From Woeseiaceae bacterium (GTDB taxonomy: Bacteria; Pseudomonadota; Gammaproteobacteria; Steroidobacterales; Woeseiaceae): a stretch of 64,000 nt of DNA. The notes under the pieces were generated by a model that was not told the DNA's origin, searched no databases, and saw only the letters and a program-made list of their open reading frames with translations. Shown one piece after another: positions 1 to 64,000 of the stretch (within the stretch, counting starts at the first letter, position 1; each line of letters starts with the position of its first letter). Made by a program: the position numbers and the translations under genes. Where the stretch lies: the NCBI GenBank assembly GCA_028280615.1, contig JANQLK010000052.1, positions 124,001-188,000 of the forward strand. The letters run 5' to 3'.

Positions 1-2181
1 GGCGAACAGCTCGCGGCCGCTCGACTGCTCGAGCGCATGCATCATGCCGTCGTTGCCGCCGACGTAGACGACACCCGGCCGCGACGCCTTCGCTTCACGG
101 AATTCCGTGAAGGTCTGGCCCGCACTGCTCGGAAACGGCGGTACGTCGGGCCAGTTCGACTCGGGCGCGCCGGCGAATACCGGGCCGGAGTGCACGATGT
201 CGCCCAGCCGGCTGGCACGAACACGCAGGGCTTTATCCGTATAGGTATCGGTGCCGTCGTCGTAGTAGCAGCTTCCGGCAGCCGCACGCTCGCAGGCCCG
301 GTCGCCGCGCAGATAGCCAAGCCGGGCCATGCCCGTGGCGACGTTGTCCACGGCACCGCTCGGATTGGTCCGAAGGTCTGCCTTCTGCGCCGACGTCAGG
401 GACGCCCACTGCAGCGGTATGCCGTCCGAACCGTCATAGCTGAGTATCGTTCGCGGCGATGTCTGGAGATTGCGCGAGGTCAGCTTCGTGCCTGCGGACC
501 AGGCCGGAACCGTGGCGATCGTGCCCGAGTTCGGGTCCAGGTTGTAGGCCAGAAGGTCTCCGGACCAGCGCTCGCTGTTGAACAGCGCCAGGTACAGCTG
601 CGAGTTGGTGCTCAACGACCCCGTGTTGAATGCAACCGACGACGAGGAACCGGTTCGTCCCTGGATCGATGTGAGCGCGCCGCGCAGGCCGTTGATCAGC
701 TGCTCGGGGTTCTGCGCGCTCAGGAACTCGCCGCGGCCGTTCCAGGCCGCATGCCGCAGGTCGTCAATCCTGGCCTGATCCGTGTTGGGCACGGGCCAGG
801 CGAACGGGTCCGTCGTGCTCGACGGCATCGCCGTCAGGGCGCCGTCGACACCGAACGCAACGGAATAGGTCACGACGTGCTGCGCCGTGTTCTCATCGAT
901 GCCCGACGGCGGGGGTGCGAGCAGGTCGTCGACCCCGGGACGAAGGTCGTTCTCGTAGTAGTCCATCGCGATGTCGGCCAGCGTATCCGACTCGCCGTCG
1001 CCGTAGGGCCCCGCGGTACCGCTGTCCCAATCGGTGTTGTCGTCGCCATCGGCATTGCCGGCTCCGCTGAAACTGCCGTTGTAGAAGCCGTCCGTCATCA
1101 TCAGCGTGAAGTTCTGCTGACATTCGCCGCCGTCCGCCGCCGGTGCGGCCGGACAGCTGCCAAAAAAATCGTTGCTTTCGCAGCCCAGGTACTCGCCGGC
1201 CTCGTTGAGCGCGCTGCGGAGCGGCGTACCGCCGTCCGCCTGCATCGTATACAGCGCATCGAGGAGGGTCTTTTTCTCGCCGGTTCGCGGGTCTGCGTTC
1301 ATCGACTCGATGCTCGTATTGACCGAACCGTTGTTGTGCAGCGTCACGATGCCCATGCGTGCATTGCTGGCGTCGGCGATGACCTGGCCGTATGCCGCCT
1401 TCGCCACGAGCTCACGCCTGCGGTAGTAGCTGAACCAGTTGGCGAAGTTCTGTAGCTCCTCGGCGTAGGTGCACGAGGTCGGCACCGCGCAGTCGAGCCG
1501 CGCCGGGCCGCCGGCGTAGGTCGCGGTCGCCGGCCGGATTTCGATGAGCGTGTGTCCATCGTCGATGTCCACCGCGAGGTCGCCGTCCGTGTCGACCCAG
1601 GTGTAGTAGCGAGCCGGGTAGAAGTCCTCGACGTCGAACGAGGCCAGTCCGCCCTGACAATAGTCGGTCGAGTAGGTTACCTCGGCCGTCAGGTCAACGG
1701 TGCCGGTTCCCGGCACGTACGGATCGAGCGGCGCGGCGGTCGGGCTGACGTTGCCGTACGGCACGCCCGTGGAATCCTCGCCCGACCAGGGCAGATACCG
1801 GGTGCCCGGATCGTAATACGCCCGGTTGTAATCCCGGTTCCACGCCCGCCAGACACCGCCGTACGGCGCCGCGATGCCCTGCGCGTCCAGCCCCTCTTCT
1901 GTGGGTACGACCCAGTTGTCTTCGTTGTCGGCCGCGGGCTGCGCGTACTCGTAGCGGCAGCCCAGCCAGATGAGACCATCGTCTTCCTCGGTCATGAGGC
2001 CCCAGTCCATGCTGCCCGAATCGTCGATCAGGAACAGGATGTTGGGTTCGACCGCGCTGGTCAGGAACAGCGGCGAGTCCGCCAGCACGCCGGGCGCGGC
2101 CGAGTTCTCGGACGGTGCGATCAGCAGCGTGGCGACGGCCAGTGCAGCCGCCGTGGAAGTCCTTTTCGATGTCGTTCTCAT
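1..2181 (-). CDS. pilY1: PilY1-like type IV pilus tip/biogenesis protein (partial, C-terminus off left edge)
   Basis: The reading frame is open from an ATG at 2181 to base 1, giving 727 codons with no stop, so the C-terminal part lies outside the window. An N-terminal signal peptide is followed by a von Willebrand A-like region with a MIDAS-type DDSGS motif at about residues 53-57. At the cut edge the sequence VVYVGGNDGMMHAL matches the start of the PilY1/PilC C-terminal beta-propeller. PilY1 proteins sit at the pilus tip and work with minor pilins in pilus assembly, adhesion and surface sensing. The gene is the last visible one of a minor-pilin operon and starts 23 nt after pilX, which strongly supports the call. 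Confidence 0.93.
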   Translation of the reverse strand, partial: MRTTSKRTSTAAALAVATLLIAPSENSAAPGVLADSPLFLTSAVEPNILFLIDDSGSMDWGLMTEEDDGLIWLGCRYEYAQPAADNEDNWVVPTEEGLDAQGIAAPYGGVWRAWNRDYNRAYYDPGTRYLPWSGEDSTGVPYGNVSPTAAPLDPYVPGTGTVDLTAEVTYSTDYCQGGLASFDVEDFYPARYYTWVDTDGDLAVDIDDGHTLIEIRPATATYAGGPARLDCAVPTSCTYAEELQNFANWFSYYRRRELVAKAAYGQVIADASNARMGIVTLHNNGSVNTSIESMNADPRTGEKKTLLDALYTMQADGGTPLRSALNEAGEYLGCESNDFFGSCPAAPAADGGECQQNFTLMMTDGFYNGSFSGAGNADGDDNTDWDSGTAGPYGDGESDTLADIAMDYYENDLRPGVDDLLAPPPSGIDENTAQHVVTYSVAFGVDGALTAMPSSTTDPFAWPVPNTDQARIDDLRHAAWNGRGEFLSAQNPEQLINGLRGALTSIQGRTGSSSSVAFNTGSLSTNSQLYLALFNSERWSGDLLAYNLDPNSGTIATVPAWSAGTKLTSRNLQTSPRTILSYDGSDGIPLQWASLTSAQKADLRTNPSGAVDNVATGMARLGYLRGDRACERAAAGSCYYDDGTDTYTDKALRVRASRLGDIVHSGPVFAGAPESNWPDVPPFPSSAGQTFTEFREAKASRPGVVYVGGNDGMMHALEQSSGRELFA

Positions 2182-2204
2182 GATCTCGTCTCGTCCGACC
2201 GGAG

Positions 2205-2753
2205 TCAGAATATGCGTCCGTACTGGCTGCGCAGGATGACCTCCGCAGATTCGGCATTGCCGCCTGTTCCGCGCACGGTGACGCGGAAGACCGTGACGGT
2301 GCCGGTGCCCTTGTTGTCGCCGTAGCCGGACATGTTCATGGCGCCTTCATCACTCATGATGTCGGTGACGTGCTTGACCACGTAGCGCGGCGGCTCATAT
2401 GACCCGTAGCTCATTGCGGCTACGGCATGCTGGCTGCTGTCCGACCACGTGGCGTCTTCCCAGTACACGGGCTCGACGTCGGTCCTGCCGTAGAGGCCCG
2501 CCGTGTCCCCGAAATCGCCGAGGCTCGTAACGCCTTCGATAAACTGCTCGGCTTCCCGGACGCCGGACTCGGCCGCCTGAAATGCGACATTCCGATCCCG
2601 CGAGTTGCCGGCCATTTTTTCCTGCAACACCGTGTCGCGAACGCTGCCTACGGCGATCAGCGTAACGATCAGCAGGAAGATCAGGCTGACCACCATGACC
2701 GCACCGCGCTCCCGGCGCGGCATGTGGCGTTGCAGACTGTTCTTATTCGTCAT
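2205..2753 (-). CDS. pilX: Type IV pilus minor pilin PilX
   Basis: A 182-residue protein with a short basic leader, the processing site RERG|AV and a long hydrophobic helix, then the PilX-typical stretch LQEKMAGNSRDRNVAFQAAE. The usual Glu at mature position 5 is replaced by Val. I chose the ATG at 2753 because AAAGGA lies about 6 nt upstream; another ATG at 2774 overlaps the pilW stop by one base and would add seven residues. PilX is a minor pilin of the pilus tip/priming complex. It lies between pilW and pilY1, the order found in other gammaproteobacteria. Confidence 0.9.
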   Translation of the reverse strand: MTNKNSLQRHMPRRERGAVMVVSLIFLLIVTLIAVGSVRDTVLQEKMAGNSRDRNVAFQAAESGVREAEQFIEGVTSLGDFGDTAGLYGRTDVEPVYWEDATWSDSSQHAVAAMSYGSYEPPRYVVKHVTDIMSDEGAMNMSGYGDNKGTGTVTVFRVTVRGTGGNAESAEVILRSQYGRIF

Positions 2754-2773
2754 AGCGATTCCTTTCCGGTGCA

Positions 2774-3781
2774 TCAGCGGCGGTTCCTGAGGTTTACCGT
2801 GGACGTATAGACCTGCCGCAGACGCGTGTCCGTGGGGGTCTGCGTCGTTCCGAATACGTCGAAAGGCGGTTGCGCGGCGCCGCCGGTCAGGTTGTCGTCG
2901 CGCGAACGCACGACCACGGCGAAGCGCACGCTGATGACGCGCGTCATGTCAACAACCTGGTCCGCGGGAACGTAGTAGTTCGCGATGCTGGCACCCGGGG
3001 CACCCGGCGGGTCGGTGTCCTCGCCGTAAAGAATCTGCAGGTCCTCGACGTTGTCCAGGAACTCCTGGCCGTTGCGGAGCAGCACGGGCTCGCCGTCCGC
3101 TCCGACGTCGATGCGATAGTCAACCTCTTCCGCCGTGTGCACGGTTGCGTCCGGGCCGTAGATCTTCGAGAGACAGTGGGCGTTGGCGCCCGGGCAGCCG
3201 GGATTGGTAACGTTGAAGTTGCCGGGCGAAGCGGCGCTGCCGGTGTTGTGTACCAGCGTGCCGGAAGTGCCGGGGTTGGCGTTGGTCACCTGGAAGATAT
3301 CCGCACTGGAGCAGTCGCTGACCAGGATGATGTCGCCGAACTCGATATCGTTGTCCGCCGCGACCTGCAGGTTAGACGATGCCTGCGGGCCGTAGGGCGG
3401 TTCGAGATTCAGTCCCAGGTCGGTGCCGCCGCGAAAAATGACGCTATCCGCTACGCCCGCGCCGCCCTCGGTGCCGACGATGCCACCGGTCGCGAAATCG
3501 ATGAACCCGCCGCCCCCGGCGGGGTCCAGGTTGTTGACGATCGAATTGGTTTGGCTCGCACAGCCCCAGAAGCCGGCCATGCGCGCATCTCTCGCGAAAA
3601 CTTCCAGCGCGGTGCGGCCGGTCTCCTGCATACGGGCCGCCGCTTCGTGGACGCGGTAGGTCAGCCGCGAGGACGAAAACACCTGCTGCATTCCCCCTAC
3701 GAGGAACAGACCGATGACCATCGCGACGAGGACCTCGATAAGAGACAGGCCGGCTTGATGCTTTGCAGTTCGGTTTCGCAT
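2774..3781 (-). CDS. pilW: Type IV pilus minor pilin PilW
   Basis: A 335-residue prepilin-like protein. The N-terminus has the cleavage/methylation motif HQAG|LSLIEVLVA with Glu at mature position 5, then a hydrophobic helix. The following segment MQETGRTALEVFARDARMAGFWGC is characteristic of PilW. The rest is a large beta-rich pilin domain. The ATG at 3781 lies 13 nt after the pilV stop and the gene reaches pilX, so co-transcription is expected. The product is processed by PilD at the inner membrane and joins the minor-pilin complex. Confidence 0.92.
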   Translation of the reverse strand: MRNRTAKHQAGLSLIEVLVAMVIGLFLVGGMQQVFSSSRLTYRVHEAAARMQETGRTALEVFARDARMAGFWGCASQTNSIVNNLDPAGGGGFIDFATGGIVGTEGGAGVADSVIFRGGTDLGLNLEPPYGPQASSNLQVAADNDIEFGDIILVSDCSSADIFQVTNANPGTSGTLVHNTGSAASPGNFNVTNPGCPGANAHCLSKIYGPDATVHTAEEVDYRIDVGADGEPVLLRNGQEFLDNVEDLQILYGEDTDPPGAPGASIANYYVPADQVVDMTRVISVRFAVVVRSRDDNLTGGAAQPPFDVFGTTQTPTDTRLRQVYTSTVNLRNRR

Positions 3782-3794
3782 TCCGGAATCCCGC

Positions 3795-4349
3795 TCAGAG
3801 TCGGACCGTGGCCGAGAATCGTTCCATGTTGTCGGCCGTGACGCTGATCTGGCCGTCGCGGTCGTCGTCCCACCAGATCTTTATCGAGAACTGGGTGCCG
3901 ACACCGTCGCACTGCGGATCGGTGGCACTCGAGCCGTCGTCGGGCGTGCTGTCGATGCATACGAAGCCCTCGCCCATCGGCAGCAGATCGGCAACCGCGT
4001 TGTTCCACTGGGCGAGGTCATGCTGTGCCATTTCGGCCGGTGTGCAGCCCGTGCTGGTCTTGCAGCCGACGATGATCGCCGCCGAGGCCGGCGCGTAGAA
4101 ACCGTCCAACGCGGCCTGCACGTTTGAGCGCATCCGGTCGGCCAGGTCGTAGGCCATGGCCGTCGCCTGCGAGCGCACGAAAGCGCTCTGGTTGTTCTGC
4201 AGGGAGAGGGTCTGCAGGCCCGCAACGCCGACGAGCCCCACGCCCAGGATCACGCTGGCGACGAGTACCTCGACCAGCGTGAATCCACGCTGGCCCATGG
4301 CGGGCTTGCCGGAGCTGAGCCGGCCCATTGCCGGGGATGACGCGCTCAT
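3795..4349 (-). CDS. pilV: Type IV pilus minor pilin PilV
   Basis: A 184-residue prepilin with the motif GQRG|FTLVEVLVASVILGVG and Glu at mature position 5. LQNNQSAFVRSQATAMAYDLADRMR, seen in shorter pieces here, is typical of PilV. The same frame is open upstream, but the start is set at the ATG at 4349 because this overlaps the fimT stop as ATGA, a sign of translational coupling, and gives a leader of normal length. It is a minor pilin of the same complex as PilW, PilX and PilY1. Confidence 0.9.
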   Translation of the reverse strand: MSASSPAMGRLSSGKPAMGQRGFTLVEVLVASVILGVGLVGVAGLQTLSLQNNQSAFVRSQATAMAYDLADRMRSNVQAALDGFYAPASAAIIVGCKTSTGCTPAEMAQHDLAQWNNAVADLLPMGEGFVCIDSTPDDGSSATDPQCDGVGTQFSIKIWWDDDRDGQISVTADNMERFSATVRL

Positions 4350-4876
4350 GTGCAGACCTGGCGCGCGACTTCGGTGCGGCCGACGCCGTTGATCCGGATC
4401 ACCCGGCCTTCCTCGCCGCTGCGGCTGTCGCAGAGTTCCAGGTCGTTGGCGCCCGCGGTGAGAAAGCCGCGCGCGTTGTAAGTGATCGGGTCGGCGCCGA
4501 CGCTCTCGAAGGTCAGCGCGTCTTGCATCGGCTCCTGCACGGACACGATTTCGCCGGCGCTCGCGGCGCCGTCCCTGTCGCGGTCGACCCAGACCATCCA
4601 GCCGTTCGACCAGTCGGTGCCGGGGTTGCACGACGGCAATGCGGCCTCGTAGTCGAGCAGCGGGCAGATCGTCGCGTTACGCTGGAAGCGGACCGCCGCG
4701 CTGCGCGTGGAGGCAACGGCCGCCATGAACGCGTTCGACTGGTCGGTCAGCCGATTGTCCATGATCACGTTGCGAAACGACGGTACGCCGACCGACAGCA
4801 GAACACCGGCGACCGCGAGCACGATCATCAGCTCGAGCAGTGTTACACCTCTCTGTCCATTTTTCGTGTCGTTCAC
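4346..4876 (-). CDS. fimT: GspH/FimT-family minor pilin
   Basis: A 176-residue type IV prepilin-like protein with the processing site GQRG|VTLLELMIVLAV (Glu at mature position 5) and a GspH/FimT-type C-terminal domain with paired cysteines. The frame stays open to about 5221, but that would put some 125 unrelated residues ahead of the prepilin leader. I therefore chose the GTG at 4876, which has GGAGA six bases upstream and yields a short leader. It is the first gene of the minor-pilin operon. FimU is a possible alternative name. Confidence 0.85.
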   Translation of the reverse strand: MNDTKNGQRGVTLLELMIVLAVAGVLLSVGVPSFRNVIMDNRLTDQSNAFMAAVASTRSAAVRFQRNATICPLLDYEAALPSCNPGTDWSNGWMVWVDRDRDGAASAGEIVSVQEPMQDALTFESVGADPITYNARGFLTAGANDLELCDSRSGEEGRVIRINGVGRTEVARQVCT

Positions 4877-5172
4877 GGGTCGTCTCCAACGTGATCGGGC
4901 GACGCGTTCCACATGCCGAATCGCTCCGAGGCGAGACCTTCTCATGGGAGCGCTCCAGAGCGCTGTGAACGGAATCACGGAATTCCAAGCGCGTGCGTTT
5001 TCACGCTCGGAACTAGATGATTTATAAAGCGTTTTTTCGGTTTTGTCCGGGTCCCGCAGAGGGCTGCGCAACGAACGAATTGGACATAATAAGAGGGCGT
5101 TTTCGGACCGTTTCAGACGAGCGGTAGAGGACGTCCGACGAGCGGTTTGTCGTCGAAAAATGCCCTCGCCGG
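4877..5172. other. Intergenic region upstream of the minor-pilin operon
   Basis: About 300 bases separate fimT from the 3' end of the upstream operon. The stretch is more AT-rich than its surroundings, for example around 5020-5035 and 5085-5100, and presumably carries the pilin operon promoter. I could not fix convincing -35/-10 boxes and saw no coding signal beyond the open fimT frame. Confidence 0.5.
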
Positions 5173-6780
5173 CTACTCGGAAAAAATTGCTTCGAATTGC
5201 GGCGGAACCGGGTTCGTCCAATCCCGTTTTGAGGTCCTGACCATCTCGATGACTTCGTCGATCAGGACCCGGTTGTCGAACACGACCCCGTCCTTGATCG
5301 TCCAGCGGATGCCGCCCTTGCGGACAATGGCGCCGTCGGCCGAATCCATCGCGCCGAACGCGTAGAGGAACCGCAGGTTGTCGAGCGGGTTGCCGTCGAC
5401 GATCAACAGATCGGCGGTGTAGCCGGTCTGCACGAGCCCGAGATCCGGCCGGCGCAGCGTAATCGCGCTGTTGTAGGTCGCGCTCTTAATCACTTCCAGC
5501 GGATTGAGGCCCGTCTCGTGCAGCAGTTGAAGCTCCCGGACATTGGCAATGCCGCTGGTATTCCAGAGATACGGATCGTCGGACGCATAGGACAGATGAC
5601 CGCCGCGCTTCGCGAACTCGTAGACGAGTTTGCCCCACTTGCGGTAGAGCTCGGCCCAGCGCTGCTCGTCTTTCGACGTCCAGTCCCAGTGGTGGGAGGC
5701 GTGGTACGCCGGGTTCGCGAAGTACCAGTCGATGAGCTGCGCGTGCGTGAAGCGTTCGTGCCACGGCAGGCCCATGGCCCGATTGAGGTCGCGGTTGACC
5801 TCGTAGGCGCTCATGTCCGGGATCAGTGCAACGCCGGAGGCGACGAGCCGGTCGACGACCTCACCGAACAGGACGTCTTCTGGCGCGTCGTGCCATACCT
5901 GGCCGGCCTCGCGGAAGCGCATGGCCTCATCGAGGTAGTTGTAGTCGGGCGGGAAGTCCTGCACGCCACCGCCAAGCGCCGATTCGGCGAAGCCGTAGTG
6001 GTGCTCGATCATCGTCACGCCAAGTTCGGCGGCCCGGACCGAGTCGACGATCGCGATGTCGGAGGGCGGCAAATGGACGGTCGTGATGCCGCCCGCGTCG
6101 TAGACGGCCCTGGCCACGGCACCGAATAGCTCGGCGTTCCAGGCCAGGCTGCCAATGCGTACGACGTGCGCATCCCGCATGACGCGCTCGACCAGCCGGT
6201 CGACGCGCTCTGGGTCGTGCCAGGGCTCGATTTCGTCGGCCGGCGGCGCATGGCCCGGGTCGCGCGATCGCGTCGGCCCCCAGTCGCGGATCGGGAACAT
6301 GCGCGGCGCCGTGATCTCGTTCTCGTTCGACAGCCGCTGCTGCTCTAGCGCCGCCTCCCAGCCGCGGCCCGCGCCGTTGACCATCGTCGTGACGCCGTGC
6401 GCGAGCTTCAGGTTGTAGACGTACTGCAGCGGCAGCGCGTCGCTGCGGATGTGACAGTGCAAATCGATCAGTCCGGGCATGACGTACATACCGCTCGCGT
6501 CGATGACCCGGTCGGCGTCGATCGCCGTGCCGGCCGGGCGGCCCGTGACGCCGTTGTAGCTGACGATCTGTTCGATCCTGTTGCCGGCGACGATGATGTC
6601 GGCAGGTCCATATGCGGGCCCGCCGTGGCCCGGGATCACCATCGCGTTGACGATCGCTAGCCGTTCGTAGGGCCCTTCGCGGGCGTCATCTGACGCGTCG
6701 GCGAAAGCCCGGCCTTGCACGAGACAGCCCGCGACGGCCAACAGCAGGAATGCGAACGAGCGATTGCGTCTTGCGTTCAT
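5173..6780 (-). CDS. Exported amidohydrolase-family protein (sister of 12609-14264)
   Basis: A 535-residue metal-dependent amidohydrolase of the imidazolonepropionase/prolidase-like type. The N-terminus is a signal sequence; AVAGC at residues 15-19 could be a lipobox, or cleavage may follow AFA near residue 27. Visible ligands are the HCH pair in LIDLHCHIR (H108, H110), H236, H260 and D401. The bridging lysine expected on strand 4 is absent; that region reads VVRIGSLAWNAELFG. GGAG lies 8 nt before the ATG. The gene is last in the operon running from 14264, 29 nt behind the duplicated-domain protein. The substrate is unknown; an imidodipeptide or cyclic amide is plausible from context. Confidence 0.82.
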   Translation of the reverse strand: MNARRNRSFAFLLLAVAGCLVQGRAFADASDDAREGPYERLAIVNAMVIPGHGGPAYGPADIIVAGNRIEQIVSYNGVTGRPAGTAIDADRVIDASGMYVMPGLIDLHCHIRSDALPLQYVYNLKLAHGVTTMVNGAGRGWEAALEQQRLSNENEITAPRMFPIRDWGPTRSRDPGHAPPADEIEPWHDPERVDRLVERVMRDAHVVRIGSLAWNAELFGAVARAVYDAGGITTVHLPPSDIAIVDSVRAAELGVTMIEHHYGFAESALGGGVQDFPPDYNYLDEAMRFREAGQVWHDAPEDVLFGEVVDRLVASGVALIPDMSAYEVNRDLNRAMGLPWHERFTHAQLIDWYFANPAYHASHHWDWTSKDEQRWAELYRKWGKLVYEFAKRGGHLSYASDDPYLWNTSGIANVRELQLLHETGLNPLEVIKSATYNSAITLRRPDLGLVQTGYTADLLIVDGNPLDNLRFLYAFGAMDSADGAIVRKGGIRWTIKDGVVFDNRVLIDEVIEMVRTSKRDWTNPVPPQFEAIFSE

Positions 6781-6809
6781 CGGCGTGACTCCGTTGTTGT
6801 TTCCTCGAC

Positions 6810-8054
6810 TCAGCGCCGCCGGCCCCTGATCAATACGTCGATGTTGCCGGGACGGTCGTTCGAGTACACGAGTTCGACGCGGCCGTCATCGCGCGTGCGG
6901 ACAACGGCGGGTACGGCGTTCGCCGCGAGATACCAGCCGTGCGGCAGTACCACCGTGTTGCGTGAGCGGCCGAAGCTCCTGTCCCAGAGGAACTCGTCTC
7001 CGGTCAGGAAGTAGCGGTTCGGATCGGTATAGGTTTCGGTAATGCGCAATAGCGTGCTGCCGCCCTCGGGGACAGGGTCGAACCAGATGACGACGAGCTC
7101 GGTTGCGTCGGTGACGGGCTCGCCGATGTCGATGTTGCGGTCCGTGATCTCGCTGCCGTTCAGAATCTCTACCTCGAGTTCTTCGCCCGTGTCGAGAATC
7201 TCGGCAGACGGGTCACTCGCCTTGCTGCCCGGGCGCACGATGTTGAGGTAGCGGTCCATACCGGGCCGCGTCTCTTCATAGTCGTGATACAGCCTGAATG
7301 AATGCGTCTCGGGCGGCTGAAGAAAGTAGACGATATCGCGCGATTGCGGGGCGCGCTGCGGGATGTCGAAGTCGAGGCGCGCCATGGGTCGTTCGCTCGT
7401 CATAGTCTTCGGAGCGGGCGGTTTGGCGGTTGATCTGGCCGTCGGCTCAGCAGGCAGCGGCCGTGCAGTCACCTCGTAGGGTACGCCGGCCGACCCAGGA
7501 TTGATGAAACTGACCTCGACGCGGCCGTCTGCCCGGGTCAGCACCTGAGACGGGTAGTTGACGGACACGAGCTCGTAGCCGGGCGGCAACGTCACGGCGT
7601 TGCGCTTGACGCCGAGCGTACGCGTGAACGTGATCGTGTCGCCGTCCGCGAAGTAGCTCGCCGCGTCCTCGTAGGTCTTGTCGATGAGCAGGCGGCCGCG
7701 GCCGTCCTCAGGCACCGCGCGCGCCAGATCGACGCGGATGTACTGCGAGTCCGGGTCCGCGTCGGGTAGCAGGCCGCTTGCCCTCGCGTCCCTGCCGTCG
7801 ACGAGCGACCACTCAAGCGCCTCGCCCGTCATTCGATCGTACACGCCGTGCACGTCCGGCCTGCTGCCGCGTCGAATCGGGTTGTAGTAGCGCGTCGCGC
7901 CGGGCGTGGCCGCGCTGACGTCGTAGTAGATCCGAAAGCTGTGCGTGTCAGGCGGCAGCAATTCGTAGCGTGTAAACGCGTCCGCGCTCGTCTGCACGCC
8001 GTCGGCAGCGGCAAGCGGTGCGAGCAACACGAGTCCCAGCAGCAGATTCCTCAT
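6810..8054 (-). CDS. Secreted protein with a tandemly duplicated domain of unknown function
   Basis: A 414-residue protein with a signal peptide (MRNLLLGLVLLAPLAAA). I do not recognise the family. Residues about 30-198 and 242-412 are two copies of one domain: PPDTHSFRIYYD aligns with PPETHSFRLYHD, KTYEDAASYFADGD with ETYTDPNRYFLTGD, and LTRADGRVEVSF with RTRDDGRVELVY. An Ala/Pro/Thr-rich linker joins them. Each copy looks beta-rich. The frame extends upstream to 8369, but the ATG at 8054 has GAGGAAG directly upstream and begins the signal peptide, 10 nt after the previous gene's stop. It is fourth of five operon genes; a partner role for the upstream fusion protein is only a guess. Confidence 0.75.
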   Translation of the reverse strand: MRNLLLGLVLLAPLAAADGVQTSADAFTRYELLPPDTHSFRIYYDVSAATPGATRYYNPIRRGSRPDVHGVYDRMTGEALEWSLVDGRDARASGLLPDADPDSQYIRVDLARAVPEDGRGRLLIDKTYEDAASYFADGDTITFTRTLGVKRNAVTLPPGYELVSVNYPSQVLTRADGRVEVSFINPGSAGVPYEVTARPLPAEPTARSTAKPPAPKTMTSERPMARLDFDIPQRAPQSRDIVYFLQPPETHSFRLYHDYEETRPGMDRYLNIVRPGSKASDPSAEILDTGEELEVEILNGSEITDRNIDIGEPVTDATELVVIWFDPVPEGGSTLLRITETYTDPNRYFLTGDEFLWDRSFGRSRNTVVLPHGWYLAANAVPAVVRTRDDGRVELVYSNDRPGNIDVLIRGRRR

Positions 8055-8064
8055 CACTTCCTCG

Positions 8065-11000
8065 TCAGTTCGTTTCGCCTTCAAGCAGCTCCACGCCGGC
8101 TTCGTAAATCCGGTCGAGTTCGGGAAAGTTCTCATCGAGCCAGGCATTGCCGCCCTCGAACACGGGGTCCTGCCTGCCGCCGCGAATGCCTCCGCCGGCG
8201 CGCTCGCCGTAGCCCGAGTACAGCGCGTCGGCGACGTCCATGCCCTGTACGACGCGGCCCATGATCGCGAACTCCATCGTGTCGAGCTCGGGCTTGTCGC
8301 GCAAGTTGATATAGACCTGGCTCGTGCGGTCGTCGTCCGACGTGCCATGAGCAAACGCGAGCGTGCCACGCAGGTTGCTCTCGACGACCGGATCGTCAGC
8401 GATCGGCGCGTCCCGCCAGGCCTTCGAGATTGCGGGGTCGCCGTTGATCCCGAACTGCACGAACTCGCCGTCGCGGACGCGATGGATGCGCATGTCGTCG
8501 TAGTAGCCGAACCGGACGAGGTTGTAGAAGCGGTCGACGCCGACCGGCGCCCAGTCGCGGTGAAGCTCGATGACGATCAGGCCCCTGCTCGTCTCGAGAC
8601 GCACGCGAAACTCGTCTGGCGCTCTCGCGGCAAACGCGTCGGCAGTCGGGTCGTGCAGAGCAATGCGGCGGTAGTAGTCGCGGGCCTCGAGAACGCCGGC
8701 CCGGTAAGCGTCTTTTTGCGCGGCAGTCGTCCAGAGGTTGCGGTCCAGCGCGAGCCGCCACGTCGTCTCGACGGACTCGGCCAGGAACGCGGCATCGTCG
8801 GCCGACGTGAAGGGTTGATCGTCGCGAACGACGTAGACCGCCGAGGTCTGCGCGAAGGCGAATTCGTCGCCGACGTAGCGGCTGGTCGGGCCGATCGCGC
8901 GCGCCGCGATCCAACCCGAGCCGGGCAGATCGATCGTTGTCTCGAACGCCCAGCTATCGCTGCCGCCGGACAGCGACCAGGTCTCCCGGACCTTGCCGTT
9001 GACGATGATCTCGGCCCTGTCGAGCGGTGCGATCGAGCTCAAGTCGAGTTCGACGGCGACAGCATCGGCATCGTCGCGGTTCAGCCGCAGCTCATCTCCC
9101 GGCTCCTTGCCGCCGACCGTAAGGAACAGCAGCGGCCCGCTCGTCGCGAACGTTCGTCCGGCGCGCACGGCATCGATCCAGGTCGAGAAGCCGAAGGCTT
9201 CACCAGGCGCGAGCCGGGCGTAGGTTCGGGCCGTGCCCCCCGAAGCGTCGAACCAGACGTCCGAGAAATTGTCCGTGCCGCCGGTTGCGGCGAGCCGGAT
9301 ACCGCTGTTCAGCAGCCGGTAGTAGACGGCGGCCGACTCGAGTTCCCGCGATGCGACCGATACGACGTCGTAGAAATCCGCTTTGCCGAGCGCCGCCAGC
9401 ACAGGCAGGTCGCGCCGGCCGACGTCCCCGGGCGTCGCGGTCGGCCCGTTGAACGGGTGCACGAAGCCCGCGATGCCGCCTTCGGCACGCGCCGCGTCGA
9501 TGTGGCCTAAGCCGAGCGTGTCGGGCGCGAACGGCGTCGACGGCACGCCGCCGATCATCGGCATCTTGAATTCGTCGATGCCGATCAGCGCGAAGTGGCC
9601 GAAGTAGCCGCGATATTCCTGGGAGTAGCGAAGGATCGTCTCGCTCGTCGACAGCGGAATCGGTTCCCCGGTGAGGTCCGACCAGCGGCCCATGATCTTC
9701 GTGCCGTCCATATGGATCAGCGCGTTGGCGACGCCGAGGCCGTCGGCGCTCAACTGCGTGAAGAAGTCCTCGTGGGTGAGCCCGTAGCGCCCCTCGTGAA
9801 GATCGTGGACGTGCATGTCGCCCGAGTACCAGCCGAGTTCGGACAGGTCTACGTCGATCGGCTCGAGCCGGATCTCGACCTCGGTGATGCCGTTGGCCGG
9901 CACGTCGACGAATTCGTGGCCGGGCTGGAACTCGAAGCCGCGCATCGCCTCGACGAACGTGCGCCCGGCCGGCACCTCGATCTCGAACGTGCCGTTTACG
10001 TGCTGGTAGTGGATGCGTGTCGAGGGCACGACGCGATGGAAGCCTTCGTCCTCGGCGTAGGCGCGACCGTCGCTCGCCCGAAGCATCAGACGCGCGGGCA
10101 TCGTTCGCCCGTCAGGTCCGACGACGCGTCCGCGCAGCGTGCCGGTCGGCACGCCGGGATCGCGATCGTCCGTGTCGACCGGCCGCCATGACGCGCGACG
10201 GCCGCCATCGGCACTGACAATATGCAGCCGCGTCGGCCCGCTCGCGTTCGAGACGAAGGCGACTCGCGTCCCGTCCGGACTCGGCGCGGCATCGAACTCG
10301 TCGGCCGGGTCTTCGGTGATCCAGGCGCGATTGCCGCCGGCCGCGGGCACGCGCGCGACGTCGTTGCTGCCGGCCGCGTCGCTTACGTAGAAGAGGCTCG
10401 CGCCGTCGGATGCCCAGCGAGGCTTCATTCGATAGCTCGATTCCTCGTAGTGCACGAGCTTAGGGCTCCCGCCCGGCAAAGGCATCGTCCAGATGCCGCC
10501 CGAACCGATGCGGCCGTCGACGCTGCCGACGTAGGCAAGCGTCCGCCCGTCCGGTGAGACGGCCGGCTGGTACTGGTTACCCGGACCGAAGACGACGGCT
10601 TCGACGCCGCCGCCGTCAACGTCGACTCTGAGAATGTCGAGATTGCCCGCGCGCCGGCTTGCGAAATAGACGTACTTCCCGTCGCGGCTCCACTCCGGCG
10701 CGAAATCGTCATCGCCGTCGTCGGTCAGGATCCGGATCTCGCCACCGCCGGCGTCGACGACGCCTACGTCCAGGTTGCCGTCGCGGTCGACCGTCAGCGC
10801 GATCCGTTCGCCGTCCGGACTGAACGCCGGCTCCGAGTAGTAGTGCGGCCCGCGGGTCAGCGCTTTCGCGGTGCCGCCGGCGACCGGCATGACCCACACG
10901 TCGCCGCGCATCGCAAACGCGAGCCGCGCAGCGTCCGGGCTCCAGTCCGGATCGAGCGGCCCGGTCGAGACGGCCGGCAGCAGATGGAAATCGATGCGTG

Positions 11001-11091
11001 ACTGGGCCGTCGCTTCGGGCGCGGACAGCGTCAGCACTCCGACCGCGGCGGACAACACGGCGGCTTGGCAAGCCGCCGGCCGCCGTCGCAC
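8065..11091 (-). CDS. Secreted TolB-like propeller / CehA-type PHP hydrolase / cyclophilin fusion protein
   Basis: A 1008-residue exported protein with a GTG start and cleavage likely near ATAQ|SR. Residues 40-310 hold PD40/TolB-type repeats, visible as recurring SPDG/WSRDG motifs. Residues about 318-412 look like a carboxypeptidase-regulatory-like fold (GTLRGRVVGPDGR, VPAG). Residues 415-660 are CehA/McbA-like metallohydrolase with GDMHVHD (H427, H429), FVHPFNG (H545) and TGGTDN (D607). Residues about 826-1008 are a cyclophilin-type peptidyl-prolyl isomerase (ETSRGLIVIELHRDWAP, IMGRVVQGMDVAD). It follows the M24 gene by 10 nt. The isomerase would suit proline-rich substrates; this combination in one chain looks unusual to me. 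Confidence 0.85.
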   Translation of the reverse strand: MRRRPAACQAAVLSAAVGVLTLSAPEATAQSRIDFHLLPAVSTGPLDPDWSPDAARLAFAMRGDVWVMPVAGGTAKALTRGPHYYSEPAFSPDGERIALTVDRDGNLDVGVVDAGGGEIRILTDDGDDDFAPEWSRDGKYVYFASRRAGNLDILRVDVDGGGVEAVVFGPGNQYQPAVSPDGRTLAYVGSVDGRIGSGGIWTMPLPGGSPKLVHYEESSYRMKPRWASDGASLFYVSDAAGSNDVARVPAAGGNRAWITEDPADEFDAAPSPDGTRVAFVSNASGPTRLHIVSADGGRRASWRPVDTDDRDPGVPTGTLRGRVVGPDGRTMPARLMLRASDGRAYAEDEGFHRVVPSTRIHYQHVNGTFEIEVPAGRTFVEAMRGFEFQPGHEFVDVPANGITEVEIRLEPIDVDLSELGWYSGDMHVHDLHEGRYGLTHEDFFTQLSADGLGVANALIHMDGTKIMGRWSDLTGEPIPLSTSETILRYSQEYRGYFGHFALIGIDEFKMPMIGGVPSTPFAPDTLGLGHIDAARAEGGIAGFVHPFNGPTATPGDVGRRDLPVLAALGKADFYDVVSVASRELESAAVYYRLLNSGIRLAATGGTDNFSDVWFDASGGTARTYARLAPGEAFGFSTWIDAVRAGRTFATSGPLLFLTVGGKEPGDELRLNRDDADAVAVELDLSSIAPLDRAEIIVNGKVRETWSLSGGSDSWAFETTIDLPGSGWIAARAIGPTSRYVGDEFAFAQTSAVYVVRDDQPFTSADDAAFLAESVETTWRLALDRNLWTTAAQKDAYRAGVLEARDYYRRIALHDPTADAFAARAPDEFRVRLETSRGLIVIELHRDWAPVGVDRFYNLVRFGYYDDMRIHRVRDGEFVQFGINGDPAISKAWRDAPIADDPVVESNLRGTLAFAHGTSDDDRTSQVYINLRDKPELDTMEFAIMGRVVQGMDVADALYSGYGERAGGGIRGGRQDPVFEGGNAWLDENFPELDRIYEAGVELLEGETN

Positions 11092-11101
11092 GCGAGCTGT
11101 C

Positions 11102-12523
11102 TCAGATCTTGAGATGAGCCCACTCTTTGGTGAGATTCGGCACGCTGCCCTGCACCCAGCCGCTCTCGTCCCCCACGACGACGTTGTCGGACGGGTTGTA
11201 TCCGAAGCCCTTCTCCGGGTTGAACAGGCCGGGTTCCATCGAGAACGTCATGTTCTTCTCGAGCGGAGTCGTATCGCCGAGCGAGATATACGGTTCCTGG
11301 TGTCCTTCCCAGCCCTCGCCGTGGGCGACACGCTGGTAGAGGTAGTCCTGCATCCCTTCCTCGAGCTGATACTCGTGGACGGCCCTAGCGATCTCCTGGC
11401 AGGGCGTGCCGACCTTCGACATCTCGATCTGCATCTCGGATCCGCGCGCCATCACCTCCCAGACCTTTTCCCACTCGGCCGGCCAGTCGCCGACCTGGTA
11501 AGGGCAGTACAGCTCACCGCCGCATCCGGAGAGCTTGACGCCGCCCGAGACCTGTAGCGAATCGCCGCGCTTTACCTTGTTGTGGTGGAACTGGTTGGGG
11601 TGCGGATACGCCGTGCCGATGCCGGTTCGGCAGCCGATACGGATACGGATGCCGACCGCGCTGTGCGGGTGGCCATCGCGCTTGATGTCCCGCATGATGA
11701 GATCCGTGCCGTATTCGGTCGCCGCCGTGCGGATTTTGAAATCCGTCAGGTCGGTGCCGTGCTTGAGAATGTAGTCGCGCGTCCACGCGTGTATCTGGCT
11801 GAAGTAATCGTACGCGCGCTGAGAGAGCGCGATTTCCTCCGGCGTCTTGACGCGACGCATTTGCACGCAGACGTCGCTTACGTCCTCGAACGTCGCGTCC
11901 GGCAATACCTCGCGCATCCGCGCCATCGCTCCGACGGTCGGCGACTGGCTGAGCCCGATCCTGCCGCCGCCATAGCCGCGCCGGGCAATACCTTTCAGCT
12001 GCCACTCGATTAGGTCGACCGGAGCGCTGATCGAGACCCGGCCCTGGTCCGGGTAACCGTCTTCGGACGGCGGATAGTCGTAATAGTAGTCGCCGTCGGT
12101 GAACCACCAGCTGCGTACGAGCTCATAGTCGAGCCCAGGATGAAACCAGTGAACGGCCAGATCGTCGGTCGGGATGAAGCACGAAAAAGGCCGTTCGGTC
12201 GTCGAGTGCCAGAGGCCGGTGAAATAGATGAGATTCCAGCGATCCGAGATCAGGATGCCGTCGAGGCCGCGTTCCTCGAGCTTGTTCTGCAAAACGCCAA
12301 CCTGCCGCTGGTGCCACTCCAGCGGCAATCGGTCGGCCGTGGCGGCCGGCGGATGCTCGGGTCGCTTGACGAGGAGTTTCGCCGAATCGCCGGACGGCGT
12401 CGCTGCCGCCGAGTTGTCGTTGCGCGACTCGCTGTTGTTGCCCGAGTCGGCGCTGCAGGCGGCGCCGGCGGCCCCGAGCGCGGCGATACCGGTGTTTTTC
12501 AAGAATTGTCTGCGCGTTGCCAT
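11102..12523 (-). CDS. Tat-exported M24-fold (Xaa-Pro peptidase/creatinase-like) protein with altered metal site
   Basis: A 473-residue protein with a twin-arginine signal (TRRQFLKNTG) and a possible lipobox AAC at residue 23. An N-terminal creatinase-like domain precedes a pita-bread M24 domain. The five usual metal ligands are poorly kept: the first Asp position reads QVSGG (S326), the second CGGEL (E337), then HGEGWEGH and SMEPG (E430), and the last Glu is replaced in NPSDNVVV (S445). It may be a non-metal enzyme like creatinase or bind metal differently. The ATG at 12523 is preceded by GGGAGG at 8 nt. The protein at 41079-42473 is a close relative with the same changes. Confidence 0.83.
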   Translation of the reverse strand: MATRRQFLKNTGIAALGAAGAACSADSGNNSESRNDNSAAATPSGDSAKLLVKRPEHPPAATADRLPLEWHQRQVGVLQNKLEERGLDGILISDRWNLIYFTGLWHSTTERPFSCFIPTDDLAVHWFHPGLDYELVRSWWFTDGDYYYDYPPSEDGYPDQGRVSISAPVDLIEWQLKGIARRGYGGGRIGLSQSPTVGAMARMREVLPDATFEDVSDVCVQMRRVKTPEEIALSQRAYDYFSQIHAWTRDYILKHGTDLTDFKIRTAATEYGTDLIMRDIKRDGHPHSAVGIRIRIGCRTGIGTAYPHPNQFHHNKVKRGDSLQVSGGVKLSGCGGELYCPYQVGDWPAEWEKVWEVMARGSEMQIEMSKVGTPCQEIARAVHEYQLEEGMQDYLYQRVAHGEGWEGHQEPYISLGDTTPLEKNMTFSMEPGLFNPEKGFGYNPSDNVVVGDESGWVQGSVPNLTKEWAHLKI

Positions 12524-12608
12524 GTGCAAATCCTCCCGTTTGTAGGGGTCAGGTGACCGTCATCCGCGCACCGTCCCGGTGCTCAGCGATCCGTCTTCTG
12601 TTGTTCGC

Positions 12609-14264
12609 CTATGGGTCGACCAGGAACGGTTCTCTCACGATGTCGGGACCGGCACCCACTTTCGATTCCTCCACGATGCGCGCGATTTCTTCGAGCATCC
12701 TGTCGTTCTCGATGACGACGCCGTCCTTGATCGTGTGCACGATGCCTTCGGTGCGATACATCTCGCGGTCCTCGGTCATGCGAATCGCGCCGAACGGGTA
12801 CAGGTACTTGAAGTCCTTGGCCGGGCTGCCGTCGACGATGATCAGGTCGGCGACATAACCTTCCTGGATCAGTCCGAGTTTCGGTTCGAGGATCGTCTTG
12901 GCGCTGTTCAGGTTGGCCGTCTGCAATACCTCGAGCGGATGCATGCCCGACTCCAGCACGAGCTGCAGCTCGCGCACGTTGCCGAAACCGCCCGTCGACC
13001 ACTGGAAGTTGTCGTCGGTGCCGTAGGCGACCCTGCCGCCCTTGTTGTTGAACGAGTAGATCAGGTCGCCCCAGAGATCGTAGAGGTTGTGCCACAGGTA
13101 CTCGTCGTAGGACGTCCAGTCGTACTGGAACGACGCGTGGTTTACCGGGCTCGGCAGGTGCCACTCCCAGAGCGCCTGGTGCGTGTACTTCTCATGCCAG
13201 GGCAGGCCCTGAGCGCGGATCACGTCGCGGTTGGCTTCGTAGGTGGCGCGGTTCGGCTGCATGACGACGCCCGTGTCGGCGAGCTCCTGCGCGACCTCTT
13301 CGAGCAGGCGTTTGCGCATCTCGGGATTGCGCTTGACCTCTTCCCAGACCCGGCCGGCCTCGCGGAAGCGGATGTTTTCGTCGAAGTAGTTGTAGTCGTT
13401 CGGGTACTCCTGGATCGTGCGGTCGAGCGCCGACTCGGCGTAGCCGTAGTGGTGCACGATCATCGTGACGCCGAGCTTGGCCGCGTCGAGCGCATTGACC
13501 TCGGACGTGCTGTTCGGCTGTATGTGTACGGCGCTGATCGAACCGGCCGCCGTAACGGCCTCTGCAGCGGCGCCGAACAGCTCGGCGTTCCAGCAGACGC
13601 TGTTCAGGTACACCTGCCGAACGCCGTTCCTGGCCATCTCGCGGGCGACGCGATCGGCCATCGCCGGGTCGCGCAGCTGTTCCTCCGAGAAGTCGGTCGT
13701 GGCACCCCAGCCGTACAGCGGGAACAGGCGTGGCGAAAGCACGTCGTTGTTTCGCTCCGCCTCCATCATGTCGCGAACGCGGTTCGGTTCGGCGGGCCCG
13801 ACCGAGGTCACGCCGGTCACGAGCTGCATGTAGTGGATGTAGTCGAGCGGCAACTCTTCGCTGCGGTAATGCAGATGGAGGTTGATCATGCCGGGCATGA
13901 CGAACTTGCCGTCGCCCTCGATGATCCGGTCGCCCGTCAGGCGCGGCTCGTCGTCCTCGGAGTGATCGCCGAGCGGATCGTAGCGGCGCATCTCGGCGAT
14001 GACGTTGCCCGTGATCAGGATGTCCCAGGGCCCCGAGGCCGGTCCGCCATGGCCGGGAATGACCATGACGTTGCGGATGACGAGGCGGTCGTACGGCCCT
14101 TCGGCAAGCTCGCCGAAGCGTTTGGTTTCTTTCGGGTTCGGCTTGAGCTGGACCTTGTCGACCTGTGCCACGGCATTGCCGGACAGCGTGATGGCCGCAA
14201 GCGCGACCGCGATCAGTTGCGCGGCGAGCTTGTAGAAGGAGGAGCGTGCAGGGTTCTTGTTCAT
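12609..14264 (-). CDS. Exported amidohydrolase-family protein (sister of 5173-6780)
   Basis: A 551-residue protein with a signal peptide ending near NAVA|QV. It shares GPYDRLVIRNVMVIPGHGG and other blocks with the amidohydrolase at 5173-6780, so the two are paralogues at either end of one operon. Metal ligands visible are MINLHLH (H130, H132), H247, H271 and an Asp in YGTDD. The strand-4 lysine is again missing, replaced by QVYLNSVCWNAELFG. It is the first gene of a five-gene minus-strand operon, and the AT-rich site at 14406 lies about 140 bp upstream of its ATG. The substrate is unknown; peptide- or imide-type bonds are likely. Confidence 0.83.
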   Translation of the reverse strand: MNKNPARSSFYKLAAQLIAVALAAITLSGNAVAQVDKVQLKPNPKETKRFGELAEGPYDRLVIRNVMVIPGHGGPASGPWDILITGNVIAEMRRYDPLGDHSEDDEPRLTGDRIIEGDGKFVMPGMINLHLHYRSEELPLDYIHYMQLVTGVTSVGPAEPNRVRDMMEAERNNDVLSPRLFPLYGWGATTDFSEEQLRDPAMADRVAREMARNGVRQVYLNSVCWNAELFGAAAEAVTAAGSISAVHIQPNSTSEVNALDAAKLGVTMIVHHYGYAESALDRTIQEYPNDYNYFDENIRFREAGRVWEEVKRNPEMRKRLLEEVAQELADTGVVMQPNRATYEANRDVIRAQGLPWHEKYTHQALWEWHLPSPVNHASFQYDWTSYDEYLWHNLYDLWGDLIYSFNNKGGRVAYGTDDNFQWSTGGFGNVRELQLVLESGMHPLEVLQTANLNSAKTILEPKLGLIQEGYVADLIIVDGSPAKDFKYLYPFGAIRMTEDREMYRTEGIVHTIKDGVVIENDRMLEEIARIVEESKVGAGPDIVREPFLVDP

Positions 14265-14405
14265 CGGGTCACCGTCAGTCGATTCGATTGCATACGTGTC
14301 GGGAGGCGGTCAGGACCGTGCGCTGTTCTGTCTGCTTATAAAGAATCGTTCTCGCTCGCGCGCGGTCGACACACCGTGCGGGGCCGTCTGCCGGCCCGAA
14401 ACGGG

Positions 14406-14421
14406 ATATATAATATATTAT
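14406..14421 (-). promoter_or_regulatory. AT-only shared site 1 (core ATATATTATATA)
   Basis: The plus strand reads ATATATAATATATTAT. It holds the 12-bp core common to six intergenic sites and the perfect 12-bp palindrome ATAATATATTAT. It lies about 140 bp upstream of the operon starting at 14264 and 113 bp before the plus-strand gene at 14534. An operator for the GntR/FCD regulator at 23664 is the favoured reading; a -10-type promoter element is the alternative. Confidence 0.65.
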
Positions 14422-14533
14422 TTGTTTCGTTTGTGACAGACGAGAGAGGCGCAAAAGTCCGAGGCCAGCGTGGAGGAACGCGGTCGCGGTAAACTGTCAG
14501 CCGCAATCCCATGCGGCCCGGATCGAAAACAGA

Positions 14534-14989
14534 TTGAGCCACGCAAACAAGACAACCGGAACGTTCACGCTGGCAGCTTTCGCTGTCCTGGCTCTGGTTC
14601 CGCTGCCTGGCCAGACGCAGACGGTGGAGGCCGACGACAGAGCGGCCGTCGTGCGCCAGTTTCTGGAGGCTTTCAATGCACAGGACGCGGCAGCGATGGC
14701 GGCGCTGGTTACCGATGACGTCCAGTGGCTGTCAGTCAGCGACGGAGCGACCGCCGTCGAAGTCGAAGGCCGATCTGCCCTGACCGCCGCGATGACGGAC
14801 TACTTCAGTGCCTGCCCGAGCTGCCGTTCCGAGATCGCGAGCCTCATGTCCAGCCGTGAGCGCGTTAGCGTCGTCGAAGTGGCCAGCTGGGATGGGGCCG
14901 ACGGACCTCGGTCGCAGCGCTCGATGGCGGTCTACGAGTTTTCGGGGGCGTTGATCCGGCGCGTGTATTATTTTCCCGAGGAGCCGTAG
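14534..14989 (+). CDS. Secreted SnoaL/NTF2-like domain protein
   Basis: A 151-residue protein with a signal peptide (LAAFAVLALVPLPGQTQT) and a SnoaL-like fold signature: RAAVVRQFLEAFNAQDAAAMAALVTDDVQWL, seen as shorter blocks, followed by the terminal strand RRVYYF. The only start that keeps the signal peptide is TTG at 14534 with a weak upstream ribosome site; no ATG or GTG was found in frame. SnoaL-like proteins are small binding or cyclase-type domains and the exact role cannot be told. It stands alone on the plus strand. Confidence 0.65.
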   Translation: MSHANKTTGTFTLAAFAVLALVPLPGQTQTVEADDRAAVVRQFLEAFNAQDAAAMAALVTDDVQWLSVSDGATAVEVEGRSALTAAMTDYFSACPSCRSEIASLMSSRERVSVVEVASWDGADGPRSQRSMAVYEFSGALIRRVYYFPEEP

Positions 14990-15089
14990 CGACGACTGCT
15001 GGCGCGTCCACACGCCCTGAACCCGGCGTCAGTTGTTGACCCGGAGCGGCCATTGAATCAGCTGTGGCTGAATAACGATACGACTCGAT

Positions 15090-15623
15090 ATGGATTCGCA
15101 GAAACTGCATGACTGGCTTCAGGTAATCGGTATCGCCGCGGTCGTAGCCTCGTTGATCTTTGTCGGAATGCAGATAAAGCAATCAGATGAAATCGCACTG
15201 GCGGAAGTTCTCGAAAGCGCGGCGGCGCGAGCGATCGAGGAGCGCGCGTTGGTCGCGGCACATTCGGATACGTGGCACAAGGCTTGTCTCGGTGAACAGC
15301 TGACCGCACAAGAGCGCTTGATCGCCGCCAACCTGTACATGAACTACCTGCAAAACAACTTCAACTCCTGGGTTCGATTGCAACAGACAGGAATCGGAGC
15401 GGTCGGCGGTCAAATGTTTGTTGATGCTTACGCGGCGAATCTTCACAGATACACCGGCTTCAAGCAGATGGCATTGTCTTTCGCGGAATGGCGCGAACTC
15501 GGCGCGCGCTTTCATGGAGAGTTGGCGAAGGAGTACCGTACGGCGGTCCTTCGGCGGGTCAGCGAGCTCGAGGAGCTGGAACCCAATCCATCAGCAGATA
15601 TCATGTGGTGTGGGGTCAGATAG
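15090..15623 (+). CDS. Hypothetical protein with one N-terminal membrane helix
   Basis: A 177-residue protein. Residues about 12-29 form one transmembrane helix (VIGIAAVVASLIFVGMQI) followed by a mostly helical, charged region rich in Glu, Ala and Trp, so it is probably an inner-membrane protein with a periplasmic or cytoplasmic helical domain. I do not assign a function. The ATG at 15090 has no clear Shine-Dalgarno sequence. It lies 100 nt after the SnoaL-like gene and is convergent with the GGT gene; the 162 nt between them show no strong terminator. Confidence 0.6.
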   Translation: MDSQKLHDWLQVIGIAAVVASLIFVGMQIKQSDEIALAEVLESAAARAIEERALVAAHSDTWHKACLGEQLTAQERLIAANLYMNYLQNNFNSWVRLQQTGIGAVGGQMFVDAYAANLHRYTGFKQMALSFAEWRELGARFHGELAKEYRTAVLRRVSELEELEPNPSADIMWCGVR

Positions 15624-15785
15624 GGTCACTATCCGCTATTGGTCGGCTCAAGCTCAGCGCCTGGCCTGCGAATGAACGACCGGATGCCTCGGAACGGGAC
15701 CTTGCACGTTACCGCGGAAACGTCTGATGACATTCCTTGATGTCTCTCGCGCAAGAGCGAGCTGGTCGCCGGCAACGCGGCCGTT

Positions 15786-17495
15786 CTAGTACCCCTCCGC
15801 ATGCCCCCCACGCCGCGGATCGGCAACGCCGGTCAGCGTCCCGCCGTCCTCGCTCTCCATGACGAGCTGGATCGATCCCATGTGCCAGTTGTACGGCGCG
15901 CTCAGGTCCACGTCGACGCCGCGTGCCTCGAGTCCCGCGAGGACGTCGTCCGGAATTCGCGATTCGATGTGCAGGCTGTCATAGCGGCCGTAGCCCTGGA
16001 AGCGCGGCGCGTCGACGGCGTCATACGGCGCCATGCCGTAGCCGAGCATGTTGATGAGCGTGAGCGCGACGGCGCGCGAAGACAGGCCCGGAGAGCCGAG
16101 CGCGAGCCACGGCGTGCCGTCGTCCCGGACCGCCATGAGCGCCGGGAACGGCGTGATGACGCGGCGTCCCAGGCCTTTGCCGGTACCCGGGAACGTGTTG
16201 CCCGAATTGACGCCGACGCCGTCCACGGTGAGTCCCGTGCCGAACGTGTCGCCGTAGACCGTGTGCGTCATCGAGACCCAGTTGCCTTGCTGATCGACGA
16301 TAACGAGGTGGTTCGTGTCGGTGTGCATGAGCGCCCTGTACGGGTCCGGATGGCCCGCTTCCCGGACTGTCGGCGCCTTCTTCATTGCGGCCGCGTGCTC
16401 AACCACGATCGGCTCACCGGCGTTGATGACATTCGCGAGATGCTCGCCGAAGGACGGCGACAGCAGCAGGTCGGTCGGCACGTCGGCCGTGCGCGGATCG
16501 GCCGTGAAGCTTGCCGAGAAGTGCCGCGCCTGCTCGTAGGCGCGGCGAATCACCCACAGGCTCTCGGCCGATTCGGTGTAGTGGCCCATGGCCTCGAGAT
16601 CGAAGTGCTCGAGAATGTTGAAGATCATTCCGTTGAGGATGCCGGCCGTGGATGCCGGCGGTGCACCTCTGAGCCTCGCGCCCCTGTACTCGAACTCGAG
16701 CGGCTTCACCCAGCGCGGTTCGTAGTTCGAGAGTTCGCCAAGCGTGATATCACCGCCCGTGCGGTTGGTCTCGGCAACAAAGCGCTCGGCCCATTCGCCG
16801 TCGGTGAAGTAGCTCGGACCTTCCTCGGCGAGGCGCGCCAGGGTATTCGCGAGCTCAGGTTGCCGAACGACGTCGCCGACCGGGGGCACGAAGCCGTCGG
16901 GCATCCACTTCGCTTTGGATGCCTCGTGTGCGCCGATGCGCTCGTAGGCCGCGCTCATTTCGCCGTACAGGAACGAGTACATCGGGAAACCGTCGCTGGC
17001 GGCCTCGATCGCGGGGCCGAAGTAGGTTGCCCACGGCCGGCTGCCGTAGCGCGCCGCCGCCGCGGCCATGCCCGGCACCGTACCGGGCACACCGATACGC
17101 CTGCCGGAGGTCGTCCCCACGCCGGCCGGTCTCGCCATCGAGCGCGCCGCGGGCGCGTTCGCGGTGTGGTCGAGTTCGGCGTCGAGGTAGATGAGCTCGC
17201 CGGTCTCGGCCCAGTAGATCAGCCCGCCCATGCCGCCCGCCAGAGTCGACATCTGCGGCTCGATCACGTGCTGCAGCGGAATCGCCGTCAGCATCGCGTC
17301 GACGGCGTTTCCGCCGTCCGCCAGCACGTCGAGGATCGCCTGCGTAACCTCGGGATGCGACGATGACGCCATCGCGCGGCGCGCCTCCGCGACGGGCTTC
17401 GCACCCTGCTCTGGCCGTTGCGCCTCCGCCGTCGGCGTCACGAGGCAGAATGCCAGCGTTGCGGCAAGTGTGGAATTGAGTACGGGAGCTTTCAT
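15786..17495 (-). CDS. ggt: Gamma-glutamyltransferase / gamma-glutamyl hydrolase
   Basis: A 569-residue exported protein of normal GGT length. A signal peptide ends at AEAQ. The N-terminal half carries SSHPEVTQAILDVLADGGNAVDA and the GGMGG region. The autocatalytic cleavage site is around DTNHLVIVD with Thr394 as the expected nucleophile, and the small subunit holds the conserved NSGNTFPGTGKG and LGSPGLSSR regions. GGT splits gamma-glutamyl amide bonds, e.g. in glutathione, in the periplasm. AAGGA lies 8 nt before the ATG. It is the last gene of the operon starting with 4-hydroxyproline epimerase, 32 nt behind the M24 lipoprotein, which suggests a wider peptide-scavenging role. Confidence 0.92.
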   Translation of the reverse strand: MKAPVLNSTLAATLAFCLVTPTAEAQRPEQGAKPVAEARRAMASSSHPEVTQAILDVLADGGNAVDAMLTAIPLQHVIEPQMSTLAGGMGGLIYWAETGELIYLDAELDHTANAPAARSMARPAGVGTTSGRRIGVPGTVPGMAAAAARYGSRPWATYFGPAIEAASDGFPMYSFLYGEMSAAYERIGAHEASKAKWMPDGFVPPVGDVVRQPELANTLARLAEEGPSYFTDGEWAERFVAETNRTGGDITLGELSNYEPRWVKPLEFEYRGARLRGAPPASTAGILNGMIFNILEHFDLEAMGHYTESAESLWVIRRAYEQARHFSASFTADPRTADVPTDLLLSPSFGEHLANVINAGEPIVVEHAAAMKKAPTVREAGHPDPYRALMHTDTNHLVIVDQQGNWVSMTHTVYGDTFGTGLTVDGVGVNSGNTFPGTGKGLGRRVITPFPALMAVRDDGTPWLALGSPGLSSRAVALTLINMLGYGMAPYDAVDAPRFQGYGRYDSLHIESRIPDDVLAGLEARGVDVDLSAPYNWHMGSIQLVMESEDGGTLTGVADPRRGGHAEGY

Positions 17496-17527
17496 CGTCC
17501 GGGTCCTTGTGTCGGTTTGTCAGTCGA

Positions 17528-18958
17528 TCAGTTGGCCGGGGACTCGATCAGGAACAGCTCCTCCTGGATCGGAATCATGTAGCGCGGCCCCTCCGGAGTA
17601 ACCTGTGCGGTCTCCTCGAAACGTGCGTAGTAGGTCTTGCCGCCCCATTCGGGGATCGGCGTACTGACGTGAAACTCAATCGAGACCCACTCGTTCTCGG
17701 CGAGCGGGAAGCGCACCCGGTCGCCGTAGGCGAACGGGAAGTCCTGCGCGACGCGTGCGCCGATGTCATGGGCGACGTTGCCGACCGAGTGGCCGTAGAC
17801 GCCCATCTCGGGCTGGTTCGCGGTCGTGTCGTCGCCGGCCGTATCCGGGCCCGCGACGCGGTAGCCGCGAGCCTCGGCTTCCTCGTTGATCGACGCGTGG
17901 ATCTCGTGGCCGACATTGCCGACCTGCATGCGCTCGGCATAGACCTCGGCCATCTCCAGAGTGTCGCTCCAGGCCGAGGCGATCGATTCGGGCGTCACGG
18001 TCTCGCCGGGCGGCAGCACGTAGGCCGCGCGCTTGATGTCGACGGCGTAGCCCAGGTAACGCAGGCCGCCATCGATGCCGACGATGTCGCCCGGCTGTAG
18101 CGGCAGGTTCGGGTCGTGCACGGGCAGGTGTTCGCCCTCGCGAACGATGCGCACGGTGCCGTAACCCGTAAGGCCGAGCTCGAGCGCACGATCCTTGAGC
18201 CACCACGCGATATCGGCGCCGGTCGTCTCGCCGACCTCGACGTTGGCCGTGCTCAAGGCCTCCTGCTGCCAGCGTGCAGACCACTCCAGGAGCTGGGTGT
18301 ACAGTTCGGTCTCTTTCTTCGTGCGGGCCAGGCGGAAATCGCGCGTGACGAGCTCGGCCGATGCGAGCCGGCTCGCGTACTCGGGCCCGATCGTGTCGAC
18401 GAGGAAGTTGTGCAGGCCGACCGTCAGGCCGTCGGCCTCGGGCAGCGTGTGCGAGATGTTGATGCCGATCTTCTTCGGATCCTTGTCCTCGACGAGCTTT
18501 TTCAGATGCGGCGTCAGCCCGTCCTCGCTGTACCCGTAGTAAAGCGTTTCGTCGTACACCTGCGCGATGACCGAGTTGGCCGGCATGGCGTGCGAGCCGT
18601 AGTAGATCTTCTCGGGCGAGTCGCTGCCGTTGTCGTAGAAGATGAACGCCGCGCGCACGCCCGAAAAGCCGCCGCCGAGTTCGGTGTGCAGCGGCTCGTT
18701 GTTGTTCTCGCGGTCGAGCACGATCCACATGTCGAAGCCGTGATTGCGCATCGCGGGCAGCAGCGACGTCTCGAGCTTCTCGATGATCACGGCCTTTTGT
18801 ATCTCGAAGCGCTCCCTCGAGTCCGGGATGCCGTAGTCGGCGGCGGTCGGACGCGGCGGCTCGATGTCCGCACCGGCGTCGGCGGGCGGTGACGGCGGTG
18901 CGCAGGCCGCAAGCGCCAGGCCCGCGATCAGGATGAGAGAGTGTCGGTATGCGTTCAT
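17528..18958 (-). CDS. M24-family Xaa-Pro peptidase lipoprotein
   Basis: A 476-residue lipoprotein with the lipobox LAAC at Cys19. A creatinase-type N-terminal domain is followed by an M24 catalytic domain with the ligands in place: D296 (GIDGG), D307 (AVDIKR), a His in GHSVGNVAHD, E428 (SIEFH) and E448 (RFEET). Such enzymes split Xaa-Pro bonds with two divalent metals. The ATG at 18958 was preferred over one two codons upstream because GGGAG then has proper spacing. It sits 58 nt after the D-amino-acid dehydrogenase and 32 nt before ggt. Its membrane anchoring suggests trimming of prolyl or hydroxyprolyl peptides in the periplasm. Confidence 0.88.
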   Translation of the reverse strand: MNAYRHSLILIAGLALAACAPPSPPADAGADIEPPRPTAADYGIPDSRERFEIQKAVIIEKLETSLLPAMRNHGFDMWIVLDRENNNEPLHTELGGGFSGVRAAFIFYDNGSDSPEKIYYGSHAMPANSVIAQVYDETLYYGYSEDGLTPHLKKLVEDKDPKKIGINISHTLPEADGLTVGLHNFLVDTIGPEYASRLASAELVTRDFRLARTKKETELYTQLLEWSARWQQEALSTANVEVGETTGADIAWWLKDRALELGLTGYGTVRIVREGEHLPVHDPNLPLQPGDIVGIDGGLRYLGYAVDIKRAAYVLPPGETVTPESIASAWSDTLEMAEVYAERMQVGNVGHEIHASINEEAEARGYRVAGPDTAGDDTTANQPEMGVYGHSVGNVAHDIGARVAQDFPFAYGDRVRFPLAENEWVSIEFHVSTPIPEWGGKTYYARFEETAQVTPEGPRYMIPIQEELFLIESPAN

Positions 18959-19016
18959 GGTCATGCTCCCGCTCGCATTGTTGGTTTCGGAAAAGTATGG
19001 CACACGCCGCCGCGGC

Positions 19017-20270
19017 TCACTGGAAGCGGTCGACGCGGAACGGCGTGAGGTCGATATCCGACTCTCCCGTCGTCGCAAGCGACGCGACGACATCGGCCGT
19101 CACCCCGGCGAGCGTCAATCCGAGGTGCTGGTGGCCGAAGGCGAATATCAGCTTCGGGTCGTCGGGGCTCGAGCCGATGACGGGAAGATGGTCGGGCATG
19201 GACGGCCGGAAGCCCATCCACTCCGATCGGTCGTTCAGGTCCGAGTTCGGCAGGAGCTCGCTCAGGTGGCGGTTGAGCGTCTTCAGGCGAGCCGGACTCG
19301 GCGGCTGCTCGAGTCCGCCGAATTCGACGAAGCCCGTGATCCGTAGCCCGCCGTCGAGCGGTGTCATGATGGTCATGCGATCCAGGGACGCGACGGCGAC
19401 GTCGAACGCACCGCGCCAGCCGTTGGCCTGGACATGATAGCCGCGCTCGGTGTCGAGCGGCACGTCGAATCCGGCCTGGCGGGCGAGCTCTTTCGACCAC
19501 GCCCCGGCGCAAACGACGACGTGCGCGGCCTCGAGCTCGTTGTCTGCGAACAGAAGCCGGTAGCGGCCACGCCCGGATCGTTCGATCTGCCTGACCTCGT
19601 CTTGCACGAGCCGTCCGCCCGCACTGACGAAGGCCCCGAGCAGTCCGCGGCAGATCGCGAGCGGGTCGCCGACATGGCCCGAATCCCGCACGTTGATGGC
19701 GCCGATGTTCGGTGCGAGCTCGGGCGCAATCTCGCGGACCCTGTCGGTCTCGAGCCACACGGCGTCGATGCCATGCTCGAGCATCCTCGTGAGCTGCCGC
19801 TCGGCCGCTCGCCTGAGCGCGTCGTCTTCGACGAGAACCAGGTGGCCGCGGGCGTTGACTTGCTGCGGAACACCGGCGTCCTCGCACAGGCTTTCGAACG
19901 CCGGCAGCGCGCGACGCTGCAGCGACGTCAACGCCGCCGTGCCGCGCCGGTAAGCCGACGGCCGCGATGCCCACACGAACCGCGCCAGCCATGGCAGCGC
20001 CTCGAGCGCGTATGCAGGGCGTACGGAAAGCGGCCGGTTCTTCGCCAGCATCAGCCTCGGCGCGTTGAGTACGGTCTCGGGCGACGCGAGCGGGAACACC
20101 TGCTCGGTCGCGATGTGCCCCGCGTTGCCGAACGAACAGCCCATGCCGGGCTCGCCGCGCTCGACCAGCACGACGCCGGGAAGCGCTTGGGCGAGCCTGA
20201 AGGCGACGGCGAGCCCGATGATGCCGGCGCCGACAATGACCGTCGGCAGCTGCTCGTCGTTCGCGGTCAT
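19017..20270 (-). CDS. FAD-dependent D-amino-acid dehydrogenase, probably cis-4-hydroxy-D-proline dehydrogenase
   Basis: A 417-residue DadA-like flavoprotein. The Rossmann motif VIVGAGIIGLAVAF near the N-terminus binds FAD, followed by the DAO-type fold and the C-terminal FGHQHLGLTLA segment. It lies 41 nt downstream of 4-hydroxyproline epimerase. In known trans-4-hydroxyproline pathways the enzyme at this position oxidises cis-4-hydroxy-D-proline to 1-pyrroline-4-hydroxy-2-carboxylate. A general D-amino-acid dehydrogenase is the alternative. The start is the ATG at 20270; the open frame further upstream overlaps the epimerase gene and is not needed. No signal peptide, so cytoplasmic. Confidence 0.85.
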   Translation of the reverse strand: MTANDEQLPTVIVGAGIIGLAVAFRLAQALPGVVLVERGEPGMGCSFGNAGHIATEQVFPLASPETVLNAPRLMLAKNRPLSVRPAYALEALPWLARFVWASRPSAYRRGTAALTSLQRRALPAFESLCEDAGVPQQVNARGHLVLVEDDALRRAAERQLTRMLEHGIDAVWLETDRVREIAPELAPNIGAINVRDSGHVGDPLAICRGLLGAFVSAGGRLVQDEVRQIERSGRGRYRLLFADNELEAAHVVVCAGAWSKELARQAGFDVPLDTERGYHVQANGWRGAFDVAVASLDRMTIMTPLDGGLRITGFVEFGGLEQPPSPARLKTLNRHLSELLPNSDLNDRSEWMGFRPSMPDHLPVIGSSPDDPKLIFAFGHQHLGLTLAGVTADVVASLATTGESDIDLTPFRVDRFQ

Positions 20271-20311
20271 TTCAAACGGTCCGCCCGTGCCCGGCAGCGC
20301 AGTCGCAGGCG

Positions 20312-21268
20312 TCAGTCGGCCAGACCGTAGCGGAACGGGTCGGCCGCGTCGATCAGGAGCGTCGATTCCGCAGTAACGTAGGCGCTGCCCGTGATCACGG
20401 GCCGGATACCGTCGCCCGACGTGTCGGCCACGGCTTCGAAGACACTGCCCGTAATGCTCTCCTGCCGCCACGTGTCCCCGGGCCTGATCTTGCCGTCGGC
20501 AACGAGGCAGGCGAGCTTGGCGCTCGTGCCGGTACCGCAGGGCGAACGGTCGTAGGCCCGGCCCGGGCACAATACGAAGTTTCGGCTGTCGGCCTTGGCG
20601 GCATCGCTCGGCGGGCCGAACAGTTCGATGTGATCGATGAGCGCGTCCCCTGCGCCGCGTATGCCGGCGGCCTCGAGCGCATTGCGCACGGCCCAGGTGT
20701 AGTCGATCAGCTCGTCGACGTTTGCGAGTTCGAGTGTTTGTCCATGGTCGGAGACCAGGTAGAACCAGTTCCCGCCCCAGGCGACGTCGCCCGTGACCTT
20801 GCCGACTCCCGGTACGTCGACCGTCACGGCCTGCCTGTGCCGGTAGCTCTCGACGTTGCCGACGCTGACGCGGTTCCTGTCGTGCAACGCCACCGTGATC
20901 GTTCCTGGCGGCGTCTCGATCGTATGCGTGCCGATGTCGAGCTTGCCCAGGTGCGCGAGTGTGACGGCGAGGCCGATCGAGCCATGGCCGCACATGCCGA
21001 GATATGAGACGTTGTTGAAAAATATGACGCCGGCAGCGTTTTCTTTGTCGACAGGTTCGGCGAGCAGCGCGCCGACGAGCACGTCCGAGCCGCGTGGTTC
21101 GTTGACGATCGCCGAGCGCAGGTGATCGTAGTGCTCGCGCATGACCTCGAGCCGCTCGGCCATCGAGCCCGTGCCGAGATCCGGTCCGTGAGCGACCACG
21201 ACCCGTGTCGGTTCACCACCCGTATGCGAATCGACGACGCGAATCGAAGCTTCAAAATCGGTAGCCAG
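20312..21268 (-). CDS. 4-hydroxyproline 2-epimerase (proline racemase family), apparent CTG start
   Basis: A 318-residue proline-racemase-family enzyme with both catalytic cysteines: C93 in GMCGHGSIG and C244 in [11 protein letters not shown]. The N-terminal signature [12 protein letters not shown] lies upstream of any ATG or GTG that would preserve it; the first GTG (21199) would cut that motif off. A CTG at 21268, preceded by GGAGA with six bases between and an in-frame stop just upstream, gives a normal 318 residues. The Cys/Cys pair fits 4-hydroxyproline epimerase or proline racemase; the adjacent D-amino-acid dehydrogenase plus distant DapA-like and aldehyde dehydrogenase genes favour the former. 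First gene of its operon. Confidence 0.87.
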
Positions 21269-21300
21269 GGCGAGTCTCCGCTAGGGTTGGACGAACGGAA

Positions 21301-21316
21301 AAAATATATTATATAT
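21301..21316 (+). promoter_or_regulatory. AT-only shared site 2, between divergent units
   Basis: Reads AAAATATATTATATAT and contains the exact core ATATATTATATA at 21304-21315. It lies 33 bp upstream of the CTG start of the epimerase operon and 36 bp before the ATG of the M24 gene, so it can control both. On the plus strand TTGGAC (21287-21292) lies 17 bp before TATATA (21310-21315), so the site may overlap a sigma-70 -10 box. Confidence 0.65.
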
Positions 21317-21351
21317 CATAGTCGCGACGCGGAAGAGCCGGGAGCTTTGAC

Positions 21352-22569
21352 ATGACTGAAGGTGTCGGAACATCGAATATGCAGGCGGAGCTTGAACGGC
21401 TCGGCGCGCTTCACTCATCGATGCCGCCCTTGCCCGACGAGGAGTATGACGGCCGTGTGGCGCGTGCCGCAATGCTTATGCACGAGCACGACCTCGCGGC
21501 CGTCTACCTCAGCGCGAGTAGCAGCCTGCGCTACTTCACCGGCGTCAAGTGGTCGGCCACCGAGCGTCTGGTCGGCGCGGTGATGACGCCTGACGGCGCC
21601 GTTCGCTACGTCCTGCCCTCGTTCGAGGCGGGCACGTTCGAGGCCAACATGCGCGGCGCTGGCGAGCTGCACCTCTGGCAGGAACACGAATCGCCGTTCG
21701 ACCTGGTCATCGAGGTCCTCGCGGAAGCCGGCGCCGCGGGCGGCAGAATCGGTATCGATGAGGCGACGCCGTTTCATCACTTCGGGGAACTCCGGGAAGC
21801 GGGCAGGGGCTATGAGTTCGTCGACGCGCGGCCCGTAACGGCCGGGTGCAGGACGCGGAAGTCGGCGCGCGAGATAGAGCTGATCCAGGCCGCGATGGAC
21901 AAAACGCTCGAAGTCCACAAAAGCGCCGCGGCCGCGCTCGCGCCGGGCGTGACCAGCGCCGCGATGATCGACTTCATCGATCGGGCACACAGGACGATCG
22001 GCTCGGACCGCGGTTCGACTTTCTGCGCCGTGCAGTTCGGCGAGGCGACCGCCTACCCGCACGGCATTCCGGGCGTGCAGACGCTGGCGGAAGACGACAT
22101 CGTGCTGATCGACACGGGCTGCCAGATGCACGGCTACCACTCGGACATCACGCGAACCTACGTGCTCGGCGAGCCGACCGACAGGCACCGGACCGTCTGG
22201 GAAGCCGAGAAAGCCGCGCAGGCCAGAGCCTTCGAGACGGCGAAGCCGGGGGTTCGTTGCGGCGACGTCGACATCGCCGCGAGGAGCTACCTCGAGTCGT
22301 TGGGCTACGGGCCGGACTACGCGGTGCCGGGCCTTCCGCACCGCACCGGGCACGGCATCGGCCTCGACATCCACGAGTGGCCGTACCTCGTGCGCAGCGA
22401 CGACACGCCGCTCGCGAAGGGCATGTGTTTCAGCAACGAACCCATGCTCTGCCTGTACGGCGAATTCGGCGTGCGCCTCGAGGACCACTTCTACATGGAC
22501 GACGACGGGGCGAGGTGGTTTACCCAACCCAGCCATTCGATCGACGACCCCTTCGGCCTCAACGCCTGA
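21352..22569 (+). CDS. Cytoplasmic M24-family Xaa-Pro dipeptidase/aminopeptidase
   Basis: A 405-residue M24 peptidase without a signal peptide. The creatinase-type N-domain (residues about 35-165) precedes the catalytic domain with all expected ligands: D254 (LIDTG), D265 (SDITRT), H334 (TGHGIG), E363 (SNEP) and E377 (RLEDHF). GGGAG is 7 nt before the ATG. It would split Xaa-Pro or Xaa-hydroxyproline dipeptides after uptake. It is divergent from the 4-hydroxyproline epimerase operon, shares its intergenic control site, and is followed 37 nt later by a second proline-racemase homologue, so a role in proline/hydroxyproline release is well supported by context. Confidence 0.9.
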   Translation: MTEGVGTSNMQAELERLGALHSSMPPLPDEEYDGRVARAAMLMHEHDLAAVYLSASSSLRYFTGVKWSATERLVGAVMTPDGAVRYVLPSFEAGTFEANMRGAGELHLWQEHESPFDLVIEVLAEAGAAGGRIGIDEATPFHHFGELREAGRGYEFVDARPVTAGCRTRKSAREIELIQAAMDKTLEVHKSAAAALAPGVTSAAMIDFIDRAHRTIGSDRGSTFCAVQFGEATAYPHGIPGVQTLAEDDIVLIDTGCQMHGYHSDITRTYVLGEPTDRHRTVWEAEKAAQARAFETAKPGVRCGDVDIAARSYLESLGYGPDYAVPGLPHRTGHGIGLDIHEWPYLVRSDDTPLAKGMCFSNEPMLCLYGEFGVRLEDHFYMDDDGARWFTQPSHSIDDPFGLNA

Positions 22570-22606
22570 TCGTCCGGTATCGGGCAGGAATCCTTAAGAG
22601 ACCAGC

Positions 22607-23644
22607 ATGCGCGATTTTACCCAGGGCTCGATAGAGATCATCGGCTGCCACGCCGAAGGCGAGGTCGGCGACGTCATCGTGGCGGGCGTGTCCCCGCCGC
22701 CCGGCGACACGCTCTGGGAGCAGTCGCGCTGGATCGCCGAGGACAACCGGCTGCGCAACTTCGTCTTGAACGAACCGCGCGGCGGCGTGTTCCGGCACGT
22801 CAACCTGCTCGTGCCGGCCGTTGCCGAAGACGCTGCCATGGGTTTCATCGTCATGGAACCCGAAGACACGCCGCCGATGTCCGGATCGAACTCGATCTGC
22901 GTGTCCACGGTATTGCTTGAGACGGGCATCGTTCCGATGCAGGAGCCTCAGACACGTTTCGTCATCGAGGCGCCGGGCGGAACCGTGGACGTCGTTGCGG
23001 ACTGCAAGGACGGCAAGGCCCAACGGATAACCGTACGCAACATCGCCTCGTTCGCGGACCGGCTGGATGCCCGTCTCGATGTCGAAGGCATCGGTACGAT
23101 CGAGGTCGATACGGCCTACGGCGGAGATTCCTTCGTCATCGTCCGGGCGGCCGAGCTCGGCTTCGCGGTCACACCCGACGAGGCGCGCGACCTCTGTGAG
23201 GTGGGCAGGAAGATCCGTGAGGCGGCGGAACAGCAGCTCGGCTTTTCTCACCCCACGCTGCCGGAGATGGACTACATTTCGTTCTGCATGTTCGCGTTGC
23301 CCGTCGTCGAGGAAGACGGCATCAACACGAGCAGGAACGCCGTCATCGTCCGGCCCGGCAAGGTCGACCGTTCTCCGACGGGCACGGGGCTTTCGGCGCG
23401 TATGGCCGTCATGCACGCGCGCGGTCTGATGAAGCCCGGCGACAGGCTGCGGACGCGCTCGATCATCGGCTCTGAGTTCATCGGCAGCATCGACCGCGAA
23501 GTCCAGGTGGGCTCGAAGACGGGCATTCGTCCGACCGTGTCGGGCCGCGCCTGGATCACGGGCCGCAAGTTCATGAGCCTCGACCCCGGCGACCCATGGC
23601 CGGAGGGCTACCGGCTCAGTGACACCTGGCCGAGGATGGACTAG
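22607..23644 (+). CDS. Proline-racemase-family protein with Ser/Thr in place of both catalytic Cys
   Basis: A 345-residue member of the proline racemase/hydroxyproline epimerase family. The first catalytic position reads PMSGSNSIC (S92 instead of Cys) and the second [12 protein letters not shown] (T258 instead of Cys). Cys/Cys or Ser/Cys pairs are known for epimerases and Cys/Thr for trans-3-hydroxy-L-proline dehydratase; the Ser/Thr pair here matches none of these. The usual DSHTGGEP motif is replaced by [11 protein letters not shown]. It follows the cytoplasmic M24 peptidase and is convergent with GntR A. A dehydratase- or isomerase-like reaction on an imino acid is possible, but the substrate is not known. 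Confidence 0.82.
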
Positions 23645-23663
23645 TAACTCGGGCCACCAGCCG

Positions 23664-24320
23664 CTACCGGGCGAGCTCCTCGATGAGATCCTCCTCCACG
23701 CCAACCGTATGCTTGTGCATCAGCGCCTTGGCGGCGCGCTTGTCGCGCTTGCGGCACAGCTCGATCAGTTCCAGGTGCTCGGCTTCGGCGCGGGCAATGT
23801 GGTCGGCGTTGAGAAGCTGCAGCCTGATATAGCGATCGCAGTTGGCGTGCAGCTTCGCGAGGATTTTCATCGTTTCGGGCCGGTTCGCCGGGGCGTAAAG
23901 CGCGGAATGGAACTCCCAGTTGTACTCGGTCCAGTGATCGATCTCGCGCCGGTTGTCGAGTGCGGCATCGAAGCGGCCGAGAATTTGCTCGGCTTTGGCG
24001 AGATCGTCGTCGGTGATTCTGTCCATTGCCTGGCCGATCAGGTCGGTTTCGATGATTCGCCTGAGGTGTATCCACTCGAGTGCCTTGTCGAGCGTGAGTT
24101 CGGTGGCGATTGCGCCCCGGCGAGCCTTGAGCTCGACGAGGCCCTCGGCCTCGAGCTGCCGAAGGGCCTCGCGGACCGGGATGATGCTCGTGCCAAAGGA
24201 CTTGGCGATGGCGTCCTGCCGGAGTGGTTCGCCCCCGGCGATTTCCCGGTTCAGGATCTGTTCGCGGATTTCAGCCGCGACGGACTGCGCAATGGTTAGA
24301 GGTCGTTTCGGATGCGGCAT
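23664..24320 (-). CDS. GntR-family transcriptional regulator, FCD subgroup (regulator A)
   Basis: A 218-residue regulator. Residues about 10-75 form a winged helix-turn-helix (GGEPLRQDAIAKSFGTSIIPVREALRQLEAEG in shorter blocks), and the rest is an all-helical FCD ligand-binding domain. FCD regulators often sense organic or amino acids and bind short palindromes. The ATG at 24320 has GGGGAGGA five bases upstream; the frame extends to 24401 without support. AT-only site 3 lies about 170 bp upstream, between this gene and TonB receptor A, so autoregulation and control of the six-site regulon are plausible but inferred from position only. Confidence 0.9.
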   Translation of the reverse strand: MPHPKRPLTIAQSVAAEIREQILNREIAGGEPLRQDAIAKSFGTSIIPVREALRQLEAEGLVELKARRGAIATELTLDKALEWIHLRRIIETDLIGQAMDRITDDDLAKAEQILGRFDAALDNRREIDHWTEYNWEFHSALYAPANRPETMKILAKLHANCDRYIRLQLLNADHIARAEAEHLELIELCRKRDKRAAKALMHKHTVGVEEDLIEELAR

Positions 24321-24471
24321 ATTCCTCCCCGGGGCGCCGCCAAGCCAGCCGCGGCGCCGATTGGGCAGCCCGACTGTAGCAGGACCGGGCCCGCGCGGCA
24401 CGGACTACTGCCGCCGCCGGGCATATCGGCACATACCCGCGTCGATATTCTCAAGCGGAATTATTTACGTA

Positions 24472-24500
24472 GTGACATAGAACGAATTATATATTATATA
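24472..24500 (+). promoter_or_regulatory. Candidate sigma-70 promoter for TonB receptor A
   Basis: GTGACA (24472-24477), one base from the -35 consensus, is separated by 17 bp from TATATA (24495-24500). The -10 lies inside shared AT-only site 3, in the same register as the candidate promoter at site 2. A protein bound to the palindrome would block this promoter. Confidence 0.4.
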
Positions 24501-24501
24501 T
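24486..24501 (+). promoter_or_regulatory. AT-only shared site 3, next to GntR A and TonB receptor A
   Basis: Reads ATTATATATTATATAT with the exact core ATATATTATATA at 24489-24500 and the odd palindrome ATATAT-T-ATATAT at 24489-24501. Its place beside the regulator gene makes GntR A the first candidate to bind the whole set. Confidence 0.65.
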
Positions 24502-24721
24502 TCATATTAGGTGCTTGGAAGACGATCCGTACGTTCGTCCACGGGAGAGAGTCGGACGGATGACGGTACGTGTCGGTACGCCCGCCGCATAGGAAGCGGG
24601 CGATCGGCCACAAGCTGGACAAAGGATCGGACGCCGGCACCTGGACGCCTTTAGGAGAACGCGCGAGTCGCGCGCAAAAACTGAAATAGTGCGACCTGGA
24701 AACAGGGGGAGGTAAGACAAG

Positions 24722-27655
24722 ATGTCCGACAAATTATTGAAGCCGGAAAGGCTTAGGTGGTACATACGGCCGCTGGCGCTGTTGCCCGCCGTAGCGGCGA
24801 TGGGTCTGACCCAATCGCCAACCGCCATGGCGCAGGATGATGAGGCGGAGAGAGAGGAAGTGGTCGTAACGGGATCGCGACTCGTTCGCCGCGACCTCGA
24901 CGCGCCGAGCCCCGTTGTCGTGCTCTCGGCAGCCGCCGTGCAGAACGCCGGCAACGTCACGATCGAGGAGACCCTCAACGAGCTGCCACAGCTCGCCTCG
25001 GACAACACGTCGAGTGTCAACTCGGGCGGCGGTTCCGGCATATTGACCGCCGACCTTCGAGGCCTCGGACCGGAACGCACGCTCGTGCTGGTCAACGGCC
25101 GGCGCTTCGCCCCGGCCGACGCACGCGGCCTGACTGACCTGTCGAGTATCCCCAACGCGCTCATTGAGCGGGTCGAGGTAATGACGGGCGGCGCATCGGC
25201 CGTCTACGGGTCCGACGCGGTTGCGGGCGCCATCAACTTCGTCCTCAAGGACGATTTCGAGGGCATACAGTTCAACACCTTCTGGAGTGAGACTCAGGAA
25301 GGCGATGGGCAAGTCCAGAACTATGATTTGACGATCGGCGGCAACTTTGCCGACGGCCGCGGTAACGCCGTGGTCAGCGTGACCTACACGGATCGCGGCG
25401 ACGTCTTTTTCGCCGATCGCAGCTATTCGGCGACTTCGCTGTTCGAGAGCGGCGGCACGCTGGTCCCGGGTGGTTCGAGCAACATCCCAGGCACGCGTAT
25501 CGGTATCACGCCGGCCGATCTGGAGACGCTCAACCTCCCGTTCGAACTCGACGGTGCCTGCCCCGGTACGATCGGCGGTGTCCGCTTCGGCGAGCAGGGC
25601 GAAGTCCTTCCGTTCTGCGATCCGGAGGACCGCTTCAACTTCGCGCCGTTGAACTACCTGCTGCGGCCGCTCGAGCGCATCCAGTTCACGTCGCTGGCTC
25701 ACTTCGACGTCAGTGAGAATGTCACCGCCTACACCGAGCTGGCCTTCATGGACAACCGCAACGAGTGGCAGCAGGCGCCGAACGCCGGTGGTCTGCAGAC
25801 CAGCGGCGCGCCGCGCGGTACGTACCTGATCCCGGACTATGCGAATAACCCGGTCCTGTTCCCCGCAACAAGGCAGTTCCTCGTCGACAACGCGGCATTC
25901 TTCGACGCGGATGAAAACGGAGTTCTGGACGGCACGGCCGCGATCATCTCGACGGGCCGCCGCTCGGTTGAAACCGGACCGCGCAACTACAAGTACGATC
26001 GAACGAGTTACAACGCGACGGTCGGCTTGAAGGGCGACTTCGAGGCTGGGAACCGTACCTGGACCTGGGACACGTTCTTCCAGTACCAGCGGGCCAAGAC
26101 CGACGAGGACATTGCAGGTCAGCTGTCGCAGCTCAGGCTTTCGCTCGGCTCCGACGTGACCGTCGATCCCAACGCCCCGGGCGGCGTACGCTGCACCAAC
26201 GAGTTCGTCGGTTGCGTGCCCGTGAACTTCCTGGGCCTGAACTCGATCACGCCGGAAGCGGCGGCGTTCCTGTCACCGAACCACGGATCGTCCGACGTTC
26301 TCGAGCGCCAGGTGTACGGCGGCTTCATATCGGGTGATCTGTTCGAGATGCCCGCGGGTCCGCTGTCGGTCGGCGTCGGTTTCGAAGTGCGCGAGGACAA
26401 GTATGACTTCCGGCCCGACACGGCTGACCAGGGCGGCGAATTCGGCGATCCGGAGCCGCCAATCGAAGGCGCGATCGACCTGACCGAGTTCTTCGCCGAG
26501 GCGCGTATTCCGCTGATCGCGGGCTCTCCGTTCGCCGACTATCTCGGTCTCGAGCTTGCGGCGCGTACGTCCGACTACAACACGGTCGGCAACGTGACGA
26601 CCTGGAAGGCCGGCATCGAATGGTCGCCGCTGGATTGGCTGCGCCTCCGGACGTCGTTCAACCAGGCGATCCGTGCACCGAACCTCGATGAACTGTTCTC
26701 GACGATCACAATCGGATTTTCGGCCGGCGACGACCCCTGCGACCAGGACTTCAACCCGTCGCAGGCCGTCCAGAATCTGTGTGTGCAGCAGTCGCCGGCC
26801 ATCACGGCGGAAAACGTCGGTAGCTTCGATCAGATCAACGTCGGTTTCGGCGTTCGTGAGGGCGGTAATCCCGATCTATTCGAGGAGGAAGCCAACACGT
26901 TCACGGTCGGCGCCGTCATCTCGCCGCCGTTCATCGAGGGCCTGAACCTGACGATCGACTACTACAGCATCGAGATCGAGGACGCGATCAACCAGCTCAC
27001 GGCACAGCAGGTCGTCAACGCCTGCTTCCGGGAACTCGACAACGCCAGCGAAACCTGCCAGGCGATCAATCGCTTCCCGAACGGCCAGATCGACTTCGTC
27101 GATGCCCGCTCGCTGAACGTTGCTGAAATCACCGCGACGGGACTGGACTTCCAGGCCGACTACGCGTTCGATCTGCCCGACGCGCTGTCTGCCTTCGGAG
27201 CCGCCACGCTGAACCTGAACTTCGTCGCCAGCTGGGCGTTCGAAAACGAGACGATCGCGGAGCCGGGCCAGCCCGGCCTCGACTGCCTCGGTTTCTTCGG
27301 CGGTGCCTGTTCCGGCTTCAACGTGTTCATCCAGCCGGACGCCAAGTACATGACCAACGTCTCGTACATTTCGGGCGAGTTCTTCGGCCGCCTGCAGTGG
27401 CGCCATCTGCCGGACATCGAGCTGTTTCCGGGTGCTGGCAACGTCGTGACGGAAGCCGACGGTGTGAACTACGTCGACCTCAACTTCGACTACAACATCA
27501 CGGACCGCATCTCGGTCTTCCTCGGCATCGACAACATCCTCGACGACGAGCCGCCGATTCTCGGCTTCTCGCTTGCCGGCGATGCCAACGTCGACATCTC
27601 GCTGTACGACGTGCTGGGACGCCGCTACTACGGTGGTTTCCGCATCACGCTGTAG
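24722..27655 (+). CDS. TonB-dependent outer-membrane receptor A
   Basis: A 977-residue receptor. A signal peptide ends at AMAQ (about residue 38), followed by the TonB-box-like EEVVVTGSR and a plug domain with ETLNELPQL, LVLVNGRRF and VEVMTGGASAVYGSDAVAGAINF, then a 22-strand-type barrel ending in YYGGFRITL with a C-terminal hydrophobic residue. TonB receptors take up large substrates using ExbBD/TonB energy. Receptor B (43319-46228) is a clear paralogue with similar plug sequence and the same DPEDRFNFAPLN block. The neighbours suggest peptide uptake. A perfect terminator follows 44 nt after the stop. Confidence 0.93.
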   Translation: MSDKLLKPERLRWYIRPLALLPAVAAMGLTQSPTAMAQDDEAEREEVVVTGSRLVRRDLDAPSPVVVLSAAAVQNAGNVTIEETLNELPQLASDNTSSVNSGGGSGILTADLRGLGPERTLVLVNGRRFAPADARGLTDLSSIPNALIERVEVMTGGASAVYGSDAVAGAINFVLKDDFEGIQFNTFWSETQEGDGQVQNYDLTIGGNFADGRGNAVVSVTYTDRGDVFFADRSYSATSLFESGGTLVPGGSSNIPGTRIGITPADLETLNLPFELDGACPGTIGGVRFGEQGEVLPFCDPEDRFNFAPLNYLLRPLERIQFTSLAHFDVSENVTAYTELAFMDNRNEWQQAPNAGGLQTSGAPRGTYLIPDYANNPVLFPATRQFLVDNAAFFDADENGVLDGTAAIISTGRRSVETGPRNYKYDRTSYNATVGLKGDFEAGNRTWTWDTFFQYQRAKTDEDIAGQLSQLRLSLGSDVTVDPNAPGGVRCTNEFVGCVPVNFLGLNSITPEAAAFLSPNHGSSDVLERQVYGGFISGDLFEMPAGPLSVGVGFEVREDKYDFRPDTADQGGEFGDPEPPIEGAIDLTEFFAEARIPLIAGSPFADYLGLELAARTSDYNTVGNVTTWKAGIEWSPLDWLRLRTSFNQAIRAPNLDELFSTITIGFSAGDDPCDQDFNPSQAVQNLCVQQSPAITAENVGSFDQINVGFGVREGGNPDLFEEEANTFTVGAVISPPFIEGLNLTIDYYSIEIEDAINQLTAQQVVNACFRELDNASETCQAINRFPNGQIDFVDARSLNVAEITATGLDFQADYAFDLPDALSAFGAATLNLNFVASWAFENETIAEPGQPGLDCLGFFGGACSGFNVFIQPDAKYMTNVSYISGEFFGRLQWRHLPDIELFPGAGNVVTEADGVNYVDLNFDYNITDRISVFLGIDNILDDEPPILGFSLAGDANVDISLYDVLGRRYYGGFRITL

Positions 27656-27698
27656 TCTTGCACGACGATAAACAGTCGTTTGACTGAGCACGACCCGA

Positions 27699-27732
27699 GC
27701 GCCGGCCTGAACTCAGGCCGGCGCTTTTTCTT
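27699..27732 (+). terminator. Rho-independent terminator after TonB receptor A
   Basis: The stem GCGCCGGCCTGA (27699-27710) pairs perfectly with TCAGGCCGGCGC (27713-27724) around a two-base centre and is followed by TTTTTCTT. It lies between the receptor and the next plus-strand gene, so it would end or reduce transcription before the amidohydrolase. Confidence 0.9.
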
Positions 27733-27760
27733 ACTCGACCTTTTTTTGGGGAGAACCGAC

Positions 27761-29401
27761 GTGAAACGCATTCACAGGCGACGCCACTGGCTGGCTTCAT
27801 TCCTGCTCTCGTCCCTGGCGGCGCTCGCCGTCGGCGCCGCCCACGCCGCCGACGAAGAAGCGACCGTCAGGGGAGCTCCCGACCGCGGCGCCGATGAGGG
27901 CCAGGGCCCCTTCGACCGCATGATCATCCGCGGTGCGACGCTGATCGACGGCAGCGGCGCGCCGCCGCGCGGGCCCGTCGACATCGTCGTCGAGGGCAAC
28001 CGTATCGTCTCGATCCAGAACGTCGGCGTGCCGCATGTGCCCATCGACGAGGAAGGCCGCCCCGGCGATGCGGACTTCGAGCTCGATGCCGAGGGCTCGT
28101 ACGTCTTGCCGGGCTTCATCAACAACCACACGCATACGGGCGATGTACCCAAGGCGCCCGAGGCAGAGTACCCATACAAGCTCTGGATGGCGCACGGGAT
28201 CACGACGATCCGCGGCGTTTCGTCAGGCCCGCTCAACTGGACTTTGCGGGAACGCGAACGCAGTGCGAGAAACGAAATCGTGGCGCCGCGCATCTTCGCC
28301 TACCACGTACCGGGCCAGGGGGAGGACTGGAAAGGCGGACCGATTACGACGCCGGACAAGGCCCGCGAATGGATGCGATACGCGATACGCAAGGGCATTG
28401 ACGGCATCAAGATCTTCAACTTTCCGCCGGACATCCTTGCGGTGTTGCTCGACGAAGCCAACGACAACGGACTGGGCAGCGTCGCGCATCTTGCACAGCT
28501 CATGGTGGCCGAATCGAACGCGCGCCAGGCCGTCGAGATGGGCCTCGGCACCGTCACGCACTTCTACGGCCTGTTCGAGTCGATGTACGACGATCACGAC
28601 ATCCAGCCGTGGCCGCACGACATGAACTACAACGACGAGCAGGACCGCTTTTCGCAGGTTGCGCGACAGTGGAACCTCATTGTTGAGCAGGGCAGCGACG
28701 AGTGGAACGAGCTTATCGAGCACTTTCTCGAACACGACGCGTTTCTCGACCCGACGATGACGGCCTACCTCGCGGGCCGCGACGTCATGCGCTCGCGCAG
28801 GGCCGACTGGCACGATAAGTATACGCTGCCGTCGCTCTGGGATTTCTACAGGCCCAGTCGCGTCAATCATGGCTCCTACTTTTTCGACTGGACGACGGCG
28901 GATGAGGTCGCCTGGAAGGCGTTCTATCGCAAGTGGATGGACTTCGTCGACGACTACAAGGACGCGGGCGGCCGGGTCACCGTCAGCGCCGATGCCGCAT
29001 TCATCTACAATCAGTACGGATTCGGCTACATCGAAGAGATGGAGCTCATGCAGGAGGCCGGCCTGACACCCCTGGAGGTCATCCGCGCGTCCACGCTGCA
29101 CCCGGCGCAGGCGCTGCACGAGCCCAAGGGTGAGCCGATCCAGTTCGGCGTCGTACGGCCGGGCATGCTGGCCGACATGATCGTCATCGACGAGAATCCG
29201 CTGCAGAACCTCAAGGTGCTGTACGGTACGGGTGCCGTGCGTCTCAACGACGAAACGGGTGAGACCGAACGCGTCGGCGGCGTCAAATACACGATCAAGG
29301 ACGGCATCGTTTACGACGCAAAGCAGCTGCTCAAGGACGTCGAGGAGATGGTCAACGAACAGAAGCGCGAGCGCGGGATTACGGTATTGCCGCAGTACTA
29401 G
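27761..29401 (+). CDS. Exported amidohydrolase-family protein, full metal site
   Basis: A 546-residue amidohydrolase with a signal peptide ending at AAHA. Ligands are complete: H123 and H125 (INNHTH), K217 (GIKIF) as the bridging lysine, H243, H267 (THFYG) and D410. I chose the GTG at 27761 because GGGGAG lies 7 nt upstream and the signal peptide then starts correctly; the open frame to 27680 would run through the terminator. It resembles the amidohydrolase at 57880-59538 (shared VTVSAD/VTVGSD, MELMQEAG/MELLYEAG). It is convergent with the operon ending at 29415. The substrate is unknown; cyclic imide or N-acyl/peptide bonds are likely. Confidence 0.84.
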   Translation: MKRIHRRRHWLASFLLSSLAALAVGAAHAADEEATVRGAPDRGADEGQGPFDRMIIRGATLIDGSGAPPRGPVDIVVEGNRIVSIQNVGVPHVPIDEEGRPGDADFELDAEGSYVLPGFINNHTHTGDVPKAPEAEYPYKLWMAHGITTIRGVSSGPLNWTLRERERSARNEIVAPRIFAYHVPGQGEDWKGGPITTPDKAREWMRYAIRKGIDGIKIFNFPPDILAVLLDEANDNGLGSVAHLAQLMVAESNARQAVEMGLGTVTHFYGLFESMYDDHDIQPWPHDMNYNDEQDRFSQVARQWNLIVEQGSDEWNELIEHFLEHDAFLDPTMTAYLAGRDVMRSRRADWHDKYTLPSLWDFYRPSRVNHGSYFFDWTTADEVAWKAFYRKWMDFVDDYKDAGGRVTVSADAAFIYNQYGFGYIEEMELMQEAGLTPLEVIRASTLHPAQALHEPKGEPIQFGVVRPGMLADMIVIDENPLQNLKVLYGTGAVRLNDETGETERVGGVKYTIKDGIVYDAKQLLKDVEEMVNEQKRERGITVLPQY

Positions 29402-29414
29402 CCCGAAATAGCCG

Positions 29415-30518
29415 CTACCTGTGCACGGCCACGGCGTCGCCGAGGCTGTCACGATCCAGCGTGACGCCGAGGCCAGGTTCGGTACCCGCCGACATCGTGC
29501 CGTTGTCGCGCTGCGGTGCGCCGATCGCGTTCTTGACGGTGACGTAGCTGTTGAAATCCGTGGACGAGAACCGGAATCGTTCCGGCGTCGAGTGCGCGAG
29601 GTGGGCGATCGCCGCGGTAACGATGTCGCCGCCCCAGCTGTCCTCGATCGTCATCGGGATCTGCAGCGATGCGCAGAGATCGCGGATCAGGCGCGCCTTG
29701 CTCAAGCCCCCCACTTTCGAGATCTTCAGGTTGATCACATCCATCGCGAGGTCGCTGTATGCCTTGAGCAGCGCATTGAGCCCGTCGATGTTTTCGTCGA
29801 GCACGAACGGCAGCTGTGTCTGGCGGCGCACGATCAGGCTGTGGTCGTAGCTAATGCACGGTTGCTCGATATAGACGTCGACGTCGGCGACCGCGTTGCA
29901 GACGCGAATGGCGTCGCCGACCAGCCAGCCCGTGTTGGCATCCGCCACGAGCCGCTCGCCGGCCTCGAGCACGGCCGACGTGGCGCGGATTCTCGCGATG
30001 TCGTCGATCGGGTCGCCGCCGACCTTGAGCTGGAAGCGCCGATAGCCCTCGTCGCGATACTTCGCGACGTTGTCGGCCATCTCGTCGGCGGGGCGCTGAC
30101 TGATCGCGCGATACAGCACGACGCTCTCGCCCTGCCGTCCGCCCAGGAGATCGCAGACCGGCCTGCCCGACGCCTTGCCGAGCAGGTCCCAGCAGGCCAT
30201 GTCGATCGCGGACTTGACGTACGGGTGGCCGAGCAGCGCCGTGTCCATGACCGTGTTGATCAGCGTCAGGTTGGTCGGATCGAGCCCGATCAGCTGCGGC
30301 GCCAGCTCCGCGATACCCGCGCGCGCACCGCCGCCGTAGGCCGGCAGGTAAAAGGGCCCAAGCGGACAGACTTCGCCGATACCGCTGAGTTCGCCGTCGG
30401 TAACGATCTCGACGACGGTCGAGTCGAACACATCGACATGGCGACCGTCAGACCACGTGTAGCGTCCTTCGACGAGCGGCAGATCGACCTGGTAGACGTG
30501 GATTTCCTTGATCTTCAT
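29415..30518 (-). CDS. Enolase-superfamily (MLE subgroup) enzyme, proline-betaine/hydroxyproline type
   Basis: A 367-residue mandelate racemase/muconate lactonizing-type enzyme. The N-terminal capping domain starts [14 protein letters not shown]. Metal ligands are D193 (VADANTG), E218 (IEQP) and D241 (LDEN). Catalytic lysines are K165 in FQLKVGG, where the first Lys of the usual KxK is Gln163, and K265 in NLKISKVGG. The sequence style recalls hydroxyproline-betaine 2-epimerase and cis-3-hydroxyproline dehydratase, which suits a hydroxyproline locus; dipeptide epimerase is the main alternative. It is the last gene of the minus-strand operon from 39500, 29 nt behind the propeller protein. Confidence 0.78.
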
Positions 30519-30547
30519 TGGGTGGCTTTCCGGGTACGTTGTCGTTC

Positions 30548-33500
30548 CTACTGAATCCGCCGGCCTCGCGACCACGGGGCGCCGATCGCATCCATTCCGC
30601 GCTCGAACGCCTCGAGGTCGGCGGCGAAGGAGCCGAGCAGCGCCTTGACGGAGTCGTATTCCGAACTCGCGATCGCAAACGCTTTTCGGTCCGTGCCGGT
30701 CGTCGGTGACTGGTTGCCCCAGTTCGCGAGCAGGCTCCCCGCGCGGCGCCTGAGTGACCACGGCGCGGCTTCCGCCCGCGAGCGAATCGTCTGGTCGCCG
30801 TTGACGAGCCGGTCGATCTCGGCAAGCTCCGACGCAAGAGTCCGCAGCGTGTCGTGCATACCAGGCCCGGCGGCCGGTGTGTTTTTGAGCGCGGCCTCGT
30901 GAGCCCGGAGTCTGGCCTGGTAGTCCTCGACCGTCGAAGCGACGCCGGCGACGCGGCGGTAGAGATCGGCCGACTGCCGCTGGAAGTCGAACACGGCCCG
31001 GCGGTCGTCCGCGGTCTCCGGACTCAGTTCGAGTTCGCGCAGCACGAACGGCGTCTCCGGCATAATCTCGATGCGCTTGCCCTCGGAAAGCGCCGTCGCC
31101 GAAATCGTGTAGTTGCCCGGCAGTACGAGAGGGCCTACCTTCGCGCCCGACCATGGCGCGCGAAACGGATCGGCGTCGAGGTCGATAGCGTGCGGCGCCG
31201 GCAGCCTCAGGTCCCACGCGATTCGATGCAGGCCCTTGTCGCGCGGTCCGCTCAACCGCCGAACCACGTTGCCGTCGTCGTCGCGAATCGTGAACAGAAG
31301 CTCGGGCAATGCCTCCAAGTCCTCGCTGCGCAGCGTTTCCCAGTCCGGATAGGCATTGTCGTCGCCGGCACGCTGTGCCGCGCGTTCGGCCTCGCGGCGC
31401 CGGTCGCGCGACGAGACCAGGCCGTCGCGCAGGTAGTAGGTGAATACGGCGCCGAAAGGCGGGTTCGGGCTCGCGAAGAACGCCGCTCCCGAAGCGCCCA
31501 CGGTGCCAATGGCCTGCCCCGAGTTCCATTTGTCGCCCTCGAGGTACAGGAGCGCGTCCCGCACCGGGAACAACGTTGCCGGCGACTCGCCGAGCGCGTC
31601 GATCGGCGTCCGGAGCGGCGAATAGTCGTCGAGTATGTAGATGCCGCGACCGTAGGTACCAACGACGAGGTCGTTCTCGCGGGCCTGGATTTCGAGGTCG
31701 CGCACGGCGATGGTCGGGAAGTTCCCTTTCAGCCGGTGCCAGTTGCGCCCGCCGTTCTGGGTGAACCAGATACCAAACTCCGTGCCGACAATGAGCAGCT
31801 TCGGGTCGACATGATCTTCGACGATCGTGTGCACGCTGCCGCGAGCCGGAAGGTCGCCCGCGATCGAGCGCCAGCTGCGGCCCTTGTTGCCCGTGACGAA
31901 TACGTACGGTGCATAGTCGCCGCGCTTGTGGTTGTCGAGCGTCAGGTAGGCGACCTCGGGATCGTGCCGAGAGGCCAGCAGATCTGACACGTAGGTCATG
32001 TCGGGCACGCCGGGAACGCGATCCAGCGAGCGCCAGTTGTCGCCGCCGTCCTCGGTGACGTTGATGCGGCCGTCGTCCATGCCGACGTAGATGAGGCCTT
32101 CCTCAACGGGGCTCTCGGAGAGACCGATGGCGGCGCCGTAGCGCGATACGCCGCGATTCTTCTGCAGCGCATCGACGCTCCAGACCCGGCCCATGATCGG
32201 TAGCGTGTTGCGATCGATGCCGCGCGTCAGGTCGGGGCTGACGATCTCCCAGTTGTCACCGCGATCGTCCGAGCGGAACAGGCGCTCGTTGGCGATGTAG
32301 AGCCGCCTCGGATCGTGTGGACTGATGATCAACGGCGTCGCCCAGTTCCACGTGAACTCGTTCTCGCCGCTTTCGGGCTGCGGCACGATGTTGACGCGCT
32401 CGGTCGTGCGCCGGTCGTAGCGGACCAGGCCCGCATGTTGCGACTGGGCGTAGACGATATTCGGGTCGGTCGGATCGATCTGCGGTTCGAAGCCGTCGCC
32501 GCCGCGCACGTTGCGCCAGTCGGTGTTGGCGATACCGTGCATGTACAGCGTGCGCGACGGGCCACCCCAGGTGCTGGCGTCCTGGGTGCCACCGTAGACG
32601 TTGTAGTACGGCTCGGCGTTGTCGGGCTGGATACGATAGAACTGCATGAGCGGCAGGTTGCGCACGTGCCGCCAGGTCTGGCCGCGGTCCCAGCTCTCGT
32701 AGATGCCGCCGTCGCCGCCCAAGTAGATGTGATCGGTCTCGTCGGGATCGATCCAGAACGCATGGTCGTCGACGTGCCGGCGCTCGAAGCCGAGCCGCTC
32801 CCAGGTCTCGCCGCCGTCCTCGGTAATCCACGAGAACGTGTCGACCGAGTAGACCCGGTCCGGGTTCTTGGGATCGACCGTGATCTCATTGTAGTACTGG
32901 GCATCGTTCGACATGCGGTCCGAGCGCTTCTCCCAGGTCTCGCCGAAGTCGAGCGAGCGATAGAAGCCCGAGCCGCCGTCCTCCGCGAACACGATGGCGT
33001 AGATCGTGTTCGGCCGCGACGGGGCCATGGCCAGGCCCATCCGGCCCTTGTCGCCGGCCGGGATGCCGGCCTCGAGCGTCCGCCACGTCGCGCCGCCGTC
33101 CGTCGATTTCATGAGCCGACTGCCCGGCCCGCCGCCGACGATGCCCCAGACGTGACGGCCGCGTTGCAGCGTCGACGCGACAATGTGTCCGGGTCGTTCC
33201 GGGTGCACGAGGAACTCATTGACGCCGGTCAGCTCGTCGGTCTCGAGGATGCGGGTCCAGCTCGAACCGCCATCAATGGTCTCGTAGAGACCGCGGTCTC
33301 CGCCCGCGTTCCAGAGCGGGCCCTGGCTTGCGACCAGCAGATGGTTCGAGTCCTCCGGATCGATCCAGATCTGGCTGATGTGCTCGGACTGCCTGAGCCC
33401 CATGTTGGTCCACGACTTGCCGCCGTCGAGCGAGCGGTAGACGCCGTCGCCGTAAGCAACCGATCGCTGGCTGTTGTTCTCGCCCGTGCCGACCCAGACC

Positions 33501-33808
33501 GTGTTCGGATTCGACGGATCGATCTCGACCACGCCGATCGAGTACGAAGACTCGTTATCGAACACGGACTCCCAGGTCGCGGCATTGTTGGTGGTCTTCC
33601 AAAGCCCGCCGACCGCGTGTGCCGCGTAGAACTCCTGGCGTCTCTGCGGATGGAAGGCGAAATCCGAAACACGGCCACCCATGACGGCGGGCCCGATGCC
33701 GCGCAGTTCGAGCTGCTCGAACGGATGTGATGCCTGCGCATCCGCAAGCGTTGCGCCGAGCGCCCCCAGAAGGAGCGCGAGCAGGGCACGTTGTGGACGG
33801 CAGAGCAC
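30548..33808 (-). CDS. Large exported sortilin/VPS10-like Asp-box propeller protein
   Basis: A 1086-residue protein with a signal peptide ([18 protein letters not shown]). About ten Asp-box/BNR-type repeats are visible, such as [55 protein letters not shown] and [11 protein letters not shown], so most of residues 40-740 should form one or two beta-propellers. A beta domain and a helical tail follow (about 870-1080). No sialidase Arg triad was identified, so enzyme activity should not be assumed. It starts with GTG 3 nt after the symporter stop, in the operon with DapA-like and aldehyde dehydrogenase genes. A binding or peptide-processing role at the cell surface is a guess. Confidence 0.8.
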
Positions 33809-33811
33809 GGC

Positions 33812-35200
33812 TCAACCCATCACGCCGCGGACGAACACGACGGCGAGCGCGATCGGTATGACGAATCGAATCAGCACGAGCCAGACCGTGAAGCCGGTGC
33901 CTTCCGGCAGGCCCATTTCCTCACGAACCTTGTCACGCGTCGCGAACCAGCCGATGAATACCGCGGTCAGGAATGCGCCGACCGGCAACAGCGTGTTCGC
34001 CATGATGAAGTCCAGGCTGTCGTATATCGTCCGCTCTTCGAAGCCAGGAATGAACGCGAGCGGATGGAAGCCCGCGAGGACATTGAACGACAGCGCCGAG
34101 CCCAGTCCGAGCAGCCACATCGCGAAACCGGCCGTGAAGGCGGCGCGGGAGTGTGTCATGCCGAACTTTTCCTCGGTCCAGGCGACCACCGGGGCGAAGT
34201 TGCCGATGCAGGAGGTCACGGCGGCCGCGATCAACAGGAAGAAGAAAACGCTGGCGAACAGGCTCCCGGCAGGCAGGCCGCCGAAGGCGACCGGCAGCGC
34301 CTGGAACACGAGGCCTTCGCCGGCCTCGGGGTCCATGCCGTAGCCGAACACGATCGGGAAGATCGCGAAGCCGGCCAGGAGGGCCACGAGCGTGTCCGCG
34401 CCGACGACGATGAACGCGTTCTCGGGAATCGACGTGCGCCGGTCCAGGTACGAGCCGTAGGTGATCATGACCGCCATCGCGATGCCGATCGAGAAGAAGG
34501 CCTGGCCCAGGGCCATCAGGAAGGTCTCGCCATTGACCTTGCTGAAGTCCGGTGTGAGCAGGAATTTCACGGCGGCACCCATATCGCCGACGACGAGCGC
34601 GTAGCCGACCATGAGTACGAGCGCAACGAACAGCGCCGGCATCAGGACGTTGACGGCCTTCTCGATGCCGCCGTGCAGCCCGCGCGAATTGATGTAAACC
34701 GTGACGATGACGACGATCGTATGCCAGAAGATCAGCCTCTGCGGATTGGCCATGAGGCTGTCGAACGTGGCCCGGCTGGCTTCGCCCGTGATGCCGTCCA
34801 GCGCACCCGTGACCGCGCGCACGAAATAGTCCATCGTCCAGCCCGCGATCGTCGTGTAGATCAGCATGAGCATGAACACCGCGAGCACGGCCATGCCGCC
34901 CACGGCCCCCCATGTCGCCGACGCGCCGGACTGGCTGGCGACGTCGCGGAAGCTGCCGGATGCCGAGGCGGCATCGGTCGCGCGCCGGCCGATCGTCCAT
35001 TCCGCCATCACCAGCGGGACGCCGATCAGGATCGCGAAACCCAGGTAGATCAGGATGAACGCGCTGCCGCCGTTCTCACCGACGACGAACGGAAAGCGCC
35101 AGATGTTGCCGAGGCCGACGGCGAATCCGATGGAAGCCATGAGGAAGGTCAGTCTCGATGACCAGACGAGCGGCGTATCGCCGGAGTGGGGTGCTGCCAT
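33812..35200 (-). CDS. Sodium:neurotransmitter symporter (NSS/SNF, LeuT-like) amino-acid transporter
   Basis: A 462-residue membrane protein with about 11-12 transmembrane helices. TM1 has the family signature ASIGFAVGLGNIWRFPF followed by ENGGSAF, as in LeuT and related Na+-coupled amino-acid carriers. GAGGAG lies 8 nt before the ATG. It is placed between an amidohydrolase and the Asp-box protein in the operon that also encodes the last two steps of hydroxyproline breakdown, so it likely imports proline, hydroxyproline or another amino acid freed in the periplasm. The substrate cannot be read from the sequence. Confidence 0.92.
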   Translation of the reverse strand: MAAPHSGDTPLVWSSRLTFLMASIGFAVGLGNIWRFPFVVGENGGSAFILIYLGFAILIGVPLVMAEWTIGRRATDAASASGSFRDVASQSGASATWGAVGGMAVLAVFMLMLIYTTIAGWTMDYFVRAVTGALDGITGEASRATFDSLMANPQRLIFWHTIVVIVTVYINSRGLHGGIEKAVNVLMPALFVALVLMVGYALVVGDMGAAVKFLLTPDFSKVNGETFLMALGQAFFSIGIAMAVMITYGSYLDRRTSIPENAFIVVGADTLVALLAGFAIFPIVFGYGMDPEAGEGLVFQALPVAFGGLPAGSLFASVFFFLLIAAAVTSCIGNFAPVVAWTEEKFGMTHSRAAFTAGFAMWLLGLGSALSFNVLAGFHPLAFIPGFEERTIYDSLDFIMANTLLPVGAFLTAVFIGWFATRDKVREEMGLPEGTGFTVWLVLIRFVIPIALAVVFVRGVMG

Positions 35201-35242
35201 TACTGAGGCTCCTCGGTGGAAACGTATCTCTCGACGCTTTGC

Positions 35243-37048
35243 CTATCGAATCTTCGATACCTTGAAGGCGCGGCCCGTGCCGCTGACTTTGATCGTCGTC
35301 GAGCCCAGGAAACTGCGCTTGAACTCGGCGGTCAGGCCGGTCACGTCTCTCGGAATGGATACCGGGGTATCGTCCGAGTCGAGCTGCTTCCAGATTTCGC
35401 CGTTCTCGAGCTCTACGATGTAGCGCCCGCGCGACGACCGGGAGACGCGCTTGATCGGCATTGCGCTGCGGTCCTCGGCTTCGGCGGTCTCTACCGTTTC
35501 GGTCGATGTCGCGGCAACCGGCTGCGCGCCGGCCGGCGGTTTCCCGGGCGCGACAGGCGCGGCGCGCGCGGCCGGCGCCGGCCCCGTGTAGAACAGCACG
35601 TTCTCCGGCAGCGCGTCGATATCGACCTGCCTGCCGCGCGCGATCACGGCGCTGAGCCTGCGGATATTCGCGATGTCGTCGAGCGGGTTGGCCGCGAGCA
35701 GCACGAGGTCGGCCTGCTTGCCGACTTCGACCGTGCCGATCTCGTCGAGCATGCCCGCCGCGATCGCGCCGTTGCGGGTTCCGGCGACGATCGCCTCCAT
35801 CTCGCTCATGCCGAGTTCGACCAGGCCCTCGATCGCCAGGATGCTGCCGATGCCCGCCTCGTGCACTTCGGACTTGGGCGTCTTGCGAAACTCGGGCGCG
35901 CGTCCCTGGTAGTTGTCGGTCGCGATCGAGACCCGGCAGCCGGCCGCGATCAGCCGTTCCGCGTTGCGCCGCTGAATCTCGTAGTCGACGTTCAGCCGCC
36001 GTTGCCGGTCTCGCGCTTCCGCCGAGGACTTGGGCGGGGGCGCGTTGTCGAGCTCCGCCTCGGCGGCGCGGCGCGCGGCGAGGTGCTGTTGCCACGGCTG
36101 GCCCGCCAGCGTGTTCGAACGCAGGCCGCAGATGACGTCGCGCTCGACGATGAGTTCGATGAGGTCATCGGGGTATTCGCGCGTCAGGATTTCCGGGTGC
36201 TGGATCAGGTCGATGCCGGCCTCGACCGACAGGCGCAGCGCTTCGGGGCTCGTCGAGTGCGTCTCGGCGATAAGCCCGCGCCTGTGGGTCTCGTCGACGA
36301 TGGCTTTCTGCACGCGCGGCGAGAAGCCGATCAGCGACGGCCGGAAGAAGTGACTCGTGCCGCCGTACTTCAGGAAGTCGGGTCCCTTGTCGAGGTAGGC
36401 ACTGATGGCGGCGCGAACTTCCTCGGGCCCCATGTCCATGAGTTCCTCGCCGACGCCCTGGGCGATGCTGTCGTTCCACTGCGCCTGGAACAGCGTGAGC
36501 TCGGACTCCTGCATCAGCGAGAAGGTCATCGAGAACGGTCCGCCCCAGCCGACGATGTTGCCGGCGACGAGCAGGCGTGCGCCGACGGCGTCGCCCGCCT
36601 CGATACGGTCGCGCACTTTCTTGAGCGGTTCGAGCGCACCGTAGCTGTCGCGGACCGTCGTTACGCCATACTTGAGCTGCCGCTGCGCGAACTCGAGTGC
36701 GAGTTCGTCATTGCGATGGCCGTACTTGACGACGGTTTCGCGGCGCGTCGAGTTGCCGTAGATCGAGGCGTGGACGTTGCTGTCGATGAAGCCCGGGAGC
36801 AGATATTGGCCGCGGCCGTCGATGACATCGGCGTCGGCCGGCACCTCGGCTCGCGAACCGATGGCAGCAATTCGTCCGTTTTCGACGACGACAATCACGT
36901 TGTCCAGGGGACGCGCGCCGGTGCCGTCGATCACGGTAACGCCCGTGATGGCGATACTGTCGGCATGCGCCGCCGGGAACAATCCCAGCAGGAGCGCGAG
37001 CGCCACAGCCCGCGCCGCCGTCACTCCGCCTGTCAGCTTGATCCTCAT
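35243..37048 (-). CDS. Exported amidohydrolase with Asn in the HxH motif and a C-terminal extension
   Basis: A 601-residue protein with a signal peptide ending AAHAD. Amidohydrolase signatures include GVTVIDGTGARP and LLPGFIDSNVH. The first metal His is Asn (N91-V-H93); the others are present: K227 (FLKYGG), H264, H284 and D378 (ATDN). After about residue 490 a Pro/Ala-rich linker leads to a separate 60-residue beta-like domain (GRYIVELENGEIWKQLD) that I do not recognise. It follows aldehyde dehydrogenase by 16 nt and precedes the symporter by 42 nt. Activity may be kept with one metal; the substrate is unknown. Confidence 0.8.
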   Translation of the reverse strand: MRIKLTGGVTAARAVALALLLGLFPAAHADSIAITGVTVIDGTGARPLDNVIVVVENGRIAAIGSRAEVPADADVIDGRGQYLLPGFIDSNVHASIYGNSTRRETVVKYGHRNDELALEFAQRQLKYGVTTVRDSYGALEPLKKVRDRIEAGDAVGARLLVAGNIVGWGGPFSMTFSLMQESELTLFQAQWNDSIAQGVGEELMDMGPEEVRAAISAYLDKGPDFLKYGGTSHFFRPSLIGFSPRVQKAIVDETHRRGLIAETHSTSPEALRLSVEAGIDLIQHPEILTREYPDDLIELIVERDVICGLRSNTLAGQPWQQHLAARRAAEAELDNAPPPKSSAEARDRQRRLNVDYEIQRRNAERLIAAGCRVSIATDNYQGRAPEFRKTPKSEVHEAGIGSILAIEGLVELGMSEMEAIVAGTRNGAIAAGMLDEIGTVEVGKQADLVLLAANPLDDIANIRRLSAVIARGRQVDIDALPENVLFYTGPAPAARAAPVAPGKPPAGAQPVAATSTETVETAEAEDRSAMPIKRVSRSSRGRYIVELENGEIWKQLDSDDTPVSIPRDVTGLTAEFKRSFLGSTTIKVSGTGRAFKVSKIR

Positions 37049-37064
37049 GGTCTCGATACGCCGG

Positions 37065-38588
37065 TTAGACGTCTTCGTCGATCGGATCGTCGCTCAGGTC
37101 GATCCAGATCGTCTTGGTTTCCGAGTATTGTTCGTGCGCCTGCAGCGAGTTGTCGCGGCCGCCGAATCCGGACAGCTTGTAGCCGCCGAACGGTGTCGCG
37201 ATATCGCCCTCCGCGTAGCAGTTCACCGACACCGTGCCGGCCTGCAGCGCCCGCGCATAGCGATGCGCGTTCTTGACGCTGGCCGTGTAGAGCGAGGCCT
37301 GCAGGCCGTAGCAGGTATCGTTGGCGAGCGCTAAGCCCTTGGCGTCGGAGGACACCTCGATGATCGCGACGACCGGCCCGAAGATCTCTTCCTTCGCTAT
37401 CGTCATGTCCGGCGTTACGGCATCGAAGATCGTGGGCTCGATGAACAGCCCGTCGCCGGACTCGATGGCTTTGCCGCCGGCGATGACCTTGCCGCCTTCC
37501 TTCTTGCCGGTCTCGATGAATCCCAGGATCTTGTCGTACTGCTCCTTGCTGACGATCGCACCCAGGTGATTGGTCGGATCCAGCGGGTCCCCGGTTTTCC
37601 ATTCCTTGAGCTGGCCGAAGATGCGCTCGACGAGCTCCTCGCGCACGTCCTTGTGAACGATGATGCGCGAGTTGGCCGTGCAGTTCTGACCCATGTTCCA
37701 GAGTGCCGCGTAGACGATGTGCTTCGCGGCGTGCTCGAGGTTGTCGGCGTCGGACAGGACCAGCGCCGGATTCTTGCCGCCGCACTCGAGCACGACGCGT
37801 TTCAGGTTGGTCTCGGCCGAATACTTGAGAAACCGGCGGCCCACCTCCGTCGAGCCCGTGAACGAAACGACCTGGATGTCGTCGTGGCGGCCGATCGGCT
37901 CCCCCGTGCTCGGTCCGTCGCCCGGCAGTACGTTGAGGACGCCGTCGGGCAAGCCGGCCTCGGTCGCGAGCTCGGCGATCCTCAGAGCCGTCATACTGGT
38001 CTGCTCGGCCGGCTTCACGATGACCGAGTTTCCGGCTGACAGCGCGGGGCCGATCTTCCAGGCCAGCATCATGAGCGGAAAATTCCAGGGCAGCACGCAG
38101 GCAGCCACGCCGACGGGCTCGCGGACGATCAGCCCGAGCGCGTCGTCGCCCGAAGGTGAAATCTGATCGTAGAGCTTGTCCGTGGCTTCGGCGTGCCATT
38201 TGAGGCAGTCGATCGTCTCCGGGACGTCGGTGAGTTGGCACTCGCGAATCGGCTTGCCGGACTCGAGCGCCTCCAGGACCGCGAGCTTGAAGCGATCGCG
38301 GTCCATGAGCTTGCAGAGCTGGATCATGACCTGCTTGCGCTCGCTCGGGTGCATTCGCGACCAGTCGCCGCGGTCAAAAGCCTCGCGTGCCTTGGTGACG
38401 GCGTAGTCGACGTCGTCGGGACCGCAGTTCGCCATGTCGCCGAGTTTCTCGCCCGTGGCGGGGTTCACGGTGTCCATGCGATTGCCCGACTTCGGCGCCG
38501 CGAACTTCCCGTTGATGTAGGCGTTCAGCGGCAGCGCGAGGTCCTTCGCGATGGCCTTGTATTCTTCGTGGGTCAGCAGGTTCGACAT
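37065..38588 (-). CDS. Aldehyde dehydrogenase, probably 2-oxoglutarate semialdehyde dehydrogenase
   Basis: A 507-residue NAD(P)-dependent aldehyde dehydrogenase of normal length. The catalytic Cys303 is in NMGQNCTANSR and the general base E268 in LECGGKNP; PWNFPLMM and FTGSTEVG form the cofactor site. By overall sequence it is near the PuuC/aldehyde dehydrogenase class. It lies 3 nt downstream of a DapA-family gene. In trans-4-hydroxyproline breakdown this pair makes and oxidises 2-oxoglutarate semialdehyde, and the other two pathway enzymes are in this window, so that assignment is favoured. AAGGA lies 7 nt before the ATG. Cytoplasmic. Confidence 0.87.
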   Translation of the reverse strand: MSNLLTHEEYKAIAKDLALPLNAYINGKFAAPKSGNRMDTVNPATGEKLGDMANCGPDDVDYAVTKAREAFDRGDWSRMHPSERKQVMIQLCKLMDRDRFKLAVLEALESGKPIRECQLTDVPETIDCLKWHAEATDKLYDQISPSGDDALGLIVREPVGVAACVLPWNFPLMMLAWKIGPALSAGNSVIVKPAEQTSMTALRIAELATEAGLPDGVLNVLPGDGPSTGEPIGRHDDIQVVSFTGSTEVGRRFLKYSAETNLKRVVLECGGKNPALVLSDADNLEHAAKHIVYAALWNMGQNCTANSRIIVHKDVREELVERIFGQLKEWKTGDPLDPTNHLGAIVSKEQYDKILGFIETGKKEGGKVIAGGKAIESGDGLFIEPTIFDAVTPDMTIAKEEIFGPVVAIIEVSSDAKGLALANDTCYGLQASLYTASVKNAHRYARALQAGTVSVNCYAEGDIATPFGGYKLSGFGGRDNSLQAHEQYSETKTIWIDLSDDPIDEDV

Positions 38589-38591
38589 GGT

Positions 38592-39500
38592 TCAGTCCTT
38601 CTCCGCAAGGATCGACTGCAGGGTAGTCTTGGCAGTGTGCACGATCTGGAACACTTCTCGTCTCAGCTCTTTCTTCATGGGCTTCAAGGGGCCGCGGACG
38701 TCGCCGCCGGGGCGGTCCATGAGTTCGCAGGCGTACTTGACGCTCTGCAGGAATTTACCGCCCATCTCCAGGCACAGCATCAGCGGCAACAGCGCCTTCA
38801 TGATCTTGCGGCCCGTGACGAAGTCCCCGTCGACGACTGCAATCTCGTAGAAGCGCCGCGACTCGACCGGGAAGAAATTGGCGACGACCGACACCCAGCT
38901 CGTCGCACCCCAGGCAAAGAACTCGAGCACCTGATGCTCGGCGCCGCAGCTCAGCTGCAGCTGCGGGAACTCGCGTGCGAGCATGTGCATGCGATCGACG
39001 TCGCCGCTGGACTCCTTGATGCAGACGACATTCTTGCTCTGCGCGACGCGCTCGAGAAACTCCTCCTCCATGTTCACGCCGGTGCGTCCCGGGTAGTTGT
39101 ACAGAATAATCGGCAGGTCGGCGATGCGGTCGATCTTGAGTACGTGCCCGACGAGTTCCTTCTGGCTCGGCAGGATGTAAGGCGGCGCCGCGACGAGCAG
39201 TGCGTCGGCCCCCGCGTCCTTCGCGATCTGCGTGTGCTCATAGATGCGGTCCGGCAGCAGGTCGTTGACGCCCGCGACGAGCGGCGCGCGGCCGTCGATA
39301 CGCCTGGCGGCGAATTCGAGCTGCCGCTTGCGCTCCTCGTCCGACAGCGAGAAGAACTCGCCCGTCGAGCCGCCGACGATGATTCCGTGCGTGCCGTTCT
39401 CGAGCTGCCAGTCGATGACCTCGCCGTAGGCGTCGTAGTCGATCGACAGATCGTCCTCGAACGGCGTGATGATCGGTACGTATATGCCTTCAACCTGCAT
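38592..39500 (-). CDS. DapA-family enzyme, probably pyrroline-4-hydroxy-2-carboxylate deaminase
   Basis: A 302-residue class I aldolase-type TIM barrel. It has the GGSTGEFFSLSDEER motif, YNYPGRTG with Tyr136, and the Schiff-base Lys162 in CIKESSG. DapA homologues beside semialdehyde dehydrogenases catalyse deamination of 1-pyrroline-4-hydroxy-2-carboxylate to 2-oxoglutarate semialdehyde; true dihydrodipicolinate synthase is less likely because the context is catabolic. GGGGAAA precedes the ATG. It opens a six-gene minus-strand operon, with AT-only site 4 about 120 bp upstream. Confidence 0.85.
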   Translation of the reverse strand: MQVEGIYVPIITPFEDDLSIDYDAYGEVIDWQLENGTHGIIVGGSTGEFFSLSDEERKRQLEFAARRIDGRAPLVAGVNDLLPDRIYEHTQIAKDAGADALLVAAPPYILPSQKELVGHVLKIDRIADLPIILYNYPGRTGVNMEEEFLERVAQSKNVVCIKESSGDVDRMHMLAREFPQLQLSCGAEHQVLEFFAWGATSWVSVVANFFPVESRRFYEIAVVDGDFVTGRKIMKALLPLMLCLEMGGKFLQSVKYACELMDRPGGDVRGPLKPMKKELRREVFQIVHTAKTTLQSILAEKD

Positions 39501-39620
39501 CCGGTCTTTCCCCCAGGCGTATTGCTTTCAAGAAGCTCCGCCCTTTTTCTTAATAAAATTCAGATGCTTGCGTCGCAGGATCCGAGAGGAGAATCCCGCC
39601 CGGCCGCAGGCGATCAACGG

Positions 39621-39635
39621 TATATAATATATTAT
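39621..39635 (-). promoter_or_regulatory. AT-only shared site 4
   Basis: The plus strand reads TATATAATATATTAT; it holds the common core and the perfect palindrome ATAATATATTAT, as in sites 1 and 6. It lies in the 199-bp gap upstream of the DapA-like gene and marks the head of the six-gene operon 39500-29415. No clear -35 box stands 17 bp from it, so an operator reading is preferred here. Confidence 0.65.
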
Positions 39636-39699
39636 CTTGCTTGGCGCGGCTACAAGACCGCATCCCGAAACGAGCCGCTTCCGAGCGCTTCCGCCGCCG

Positions 39700-41028
39700 T
39701 CAGTTCGCGCTCCGGACCAGCCACAGCTCGGTCTGCGGACCGGTCAGGAAACGGGCCGGTCCATGCGCCTCGGCGACCGCGTCTTCCTCGCGCGGAATCC
39801 TGACGACCTGCCCGTCCCACTCGGGCACCTCGCCCGACACGCTGAACTCGATCGACCAGAACTCCGTGGCGCGCACGGGCTCGCGCGCGAACGCGCCGTA
39901 GCGCTCGGGCCAGTCGAATACCGTTCGCGCGCCGGCGCCGTGCACCCAGTTGCCCTGGGTGTGGCCGTAGATCGACGACGTTATCCCAAGGTCGCTGGCA
40001 CGATTCTCGATGCTTGTCTTGACGTCGGTGCCGATCGCTCCGGGTCGGATCTCGTCGGCGAAGATCTCGGCGACGACGGCGGACTGGCGAAACAGTTCCC
40101 GTAGTCCTGCCGGCGGCTCGGTTTGGCCGGGCTTAAGGACGTAGGCGACGTGCTGTTGGTCCGTCACGAGGCCCATCAGGCGCACGCCGAAATCGACGTG
40201 CAGCAGGTCGCCGGGCTGGATAACCGGGTTGTCGGTGTCATCGATGCCGCCCTCGACACCCTTCCGGAAGATCGTGATGCCGGGCGGGAAGTTGAACTCG
40301 AGGTCCTGATTCTGCCACTCCTGCAGGATGAAGCCGTAGACGTCCATTGTCGTCGTCTCGCCCGGCTTGATGACCTCGTTCGAGAACGCGCGCTTCAGGA
40401 TGTGCCAGGTGCGCCAGCTCGCGTCGGTCTCGATCGCGAGTTCGGCCTCGGTGCGATGATTGATGTAGTCGAAGATCAACGGCTCCGACGAGACGAAGCG
40501 TTGCGCGTAGCGCGGGCCGATCGCGGCCTCGAGCTGGGCGAGCAGCTCCGCCGTCAGCCCGTCGGCCATCGACACGGTCGGCGAGCGATTGATCGCGATG
40601 CGCTCGGGATCGCGATCGTGCACGACCTTTCGAAGGCCCGGCGCGAAACCTTCCTCGCCGTAGGGAATGATCGTCGGATAGAACTTCTTCATTCGGCCCG
40701 ACTGGTGGGTGCCGACGAGGATGCGCTCGAGCGGCGCGTCGCCGCCGGCATCGTAGAACACGTACGCGTTGCGATGCCCGTACCAGCCCGAGATGCCGAA
40801 GTCGCCGAACATCTGCAGCATCGGGTCGACGTTGAACTCGCGCGACATGATGATCCACATGTCGACGCCGGCCCGGCGCATGGCGGGCTGAAGGTGCAGC
40901 ATCATCTTCTCGTGCTTGACGTCGTATTCGTGCATCAGGCGCCTGAGCGCCTCGGTGTTCCAGTGCTCGTCGGCGGAGGCCGGCGTCGCGACGAATAGGG
41001 TGGTTAGTAGCAGGACGAGCGTTCGCAT
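39700..41028 (-). CDS. Exported M24-family Xaa-Pro peptidase
   Basis: A 442-residue M24 peptidase with a signal peptide ending TPASA. The N-domain is related to that of the lipoprotein at 17528-18958 (shared MWIIM/MWIVL blocks). Metal ligands look complete: D279 (HVDFG), D290 (VTDQQ), H363 (WVHGAG), E394 (SIEFS) and E414/E415 (PREEDA). GAGG precedes the ATG. It lies 50 nt downstream of the divergent M24-fold gene at 41079 and is probably co-transcribed with it from the operator at 42513. It should cut Xaa-Pro bonds in the periplasm. Confidence 0.87.
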   Translation of the reverse strand: MRTLVLLLTTLFVATPASADEHWNTEALRRLMHEYDVKHEKMMLHLQPAMRRAGVDMWIIMSREFNVDPMLQMFGDFGISGWYGHRNAYVFYDAGGDAPLERILVGTHQSGRMKKFYPTIIPYGEEGFAPGLRKVVHDRDPERIAINRSPTVSMADGLTAELLAQLEAAIGPRYAQRFVSSEPLIFDYINHRTEAELAIETDASWRTWHILKRAFSNEVIKPGETTTMDVYGFILQEWQNQDLEFNFPPGITIFRKGVEGGIDDTDNPVIQPGDLLHVDFGVRLMGLVTDQQHVAYVLKPGQTEPPAGLRELFRQSAVVAEIFADEIRPGAIGTDVKTSIENRASDLGITSSIYGHTQGNWVHGAGARTVFDWPERYGAFAREPVRATEFWSIEFSVSGEVPEWDGQVVRIPREEDAVAEAHGPARFLTGPQTELWLVRSAN

Positions 41029-41078
41029 GACAGGTATACCTCGGGTTCTTGTTATTGCGCGGCGTCAGGCCGCGTCGC

Positions 41079-42473
41079 TCAGAGCGTCAGGTAACTCCAT
41101 TCTTTCGAGAACGGCACCCGAGTCTGCAGCACGCTGCCGTCGTTTGTCACGAGCAGGTTGTCGCTCGGATTGATGCCGACGCCTTCGGAGGGATCCATGA
41201 GCCCGGGCTCGACCGAGAACATCATGCCTTCCTCGATCACGGTCTCGTCGCCGAGCGCGAGATACGGCGGCTGGTGTCCCGTGAAGTTCTGGCCCGTGCC
41301 GTGGCCCGGGCGGTGGTAGATGTAGCCCTGCATGCCGCGCTTCACCTGGTGATCGTGCACGGCTTTCGCAACGTCGTGGCAGACGGCGCCGGGCCTCACC
41401 CGGTCGTTCATGATCTCGACGGTCTCGGCGACGACCTCCCAGAGCTTGTCCTGGTGCTTCGTCCACGGCGCAATCAGGTAATTGCGATAGCCCTCGCCGC
41501 CGCAGCCGCCGATCTTGATGTCAGTGTTGACGTACACCGACTGGCCCTTCTCGACGGGGGCGTGGAAGAACTGGTTCGGATGCGGGTAGGACGTGGCGAT
41601 GCCGGCGCGTACGTATTCCGAGGTGACGAGGATGCCGACGGCATTGTGCGGCCGGCCGTCGTGCTCGATGTCTTCCATGAGCAGGTTGATGCCGTAGGTT
41701 CTCAAGGCCTCGCCGATCGCGAAGTCGGTCGTATTCGTGCCATGCTCGAGGATGAAGTCGCGCGAAAACGCGTGAATCCTGTCGAAGTAGCGATAGGCGC
41801 GTTGGGCAAGCGCGATTTCCTCGGGCGTCTTCCGGACCTGCATGTGCATGCAGTGATCGCTGATGTTGACGAATGTCGTGCCGGGCAGCCGCTTTTTTGC
41901 GGCGGCGAGCTCGGCATCATTGAGATCGATATCGATGCCGATACGCTTGCCCGCGAGCTCATGCTTCTGAAGTCCCTCGAGCATCCAGTCGAACAGGTCG
42001 ACGGCGGGACCGGTTTTCACTTTGCCGAGATTCGGGAATCCGCCCTCGGCATGGGGGTAGCAGAAGTAATAGTCGTTCTCGGTGCACCACCACGACGTGA
42101 TCAGGTCGCGGTCGATGCCCGGACTGAACCAGTAGGCCGTGTCCGCCTCGTCCATGCGAAACATGACCCAGGTCGTGCGCTCGCCGCTGCCGCGAAAGCA
42201 GCCGCTGTAGTAGACGGCGTTGGCGTCACGCTGAAGGACAATGGCGTCGATGCCCTCGGGCTCGAGACGATCCTTGAGACTTCGGGTCGTCGCCTGGTAC
42301 CAGGACAGCGGCAGGCGATCGTAGCCTTTCGGCGCGGGCTCGGGATGCTCGCGGTCGGTGACGAACAGGTCTTCCGACTCGCCGCCGGTACTGGCTAGCG
42401 TTCGCGATGCCACGCCGGCGGCGGTGAGGCCGAGACCTACATTTCGGATCAACGATCGGCGGGTCAGTTTCAT
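41079..42473 (-). CDS. Tat-exported M24-fold (creatinase-like) protein with altered metal site
   Basis: A 464-residue protein with a twin-arginine signal (LTRRSLIRNVG). It is a paralogue of the protein at 11102-12523 (shared PHPNQF, GCGGE, GHQ, NPSDN blocks). The first Asp ligand position reads YVNTDIK, the second CGGEG, and the final Glu position NPSDNLL, so the standard two-metal site is not preserved, while HGTG and SVEPG remain. AGGAGG lies upstream of the ATG at 42473; the frame extends farther but would cover the operator. It is divergent from GntR B, sharing an 89-bp control region. It may act like metal-free creatinase or be a non-peptidase. Confidence 0.84.
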   Translation of the reverse strand: MKLTRRSLIRNVGLGLTAAGVASRTLASTGGESEDLFVTDREHPEPAPKGYDRLPLSWYQATTRSLKDRLEPEGIDAIVLQRDANAVYYSGCFRGSGERTTWVMFRMDEADTAYWFSPGIDRDLITSWWCTENDYYFCYPHAEGGFPNLGKVKTGPAVDLFDWMLEGLQKHELAGKRIGIDIDLNDAELAAAKKRLPGTTFVNISDHCMHMQVRKTPEEIALAQRAYRYFDRIHAFSRDFILEHGTNTTDFAIGEALRTYGINLLMEDIEHDGRPHNAVGILVTSEYVRAGIATSYPHPNQFFHAPVEKGQSVYVNTDIKIGGCGGEGYRNYLIAPWTKHQDKLWEVVAETVEIMNDRVRPGAVCHDVAKAVHDHQVKRGMQGYIYHRPGHGTGQNFTGHQPPYLALGDETVIEEGMMFSVEPGLMDPSEGVGINPSDNLLVTNDGSVLQTRVPFSKEWSYLTL

Positions 42474-42512
42474 GCGGCTCTCCTCCTGCGAGTCCGAATA
42501 TTGCAGATTGAC

Positions 42513-42535
42513 ATTGTCTACAACCTGTAGACAAT
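42513..42535. promoter_or_regulatory. FCD-type operator: 9-bp inverted repeat between M24-fold gene and GntR B
   Basis: ATTGTCTAC (42513-42521) and GTAGACAAT (42527-42535) are perfect reverse complements around AACCT. It also contains TTGTCTACAA, the TTGT-N2-ACAA form typical of FCD-subgroup GntR operators. It sits in the 89-bp gap between divergent genes, 40 bp upstream of one start and 28 bp before the GntR B start, so autoregulation is expected. Confidence 0.75.
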
Positions 42536-42562
42536 TGTCTTTTAGCCTCCGCAAAGTATTCC

Positions 42563-43279
42563 ATGCCCCGAACGAGAAAAGCCATCAGTACGCCCGCGGC
42601 GAGTGTTTCAACGTCCAGACAGCTCTACTCATCGCTTCGCGAGGAGATTCTGACTCTGGCGTTGGCGCCCGGCGAGCCCGTCGACGAGATCGGCATCGCG
42701 GGCCGTTTCGGCGTGTCCCGCTCGCCGGTCCGCGAAGCGTTGATTCGTCTGGAAACGGACGGCCTGGTGCGACTGACGCCCAACAAAGGCGCCATCGTCA
42801 CACCGCTGCATCTCGAGGAGTTTCCGCAATACGTCGAGGCGCTGGACTACGTGCAACGCGTCGTTACACGGCTCGCGGCGCTCAACCGGACCGACGCCGA
42901 TTTGCAGGAGATCGTCACCCGGAATGACGAGTTCAAGGCAGCGGTAGACAGGCATGACGTCGTTCATATGATCGATGCGAACCACGGTTTCCACCTCGCT
43001 ATCAGCAACGCAGCTGCGAACCGATACTTCACGGGCATCTACAAACGACTGCTCGACGAGGGCCGGCGGATCATTCGCCTCTATTTCCGATCGTACGGGG
43101 ACAATCCGCCGCGCGATCGCGTGTCCGCGCACCAGGACATCATCGATTCGATTGCCAACAAGGATGCCGCGACCGCCGAGCGGCTCGCCCACGAACACGC
43201 CATGCGCTTGTCGAAGCGGTTCGTCACCTACCTGGCGACCAACCGCGTAGCCGATTTTCGAACCCAGCCGATGGAATAG
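42563..43279 (+). CDS. GntR-family transcriptional regulator, FCD subgroup (regulator B)
   Basis: A 238-residue regulator: winged helix-turn-helix at about residues 20-85 (GEPVDEIGIAGRFGVSRSPVREAL in shorter blocks, then TPNKGAIV) and an FCD ligand domain from about 90 with NHGFHLAISN and HEHAMRL His-rich motifs that often bind metal and carboxylate ligands. It is divergent from the Tat M24-fold gene with a perfect inverted repeat between them, and convergent with TonB receptor B. It probably controls that local cluster in response to an amino or imino acid. Confidence 0.9.
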   Translation: MPRTRKAISTPAASVSTSRQLYSSLREEILTLALAPGEPVDEIGIAGRFGVSRSPVREALIRLETDGLVRLTPNKGAIVTPLHLEEFPQYVEALDYVQRVVTRLAALNRTDADLQEIVTRNDEFKAAVDRHDVVHMIDANHGFHLAISNAAANRYFTGIYKRLLDEGRRIIRLYFRSYGDNPPRDRVSAHQDIIDSIANKDAATAERLAHEHAMRLSKRFVTYLATNRVADFRTQPME

Positions 43280-43318
43280 TCGGGCCGTCGCCGGACCGCT
43301 CGTCGTTCGACTGCCGGT

Positions 43319-46228
43319 TCAGAAATTCGAGCGTACACCAAGGAAATACCGGCGGCCGATGAGATCGTAGACACCGGTGTTGGTGTTGGGTGGACCGCCG
43401 AGTCTGAATCCAAGGACCGGTGGATCGTTGTCGGTCAGGTTGTTGATGCCGCCGTATAACTCGAACATGTCCGACGCTGCAAATGACACCGACATGTCGA
43501 AGTAGTGCTCGGCATCGACACTGTCGATGAACTCCGTTTGTCCTTCGAGGAGATCCAGATCACCCAGCGTGCGCCATTGGAGCCGCCCCGTGAACGGGCC
43601 CGCCGCATAGGTTCCGGACAGCACCGACTTGAAGTCGAGCACGACCGGAACACCGGTGCCGGAACAGCTCGTGCCGAACTTGCCCGCGCAATCCAGAGGC
43701 GGCGCGCCGGGAATCGCGGTGATCTCGCGTTCGAACTGCCAGCCTGCGTTCCAGCTCAAGTTGAGTGTCGCGCCCTGGCCCCACAGTGAAAGCGAGTCGG
43801 GCAGGTCGATGCCATAGGTCGCCTGCAGGTCCACTCCGCTGACAGTCAGCTCGGCAACGTTGGCCAGGCTCGATTCCACCTCGAATAGCTGACCGTTGGA
43901 CAGACGCGAGACCCTCGAACAGAACGTTCCGTTGGCTTCCAGCGTCCGGAAGCACTCGTCGAGGACGAACTGCGCGGTCACCGATGCGATCGCGTCCGTC
44001 ACTTCGATCTGATAGTAGTCGACCGTCAGGTTGAGCCCTTCGACAAAGCCCGGCTGGTAGACGAAGCCCAAGGTAATGGTGTCGGATTCTTCTTCCTGCA
44101 GTTCCGGATTGCCGCCGCCAACGGACGTTAGCCCGATGTTGATCTGCTGGAACATGTCGATTTCCGAGGCATCGACGCCCTGCTGAACGCACAGGTCGCG
44201 CTGGGCCTGAGAAGGCCCGTTGTCGACGTCGCACGGATCGTTGCCGTTGGTGAATCCGGACGTCTGCGTCGCGAACAGATCGATTAGGCTTGGCGCGCGT
44301 ATTGCCGTATTGAAGAAACCGCGCAGCTTGAACGTATCACTAATCTGCCAGTCCAGACCGGCGCGCCATGTCGTCGCACTTCCGATCGTCGAATAGTCGG
44401 AGAAGCGTATGGCGCCTTCGAACGCCAGGTTTTCTATCGCCGGCAAATCGGCCAGCAACGGAACTCTGGCCTCGCCGAACACTTCCGTGACGTCCATCTC
44501 GCCGTCATTGGGCGGCACCTCCCGCGGGCCGTCGTTACGCACGAGGTCGTCGGGCACGAACGTGAAAGCGTCCTCTCGCCACTCGAGACCGAACGCGGCG
44601 GCCACCGGTCCGGCCGGCATGTCGAACAGGTCCCCCGCGATCGACGCGACGGCGGCCTGTCGCTCGAGCGAGGTAGACTGGAAGCGAGTCGGCGTCAGGA
44701 ACCCGGCCATCTCCGGCGTGATCGATCCGATCCCGAAGATGTTTACGGGCACGCAGTTCGGCAACAGCGCAGTGCGGCACTGCGGCTCCTGCGTCACCGG
44801 GTCGATGACGATGTCGAGGCCGGCGTTGAGGGAACGCGTCGAGACGACGTTCTGGGAAACGAATAGCTGGCTCGTGTCATGGTCCTGGAAGAACACGTCC
44901 CAGTTCCAGGGCGAATCGTCTGAGCCGATGTCGCCTCTCAGTCCGATCGTAAACGCCGCCGTTTTGCGATCGTAGTCGAATATGCGCGGACCCAGCTCAT
45001 CGGCACGCCGGGCGGAACCGACGATCTCATAGTCGCCGTCGCCGTTCGGGTCGAAAAACGCAGCGTTCGCGGTGAAGAAGTCGATCGTTGCCTGCGACAG
45101 AATCGGATTGTTCGCAAGATTGGGGACGATCAGCGTGCCTGGCGCCGCGCCCTGTGTTCTCGGGGCAAACGCCGCCGGCGCCTGTTGAAACCCCTGAGAG
45201 TTGTCGATGTAAAAGTACTCGCCGTAAACGGTGATGTCGTCGGCGATGTCGTAGCTGGCGAGACCCGAGAACTGGGTTCGCTCCCGGGGCCGCATCAGGA
45301 AATTCAGCGGTGCGAAATTGAAGCGGTCCTCAGGATCGCAGAACGGCAGCGGCTCACCGGACGGGCCAAAGCGAATTCCCGTAATGGCCGAGCACTCGGC
45401 GGGCGGTGTCAGGTCCACACCCGAAAGCGACATGAGGTCCGTCATCGACAGGCCGATTCTCGTGCCGGGGATATTGCCGGAGCCGGACGGCACCAGTTCG
45501 CCGGCCGAATTCGGGTTCAGCGTGACCGCCGAATACGCCCTGTCCGAAAAGAACACGGGGTCCCCGTCCGTATACGATCCATGAACGACGGCGTTGCCGC
45601 GGCCCCCGTCGATGTTGCCGCCGATAACGAAGTCGGCCCTGAGCGTGGCGCCGTCACCTTCGAAGGTCTCGTTGTGCGAGACATTGAAGCTAACGCCTTC
45701 GAACCGGTCGTTGAGCGTAAAGTTGACCGCGCCCGCGATGGCGTCTGAACCGTATACGGCTGACGCGCCGCCGGTGATCACCTCGACTTTCGATACGAGG
45801 ATATCCGGGATTGTCGCAAGATCCACGAGCCCGCTCGTGTCGGCCGGAGCGAAACGCCGTCCGTTGACAAGGACGAGTGTCCTCGTCGGTCCCAGCGCTC
45901 GCAGGTTTGCGGACAGGACACCCGCACCGCCGCGGGCATTGGTCTGTGCCGTCACGTCCGTTTGCAACTGCGGGAATTCGTTCAACGTCTGCTCGAGCGT
46001 CACATTGCCGGCGTAGAAGAGTTCGTCGCCGTCGATCGTGACGAGAGGGCTCGGTGCGTCGAGGTCCCTTCTCACGAGGCGCGAGCCAGTGACAACGACT
46101 TCCTCGAGTAGCGCCTCGTCGCCGGTCGACTGAGCGTGTCCCTGCGTGGAGCCGAACGTCAGCGAAACGGCGATAGCACCTATCCGGACCAGTGCGCCGG
46201 ACAGCCAGTGCCTGTCGAAAACCTTCAT
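43319..46228 (-). CDS. TonB-dependent outer-membrane receptor B
   Basis: A 969-residue receptor with a signal peptide ending QGHAQ, TonB-box-like EEVVVTGSR, plug domain motifs (LVLVNGRRF, VEVITGGASAVYGSDAIAGAVNF) and a barrel ending FLGVRSNF with terminal Phe. The first part after the signal is nearly the same as in receptor A (GSRLVRRDLDAPSP). The ATG at 46228 follows GGGGGGA; the open frame up to 46267 is not needed. It lies between GntR B and the class IV aminotransferase, with TTGT-type half-sites upstream, so it is probably part of regulon B. Confidence 0.92.
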   Translation of the reverse strand: MKVFDRHWLSGALVRIGAIAVSLTFGSTQGHAQSTGDEALLEEVVVTGSRLVRRDLDAPSPLVTIDGDELFYAGNVTLEQTLNEFPQLQTDVTAQTNARGGAGVLSANLRALGPTRTLVLVNGRRFAPADTSGLVDLATIPDILVSKVEVITGGASAVYGSDAIAGAVNFTLNDRFEGVSFNVSHNETFEGDGATLRADFVIGGNIDGGRGNAVVHGSYTDGDPVFFSDRAYSAVTLNPNSAGELVPSGSGNIPGTRIGLSMTDLMSLSGVDLTPPAECSAITGIRFGPSGEPLPFCDPEDRFNFAPLNFLMRPRERTQFSGLASYDIADDITVYGEYFYIDNSQGFQQAPAAFAPRTQGAAPGTLIVPNLANNPILSQATIDFFTANAAFFDPNGDGDYEIVGSARRADELGPRIFDYDRKTAAFTIGLRGDIGSDDSPWNWDVFFQDHDTSQLFVSQNVVSTRSLNAGLDIVIDPVTQEPQCRTALLPNCVPVNIFGIGSITPEMAGFLTPTRFQSTSLERQAAVASIAGDLFDMPAGPVAAAFGLEWREDAFTFVPDDLVRNDGPREVPPNDGEMDVTEVFGEARVPLLADLPAIENLAFEGAIRFSDYSTIGSATTWRAGLDWQISDTFKLRGFFNTAIRAPSLIDLFATQTSGFTNGNDPCDVDNGPSQAQRDLCVQQGVDASEIDMFQQINIGLTSVGGGNPELQEEESDTITLGFVYQPGFVEGLNLTVDYYQIEVTDAIASVTAQFVLDECFRTLEANGTFCSRVSRLSNGQLFEVESSLANVAELTVSGVDLQATYGIDLPDSLSLWGQGATLNLSWNAGWQFEREITAIPGAPPLDCAGKFGTSCSGTGVPVVLDFKSVLSGTYAAGPFTGRLQWRTLGDLDLLEGQTEFIDSVDAEHYFDMSVSFAASDMFELYGGINNLTDNDPPVLGFRLGGPPNTNTGVYDLIGRRYFLGVRSNF

Positions 46229-46279
46229 CTCAATCCCCCCGGTCAGAAAACTACTGCCCCCAGTCAAGATCCGGCTAGT

Positions 46280-46322
46280 TTGTATGCCAACTGTGCACTA
46301 ATTGTCCACACATTGTATGCAA
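46280..46322. promoter_or_regulatory. Cluster of TTGT-type sites upstream of TonB receptor B and aminotransferase
   Basis: Within 43 bp are TTGTATGCCAA (46280-46290), TTGTCCACA (46302-46310, 8 of 9 identical to TTGTCTACA in the operator at 42513) and TTGTATGCAA (46313-46322, one mismatch from a TTGTATACAA palindrome). They lie 50-95 bp upstream of the receptor start and about 140 bp before the aminotransferase. Control by GntR B is likely. Confidence 0.5.
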
Positions 46323-46461
46323 AGTCAATTTTATCCCTTACAATCGGCAGTTCGTACACGCAAGTGCCTGTTTTAAAGGGACTGCCGACATCACGGACAA
46401 GGTCGCGAATCGTCCAAAGCGTCGGCAACACGGCCCCGGGTTTCATGGAGATCGGTCAACG

Positions 46462-47406
46462 ATGTCGGAGAGTCTGCCCAATTCGCATTTCGGCGCGCAC
46501 GCGGCGATCGAAGACCCGCGCAATGCGTCGATCAAGATCTACGTCAACGGGGACCTGGTTCCGCGGCACGAAGCCAGGGTTTCGGTTTACGACAGCGGAT
46601 TCATGCTGGGTGACGGCGTATGGGAGGGCCTGCGTCTCTACAACGGGAAATTTCTGTTCGAAGACATGCACCTCGATCGGCTCCTCGCCGGCGCAAAAGC
46701 GTTGGATATCGATATCGGCAAGTCGAAGCGCGAGCTTGCCGAAGCTATGCAAAAGACGGTTGCCGCCAACGGCATGTCCGACGGTGTGCACGTCCGGCTG
46801 ATGGTGACGAGAGGGCCGAAGCGCACGCCGTTTCAGGATCCCCGCCTGTCGGATCAGGGCCCGACGATAGTCATCATTGCAGAGCACAAGGTAGCGAGTC
46901 CCGTGCCCGCGACTAATGGCATACGAATGTTCACGGTCCATGTTCAGCGCGGCAATCCGACCGTGCAGGACCCGAAACTCAATTCCCACAGCAAGCTGAA
47001 TTGCATCACGGCGATGATTCAGTCTTACAAGGCGGGATGTGATGAGGCGCTGATGCTCGATCCGCAGGGATTCGTGAATACCGGCAACTCCGTCAATTTC
47101 TTCATCGTGAAGGGGGGCGAGGTCTGGACGTCCACGGGAGACTACTGCATGCCCGGAGTCACGCGAGCGAAGGTCATCGAGCTGTGTGAGCAGAACGGAA
47201 TCGCCGTTCGGCAGAAGAATTTTTCGCTGCATGATGCCTACAGTGCCGACGAAGCGTTCGTCACGGGCACGTTCGGCGGGCAGATTCCGGTCGTCGAGAT
47301 CGACGGACGAACGATCGGCGACGGAAGGCCGGGCGAGATGCTGGGCCGTATCCGCTCGCTCTACCGCGACATGATCGATAGCGAGTGCCCGCCCGACGCC
47401 GGCTGA
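46462..47406 (+). CDS. Class IV PLP aminotransferase (D-amino-acid/branched-chain type)
   Basis: A 314-residue fold-type IV aminotransferase. Signatures are IKIYVNGDLVPRHEARVSVYD and GDGVWEGLR at the N-terminus and the PLP Lys178 in HSKLN. The Glu that normally contacts the pyridine nitrogen in the VTEG-type motif is replaced (FVNTGNSVNFF, T207), followed by VWTSTGDYC. This points to a divergent subfamily, so D-alanine or branched-chain specificity should not be assumed. It is divergent from TonB receptor B and followed 73 nt later by an M24 peptidase. It could process D-amino or amino acids freed from peptides. Confidence 0.82.
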   Translation: MSESLPNSHFGAHAAIEDPRNASIKIYVNGDLVPRHEARVSVYDSGFMLGDGVWEGLRLYNGKFLFEDMHLDRLLAGAKALDIDIGKSKRELAEAMQKTVAANGMSDGVHVRLMVTRGPKRTPFQDPRLSDQGPTIVIIAEHKVASPVPATNGIRMFTVHVQRGNPTVQDPKLNSHSKLNCITAMIQSYKAGCDEALMLDPQGFVNTGNSVNFFIVKGGEVWTSTGDYCMPGVTRAKVIELCEQNGIAVRQKNFSLHDAYSADEAFVTGTFGGQIPVVEIDGRTIGDGRPGEMLGRIRSLYRDMIDSECPPDAG

Positions 47407-47479
47407 GGCCGTTGCCCCGCAATAGACATCCGGACAGAATGCGTCTTCACGACAAGAACAGAAACTGCGGGGAAGCAAA

Positions 47480-48940
47480 ATGTATGCTCGGTCCTGGATA
47501 GCCGTATCGCTCGTTCTAATCGCCGCAACAGCTAGTGCCCAGCACTACCAGACCGACTTCCCGCCCGAAGAGTTCCGCGCGCGCTGGGACAGGCTGTTCG
47601 ATCGCATCGGCGACGACGCCGTCGCGTTCGTGCAGGGTGCACCCTCGGCACGCGGCTTCGAGTACCCGCGTCAGCACAACACCTTCTACTACCTGACCGG
47701 CATCGAGACGCCGCACAGCTATTTGTGGCTTGACGGTCGAACGCGCGAAGTCACGGTCTATCTGCCGCCGCGCAACGAGCGGCTCGAGAAGGGCGAGGGC
47801 AAGCTCTTGTCCGCGGCGACGGTCGATCTCGTCAAGGAGCTCGTCGGTGTCGACCACGTCAGGAGCACCGACGACATGCGGGGAAACTGGCTCCGGGAAA
47901 CGCTCGGCGAGGATATACCCGATCTGTACACGCCGTTCCGGCCCGAGGAGGGTTACGCGCAGAGCCGCTACGAACTCGATCTGGCAAACACGAACATCGC
48001 CAACGATCACTGGGACGGGCGCATCCCGCGTGAGATGCGACTCTTGAGCCTGCTCAAGACGCGCGGACCCAAACCCTGGGATGCACCCGAGCTCGAAGTG
48101 CGCGATCTCTCGCCGATCCTCGACGATCTGCGCATGATCAAGAGCGAGCGCGAGATCGCGCTGATCCGCCGGGCGTCCGAGATCGCGGGCTTTGGTGTCA
48201 TGGAGGCGATCAAGAGCACCCGGCCCGGTGTTACCGAGTACCAGCTCGATGCCGCGGCGCGATACGTGTTCCTGGTCAATGGCGCGCGTCTCGACGGCTA
48301 TCGATCGATCACGGCAAGCGGCATCGAGAACATCAACACGGGCCACTACTTCCGCAACACGCGCACGCTCGAAGCGGGCGACCTCGTGCTCATGGACTAC
48401 GCGCCCGACTACCGCTACTACGTCAGCGACATCGGCCGTATGTGGCCGGTCAACGGCCGGTATACCGCGGCGCAGCGGGAACTGCTCGAACCGATACTGC
48501 GCTACCGCGACTTCGTACTCGAGCGCATTCGCCCCGGTGTCATGGCCGACCAGGTGCTAGAGGAGGCGGCCGAGGCCATGGAGGGCTGGTTCGATGCCAA
48601 CCCGTTCGTGAACAGGCACTACGAGGAGGCCGCGCGCGACATGGTCGCGAGAGGCAGCGGTGTGTTCTCGCACCCGGTCGGCATGGCCGTGCACGACGAC
48701 GGCGACTACAATTACCGGCGCCTGCCGCTCGCGCCCGGCATGGTGTTCTCGGTCGATCCGACGCTTCGCGTCCCCGAGGAGAACCTGTACCTGCGCTACG
48801 AGGACACCGTCGTCGTGACCGAAGACGGCGTCGAGAACTTTACCGACTTCCTCCCCTCCGAGCTCGACGATCTCGAAGCGTTGATGCGCGAGGAGGGCGT
48901 CGTGCAGAAGGTGCCCGCCATCACCGACTGGCCCGACTAA
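47480..48940 (+). CDS. Exported M24B Xaa-Pro aminopeptidase with AMP_N domain
   Basis: A 486-residue aminopeptidase P-type enzyme. A signal peptide ends at TASAQ, then an AMP_N domain (residues about 25-190; FYYLTGIETPHSYLWL) and the catalytic domain with D306 (LMDYAPD), D317 (VSDIGR), H398 (SHPVGM) and E441 (RYEDTV). The fourth ligand, usually Glu, is Asp426 (FSVDPT), a conservative change that may shift metal affinity. GGGGAA lies upstream of the ATG. It removes N-terminal residues before proline. Convergent with the DUF885 gene. Confidence 0.9.
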   Translation: MYARSWIAVSLVLIAATASAQHYQTDFPPEEFRARWDRLFDRIGDDAVAFVQGAPSARGFEYPRQHNTFYYLTGIETPHSYLWLDGRTREVTVYLPPRNERLEKGEGKLLSAATVDLVKELVGVDHVRSTDDMRGNWLRETLGEDIPDLYTPFRPEEGYAQSRYELDLANTNIANDHWDGRIPREMRLLSLLKTRGPKPWDAPELEVRDLSPILDDLRMIKSEREIALIRRASEIAGFGVMEAIKSTRPGVTEYQLDAAARYVFLVNGARLDGYRSITASGIENINTGHYFRNTRTLEAGDLVLMDYAPDYRYYVSDIGRMWPVNGRYTAAQRELLEPILRYRDFVLERIRPGVMADQVLEEAAEAMEGWFDANPFVNRHYEEAARDMVARGSGVFSHPVGMAVHDDGDYNYRRLPLAPGMVFSVDPTLRVPEENLYLRYEDTVVVTEDGVENFTDFLPSELDDLEALMREEGVVQKVPAITDWPD

Positions 48941-48943
48941 CGG

Positions 48944-50713
48944 CTAAGGGTCACCGTAGAACCGCCAGTTGCTCTCGTAATCGGCCGTTAGCGGAAGCCC
49001 GAGAAGCCGGGCACGCACGAGTTCGACGGGCATCCGGCCACCCTGCATGATCGCGTCATGGAACTCGGTCGGCGTCATGAGCCCGGTGCCGACAATCTCG
49101 TCGTACAGCGCGCGGAATTGCAGCGCGCCGGTCATGTAGGCGATCTGGTAGAGCGGCGCATCGCGCGTCGTGCGGCGCACTTCGGCCTCGGCGTTGGCGC
49201 GCTCGTGGCCCACGCGTTCGACCAAAAAGTCGATGCACTCCTCGGGCGTCCAGCGGCCGAGGTGATAGTTCAGCGAGAAGATGATCCTGGCGGCGCGGTG
49301 CAACCGCCAGAACAGCATGCCGATGCGGTCGGGATCGTTGCGCGGGAAGTCGGTCTCGAGGAGCACGAACTCCCAGTACAGCGCCCAGCCTTCGCCCCAG
49401 AACGGCGTGCGGGCGAGGTCGCCGCGGTGCGGATTGAAGCGCCGCGTCATAAAGCCCTGCATATGGTGGCCGGGCACGAGCTCGTGCTGCACGGTGCCGA
49501 AGTTGAAGTGCGGCGTGTTGCCGCGCTGGCTCATGCGCTTGTCCTGGTGGCGCATCGTGTTGGTCGGATAGGAGACGCGCGTCACCTCGCCGCCCGTAAA
49601 GAACGGGTTGACGAGCTGGCGCTCGGGCGTCTGCATCGCGAGCCGCCACACTTCGCGCGACAGCGGCGGCAGCGTGATGACGTCCATGTTCTCGATGTAG
49701 TTCTCGGAATAGTCGCCGATCTCGAAGATCCGCCAGGGCTTCTCGCCGGGCGGCGGCGCGAGCTCCTTCGTGTACTCGAGCGCGGCGAGCCAGTCGTCGC
49801 CGAAGCCCATGTCGTTGGAGACGAGCCGGAACTGTTCCTCGATCCACGCGAACTCGGTCTCGCCGATGCGGATCATCTCGCGGGCCGTGTACGGGATCAT
49901 CTCGACCGTGAGGTCGGCCTTAAGCCCCTCGGCGAGCACGGGGTCGCCGATGATCGGCGCGACCTCGCCCTCGACGATGCCGACGAGGTGGGCGTTGATC
50001 GCATCCCGGTACGCGACGAGGCGCTCGACGACGCGGCCGTAGGGTTCGGGGACCCAGAAGTTGTACATCGGGTCGTAGCCGTCGTAGAACGTGTTCCAGT
50101 CGGCGAGTACCTCGCGAAGGTGTTCGACCTGGTTCGCGGCGCGCCAGGCTACGACCGGGCTCACGTCGATATCGGCATCACCGCTTTCGAGTGCCGCGGT
50201 CAGCCCGGCGAGCTGGTCCGCGACGACGTCCAGGGATTCGGCCGCCGTGCGCGGATGCACCCGGATCCTGTCATGCCGGTCCTCCTGGAACTTCCGGAGC
50301 GTGTCGCTGAACGGCAGGAGCGGCGCGATCGCCTGGCCGCGCTGCTCCTCGAGCGCGAGCATCTCGATGTTGTAGTCGATGCGGTGCTTGAGCGCGACGT
50401 AGTCGATCTGGCCCTCGAAGTTCAGGTCCTCGAAGTCGAGTTCCCGCAGGCGCTCGCGCCATCCCAGGTGGAACATCGACAGGCGTTCGATGCGCGCCGG
50501 TGAGTACTCGACCGGATAGCGCCGCTCGATGGCCTCGCGGTCGAGGACATAGCGGCTGACGGCATTGCGCAGATCGCTCTCGCCGCGCGCGAACGCAACG
50601 AGTGAATCGAGTGCGGGCGGGTCGTCGGCCCAGCCGGGCGGCAGCACGAGGTTCGGGTTCTCTGCGATGGTCGCGGCGGGGGCGAGCAGCAACAGGAGCA
50701 GGGCACGTTTCAT
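48944..50713 (-). CDS. DUF885-family exported metalloprotein, probable peptidase
   Basis: A 589-residue protein with a signal peptide (ALLLLLLAPAATIA). It has the DUF885 motif HELVPGHHM (H410, E411, H416, H417) and the downstream acidic GEGWALYWE (E441), a zinc-peptidase-like arrangement in a mostly helical protein. GGAG precedes the ATG at 7 nt. Family members are often described as carboxypeptidase-like, but few are characterised. It is divergent from the S10 carboxypeptidase, with AT-only site 5 in the gap, and convergent with the M24B gene. Periplasmic peptide hydrolysis is likely. Confidence 0.83.
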   Translation of the reverse strand: MKRALLLLLLAPAATIAENPNLVLPPGWADDPPALDSLVAFARGESDLRNAVSRYVLDREAIERRYPVEYSPARIERLSMFHLGWRERLRELDFEDLNFEGQIDYVALKHRIDYNIEMLALEEQRGQAIAPLLPFSDTLRKFQEDRHDRIRVHPRTAAESLDVVADQLAGLTAALESGDADIDVSPVVAWRAANQVEHLREVLADWNTFYDGYDPMYNFWVPEPYGRVVERLVAYRDAINAHLVGIVEGEVAPIIGDPVLAEGLKADLTVEMIPYTAREMIRIGETEFAWIEEQFRLVSNDMGFGDDWLAALEYTKELAPPPGEKPWRIFEIGDYSENYIENMDVITLPPLSREVWRLAMQTPERQLVNPFFTGGEVTRVSYPTNTMRHQDKRMSQRGNTPHFNFGTVQHELVPGHHMQGFMTRRFNPHRGDLARTPFWGEGWALYWEFVLLETDFPRNDPDRIGMLFWRLHRAARIIFSLNYHLGRWTPEECIDFLVERVGHERANAEAEVRRTTRDAPLYQIAYMTGALQFRALYDEIVGTGLMTPTEFHDAIMQGGRMPVELVRARLLGLPLTADYESNWRFYGDP

Positions 50714-50770
50714 GGCGAGTCTCCGGGTTCGGCGTGGGAATCGGCCGAATCGATGCGCGAACGTTGAATT

Positions 50771-50784
50771 AATATATAATATAT
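50771..50784. promoter_or_regulatory. AT-only shared site 5
   Basis: Reads AATATATAATATAT and contains the odd palindrome ATATAT-A-ATATAT (50772-50784) with the core TATATAATATAT at 50773-50784. It matches the ATAATATATTAT palindrome less well than the others. It lies 58 bp upstream of the DUF885 gene and 71 bp upstream of the S10 gene. Confidence 0.6.
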
Positions 50785-50855
50785 CGATTCCACGCGTGCT
50801 TTCGACCTTACGAGAATGTGCCGCGGCAACCGCCGGCCGGCACGGGGGACATACG

Positions 50856-52391
50856 ATGTTGCGATACGGTTGGACAATCCTGGTGTCACTGTTGTTCTCG
50901 CTGAACGCGTTCGCCGACGATCATGAAACCGGCGAATCCGGCGACGGCATGCAGGCCGAAGAGCCGAAAGCCGAATCGGTCACGACCGAACACAGCGTGC
51001 GCATCGACGGCAGGACGATTCGCTACACGGCGACGGCCGGGCTCATGCCGATACGCAACGACGACAAGAAGGCCATCGGCCTGTTCGGCTATACGGCGTA
51101 CTTCAAGCAGGGCGTCGAGGACCCGTCGACGCGGCCGATCCTGTTCGCCTACAACGGCGGCCCGGGCTCGGCGTCGATCTGGCTGCACATGGGCGTGCTC
51201 GGCCCGCGCATCATCCCGGTAAACGACACCGAGGTCACGGGTCCGGCGCCGTACGGCGCCGTCAACAACGAACACAGTATCCTCGACGTTGCCGACCTCG
51301 TCATGATGGACCCGGTCGGCACGGGTTACGCGATCCTCGCGGGCGAGGGCAAGCCCGAGGACTTCTGGGGCGTCGACCCGGACATAGCGGCAGCCTCGCA
51401 GTTCATCTCGCGCTTCATCACCGACAACAACCGCTGGCAGTCGCCGAAGTTCGTACTCGGCGAAAGCTACGGCGGCGTTCGCACGGGCGGCGTCGCGTAT
51501 CGGCTGCTCGACAAGTACGGCATGGGCCTGAACGGCGTGATTCTCGTGTCGCCGTTCATGGATGCCGCGGCCGCGCGCGACCGCTTCGCCATGGACCTGC
51601 CGCATGCGCTGTACCTGCCGACGCTTGCGGCGACGGCCTGGTACCACAACGCGATCGCCGATCGGCCCGACGACCTCGAGGCCTTCGTCGACGAGGTCGA
51701 ACGCTTCGCGCTCGAGGAGTACTCGCCGGCGCTCCTGAAGGGCACGTCGCTGCCCGCCGACGAACGCGCCGCCGTGATCCGCAAGCTGTCGGCCTACACG
51801 GGCTTAAGCGAAACATACTGGGATCATGCCAATTTGCGCGTCGCGCACTTCGCCTTCACGCAGGAACTGCTGCGCGACGAGGACGTCGTCGTCGGCCGCG
51901 TCGATTCGCGTTTCAAGGGTCGAAGCCTCAACCGCACGGCCGAGACGATGCAGTACGATCCGTTCGGCGCCTCGGTCGGCCCGGCCTTCAAGGCGGGTTT
52001 CATGCACTATCTGACCAACGACCTGGGCTTCAAGCAGGACGATCGCGATTACGTCGTGTCGGGGGGGCTGTGGTCCAACTGGGACTGGCTGCACACGCTG
52101 CCGAGCGGTCAGCAGACGCTGATAACCAACACGGCGATCGATCTCGCGACGACGATGACGCTGTACCCGCCCATGAAGGTGCTCGTACAACAGGGCTACT
52201 TCGACCTCGCGACGCCGCACTTCGTCTGGGAGTACGTGCTGTCGCACATGGACCTCGACGAGGAACAGCTGTCCAGAATCACGACCGAGATGTACGAGTC
52301 GGGCCACATGATGTACGTACACCCGCCTTCGCTCCTGAAGTACAAACAGGATCTCGCGCGGTTCATCACCGAGAACGACGGCATCGACTGA
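50856..52391 (+). CDS. Exported S10-family serine carboxypeptidase
   Basis: A 511-residue alpha/beta-hydrolase peptidase of family S10. Signal peptide ends NAFA. The oxyanion region is NGGPGSAS, the nucleophile S204 lies in GESYGG, and the acid and His follow in GYFDLATP and SGHMMYVH. S10 enzymes act at acidic to neutral pH and remove C-terminal residues, some including proline. A GGGGGA site lies upstream of the ATG at 50856; the longer frame upstream crosses site 5. It precedes the sulfatase by 10 nt. Confidence 0.9.
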   Translation: MLRYGWTILVSLLFSLNAFADDHETGESGDGMQAEEPKAESVTTEHSVRIDGRTIRYTATAGLMPIRNDDKKAIGLFGYTAYFKQGVEDPSTRPILFAYNGGPGSASIWLHMGVLGPRIIPVNDTEVTGPAPYGAVNNEHSILDVADLVMMDPVGTGYAILAGEGKPEDFWGVDPDIAAASQFISRFITDNNRWQSPKFVLGESYGGVRTGGVAYRLLDKYGMGLNGVILVSPFMDAAAARDRFAMDLPHALYLPTLAATAWYHNAIADRPDDLEAFVDEVERFALEEYSPALLKGTSLPADERAAVIRKLSAYTGLSETYWDHANLRVAHFAFTQELLRDEDVVVGRVDSRFKGRSLNRTAETMQYDPFGASVGPAFKAGFMHYLTNDLGFKQDDRDYVVSGGLWSNWDWLHTLPSGQQTLITNTAIDLATTMTLYPPMKVLVQQGYFDLATPHFVWEYVLSHMDLDEEQLSRITTEMYESGHMMYVHPPSLLKYKQDLARFITENDGID

Positions 52392-52401
52392 GCGCGACGA
52401 A

Positions 52402-53928
52402 ATGCTCAGATCGGTGAACCGGTGCCTGCCCGTCGTCGCGCTGCTCGTTGCCGGCGGCTGCGGCGACTCGTCCAGACACGAGGAGATTTCGGCGGTACCG
52501 GACGATCCGCCGAACGTCCTGTTCATTGCGGTCGACGATCTGAACGACTGGATCGAACCGCTCGGCGGCCATCCGCAGGCTTACACGCCTAACCTGAGCG
52601 AGTTCGCCGCCGACGGTGTGACGTTCACGCGCGCGTACACGGCATCGCCGGCCTGCAACCCGTCTCGCATGGCACTCCTGTCGGGCCGGCACACCTACAC
52701 GACAGGGATGTATTCGAACTATCAGCGCTGGCAGGAGGTCATGCCGGATGTCGTTACGTTGCCCGCCTACTTCGCGGCCAACGGCTACTGGACCGGCGGC
52801 GCCGGCAAGATATTCCACAACAGCCAGCCGGATCCCGACTCGTGGGACGAGTACTGGCCGTCGAAAACCAGGCACATGCCCGACTACTACTACCCGTCGC
52901 CCGGGGAGACGGTCGGTATGCCAAAGTTCGACGGCATGTACGGCGACTTCGACTGGTCTCCCATCGACATCCCCGACGAGGAGACGGCCGACTACCGGTC
53001 CGTCTCCTGGGCGATCGACCAGCTGGACAAGCCCCGCGACGAACCGTTTTTCCTGGCGGTCGGCATTTATCGCCCGCACGTGCCGTGGTACGTGCCGCGG
53101 GCGTACTTCGACCGCTTTCCGCTCGACGATGTCCGGTTGCCGGCCATCGCCGAGGACGACAGCGGTGACCTGCCCGGCCGCGCGCTGAACATCGCGGCGC
53201 GCGGTGGCGACTACCACCGCCACGTCATCGAAGCCGGCGTCTGGCAGGAAGCCGTGCAGGGCTACCTGGCGTCGGTGGCCTATGCCGACGCGATGGTCGG
53301 CAGGCTGCTCGACGGGCTGGCCGAGAGCGAGCACGCGGACAATACGATCGTCATCCTCTGGTCCGACCACGGCTGGCAGCTCGGCGAGAAACAGCACTGG
53401 CGCAAGTTCGCGCTGTGGGAGAACGTCGCCCGCGTCGTCATGATGATGCGTGTCCCCGGGGGCATGTCGCCGGCCTTGCCCGCCGGTACCGCGCCGGGCG
53501 ACCGTGTCGATCGGATCGTGTCGCTGATTGACATCTTTCCGACACTCGTTGAGCTCGCCGGCCTGCCGCCCAGGGAGGACGTCGACGGACGCAGCCTCGT
53601 GCCCCTGCTGAATGATCCGGACATGGCATGGGACCATCCCGCGATAACGACCTACGACTTCGACGAGTTTTCGATTCGCACCGAGGACTATCGCTACATC
53701 CGATACATTGACGGCGGCGAGGAACTGTACGACCATCGCACGGATCCCGAGGAGTGGTCCAACCTGTCCGACGATCCGGCCTATGCCCGGACGAAGTCTC
53801 GAATGCGGGCGCTGATCCCCGATGCCGTGCCGATGGGACCGACGGTCGATCTCATGCCACACCACGTGCCGCCGTTCGAGTCGGCAGAGCACTATCGCGA
53901 GTACGTCCGGGATCGCTCGGGCGACTGA
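52402..53928 (+). CDS. Type I sulfatase lipoprotein (iduronate-2-sulfatase-like)
   Basis: A 508-residue sulfatase with a lipobox GGC at Cys20. The formylglycine site is Cys85 in CNPSRMALLSGRH, fitting the CxPSR rule, and D45/D46 in VDDLNDW bind calcium. The order of motifs resembles iduronate-2-sulfatase and related alkaline-phosphatase-superfamily members. It needs a formylglycine-generating or anaerobic maturase, not seen here. It follows the S10 carboxypeptidase by 10 nt. The substrate may be a sulfated glycan attached to peptide-rich matter, but this is inference. Confidence 0.87.
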   Translation: MLRSVNRCLPVVALLVAGGCGDSSRHEEISAVPDDPPNVLFIAVDDLNDWIEPLGGHPQAYTPNLSEFAADGVTFTRAYTASPACNPSRMALLSGRHTYTTGMYSNYQRWQEVMPDVVTLPAYFAANGYWTGGAGKIFHNSQPDPDSWDEYWPSKTRHMPDYYYPSPGETVGMPKFDGMYGDFDWSPIDIPDEETADYRSVSWAIDQLDKPRDEPFFLAVGIYRPHVPWYVPRAYFDRFPLDDVRLPAIAEDDSGDLPGRALNIAARGGDYHRHVIEAGVWQEAVQGYLASVAYADAMVGRLLDGLAESEHADNTIVILWSDHGWQLGEKQHWRKFALWENVARVVMMMRVPGGMSPALPAGTAPGDRVDRIVSLIDIFPTLVELAGLPPREDVDGRSLVPLLNDPDMAWDHPAITTYDFDEFSIRTEDYRYIRYIDGGEELYDHRTDPEEWSNLSDDPAYARTKSRMRALIPDAVPMGPTVDLMPHHVPPFESAEHYREYVRDRSGD

Positions 53929-53947
53929 CCGCCAGGCGCCGATCGTC

Positions 53948-54949
<1,002 letters not shown>

Positions 54950-54973
54950 GCCGGTCTCTCCGGGCGGCCGCGA

Positions 54974-55747
54974 TCAGCGCGCAGTATAGCCGGCGTCGAC
55001 CGGCACGATGGCGCCGGTCATGTAGCTCGCCGCGTCGGAGGCCAGGAATGCGACGACGCGGGCGATTTCCTCGGGCTCGGCGAGCCGCTTCATCGGTATC
55101 GTCTCGTCCGCGAGCTTCTGAAGATCTTCGGGCGAGGGCGGTGCGTCGCGGCCGAACGACAGCATCGGCGTATTGACCTCGCCGGGCGCGACGGCGTTCA
55201 CGCGGATGCCGTCCCCGACGTGGTCGAGCGCCATCGAGCGCGTGAGCTGGTGGACTGCGCCTTTCGTAGCGCAGTAGGCGAGCACGCCGGCCGCACCGAC
55301 GTCGCCCCAGATCGAGCCGAAGTTGACGATGGCGCCGCTTCCCTGTGTCCGCATGACTTCGACTGCGGCGCGGCACAGGTAGAACACGCCCGCGACGTTC
55401 ACGTCGAAGATGCGCTGCCAGTCCTCGTCGCTCGTGCCCGGCCCGTCCGCACGCACGATGATGCCGGCGGCGTTGACGAGTACGTCGAGCCGGCCGTGTC
55501 GCTCCACGGCCGTGTCGACGGCCTGCTGGCAGAACGCGGCGTCGCTGACGTCACCGACGACCGCCGGTCCGGCATCGATATCGGCAGCCACCTTGGCGGC
55601 GAGGTCCGCATTCCGGTCAACGACGACGACGTTAGCGCCGCCCGCTGAGAGTTCCCGGGCCGTCGCGGCGCCCATGCCGGACGCCGCGCCCGTCACGACC
55701 GCGACCTTGCCCGTGAAATCGAGCGGCGGCAGCTTGCCGGCAATCAT
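54974..55747 (-). CDS. Short-chain dehydrogenase/reductase (SDR)
   Basis: A 257-residue classical SDR. The cofactor motif TGAASGMGAA is at the N-terminus with DRN after strand 2, suggesting NAD(H). NAAGI, Ser in FGSIWG and the catalytic pair YxxxK (YCATK) are present, and the C-terminus has the usual YMTGAIVPVDAGY. It follows the LamG gene by about 60 nt and precedes the aldo/keto reductase. Substrate unknown. Confidence 0.92.
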   Translation of the reverse strand: MIAGKLPPLDFTGKVAVVTGAASGMGAATARELSAGGANVVVVDRNADLAAKVAADIDAGPAVVGDVSDAAFCQQAVDTAVERHGRLDVLVNAAGIIVRADGPGTSDEDWQRIFDVNVAGVFYLCRAAVEVMRTQGSGAIVNFGSIWGDVGAAGVLAYCATKGAVHQLTRSMALDHVGDGIRVNAVAPGEVNTPMLSFGRDAPPSPEDLQKLADETIPMKRLAEPEEIARVVAFLASDAASYMTGAIVPVDAGYTAR

Positions 55748-55808
55748 GGCGGCGCGACCTCAGGCACCGGCCTTGACGCGCTCGAGGCAGGCTACGGCGG
55801 ATCGGAGG

Positions 55809-57878
55809 TTAAGGCGCATCGATCACTCCTGACAGGCGGATTCGGGTCCGGCTCGCGGCTGCATGCTCGAGCCATACGACAAGGTGTGTGCCATCGAGCG
55901 TATGCACGTAACCGTAGCGGAATTGCTCGCCGCGTGGCACCTTCACGCCGTCGATCTCGGCCGACACGGCGGCGTCGCCCCAGTTCTCGATGAGCATGGG
56001 GACGTTCTGAAGCGGCGAGGCGTCGCTTGCATCGAAGCGTACGTCCAGTTCACTGCCGTCGCCGCGGCGCGCGAACCGGAACGCGCGCTCGGCGCGGTCG
56101 AAGCCCAGGCTCTCGAATGCGGTGCCCGTCACCGAAGCGGCCGGTGCTCTCGACCAGGCGCGGGCGACGGCGACGAGATCCTCAAACGATCGCTCGGTCA
56201 TGCCGTACAGCGAGCGAATCTCGCTCACGCCTTCGCGGTTCGTGATCGGCGGTTCGGAGATCGGAAAGCCTAAGAAACTCGTCGCGCGATCGGGCGCCTG
56301 CGCCGTGCGGCCGTCGGACCAGAGCTTGCCGACGGGCCAGTGGCTGCTCGAGCCGGGCCGCTCGAGCGAGCGCTCGTCGAGGTCCCAGAGGTAGGTCATG
56401 CGGTTGCCGGGCTCGAACACGATGAACGGCTTCTGTTCGGACTTCACGTGATGCATCTGGATGACGAGGTCGTCCGGAAATCCGGTACGGTTTCGCGAGG
56501 CTTCGGCCGTGTAGGCCAGCGTGTCGGTTTCGCCGTCGAGGTTGCCGACCGTAGCGTACACGGCCTCGATGAGGTCGCCCTGCACCTGGCCAGGATGCAG
56601 CAGCGGGATCGACTCCTGGAACTGCACGGGCTCGCCCAGCGTTCCGGTTTTCCAGGTAACTCGGCGGATGCCCATGGCATCCGGGTAGAACGTGTAGTAC
56701 TCGTCGACCCAGGCGCCCATCCCGGAGCGCTCGTCCACGTTCATGCGCCGATCGTGCACATCGACAGGGGCATACCGCCAGTGCACGACGACCCGCGCGT
56801 CGTGGTTCTCGATGACGCGCACCTGCGAGTAACGGTTGTACTTGTCGTTCATGTGCTCCCAGGTGTAGTCGTCGTCGTAGCCCTCGACGCTCTGGTCGGC
56901 CATCCACAGGCCGTTGCCCGTGACCCAGGCGGGCGAATACTGCGTGCCGCGCCAGAACACGACGCGCGCAGGCGTCGTGTCGAAGCGCACGACGATATCG
57001 GCGTGGTCGCCGACGCGCGACAGCGCATCCCACTCCGGGTGGTACTCGAGCGTCGTCTGGTAGGCGCCGAAACGACCCGGGCCCTCGGGCCCCGACGGCA
57101 TGACGCGGGGCTCGATGGGCGGCTCGCCGGGCGCGTGAGCCCGGGCAAGCGCACGAATCTCACGGTCCGCGATCGGCGAGTCGAAGATGCTGACCTCGTC
57201 GAGCACGCCGTCGAGCGACATGTAGCCCGGGCGGCTGCCCTCGTAGCGGTGATAGCCCGCCGGTCGAACCGGCACGCGGGTCGCGCCGATCACGAGGTCC
57301 AGCTCGCCGGCCTGCAGCAGGCGGTCGTTCGGGTTGCGGCCGCCCTGGTTGTTGACCTCAGGCATCGCGGCAACGGCTACGCGCCTGCCGTCGACGAACA
57401 CCGCGAGTCCCGATGCCGGGTCGAAACGCGCCGCGACGTGAGTCCAGCGCCGGTGCTCCAGCAGGTAGTCATTGCTCGCCGCAACGAGTTCGCGGCCGTT
57501 CGTCACGGCCTTGAGCGTCAGAGCGCCGCGCGGCGTGACATCGAAGCTGAAGCCACGAAGCTCGTCGCGGCCCTGATTGACGATCGGCACCTGGCCCCAG
57601 GGATACGCGGCGACGGCAAGCCAGCCCGCGATCGTGAAGCCGTCGGCGAGGGCGGGAACGGCCTCGCGCTCGCGCCTGAGCACGGTCGTGTAGCCGTCGA
57701 AAAACACGCCTTTGCCTCGAACGCCTTCCACGAAGCGATGATTGCCCGTGAGTTCCTCCTCCGGCTCGTCAAAGCTCCAGTGCACGGCGGGTTCGGCCGC
57801 TGTCGCATTCGTCCACGTCGCCCCGAGCAACGGCAGCAGGACCGCCGCTCTGACGAGGCAGACGCCTCGGGACCGCAT
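55809..57878 (-). CDS. Large exported LamG/concanavalin-like domain protein
   Basis: A 689-residue protein with a signal peptide ending ATAAE. Residues about 30-260 form a LamG-like jelly roll (VHWSFDEPE, FTIAGWL, WTHVAARFD, VFVDGRRV, GVLDEVSIFDSPI). The following 400 residues are beta-rich and contain many Trp/Tyr motifs (RVVFWRGTQYSPAWV) of unknown class, perhaps a glycan- or sulfated-polymer-related enzyme or binding domain. I chose the ATG at 57878, which begins just after the stop of the upstream amidohydrolase; the frame is open upstream inside that gene. Substrate unknown. Confidence 0.72.
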   Translation of the reverse strand: MRSRGVCLVRAAVLLPLLGATWTNATAAEPAVHWSFDEPEEELTGNHRFVEGVRGKGVFFDGYTTVLRREREAVPALADGFTIAGWLAVAAYPWGQVPIVNQGRDELRGFSFDVTPRGALTLKAVTNGRELVAASNDYLLEHRRWTHVAARFDPASGLAVFVDGRRVAVAAMPEVNNQGGRNPNDRLLQAGELDLVIGATRVPVRPAGYHRYEGSRPGYMSLDGVLDEVSIFDSPIADREIRALARAHAPGEPPIEPRVMPSGPEGPGRFGAYQTTLEYHPEWDALSRVGDHADIVVRFDTTPARVVFWRGTQYSPAWVTGNGLWMADQSVEGYDDDYTWEHMNDKYNRYSQVRVIENHDARVVVHWRYAPVDVHDRRMNVDERSGMGAWVDEYYTFYPDAMGIRRVTWKTGTLGEPVQFQESIPLLHPGQVQGDLIEAVYATVGNLDGETDTLAYTAEASRNRTGFPDDLVIQMHHVKSEQKPFIVFEPGNRMTYLWDLDERSLERPGSSSHWPVGKLWSDGRTAQAPDRATSFLGFPISEPPITNREGVSEIRSLYGMTERSFEDLVAVARAWSRAPAASVTGTAFESLGFDRAERAFRFARRGDGSELDVRFDASDASPLQNVPMLIENWGDAAVSAEIDGVKVPRGEQFRYGYVHTLDGTHLVVWLEHAAASRTRIRLSGVIDAP

Positions 57879-57879
57879 C

Positions 57880-59538
<1,659 letters not shown>

Positions 59539-59598
59539 GTGGCACCTCCAGTGCTGTTTGTCACGTCCCCCGCCGAGGCGGATGCACGGTTCAAGGGC

Positions 59599-61245
59599 TT
59601 AGCGTTCGTCGAACGTCCACTCCGCGAGCAGACGCGTATTCGGGTCGAGCAGGATACGGACCGGTTCGGTCGGCACGTCGACTTCGAGGCTCGCACCCTC
59701 CGCCGTGAGCGGCATCGACACGATATCGGGCACGGGGCTGTCGGCGAAGTACACGGCGGCCTCAAGCGTCAGCTCGGGCGTACCGTCCACGTGACCGCGG
59801 CGCTCGAGGTCGATGCGAACCTTGCCGTTCGAATAACGCCAGCCGCCGTCGAGCGTTACGACGCTGCCGGTCCTGAGCCAGTAGTCGAAATAGTCGCCCA
59901 GCTCGCAGCCGCAGGCCGTTTCCATCACGCGCTGGAAGTCTTCGGTCGTCGCGGTCGAGTTGCGGTACTTCCGATAGTAGTCCTGGATGCCCCGCCACCA
60001 GACATCGTCGCCGACCAGCATCCTCAACATGTGCAGTATCCAGGCGCCCTTCTGGTAGATCTGGCGCGTCGTGACATTAGCCATGTCCTGAAGATCGGCG
60101 TGCCGGACCCGGTAATCCGGGTTCTCGGCCGAGAATTCGAAAGCCTGCTTGCGAGCGTCTTCCATGTACCGCGCGAAGTCGGCCTGGCCGTTGGCATGTT
60201 CGAAATACAGGTAGGTGAAGTAGGTCGTGAAACCCTCGCTGAGCCAGACGTCATCCCACGTGGCCTCGGTCACCGAATTGCCGAACCAGTGGTGGGCGAC
60301 CTCGTGCACGATCACGGTCTGCCAGCGTCGCGTGCGCTGCCCCGTGACCGACTTGTCTCCGTACAGTATCGCCGACGCCGCTTCCATGCCGCCGCCGACG
60401 CTGTTCGACTGGACGTTGGCGAGCTTCTCGTATTCGAAAGGGCCGACGTAGGACGAGTAAAACGCAAGCGCCTCCTTGGTGGGCACGGCGAAGTCGTAGA
60501 AGCCAGCCTCCCGGTCCTGGCGGTAGACCCAGGTCTCGATCGGTTTGTGGTCGAACTCGCCGACGCGCTGCACGGCGAACTCGGCGGCGCCGACAACGTA
60601 CAGCCACGGAGAAACGGGCACCGACTGCTTCCAGTGGGTCAGCGTGCGGCCCGAATCGAGGTTGCTGCGTTCCACCTGCAGGCCGTTGGAGATGACCTGA
60701 AGTCGGCTCGGCGCCGTGACCAGGAACTCCGACGTCGCCTTGTCGGCAATGTGGTCAACCGTCGCCAACCAGTGCCGCGCCTTGTTCGGCCAGTTGTCAC
60801 TGAAATAGGTTCGGTCACCGTGCTTGTTCGGCCCGATGACGAGCCCGGCGTCGGGGACACCGCTGTAGCGGAGCGTGACCGACAGCCGGCCATCGGCCGC
60901 GTCAGCGGCAGGCACGTCGATGCGCAGCACATCGTCATCGTGGTAGTACAGGAGCGCCTCGCCGTCCCGCGTCACGGAGGCGACCTCCATGCCGCGGCCA
61001 TCGCGTTCGCTGCTCCGTTTGACGAGATCGAGAGCCAGTTCGTTTACGTTCGCGTCCAGGATTCTCACGTCGACCCTCGCCTGCATATCGATGGCGTCGC
61101 GGTCGTCGGACAGGACGAGTTCGAAGCGGTAGTGCTCGACGTCGATGCGATCGTTGACGGGGTAAGGGTCGGCGGAAACGCTGCGGACGAGCAGCAGCAG
61201 TGTCAGAGCACTTAATTGTTGCCGGGTCGTGCCGCTTGCTGTCAT
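59599..61245 (-). CDS. Exported short M1-family zinc aminopeptidase
   Basis: A 548-residue M1 peptidase with a signal peptide ending SVSAD. Zinc ligands are H314, H318 in HEVAHHWFGN and E337 in LSEGFTTY; E315 is the general base. The substrate-end motif, usually GAMEN, reads GGGMEAA. The chain lacks the long C-terminal helical domain of PepN-like enzymes, so it should be a compact form. AT-only site 6 lies 26 bp upstream of the ATG. It is the first gene of a five-gene operon. Confidence 0.9.
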   Translation of the reverse strand: MTASGTTRQQLSALTLLLLVRSVSADPYPVNDRIDVEHYRFELVLSDDRDAIDMQARVDVRILDANVNELALDLVKRSSERDGRGMEVASVTRDGEALLYYHDDDVLRIDVPAADAADGRLSVTLRYSGVPDAGLVIGPNKHGDRTYFSDNWPNKARHWLATVDHIADKATSEFLVTAPSRLQVISNGLQVERSNLDSGRTLTHWKQSVPVSPWLYVVGAAEFAVQRVGEFDHKPIETWVYRQDREAGFYDFAVPTKEALAFYSSYVGPFEYEKLANVQSNSVGGGMEAASAILYGDKSVTGQRTRRWQTVIVHEVAHHWFGNSVTEATWDDVWLSEGFTTYFTYLYFEHANGQADFARYMEDARKQAFEFSAENPDYRVRHADLQDMANVTTRQIYQKGAWILHMLRMLVGDDVWWRGIQDYYRKYRNSTATTEDFQRVMETACGCELGDYFDYWLRTGSVVTLDGGWRYSNGKVRIDLERRGHVDGTPELTLEAAVYFADSPVPDIVSMPLTAEGASLEVDVPTEPVRILLDPNTRLLAEWTFDER

Positions 61246-61270
61246 CGCGATCGGCTGTGCTGCGGAAAGA

Positions 61271-61285
61271 ATAATATATTATATA
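61271..61285. promoter_or_regulatory. AT-only shared site 6
   Basis: Reads ATAATATATTATATA; contains the core ATATATTATATA at 61274-61285 and the perfect palindrome ATAATATATTAT at 61271-61282. It is 26 bp upstream of the M1 aminopeptidase start, close enough to overlap its promoter or leader, and 115 bp upstream of the HdeD-like gene. Confidence 0.65.
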
Positions 61286-61399
61286 CGATGTGACCCGTCC
61301 GGGCACTGCACTCGCGCGTTCTCCAACCCGTTTTTTCGGCTACGCGCCCGGCGCGGCGCGCGATACACTGGGCGACGCGACCGATGGCAGGGACATCCG

Positions 61400-61963
61400 A
61401 TGCAGCGCGATAACAAGGAGCTCGAATCGCTGTTTCAGAAGCGGCTCAAGTCAAACGCCGGCACGACGATGTGGATCGGTGCGCTGATTGTCGTGGTCGG
61501 GCTCGTGTCGCTTTCGTCGCCGGTCCTGGTCGGCGTGTCGATCGGCATACTCGTCGGCGTGGTGCTGCTGATCAGCGGCGCGGGCCAGCTGTACTTCGCG
61601 TACCGGTCCGGGGCCGGCATCTGGGCCTGGATCGTCGGCCTGCTGACGCTCGTCGCGGGCGGTTACATGGCGGCCAACGCCGCCGTCGCCGCTGCGACAC
61701 TGACCATCGCGCTGACCATTTACCTGCTCGTGGCAGGCTCCGCCGATGTCTTGTTCGCCCTGCAGCTTCGGCCTTTCGGCGCCTGGAAGTTCGTGCTGGC
61801 AACCGGCGTGCTGTCCGTCGCGCTCGGACTCCTGGTCTGGTTCCAGTACCCGCTGTCAGGACCGTTCGCGATCGGCGTCATCCTCGGCATCAAGCTGCTC
61901 GCCAGCGGTTTCCTGCTGATCTACCTGGGCACCGCGGCGCGTCGGCTCGCCCGCTCCGCCTGA
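61400..61963 (+). CDS. HdeD/DUF308-like membrane protein
   Basis: A 187-residue protein with six probable transmembrane helices after a short charged N-terminus (MQRDNKELESLFQKRLK). Repeated Gly/Ala/Val/Leu-rich helices with paired small residues resemble the HdeD/DUF308 group, whose members are linked to acid stress in enteric bacteria. The open frame reaches 61229 but the ATG at 61400 fits the CAGGGA ribosome site and the start of the conserved part. It is divergent from the M1 aminopeptidase. The function is not known. Confidence 0.8.
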   Translation: MQRDNKELESLFQKRLKSNAGTTMWIGALIVVVGLVSLSSPVLVGVSIGILVGVVLLISGAGQLYFAYRSGAGIWAWIVGLLTLVAGGYMAANAAVAAATLTIALTIYLLVAGSADVLFALQLRPFGAWKFVLATGVLSVALGLLVWFQYPLSGPFAIGVILGIKLLASGFLLIYLGTAARRLARSA

Positions 61964-61987
61964 AAACTCGCAACGTCGCCATGTGCG

Positions 61988-61993
61988 TATAAT
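61988..61993 (+). promoter_or_regulatory. Possible -10 box (TATAAT) before the DegT-type genes
   Basis: A perfect TATAAT lies 50 bp upstream of the aminotransferase ATG at 62044, inside an 80-bp intergenic gap. TGTG immediately upstream recalls an extended -10. No good -35 hexamer is found 16-18 bp ahead, so it is only a candidate. Confidence 0.35.
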
Positions 61994-62043
61994 CCGGCGT
62001 TGGGCAGCGGTCATCGTGAACCGGGAAAACGGCAAGCAAAGCT

Positions 62044-63153
62044 ATGAAATTCATCGATCTCGACGCGCAGTACCGGCAGTTGAAGCCACGAATCGACGAA
62101 CGCATCCACGCGGTGCTCGACCACGGTCAATACGTCCTCGGTCCGGAGGTGCGCGAGCTGGAGAGCAGACTCGCGGAGTACGTCGGCGTGAAACACGTCA
62201 TCGGCTGCGCAAACGGCACGGACGCGCTCACCCTGTCGCTCATGGCGCTCGGTATCGGTCCCGGGGATGGCGTGTTCGTGCCGAGCTTTACCTTTTTCGC
62301 CACGGCAGAATCCGTGCGCCTCGTGGGAGCAACGCCGATCTTCGTGGACATCGACGAGGCGACCTACAACATCGACTGCGACGCGCTGGAGGAAGCGATC
62401 CACTGCCACGACACGGCTGGCGAACTCAGGCTTCGCGGTGTCATCCCCGTCGATTTGTTCGGCCTGCCGGCTGACTACGGCAGGATCGATGAGATCGCCG
62501 CGCGGCACGAACTGTTCGTACTCGAAGACGGTGCGCAGGGATTCGGCGCGACGTTCGACGGCAAACGCGTGTGCGCATTCGGCGACATCGCGACGACGAG
62601 TTTCTTTCCGGCGAAGCCGCTCGGCTGCTACGGGGACGGCGGCGCGGTCTTCACCAATGACGACGCGCTGGCCGAAAAGCTGCGCTCGTTACACGTCCAC
62701 GGCCAGTCCGTGGACAAGTACGAGAACCAGTACATCGGTCTGAACAGCCGCCTGGATTCGATTCAGGCCGCGGTTCTCCTGGAGAAGCTGGCCGTGTTCG
62801 ACGACGAGCTGGAGAGGCGCAACAAGGCGGCAGCCGCCTACTCGGAGCGTCTGGCGGACGACTTCGTCGTGCCCGTCGTTCCCGACGGGTATACCTGCTG
62901 CTGGGCCCAATACACGATCCGGGCCAGGGACGGCGAGCGCGCCGACTTCCAGGAGCGCCTCAAGGAGGCCGGCATACCGTCTGCGGTCTACTACCGGATC
63001 CCGCTGCATCTGCAGAGCGTCTTTGCGGACTCGGGATACAAGCCCGGTTCGCTACCTGTGTCGGAGGAGCTCTCGCACAAGGTCTTCAGCCTGCCGATGC
63101 ACCCGTTTCTTAGCGAAGAAACGATTGACTCGATCACGGATGCACTGCGCTAA
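62044..63153 (+). CDS. DegT/DnrJ/EryC1-family sugar aminotransferase
   Basis: A 369-residue PLP-dependent aminotransferase. It has the VPSFTFFATAESV and DGAQGFGA motifs and Lys in FFPAKPLGCYGDGGA as the Schiff-base site. Such enzymes act on UDP- or dTDP-keto-sugars for surface polysaccharide; WbpE-like UDP-2-acetamido-hexuluronate aminotransferase is one option. It stands one base before a second DegT-type gene, suggesting the start of a glycan or antigen biosynthesis operon beyond the right edge and unrelated to the peptide island. Confidence 0.9.
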   Translation: MKFIDLDAQYRQLKPRIDERIHAVLDHGQYVLGPEVRELESRLAEYVGVKHVIGCANGTDALTLSLMALGIGPGDGVFVPSFTFFATAESVRLVGATPIFVDIDEATYNIDCDALEEAIHCHDTAGELRLRGVIPVDLFGLPADYGRIDEIAARHELFVLEDGAQGFGATFDGKRVCAFGDIATTSFFPAKPLGCYGDGGAVFTNDDALAEKLRSLHVHGQSVDKYENQYIGLNSRLDSIQAAVLLEKLAVFDDELERRNKAAAAYSERLADDFVVPVVPDGYTCCWAQYTIRARDGERADFQERLKEAGIPSAVYYRIPLHLQSVFADSGYKPGSLPVSEELSHKVFSLPMHPFLSEETIDSITDALR

Positions 63154-63154
63154 A

Positions 63155-64000
63155 ATGAAGCTTGCACCTTGGCCACATTTCGCCCGGGACGAAATTGACG
63201 CTGCGACGGCCACGCTCACGAGCGGCGCCGTCAACTACTGGACAGGAACCGAGGGTCGCCGCTTCGAGGCCGAGTTCGCCGAGTTCCACGGCGTCGCCCA
63301 CGGTATCGCGCTCGCGAACGGCACCCTGGCGCTGGAGCTGGCGCTTCGCATGCTCGATCTCGGCCCTGGTGACGAGGTCATCGTCACGCCGCGAAGCTAC
63401 TTCGCCTCGGCCAGCGCGATCGCCATCGTGGGCGCCACGCCCGTATTCGTAGATGTCGACCCCAACAGCCAGAACATGGACCCGACCGCCGTGGAGGCGG
63501 CGGTGACCGCGCGGACACGCGCGATCCTCGTTGTGCACCTGGCGGGTTGGCCCGCGAACATGACGAAGATCGTAGCCATTGCAGATACGCACGGGCTCGA
63601 TATCGTCGAGGACTGCGCCCAGGCGCACGGCGCCAGGATCGACGGCAGACTGGTCGGCAGTTTCGGCCGTCTCGCCGCGTTTTCGTTTTGTCAGGACAAG
63701 ATCATGACGACGGGCGGCGAGGGCGGCATGCTGATCACTGACGACAGAGACGTCTTCAAGCGCGCGTGGTCGTTCAAGGACCACGGCAAGAGTTTCGACA
63801 AACTCACACAGCCGGCACCGTCCCCCGGTTTCCGCTGGCTGCACGACAGCATAGGCAGCAACTATCGCATGACCGAGTTCCAGGCTGCGATCGGCCGATT
63901 GCAACTCAAGAAGCTCGACGCCTGGGTGAGTCGCCGCAACGCCAACGCCGCGAGACTTGTCGAGCGGCTGTCAGGTCACGCCGCCGTTCGAATCCCGCAG
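63155..64000 (+). CDS. Second DegT/DnrJ/EryC1-family aminotransferase (partial, C-terminus off right edge)
   Basis: The frame is open from the ATG at 63155 to the last base (282 codons). It has the family features GIALANGTLALELAL, TPRSYFASASAI, EDCAQAHGA and the Lys in FCQDKIMTTGGEGGM. It starts one base after the preceding aminotransferase stop (TAAAATG), so the two are translationally close. The sequence is clearly different from its neighbour, so it may act on another keto-sugar in the same pathway. The C-terminal part is missing. Confidence 0.9.
   Translation, partial: MKLAPWPHFARDEIDAATATLTSGAVNYWTGTEGRRFEAEFAEFHGVAHGIALANGTLALELALRMLDLGPGDEVIVTPRSYFASASAIAIVGATPVFVDVDPNSQNMDPTAVEAAVTARTRAILVVHLAGWPANMTKIVAIADTHGLDIVEDCAQAHGARIDGRLVGSFGRLAAFSFCQDKIMTTGGEGGMLITDDRDVFKRAWSFKDHGKSFDKLTQPAPSPGFRWLHDSIGSNYRMTEFQAAIGRLQLKKLDAWVSRRNANAARLVERLSGHAAVRIPQ

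What the first reader, a model, noticed from the sequence alone, without database searches (positions are those of the whole stretch)
14406..61285. Six intergenic copies of one AT-only element mark a multi-operon peptide/hydroxyproline regulon
The exact 12-mer ATATATTATATA (or its complement) occurs at 14407-14418, 21304-21315, 24489-24500, 39621-39632, 50773-50784 and 61274-61285. All six lie between genes and all sit next to transcription units of peptidases, amidohydrolases, hydroxyproline enzymes or TonB receptor A. With about 18 percent each of A and T, a given 12-mer of this kind would be expected far less than once in 128 kb of both strands. Five copies fit the palindrome ATAATATATTAT with zero or one mismatch, and all fit ATATAT-W-ATATAT with at most one mismatch. 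One copy adjoins GntR A, the natural candidate regulator. If correct, about 25 genes over 56 kb form one regulon with a new operator.
Basis: partly seen in the sequence, partly recalled or inferred. Interest (0 to 1): 0.88.

Follow-up and report, generated by a model that had tools for sequence, protein, structure and literature searches.

The report
AT-only operator of hydroxyproline-peptide regulon
Six copies of one short DNA sequence made only of A and T most likely are docking sites for a neighbouring gene-switch protein that controls the use of proline- and hydroxyproline-rich peptides, and relatives suggest the site became A/T-only when the protein lost the amino acid that normally reads a G.

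Summary
Confirmed and strengthened. The 12-mer is at the six stated places, all intergenic, and occurs only 7 times in the 4.57-Mb genome. The motif is the 13-bp palindrome ATATAT-W-ATATAT. It tracks GntR A: 7 of 8 sampled order members with a GntR A ortholog of 68% identity or more (own included) carry the exact 13-mer, against 15 of 388 others, 12 of which have it in AT-rich loci. Four of the six window promoters have counterparts before the same genes in other species; 14406 and 61274 were not seen elsewhere in the loci examined. In Kordiimonas sediminis, another class, the only exact copy lies between hypO and hypD-hypE. GntR B has no match above 33% identity in the other 15 genomes. Sister orthologs keep the recognition-helix Arg and use TTGTATATWATATACAA; the window's clade has Ile and A in place of G; a separate His clade also has A/T-only cores. 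GntR-controlled hydroxyproline/peptide regulons are known (HypR, PMC5343134), so this is a new variant, not a new kind. Binding, repression and inducer are inferred.

The parts
14406..14418 (.). operator copy 1, ATATATAATATAT, with an overlapping two-mismatch copy 7 bp on; between Amidohyd_2 (-) and SnoaL (+)
21304..21316 (.). operator copy 2, ATATATTATATAT; between HypE-HypO-M24_b-GGT (-) and M24_c-T3LHypD (+); same position in G098
24489..24501 (.). operator copy 3, ATATATTATATAT; between GntR A (-) and TonB receptor A (+); same position in G098
39620..39632 (.). operator copy 4 (one mismatch), before the HypD-AldDH genes (-); same position in G047, G232, G211
50772..50784 (.). operator copy 5, ATATATAATATAT; between DUF885 (-) and S10 carboxypeptidase (+); found before the S10 and before the DUF885 ortholog in G098 (two separate sites there)
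61274..61286 (.). operator copy 6 (one mismatch), 29 bp before the M1 peptidase gene (-)
23664..24401 (-). GntR A, FCD-type GntR regulator (likely start 24320); recognition-helix Ile73, codon 24183-24185, stands where FadR has Arg45
19017..20240 (-). HypO-like FAD oxidoreductase (DAO family; NCBIfam hits below cut-off)
20312..21199 (-). HypE-like, proline racemase family
17528..19093 (-). M24 peptidase b, same strand after HypE-HypO
15786..17495 (-). gamma-glutamyltranspeptidase family, same strand
21352..22569 (+). M24 peptidase c (Xaa-Pro dipeptidase-like, below NCBIfam cut-off)
22607..23644 (+). trans-3-hydroxy-L-proline dehydratase (above NCBIfam cut-off)
24722..27655 (+). TonB-dependent receptor A
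27680..29401 (+). amidohydrolase 3 (best NCBIfam hit an Xaa-Pro dipeptidase, below cut-off)
38592..39500 (-). HypD-like DHDPS-family protein
37065..38588 (-). aldehyde dehydrogenase (HypH-like by context, inferred)
35243..37048 (-). amidohydrolase 4 (best NCBIfam hit an Xaa-Pro dipeptidase, below cut-off)
33812..35200 (-). SNF-family sodium symporter
29415..30554 (-). cis-3-hydroxy-L-proline dehydratase (above NCBIfam cut-off); membership of the HypD transcription unit inferred
12609..14264 (-). amidohydrolase 2, first gene after copy 1 (M24_a 11102-12529 and further genes may follow)
48944..50713 (-). DUF885 protein
50856..52391 (+). S10 serine carboxypeptidase with a signal-like N-terminus
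59599..61245 (-). M1 metallopeptidase (then amidohydrolase 5, 57880-59538)
42563..43279 (+).

Best explanation
The element ATATAT-W-ATATAT is the operator of GntR A, an FCD-type GntR regulator encoded beside copy 3. A GntR A dimer sits on the palindrome (in several places on tandem copies 7 bp apart), which supplies -10-like hexamers of the target promoters, and so most likely blocks RNA polymerase. A proline-, hydroxyproline- or peptide-derived ligand binding the FCD domain would release it and open, together, the TonB receptor, the Xaa-Pro-type peptidases and amidohydrolases, and the 4- and 3-hydroxyproline enzymes. The operator lacks G and C because this GntR clade replaced the recognition-helix arginine (FadR Arg45; Ile73 here), so the G at -6 / C at +6 of a TTGTATATWATATACAA-like form became A/T. 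Shown by sequence: the sites, their rarity, their conserved positions, the co-occurrence with GntR A, the residue/base co-variation. Inferred: physical binding, repression rather than activation, the ligand, the direction of the change, and operon membership of downstream genes.
For: Rarity and clustering. Co-occurrence: exact 13-mer in 7 of 8 sampled genomes with a GntR A ortholog of 68% or more (own included) against 15 of 388 others; without own, 6 of 7 against 15 of 388, Fisher P 7e-8; in the genus, without own, 5 of 6 against 1 of 66. Of the 15, 12 have the site in loci of GC 0.21-0.39; the other three loci are 0.60, 0.61 and 0.69. The site shares the GntR A contig in G098, G047, G232, G211, G282. 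Same-gene positions: M24_c, GntR A/TonB A, HypD, S10, DUF885; the 13-mer stands out in diverged flanks. The single exact copy in the 3.2-Mb Kordiimonas genome lies between hypO and hypD-hypE. Arg-bearing sister orthologs carry TTGTATATWATATACAA-like sites: in G275 before HypD and before a proline-racemase-family gene, in G295 before one too, and in G275, G295 and G271 just after the GntR gene; all 4 matches in the G275 genome (up to 2 mismatches) lie on its 22-kb GntR contig. Base at -6 on a neutral core: Ile clade A 38, G 3, T 3 of 44 half-sites; Arg sister clade g22 G 21, A 1 of 22; Arg-bearing G597 G 4, T 1, A 1 of 6; His-bearing G180 A 3, G 1 of 4. Ile rows form one clade (100/99), His rows another (100/100). 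In three of the four His genomes A/T-only or nearly A/T-only cores precede a TonB-GntR gene pair, and in G253 and G256 these are the only exact cores of the genome; of 8 same-genus controls one (G152) has an exact core. Of the positions with base-specific contacts in Table 1 of PMC4494728 only 38 separates Ile clade and Arg sisters. -35-like hexamers at proper spacing score above random flanks, 0 of 200.
Against: No binding or expression data. The Ile change is one evolutionary event and sites within a genome are not independent, so the P values overstate. Other residues also differ between the clades, among them position 56, a backbone contact in FadR (L against F), and 35, 36, 46, 57 and 68. 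G238 has the ortholog but no exact site (its contig starts inside the AldDH gene, so the HypD promoter is missing). The G203 site lies before a tryptophan-halogenase/SapC/cupin operon. The Kordiimonas GntR A locus has no site at up to 2 mismatches, and of its four one-mismatch places only one has a homolog of a window gene near it (a GGT, 30%). One G098 site (L121:9446, one mismatch) lies between the ends of two convergent genes. An own-genome one-mismatch site precedes an RND efflux operon. Seven of the 18 loci around sites in genomes without the ortholog have some homolog of a window protein, among them a GGT (28%) and an amidohydrolase (24%). No core at up to one mismatch was found in the loci of the Arg-bearing g48 genomes, only 2- and 3-mismatch versions of the long pattern. 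The -35 signal is weak per promoter and its null is random genomic DNA; a strict promoter scan of 24300-24800 found none. Operators of the Lys-bearing clade were not worked out.
Confidence: 0.87

Rival explanations
1. The element is read by GntR B, the other FCD regulator in the window and the closer relative of the GntR beside the S. meliloti hyp genes.
For: GntR B is 44% identical to that S. meliloti GntR, GntR A only 27%.
Against: In the other 15 genomes searched the best matches to GntR B are 25-33% identical (none at E 1e-15 in two of them), mostly the GntR A ortholog itself. GntR B keeps Arg at position 38, and the only two TTGTATACAA-like sites (one mismatch) in the window are before its own gene (42514) and before TonB B (46313); 1 of 100 shuffles had two.
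Confidence: 0.05
2. The element is only a strong -10 box or general AT-rich promoter element, without a dedicated regulator.
For: It contains TATAAT on one strand, and -35-like hexamers lie upstream more than in random flanks.
Against: A general -10 element would not be confined to 7 exact copies in 4.57 Mb with 6 in one catabolic cluster, nor track GntR A across genomes, nor appear as TTGTATATAATATACAA before the same gene (HypD) in the Arg-bearing relative G275.
Confidence: 0.04
3. GntR A reads the element as an activator (or dual regulator), not a repressor.
For: PMC6608401 passages name FCD-type activation (CitO, FadR dual role); site-to-start distances vary from 20 to 263 bp.
Against: The site can serve as the -10 in the promoters examined, which suits repression; the studied HypR proteins are repressors (PMC6608401 abstract and passages; S. 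meliloti as cited in PMC5343134).
Confidence: 0.15
4. A spreading mobile or tandem repeat that happens to sit in promoters.
For: Multiple near-identical copies in one region.
Against: The 60-base flanks printed show no shared sequence by eye beyond the element; it stays before orthologous genes in species with diverged flanks.
Confidence: 0.01

Closest known systems
HypR regulons of Proteobacteria (PMC5343134; section 11 read, other passages by term)
   Same: GntR-family regulator; hypE, hypO, hypD, hypH; in some taxa a TonB receptor, proline peptidases, collagenases and ornithine cyclodeaminase; usually autoregulated. GntR A-type proteins (39-47% identity to GntR A) sit beside such genes in Vibrio and Pseudoalteromonas.
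   Different: Here the operator is A/T-only; the candidate regulon adds trans-3- and cis-3-hydroxyproline dehydratases, amidohydrolases, S10, M1, DUF885 and a symporter. PMC4494728 gives HypR sites a GT/AC distance of 2 nt. The GntR beside the S. meliloti hyp genes is closer to GntR B.
Streptomyces coelicolor HypR (PMC6608401; abstract and passages)
   Same: FCD GntR repressor of collagen-degradation and hydroxyproline genes; in its own promoter the site covers the -10.
   Different: Site TACAATGTCAC, of unclear symmetry and G/C-containing; protein sequence not compared here.
FadR-subfamily GntR operators (PMC4494728; abstract, sections 5 and 10 read)
   Same: A/T-rich palindrome; the Arg-bearing sister operator carries TTGT/ACAA at its outer ends.
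   Different: GT/AC spacing 9 nt in the sister operator instead of 2-3; in the Ile clade the GT/AC boxes are gone, as is the Arg that contacts G.
BioR (TTATMKATAA, as given in PMC4494728)
   Same: GntR with a nearly G/C-free palindrome, so such operators are not unprecedented.
   Different: Biotin regulon, shorter palindrome; protein not compared here.

Membership tests
GntR family, FCD (FadR-type) regulators | N-terminal GntR wHTH plus C-terminal FCD domain | tested here: met
   Pfam GntR 1.8e-15 and FCD 1.8e-21; model mean pLDDT 84, best structure matches are GntR/FCD proteins including VanR, TM0439 and FadR
GntR family, FCD (FadR-type) regulators | Recognition-helix Arg that contacts G (FadR Arg45) | tested here: not met
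   Ile in all 9 rows of the GntR A clade; Arg 18, Lys 11, His 4 in the other 33 of the 42 tree rows. In the wider set of 67 loci: R 37, K 11, I 10 (9 genomes), H 4, N 2, T 2, L 1
GntR family, FCD (FadR-type) regulators | TKGT/ACMA boxes in the operator | tested here: not met
   The GntR A-clade operator has A/T at these positions; sister Arg operators have TTGT/ACAA
HypR regulon | GntR regulator controlling hypE, hypO, hypD, hypH-type genes plus peptide uptake genes | tested here: inconclusive
   Gene content and shared element fit: sites before HypE-HypO, HypD-AldDH, TonB A and M24_c; the control itself is not shown, and Hyp names rest on family plus context
HypR regulon | Regulator orthologous to S. 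meliloti HypR | tested here: not met
   The GntR beside the pSymB hyp genes is 27% identical to GntR A and 44% to GntR B; that this gene is hypR is inferred from its place
HypR regulon | Regulator orthologous to the Alteromonadales/Vibrio HypR | tested here: inconclusive
   GntR A-type genes (39-47% identity) stand beside hyp genes in Vibrio and Pseudoalteromonas; the named HypR sequences of the paper were not available
HypR regulon | Repression relieved by hydroxyproline | not testable with these tools
   needs expression or binding data

The most novel reading that the evidence does not exclude
A one-residue specificity switch: within one GntR orthologous group the G-reading arginine of the recognition helix was lost at least twice (to Ile and to His), each time with conversion of the operators of a multi-operon regulon from GT/AC-anchored to G/C-free. 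In the window this keeps two paralogous hydroxyproline-type regulators, GntR A (AT-only sites) and GntR B (canonical TTGTxTxCAA sites), orthogonal in adjacent gene blocks.
Probability: 0.55. Interest if true: 0.68.

Novelty: new variant of a known kind. Interest (0 to 1): 0.55.

Why it matters
It gives a gammaproteobacterial lineage (Woeseiaceae, by kinship with isolate OFTM62) a concrete, testable regulon for use of collagen-like, hydroxyproline-rich peptides, and predicts a role in that pathway for genes of unclear function (DUF885, S10, amidohydrolases, SNF symporter). It also gives paired operators, with and without G/C, and a single leading candidate residue, so evolution of regulator specificity across a whole regulon can be tested directly.

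Tried and rejected
GntR B as reader: no close match in the other genomes and canonical-type sites of its own. General -10 box: rarity and GntR A co-occurrence. Repeat/mobile element: flanks look unrelated. Chance: shuffles and genome count. A class-wide sample of 369 genomes gave only G597 and G535 at E 1e-40 besides own, both Arg-bearing. TTGTMTRCAA as a GntR B operator is not specific genome-wide (11 matches, 2 of them in the window). The -35 search is weak per promoter. Literature: the 12/13-mer letters gave 28 papers, 10 listed; judged by title none of those 10 concerns proline or hydroxyproline (one is on xylan regulators of Caldicellulosiruptorales); an AT-rich/recognition-helix query gave two papers, off the point by title; Woeseia plus hydroxyproline plus peptide none; others (15 of 15,625 listed; 2) nothing useful by title. 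Of 8 two-mismatch places outside the window in the own genome I examined the two overlapping ones on C13 and the one on C46, not the other five. Of the hits I fetched wider neighbourhoods for part only. Some orthologs lie on short contigs (G282, G203, G238). In one search the Ile set of 22 core matches and the Arg set of 11 include overlapping, register-shifted ones.
Full report
Observation. The exact 12-mer is at all six positions; none of 100 shuffles of the window had one. The genome in which the window lies (4,565,866 bases) holds seven copies, six of them here. Allowing one mismatch to ATATATWATATAT there are nine places, six here. All six are intergenic. Aligning 18 sites from the GntR A clade gives a near-invariant core ATATATWATATAT with mostly AA at -10/-9 and TT at +9/+10, about 21 bp in all. 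Several sites carry an overlapping second copy displaced by 7 bp (14406/14413, L121:10434/10441, L166 cores 8002/8009, own C13:22698/22705, L130:12603/12610).

Genes. Copies lie before: amidohydrolase 2 and SnoaL; HypE-HypO-M24-GGT and, divergently, an M24 peptidase and a trans-3-hydroxy-L-proline dehydratase; GntR A and, divergently, TonB A plus an amidohydrolase; HypD-AldDH-amidohydrolase-SNF, with a cis-3-hydroxy-L-proline dehydratase further down the same strand; DUF885 and, divergently, an S10 carboxypeptidase with a signal-like start; and an M1 peptidase. The two 3-hydroxyproline dehydratases exceed their NCBIfam cut-offs; HypE, HypO, HypD and AldDH are named by family and context only. 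All four amidohydrolases tested have an Xaa-Pro dipeptidase model as best NCBIfam hit, far below cut-off (amidohydrolase 5 not tested). Together this reads as import and breakdown of proline/hydroxyproline-rich peptides. Operon extents are inferred from gene order.

Other genomes. In the order sample (396 genomes, own included) GntR A orthologs of 68% identity or more occur in 7 besides own. The exact 13-mer occurs in 6 of those 7 and in 15 of the other 388 (Fisher P 7e-8; relatives are not independent). The exception, G238, has its contig start inside the AldDH gene. Of the 15 others, 12 have the site in loci of GC 0.21-0.39, where chance copies are expected from composition; three loci are GC-rich (0.60, 0.61, 0.69), and in those three tblastn with the window proteins finds at most a short-chain dehydrogenase. 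Six of the AT-rich loci have a homolog of some window protein, among them a GGT (28%) and an amidohydrolase (24%). Alignments show the 13-mer kept in diverged flanks. Kordiimonas sediminis, an alphaproteobacterium whose GntR A is 60% identical, has a single exact copy in 3.2 Mb, between hypO and hypD-hypE, far from its GntR A gene; of its four one-mismatch places one precedes a GGT homolog and three have no window homolog near them. Results that do not fit neatly: the G203 site precedes a tryptophan-halogenase/SapC/cupin operon; the Kordiimonas GntR A locus has no site; an own-genome one-mismatch site precedes an RND efflux operon and another lies at or inside the front of a DUF5916 frame. Counterparts of copies 1 and 6 were not seen in the loci examined; I did not search for them separately.

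Which regulator. In the 15 other genomes tested, the best matches to GntR B are 25-33% identical, mostly the GntR A ortholog itself; two genomes have none at E 1e-15. GntR B keeps Arg at HTH position 38, and the only two TTGTATACAA-like sites (one mismatch) in the window are 42514 and 46313, before GntR B and before TonB B (expected 0.07; 1 of 100 shuffles had two). Genome-wide TTGTMTRCAA has 11 matches, so it is not specific by itself. GntR B is the closer relative (44% against 27%) of the GntR gene beside the S. meliloti pSymB hyp genes. So the window probably holds two neighbouring regulons with different operators.

Residue and base. In PMC4494728 (sections 5 and 10 read) position 38 (FadR Arg45) is the main G-contacting residue of the family. 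All 9 tree rows of the GntR A clade have Ile there; the other 33 have Arg (18), Lys (11) or His (4); Ile and His rows form single, separate clades. In 67 loci the tally is R 37, K 11, I 10 (two of them one genome), H 4, N 2, T 2, L 1. Arg-bearing sister genomes of the same family use TTGTATATWATATACAA-like sites: before HypD in G275, before a proline-racemase-family gene in G275 and G295, and just after the GntR gene in G275, G271 and G295. Vibrio and Pseudoalteromonas members with Arg have related TTGTATA sites near their hyp genes. On a neutral core, base -6 is A in 38 of 44 half-sites of the Ile clade and G in 21 of 22 of the Arg sister clade; Arg-bearing G597 has G in 4 of 6. In three of four His-bearing genomes (G225, G253, G256) A/T-only or nearly A/T-only cores precede a TonB-GntR pair; in G253 and G256 these are the only exact cores in the genome, while G225 has a one-mismatch core and G180 one-mismatch cores before its DHDPS gene; of 8 same-genus controls one (G152) has an exact core. 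Of the positions with base-specific contacts in that paper's Table 1, only 38 separates the Ile clade from its Arg sisters; backbone position 56 and positions 35, 36, 46, 57 and 68 differ too. Ile73 starts the helix spanning residues 73-86 in the model. No core at up to one mismatch was found in the loci of the Arg-bearing g48 genomes, and operators of the Lys clade were not worked out.

Mechanism. The element supplies -10-like hexamers; with -35-like hexamers at 15-19 bp the 21 oriented promoters score above random flanks (192.5 against 182.4, sd 3.2; 0 of 200), though individually weakly, and the null flanks are random genomic DNA; a strict scan at 24300-24800 found no promoter. Repression by covering the -10, released by a proline- or hydroxyproline-derived ligand, is the likeliest mode by analogy with HypR (PMC6608401 passages; PMC5343134 section 11). 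This is inference.

Comparison. HypR-type regulons with TonB receptors, prolidases and hydroxyproline enzymes are published (PMC5343134), with taxon-specific motif changes noted there. New here, as far as my searches go: the A/T-only operator, the lost arginine, the 3-hydroxyproline branch, and the two-regulator arrangement. The searches showed no report of these in what they listed, within a library lacking most subscription papers; figures and supplements, where motif logos would be, were not seen.

Noticed in passing
window 42514-42523 and 46279-46323: The only two TTGTATACAA-like sites (one mismatch) in the window lie before GntR B and before TonB B, the latter with a TTTGTATGCCAA copy 33 bp away: possible operators of GntR B.
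   Followed up: partly
window 8065-11091 (-): One open frame joins PD40 beta-propeller repeats to a cyclophilin-type prolyl isomerase domain, which would suit a proline-peptide pathway.
   Followed up: no
G000:C13:22698-22717 (L060:7699-7718): Two overlapping two-mismatch elements lie before a paralog of the M24_c peptidase: possible further regulon member.
   Followed up: partly
G000:C40:140336-140348 (L053:12336): Seventh exact copy, between a prolyl oligopeptidase gene and an amidohydrolase gene; two further GntR homologs lie about 10 kb away on that contig.
   Followed up: partly
L198:13635-13657, L199:3336-3358, L197:13686-13705: A/T-only or nearly A/T-only runs with several overlapping cores before TonB-GntR genes in GC 66-68% loci whose GntR has His at position 38.
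   Followed up: partly
L063, L166 (Kordiimonas sediminis): An alphaproteobacterium carries a GntR A 60% identical to the window's and the same operator at its hyp genes, suggesting transfer between classes.
   Followed up: no
G000:C30:186000-201000 (L058:4996-7786): A one-mismatch copy lies 86 bp after a DUF885 gene that follows an ornithine cyclodeaminase-family gene, a kind of gene listed in HypR regulons.
   Followed up: partly
window 2774-4631 (-): PilW and type IV pilin-like genes just outside the peptide cluster.
   Followed up: no
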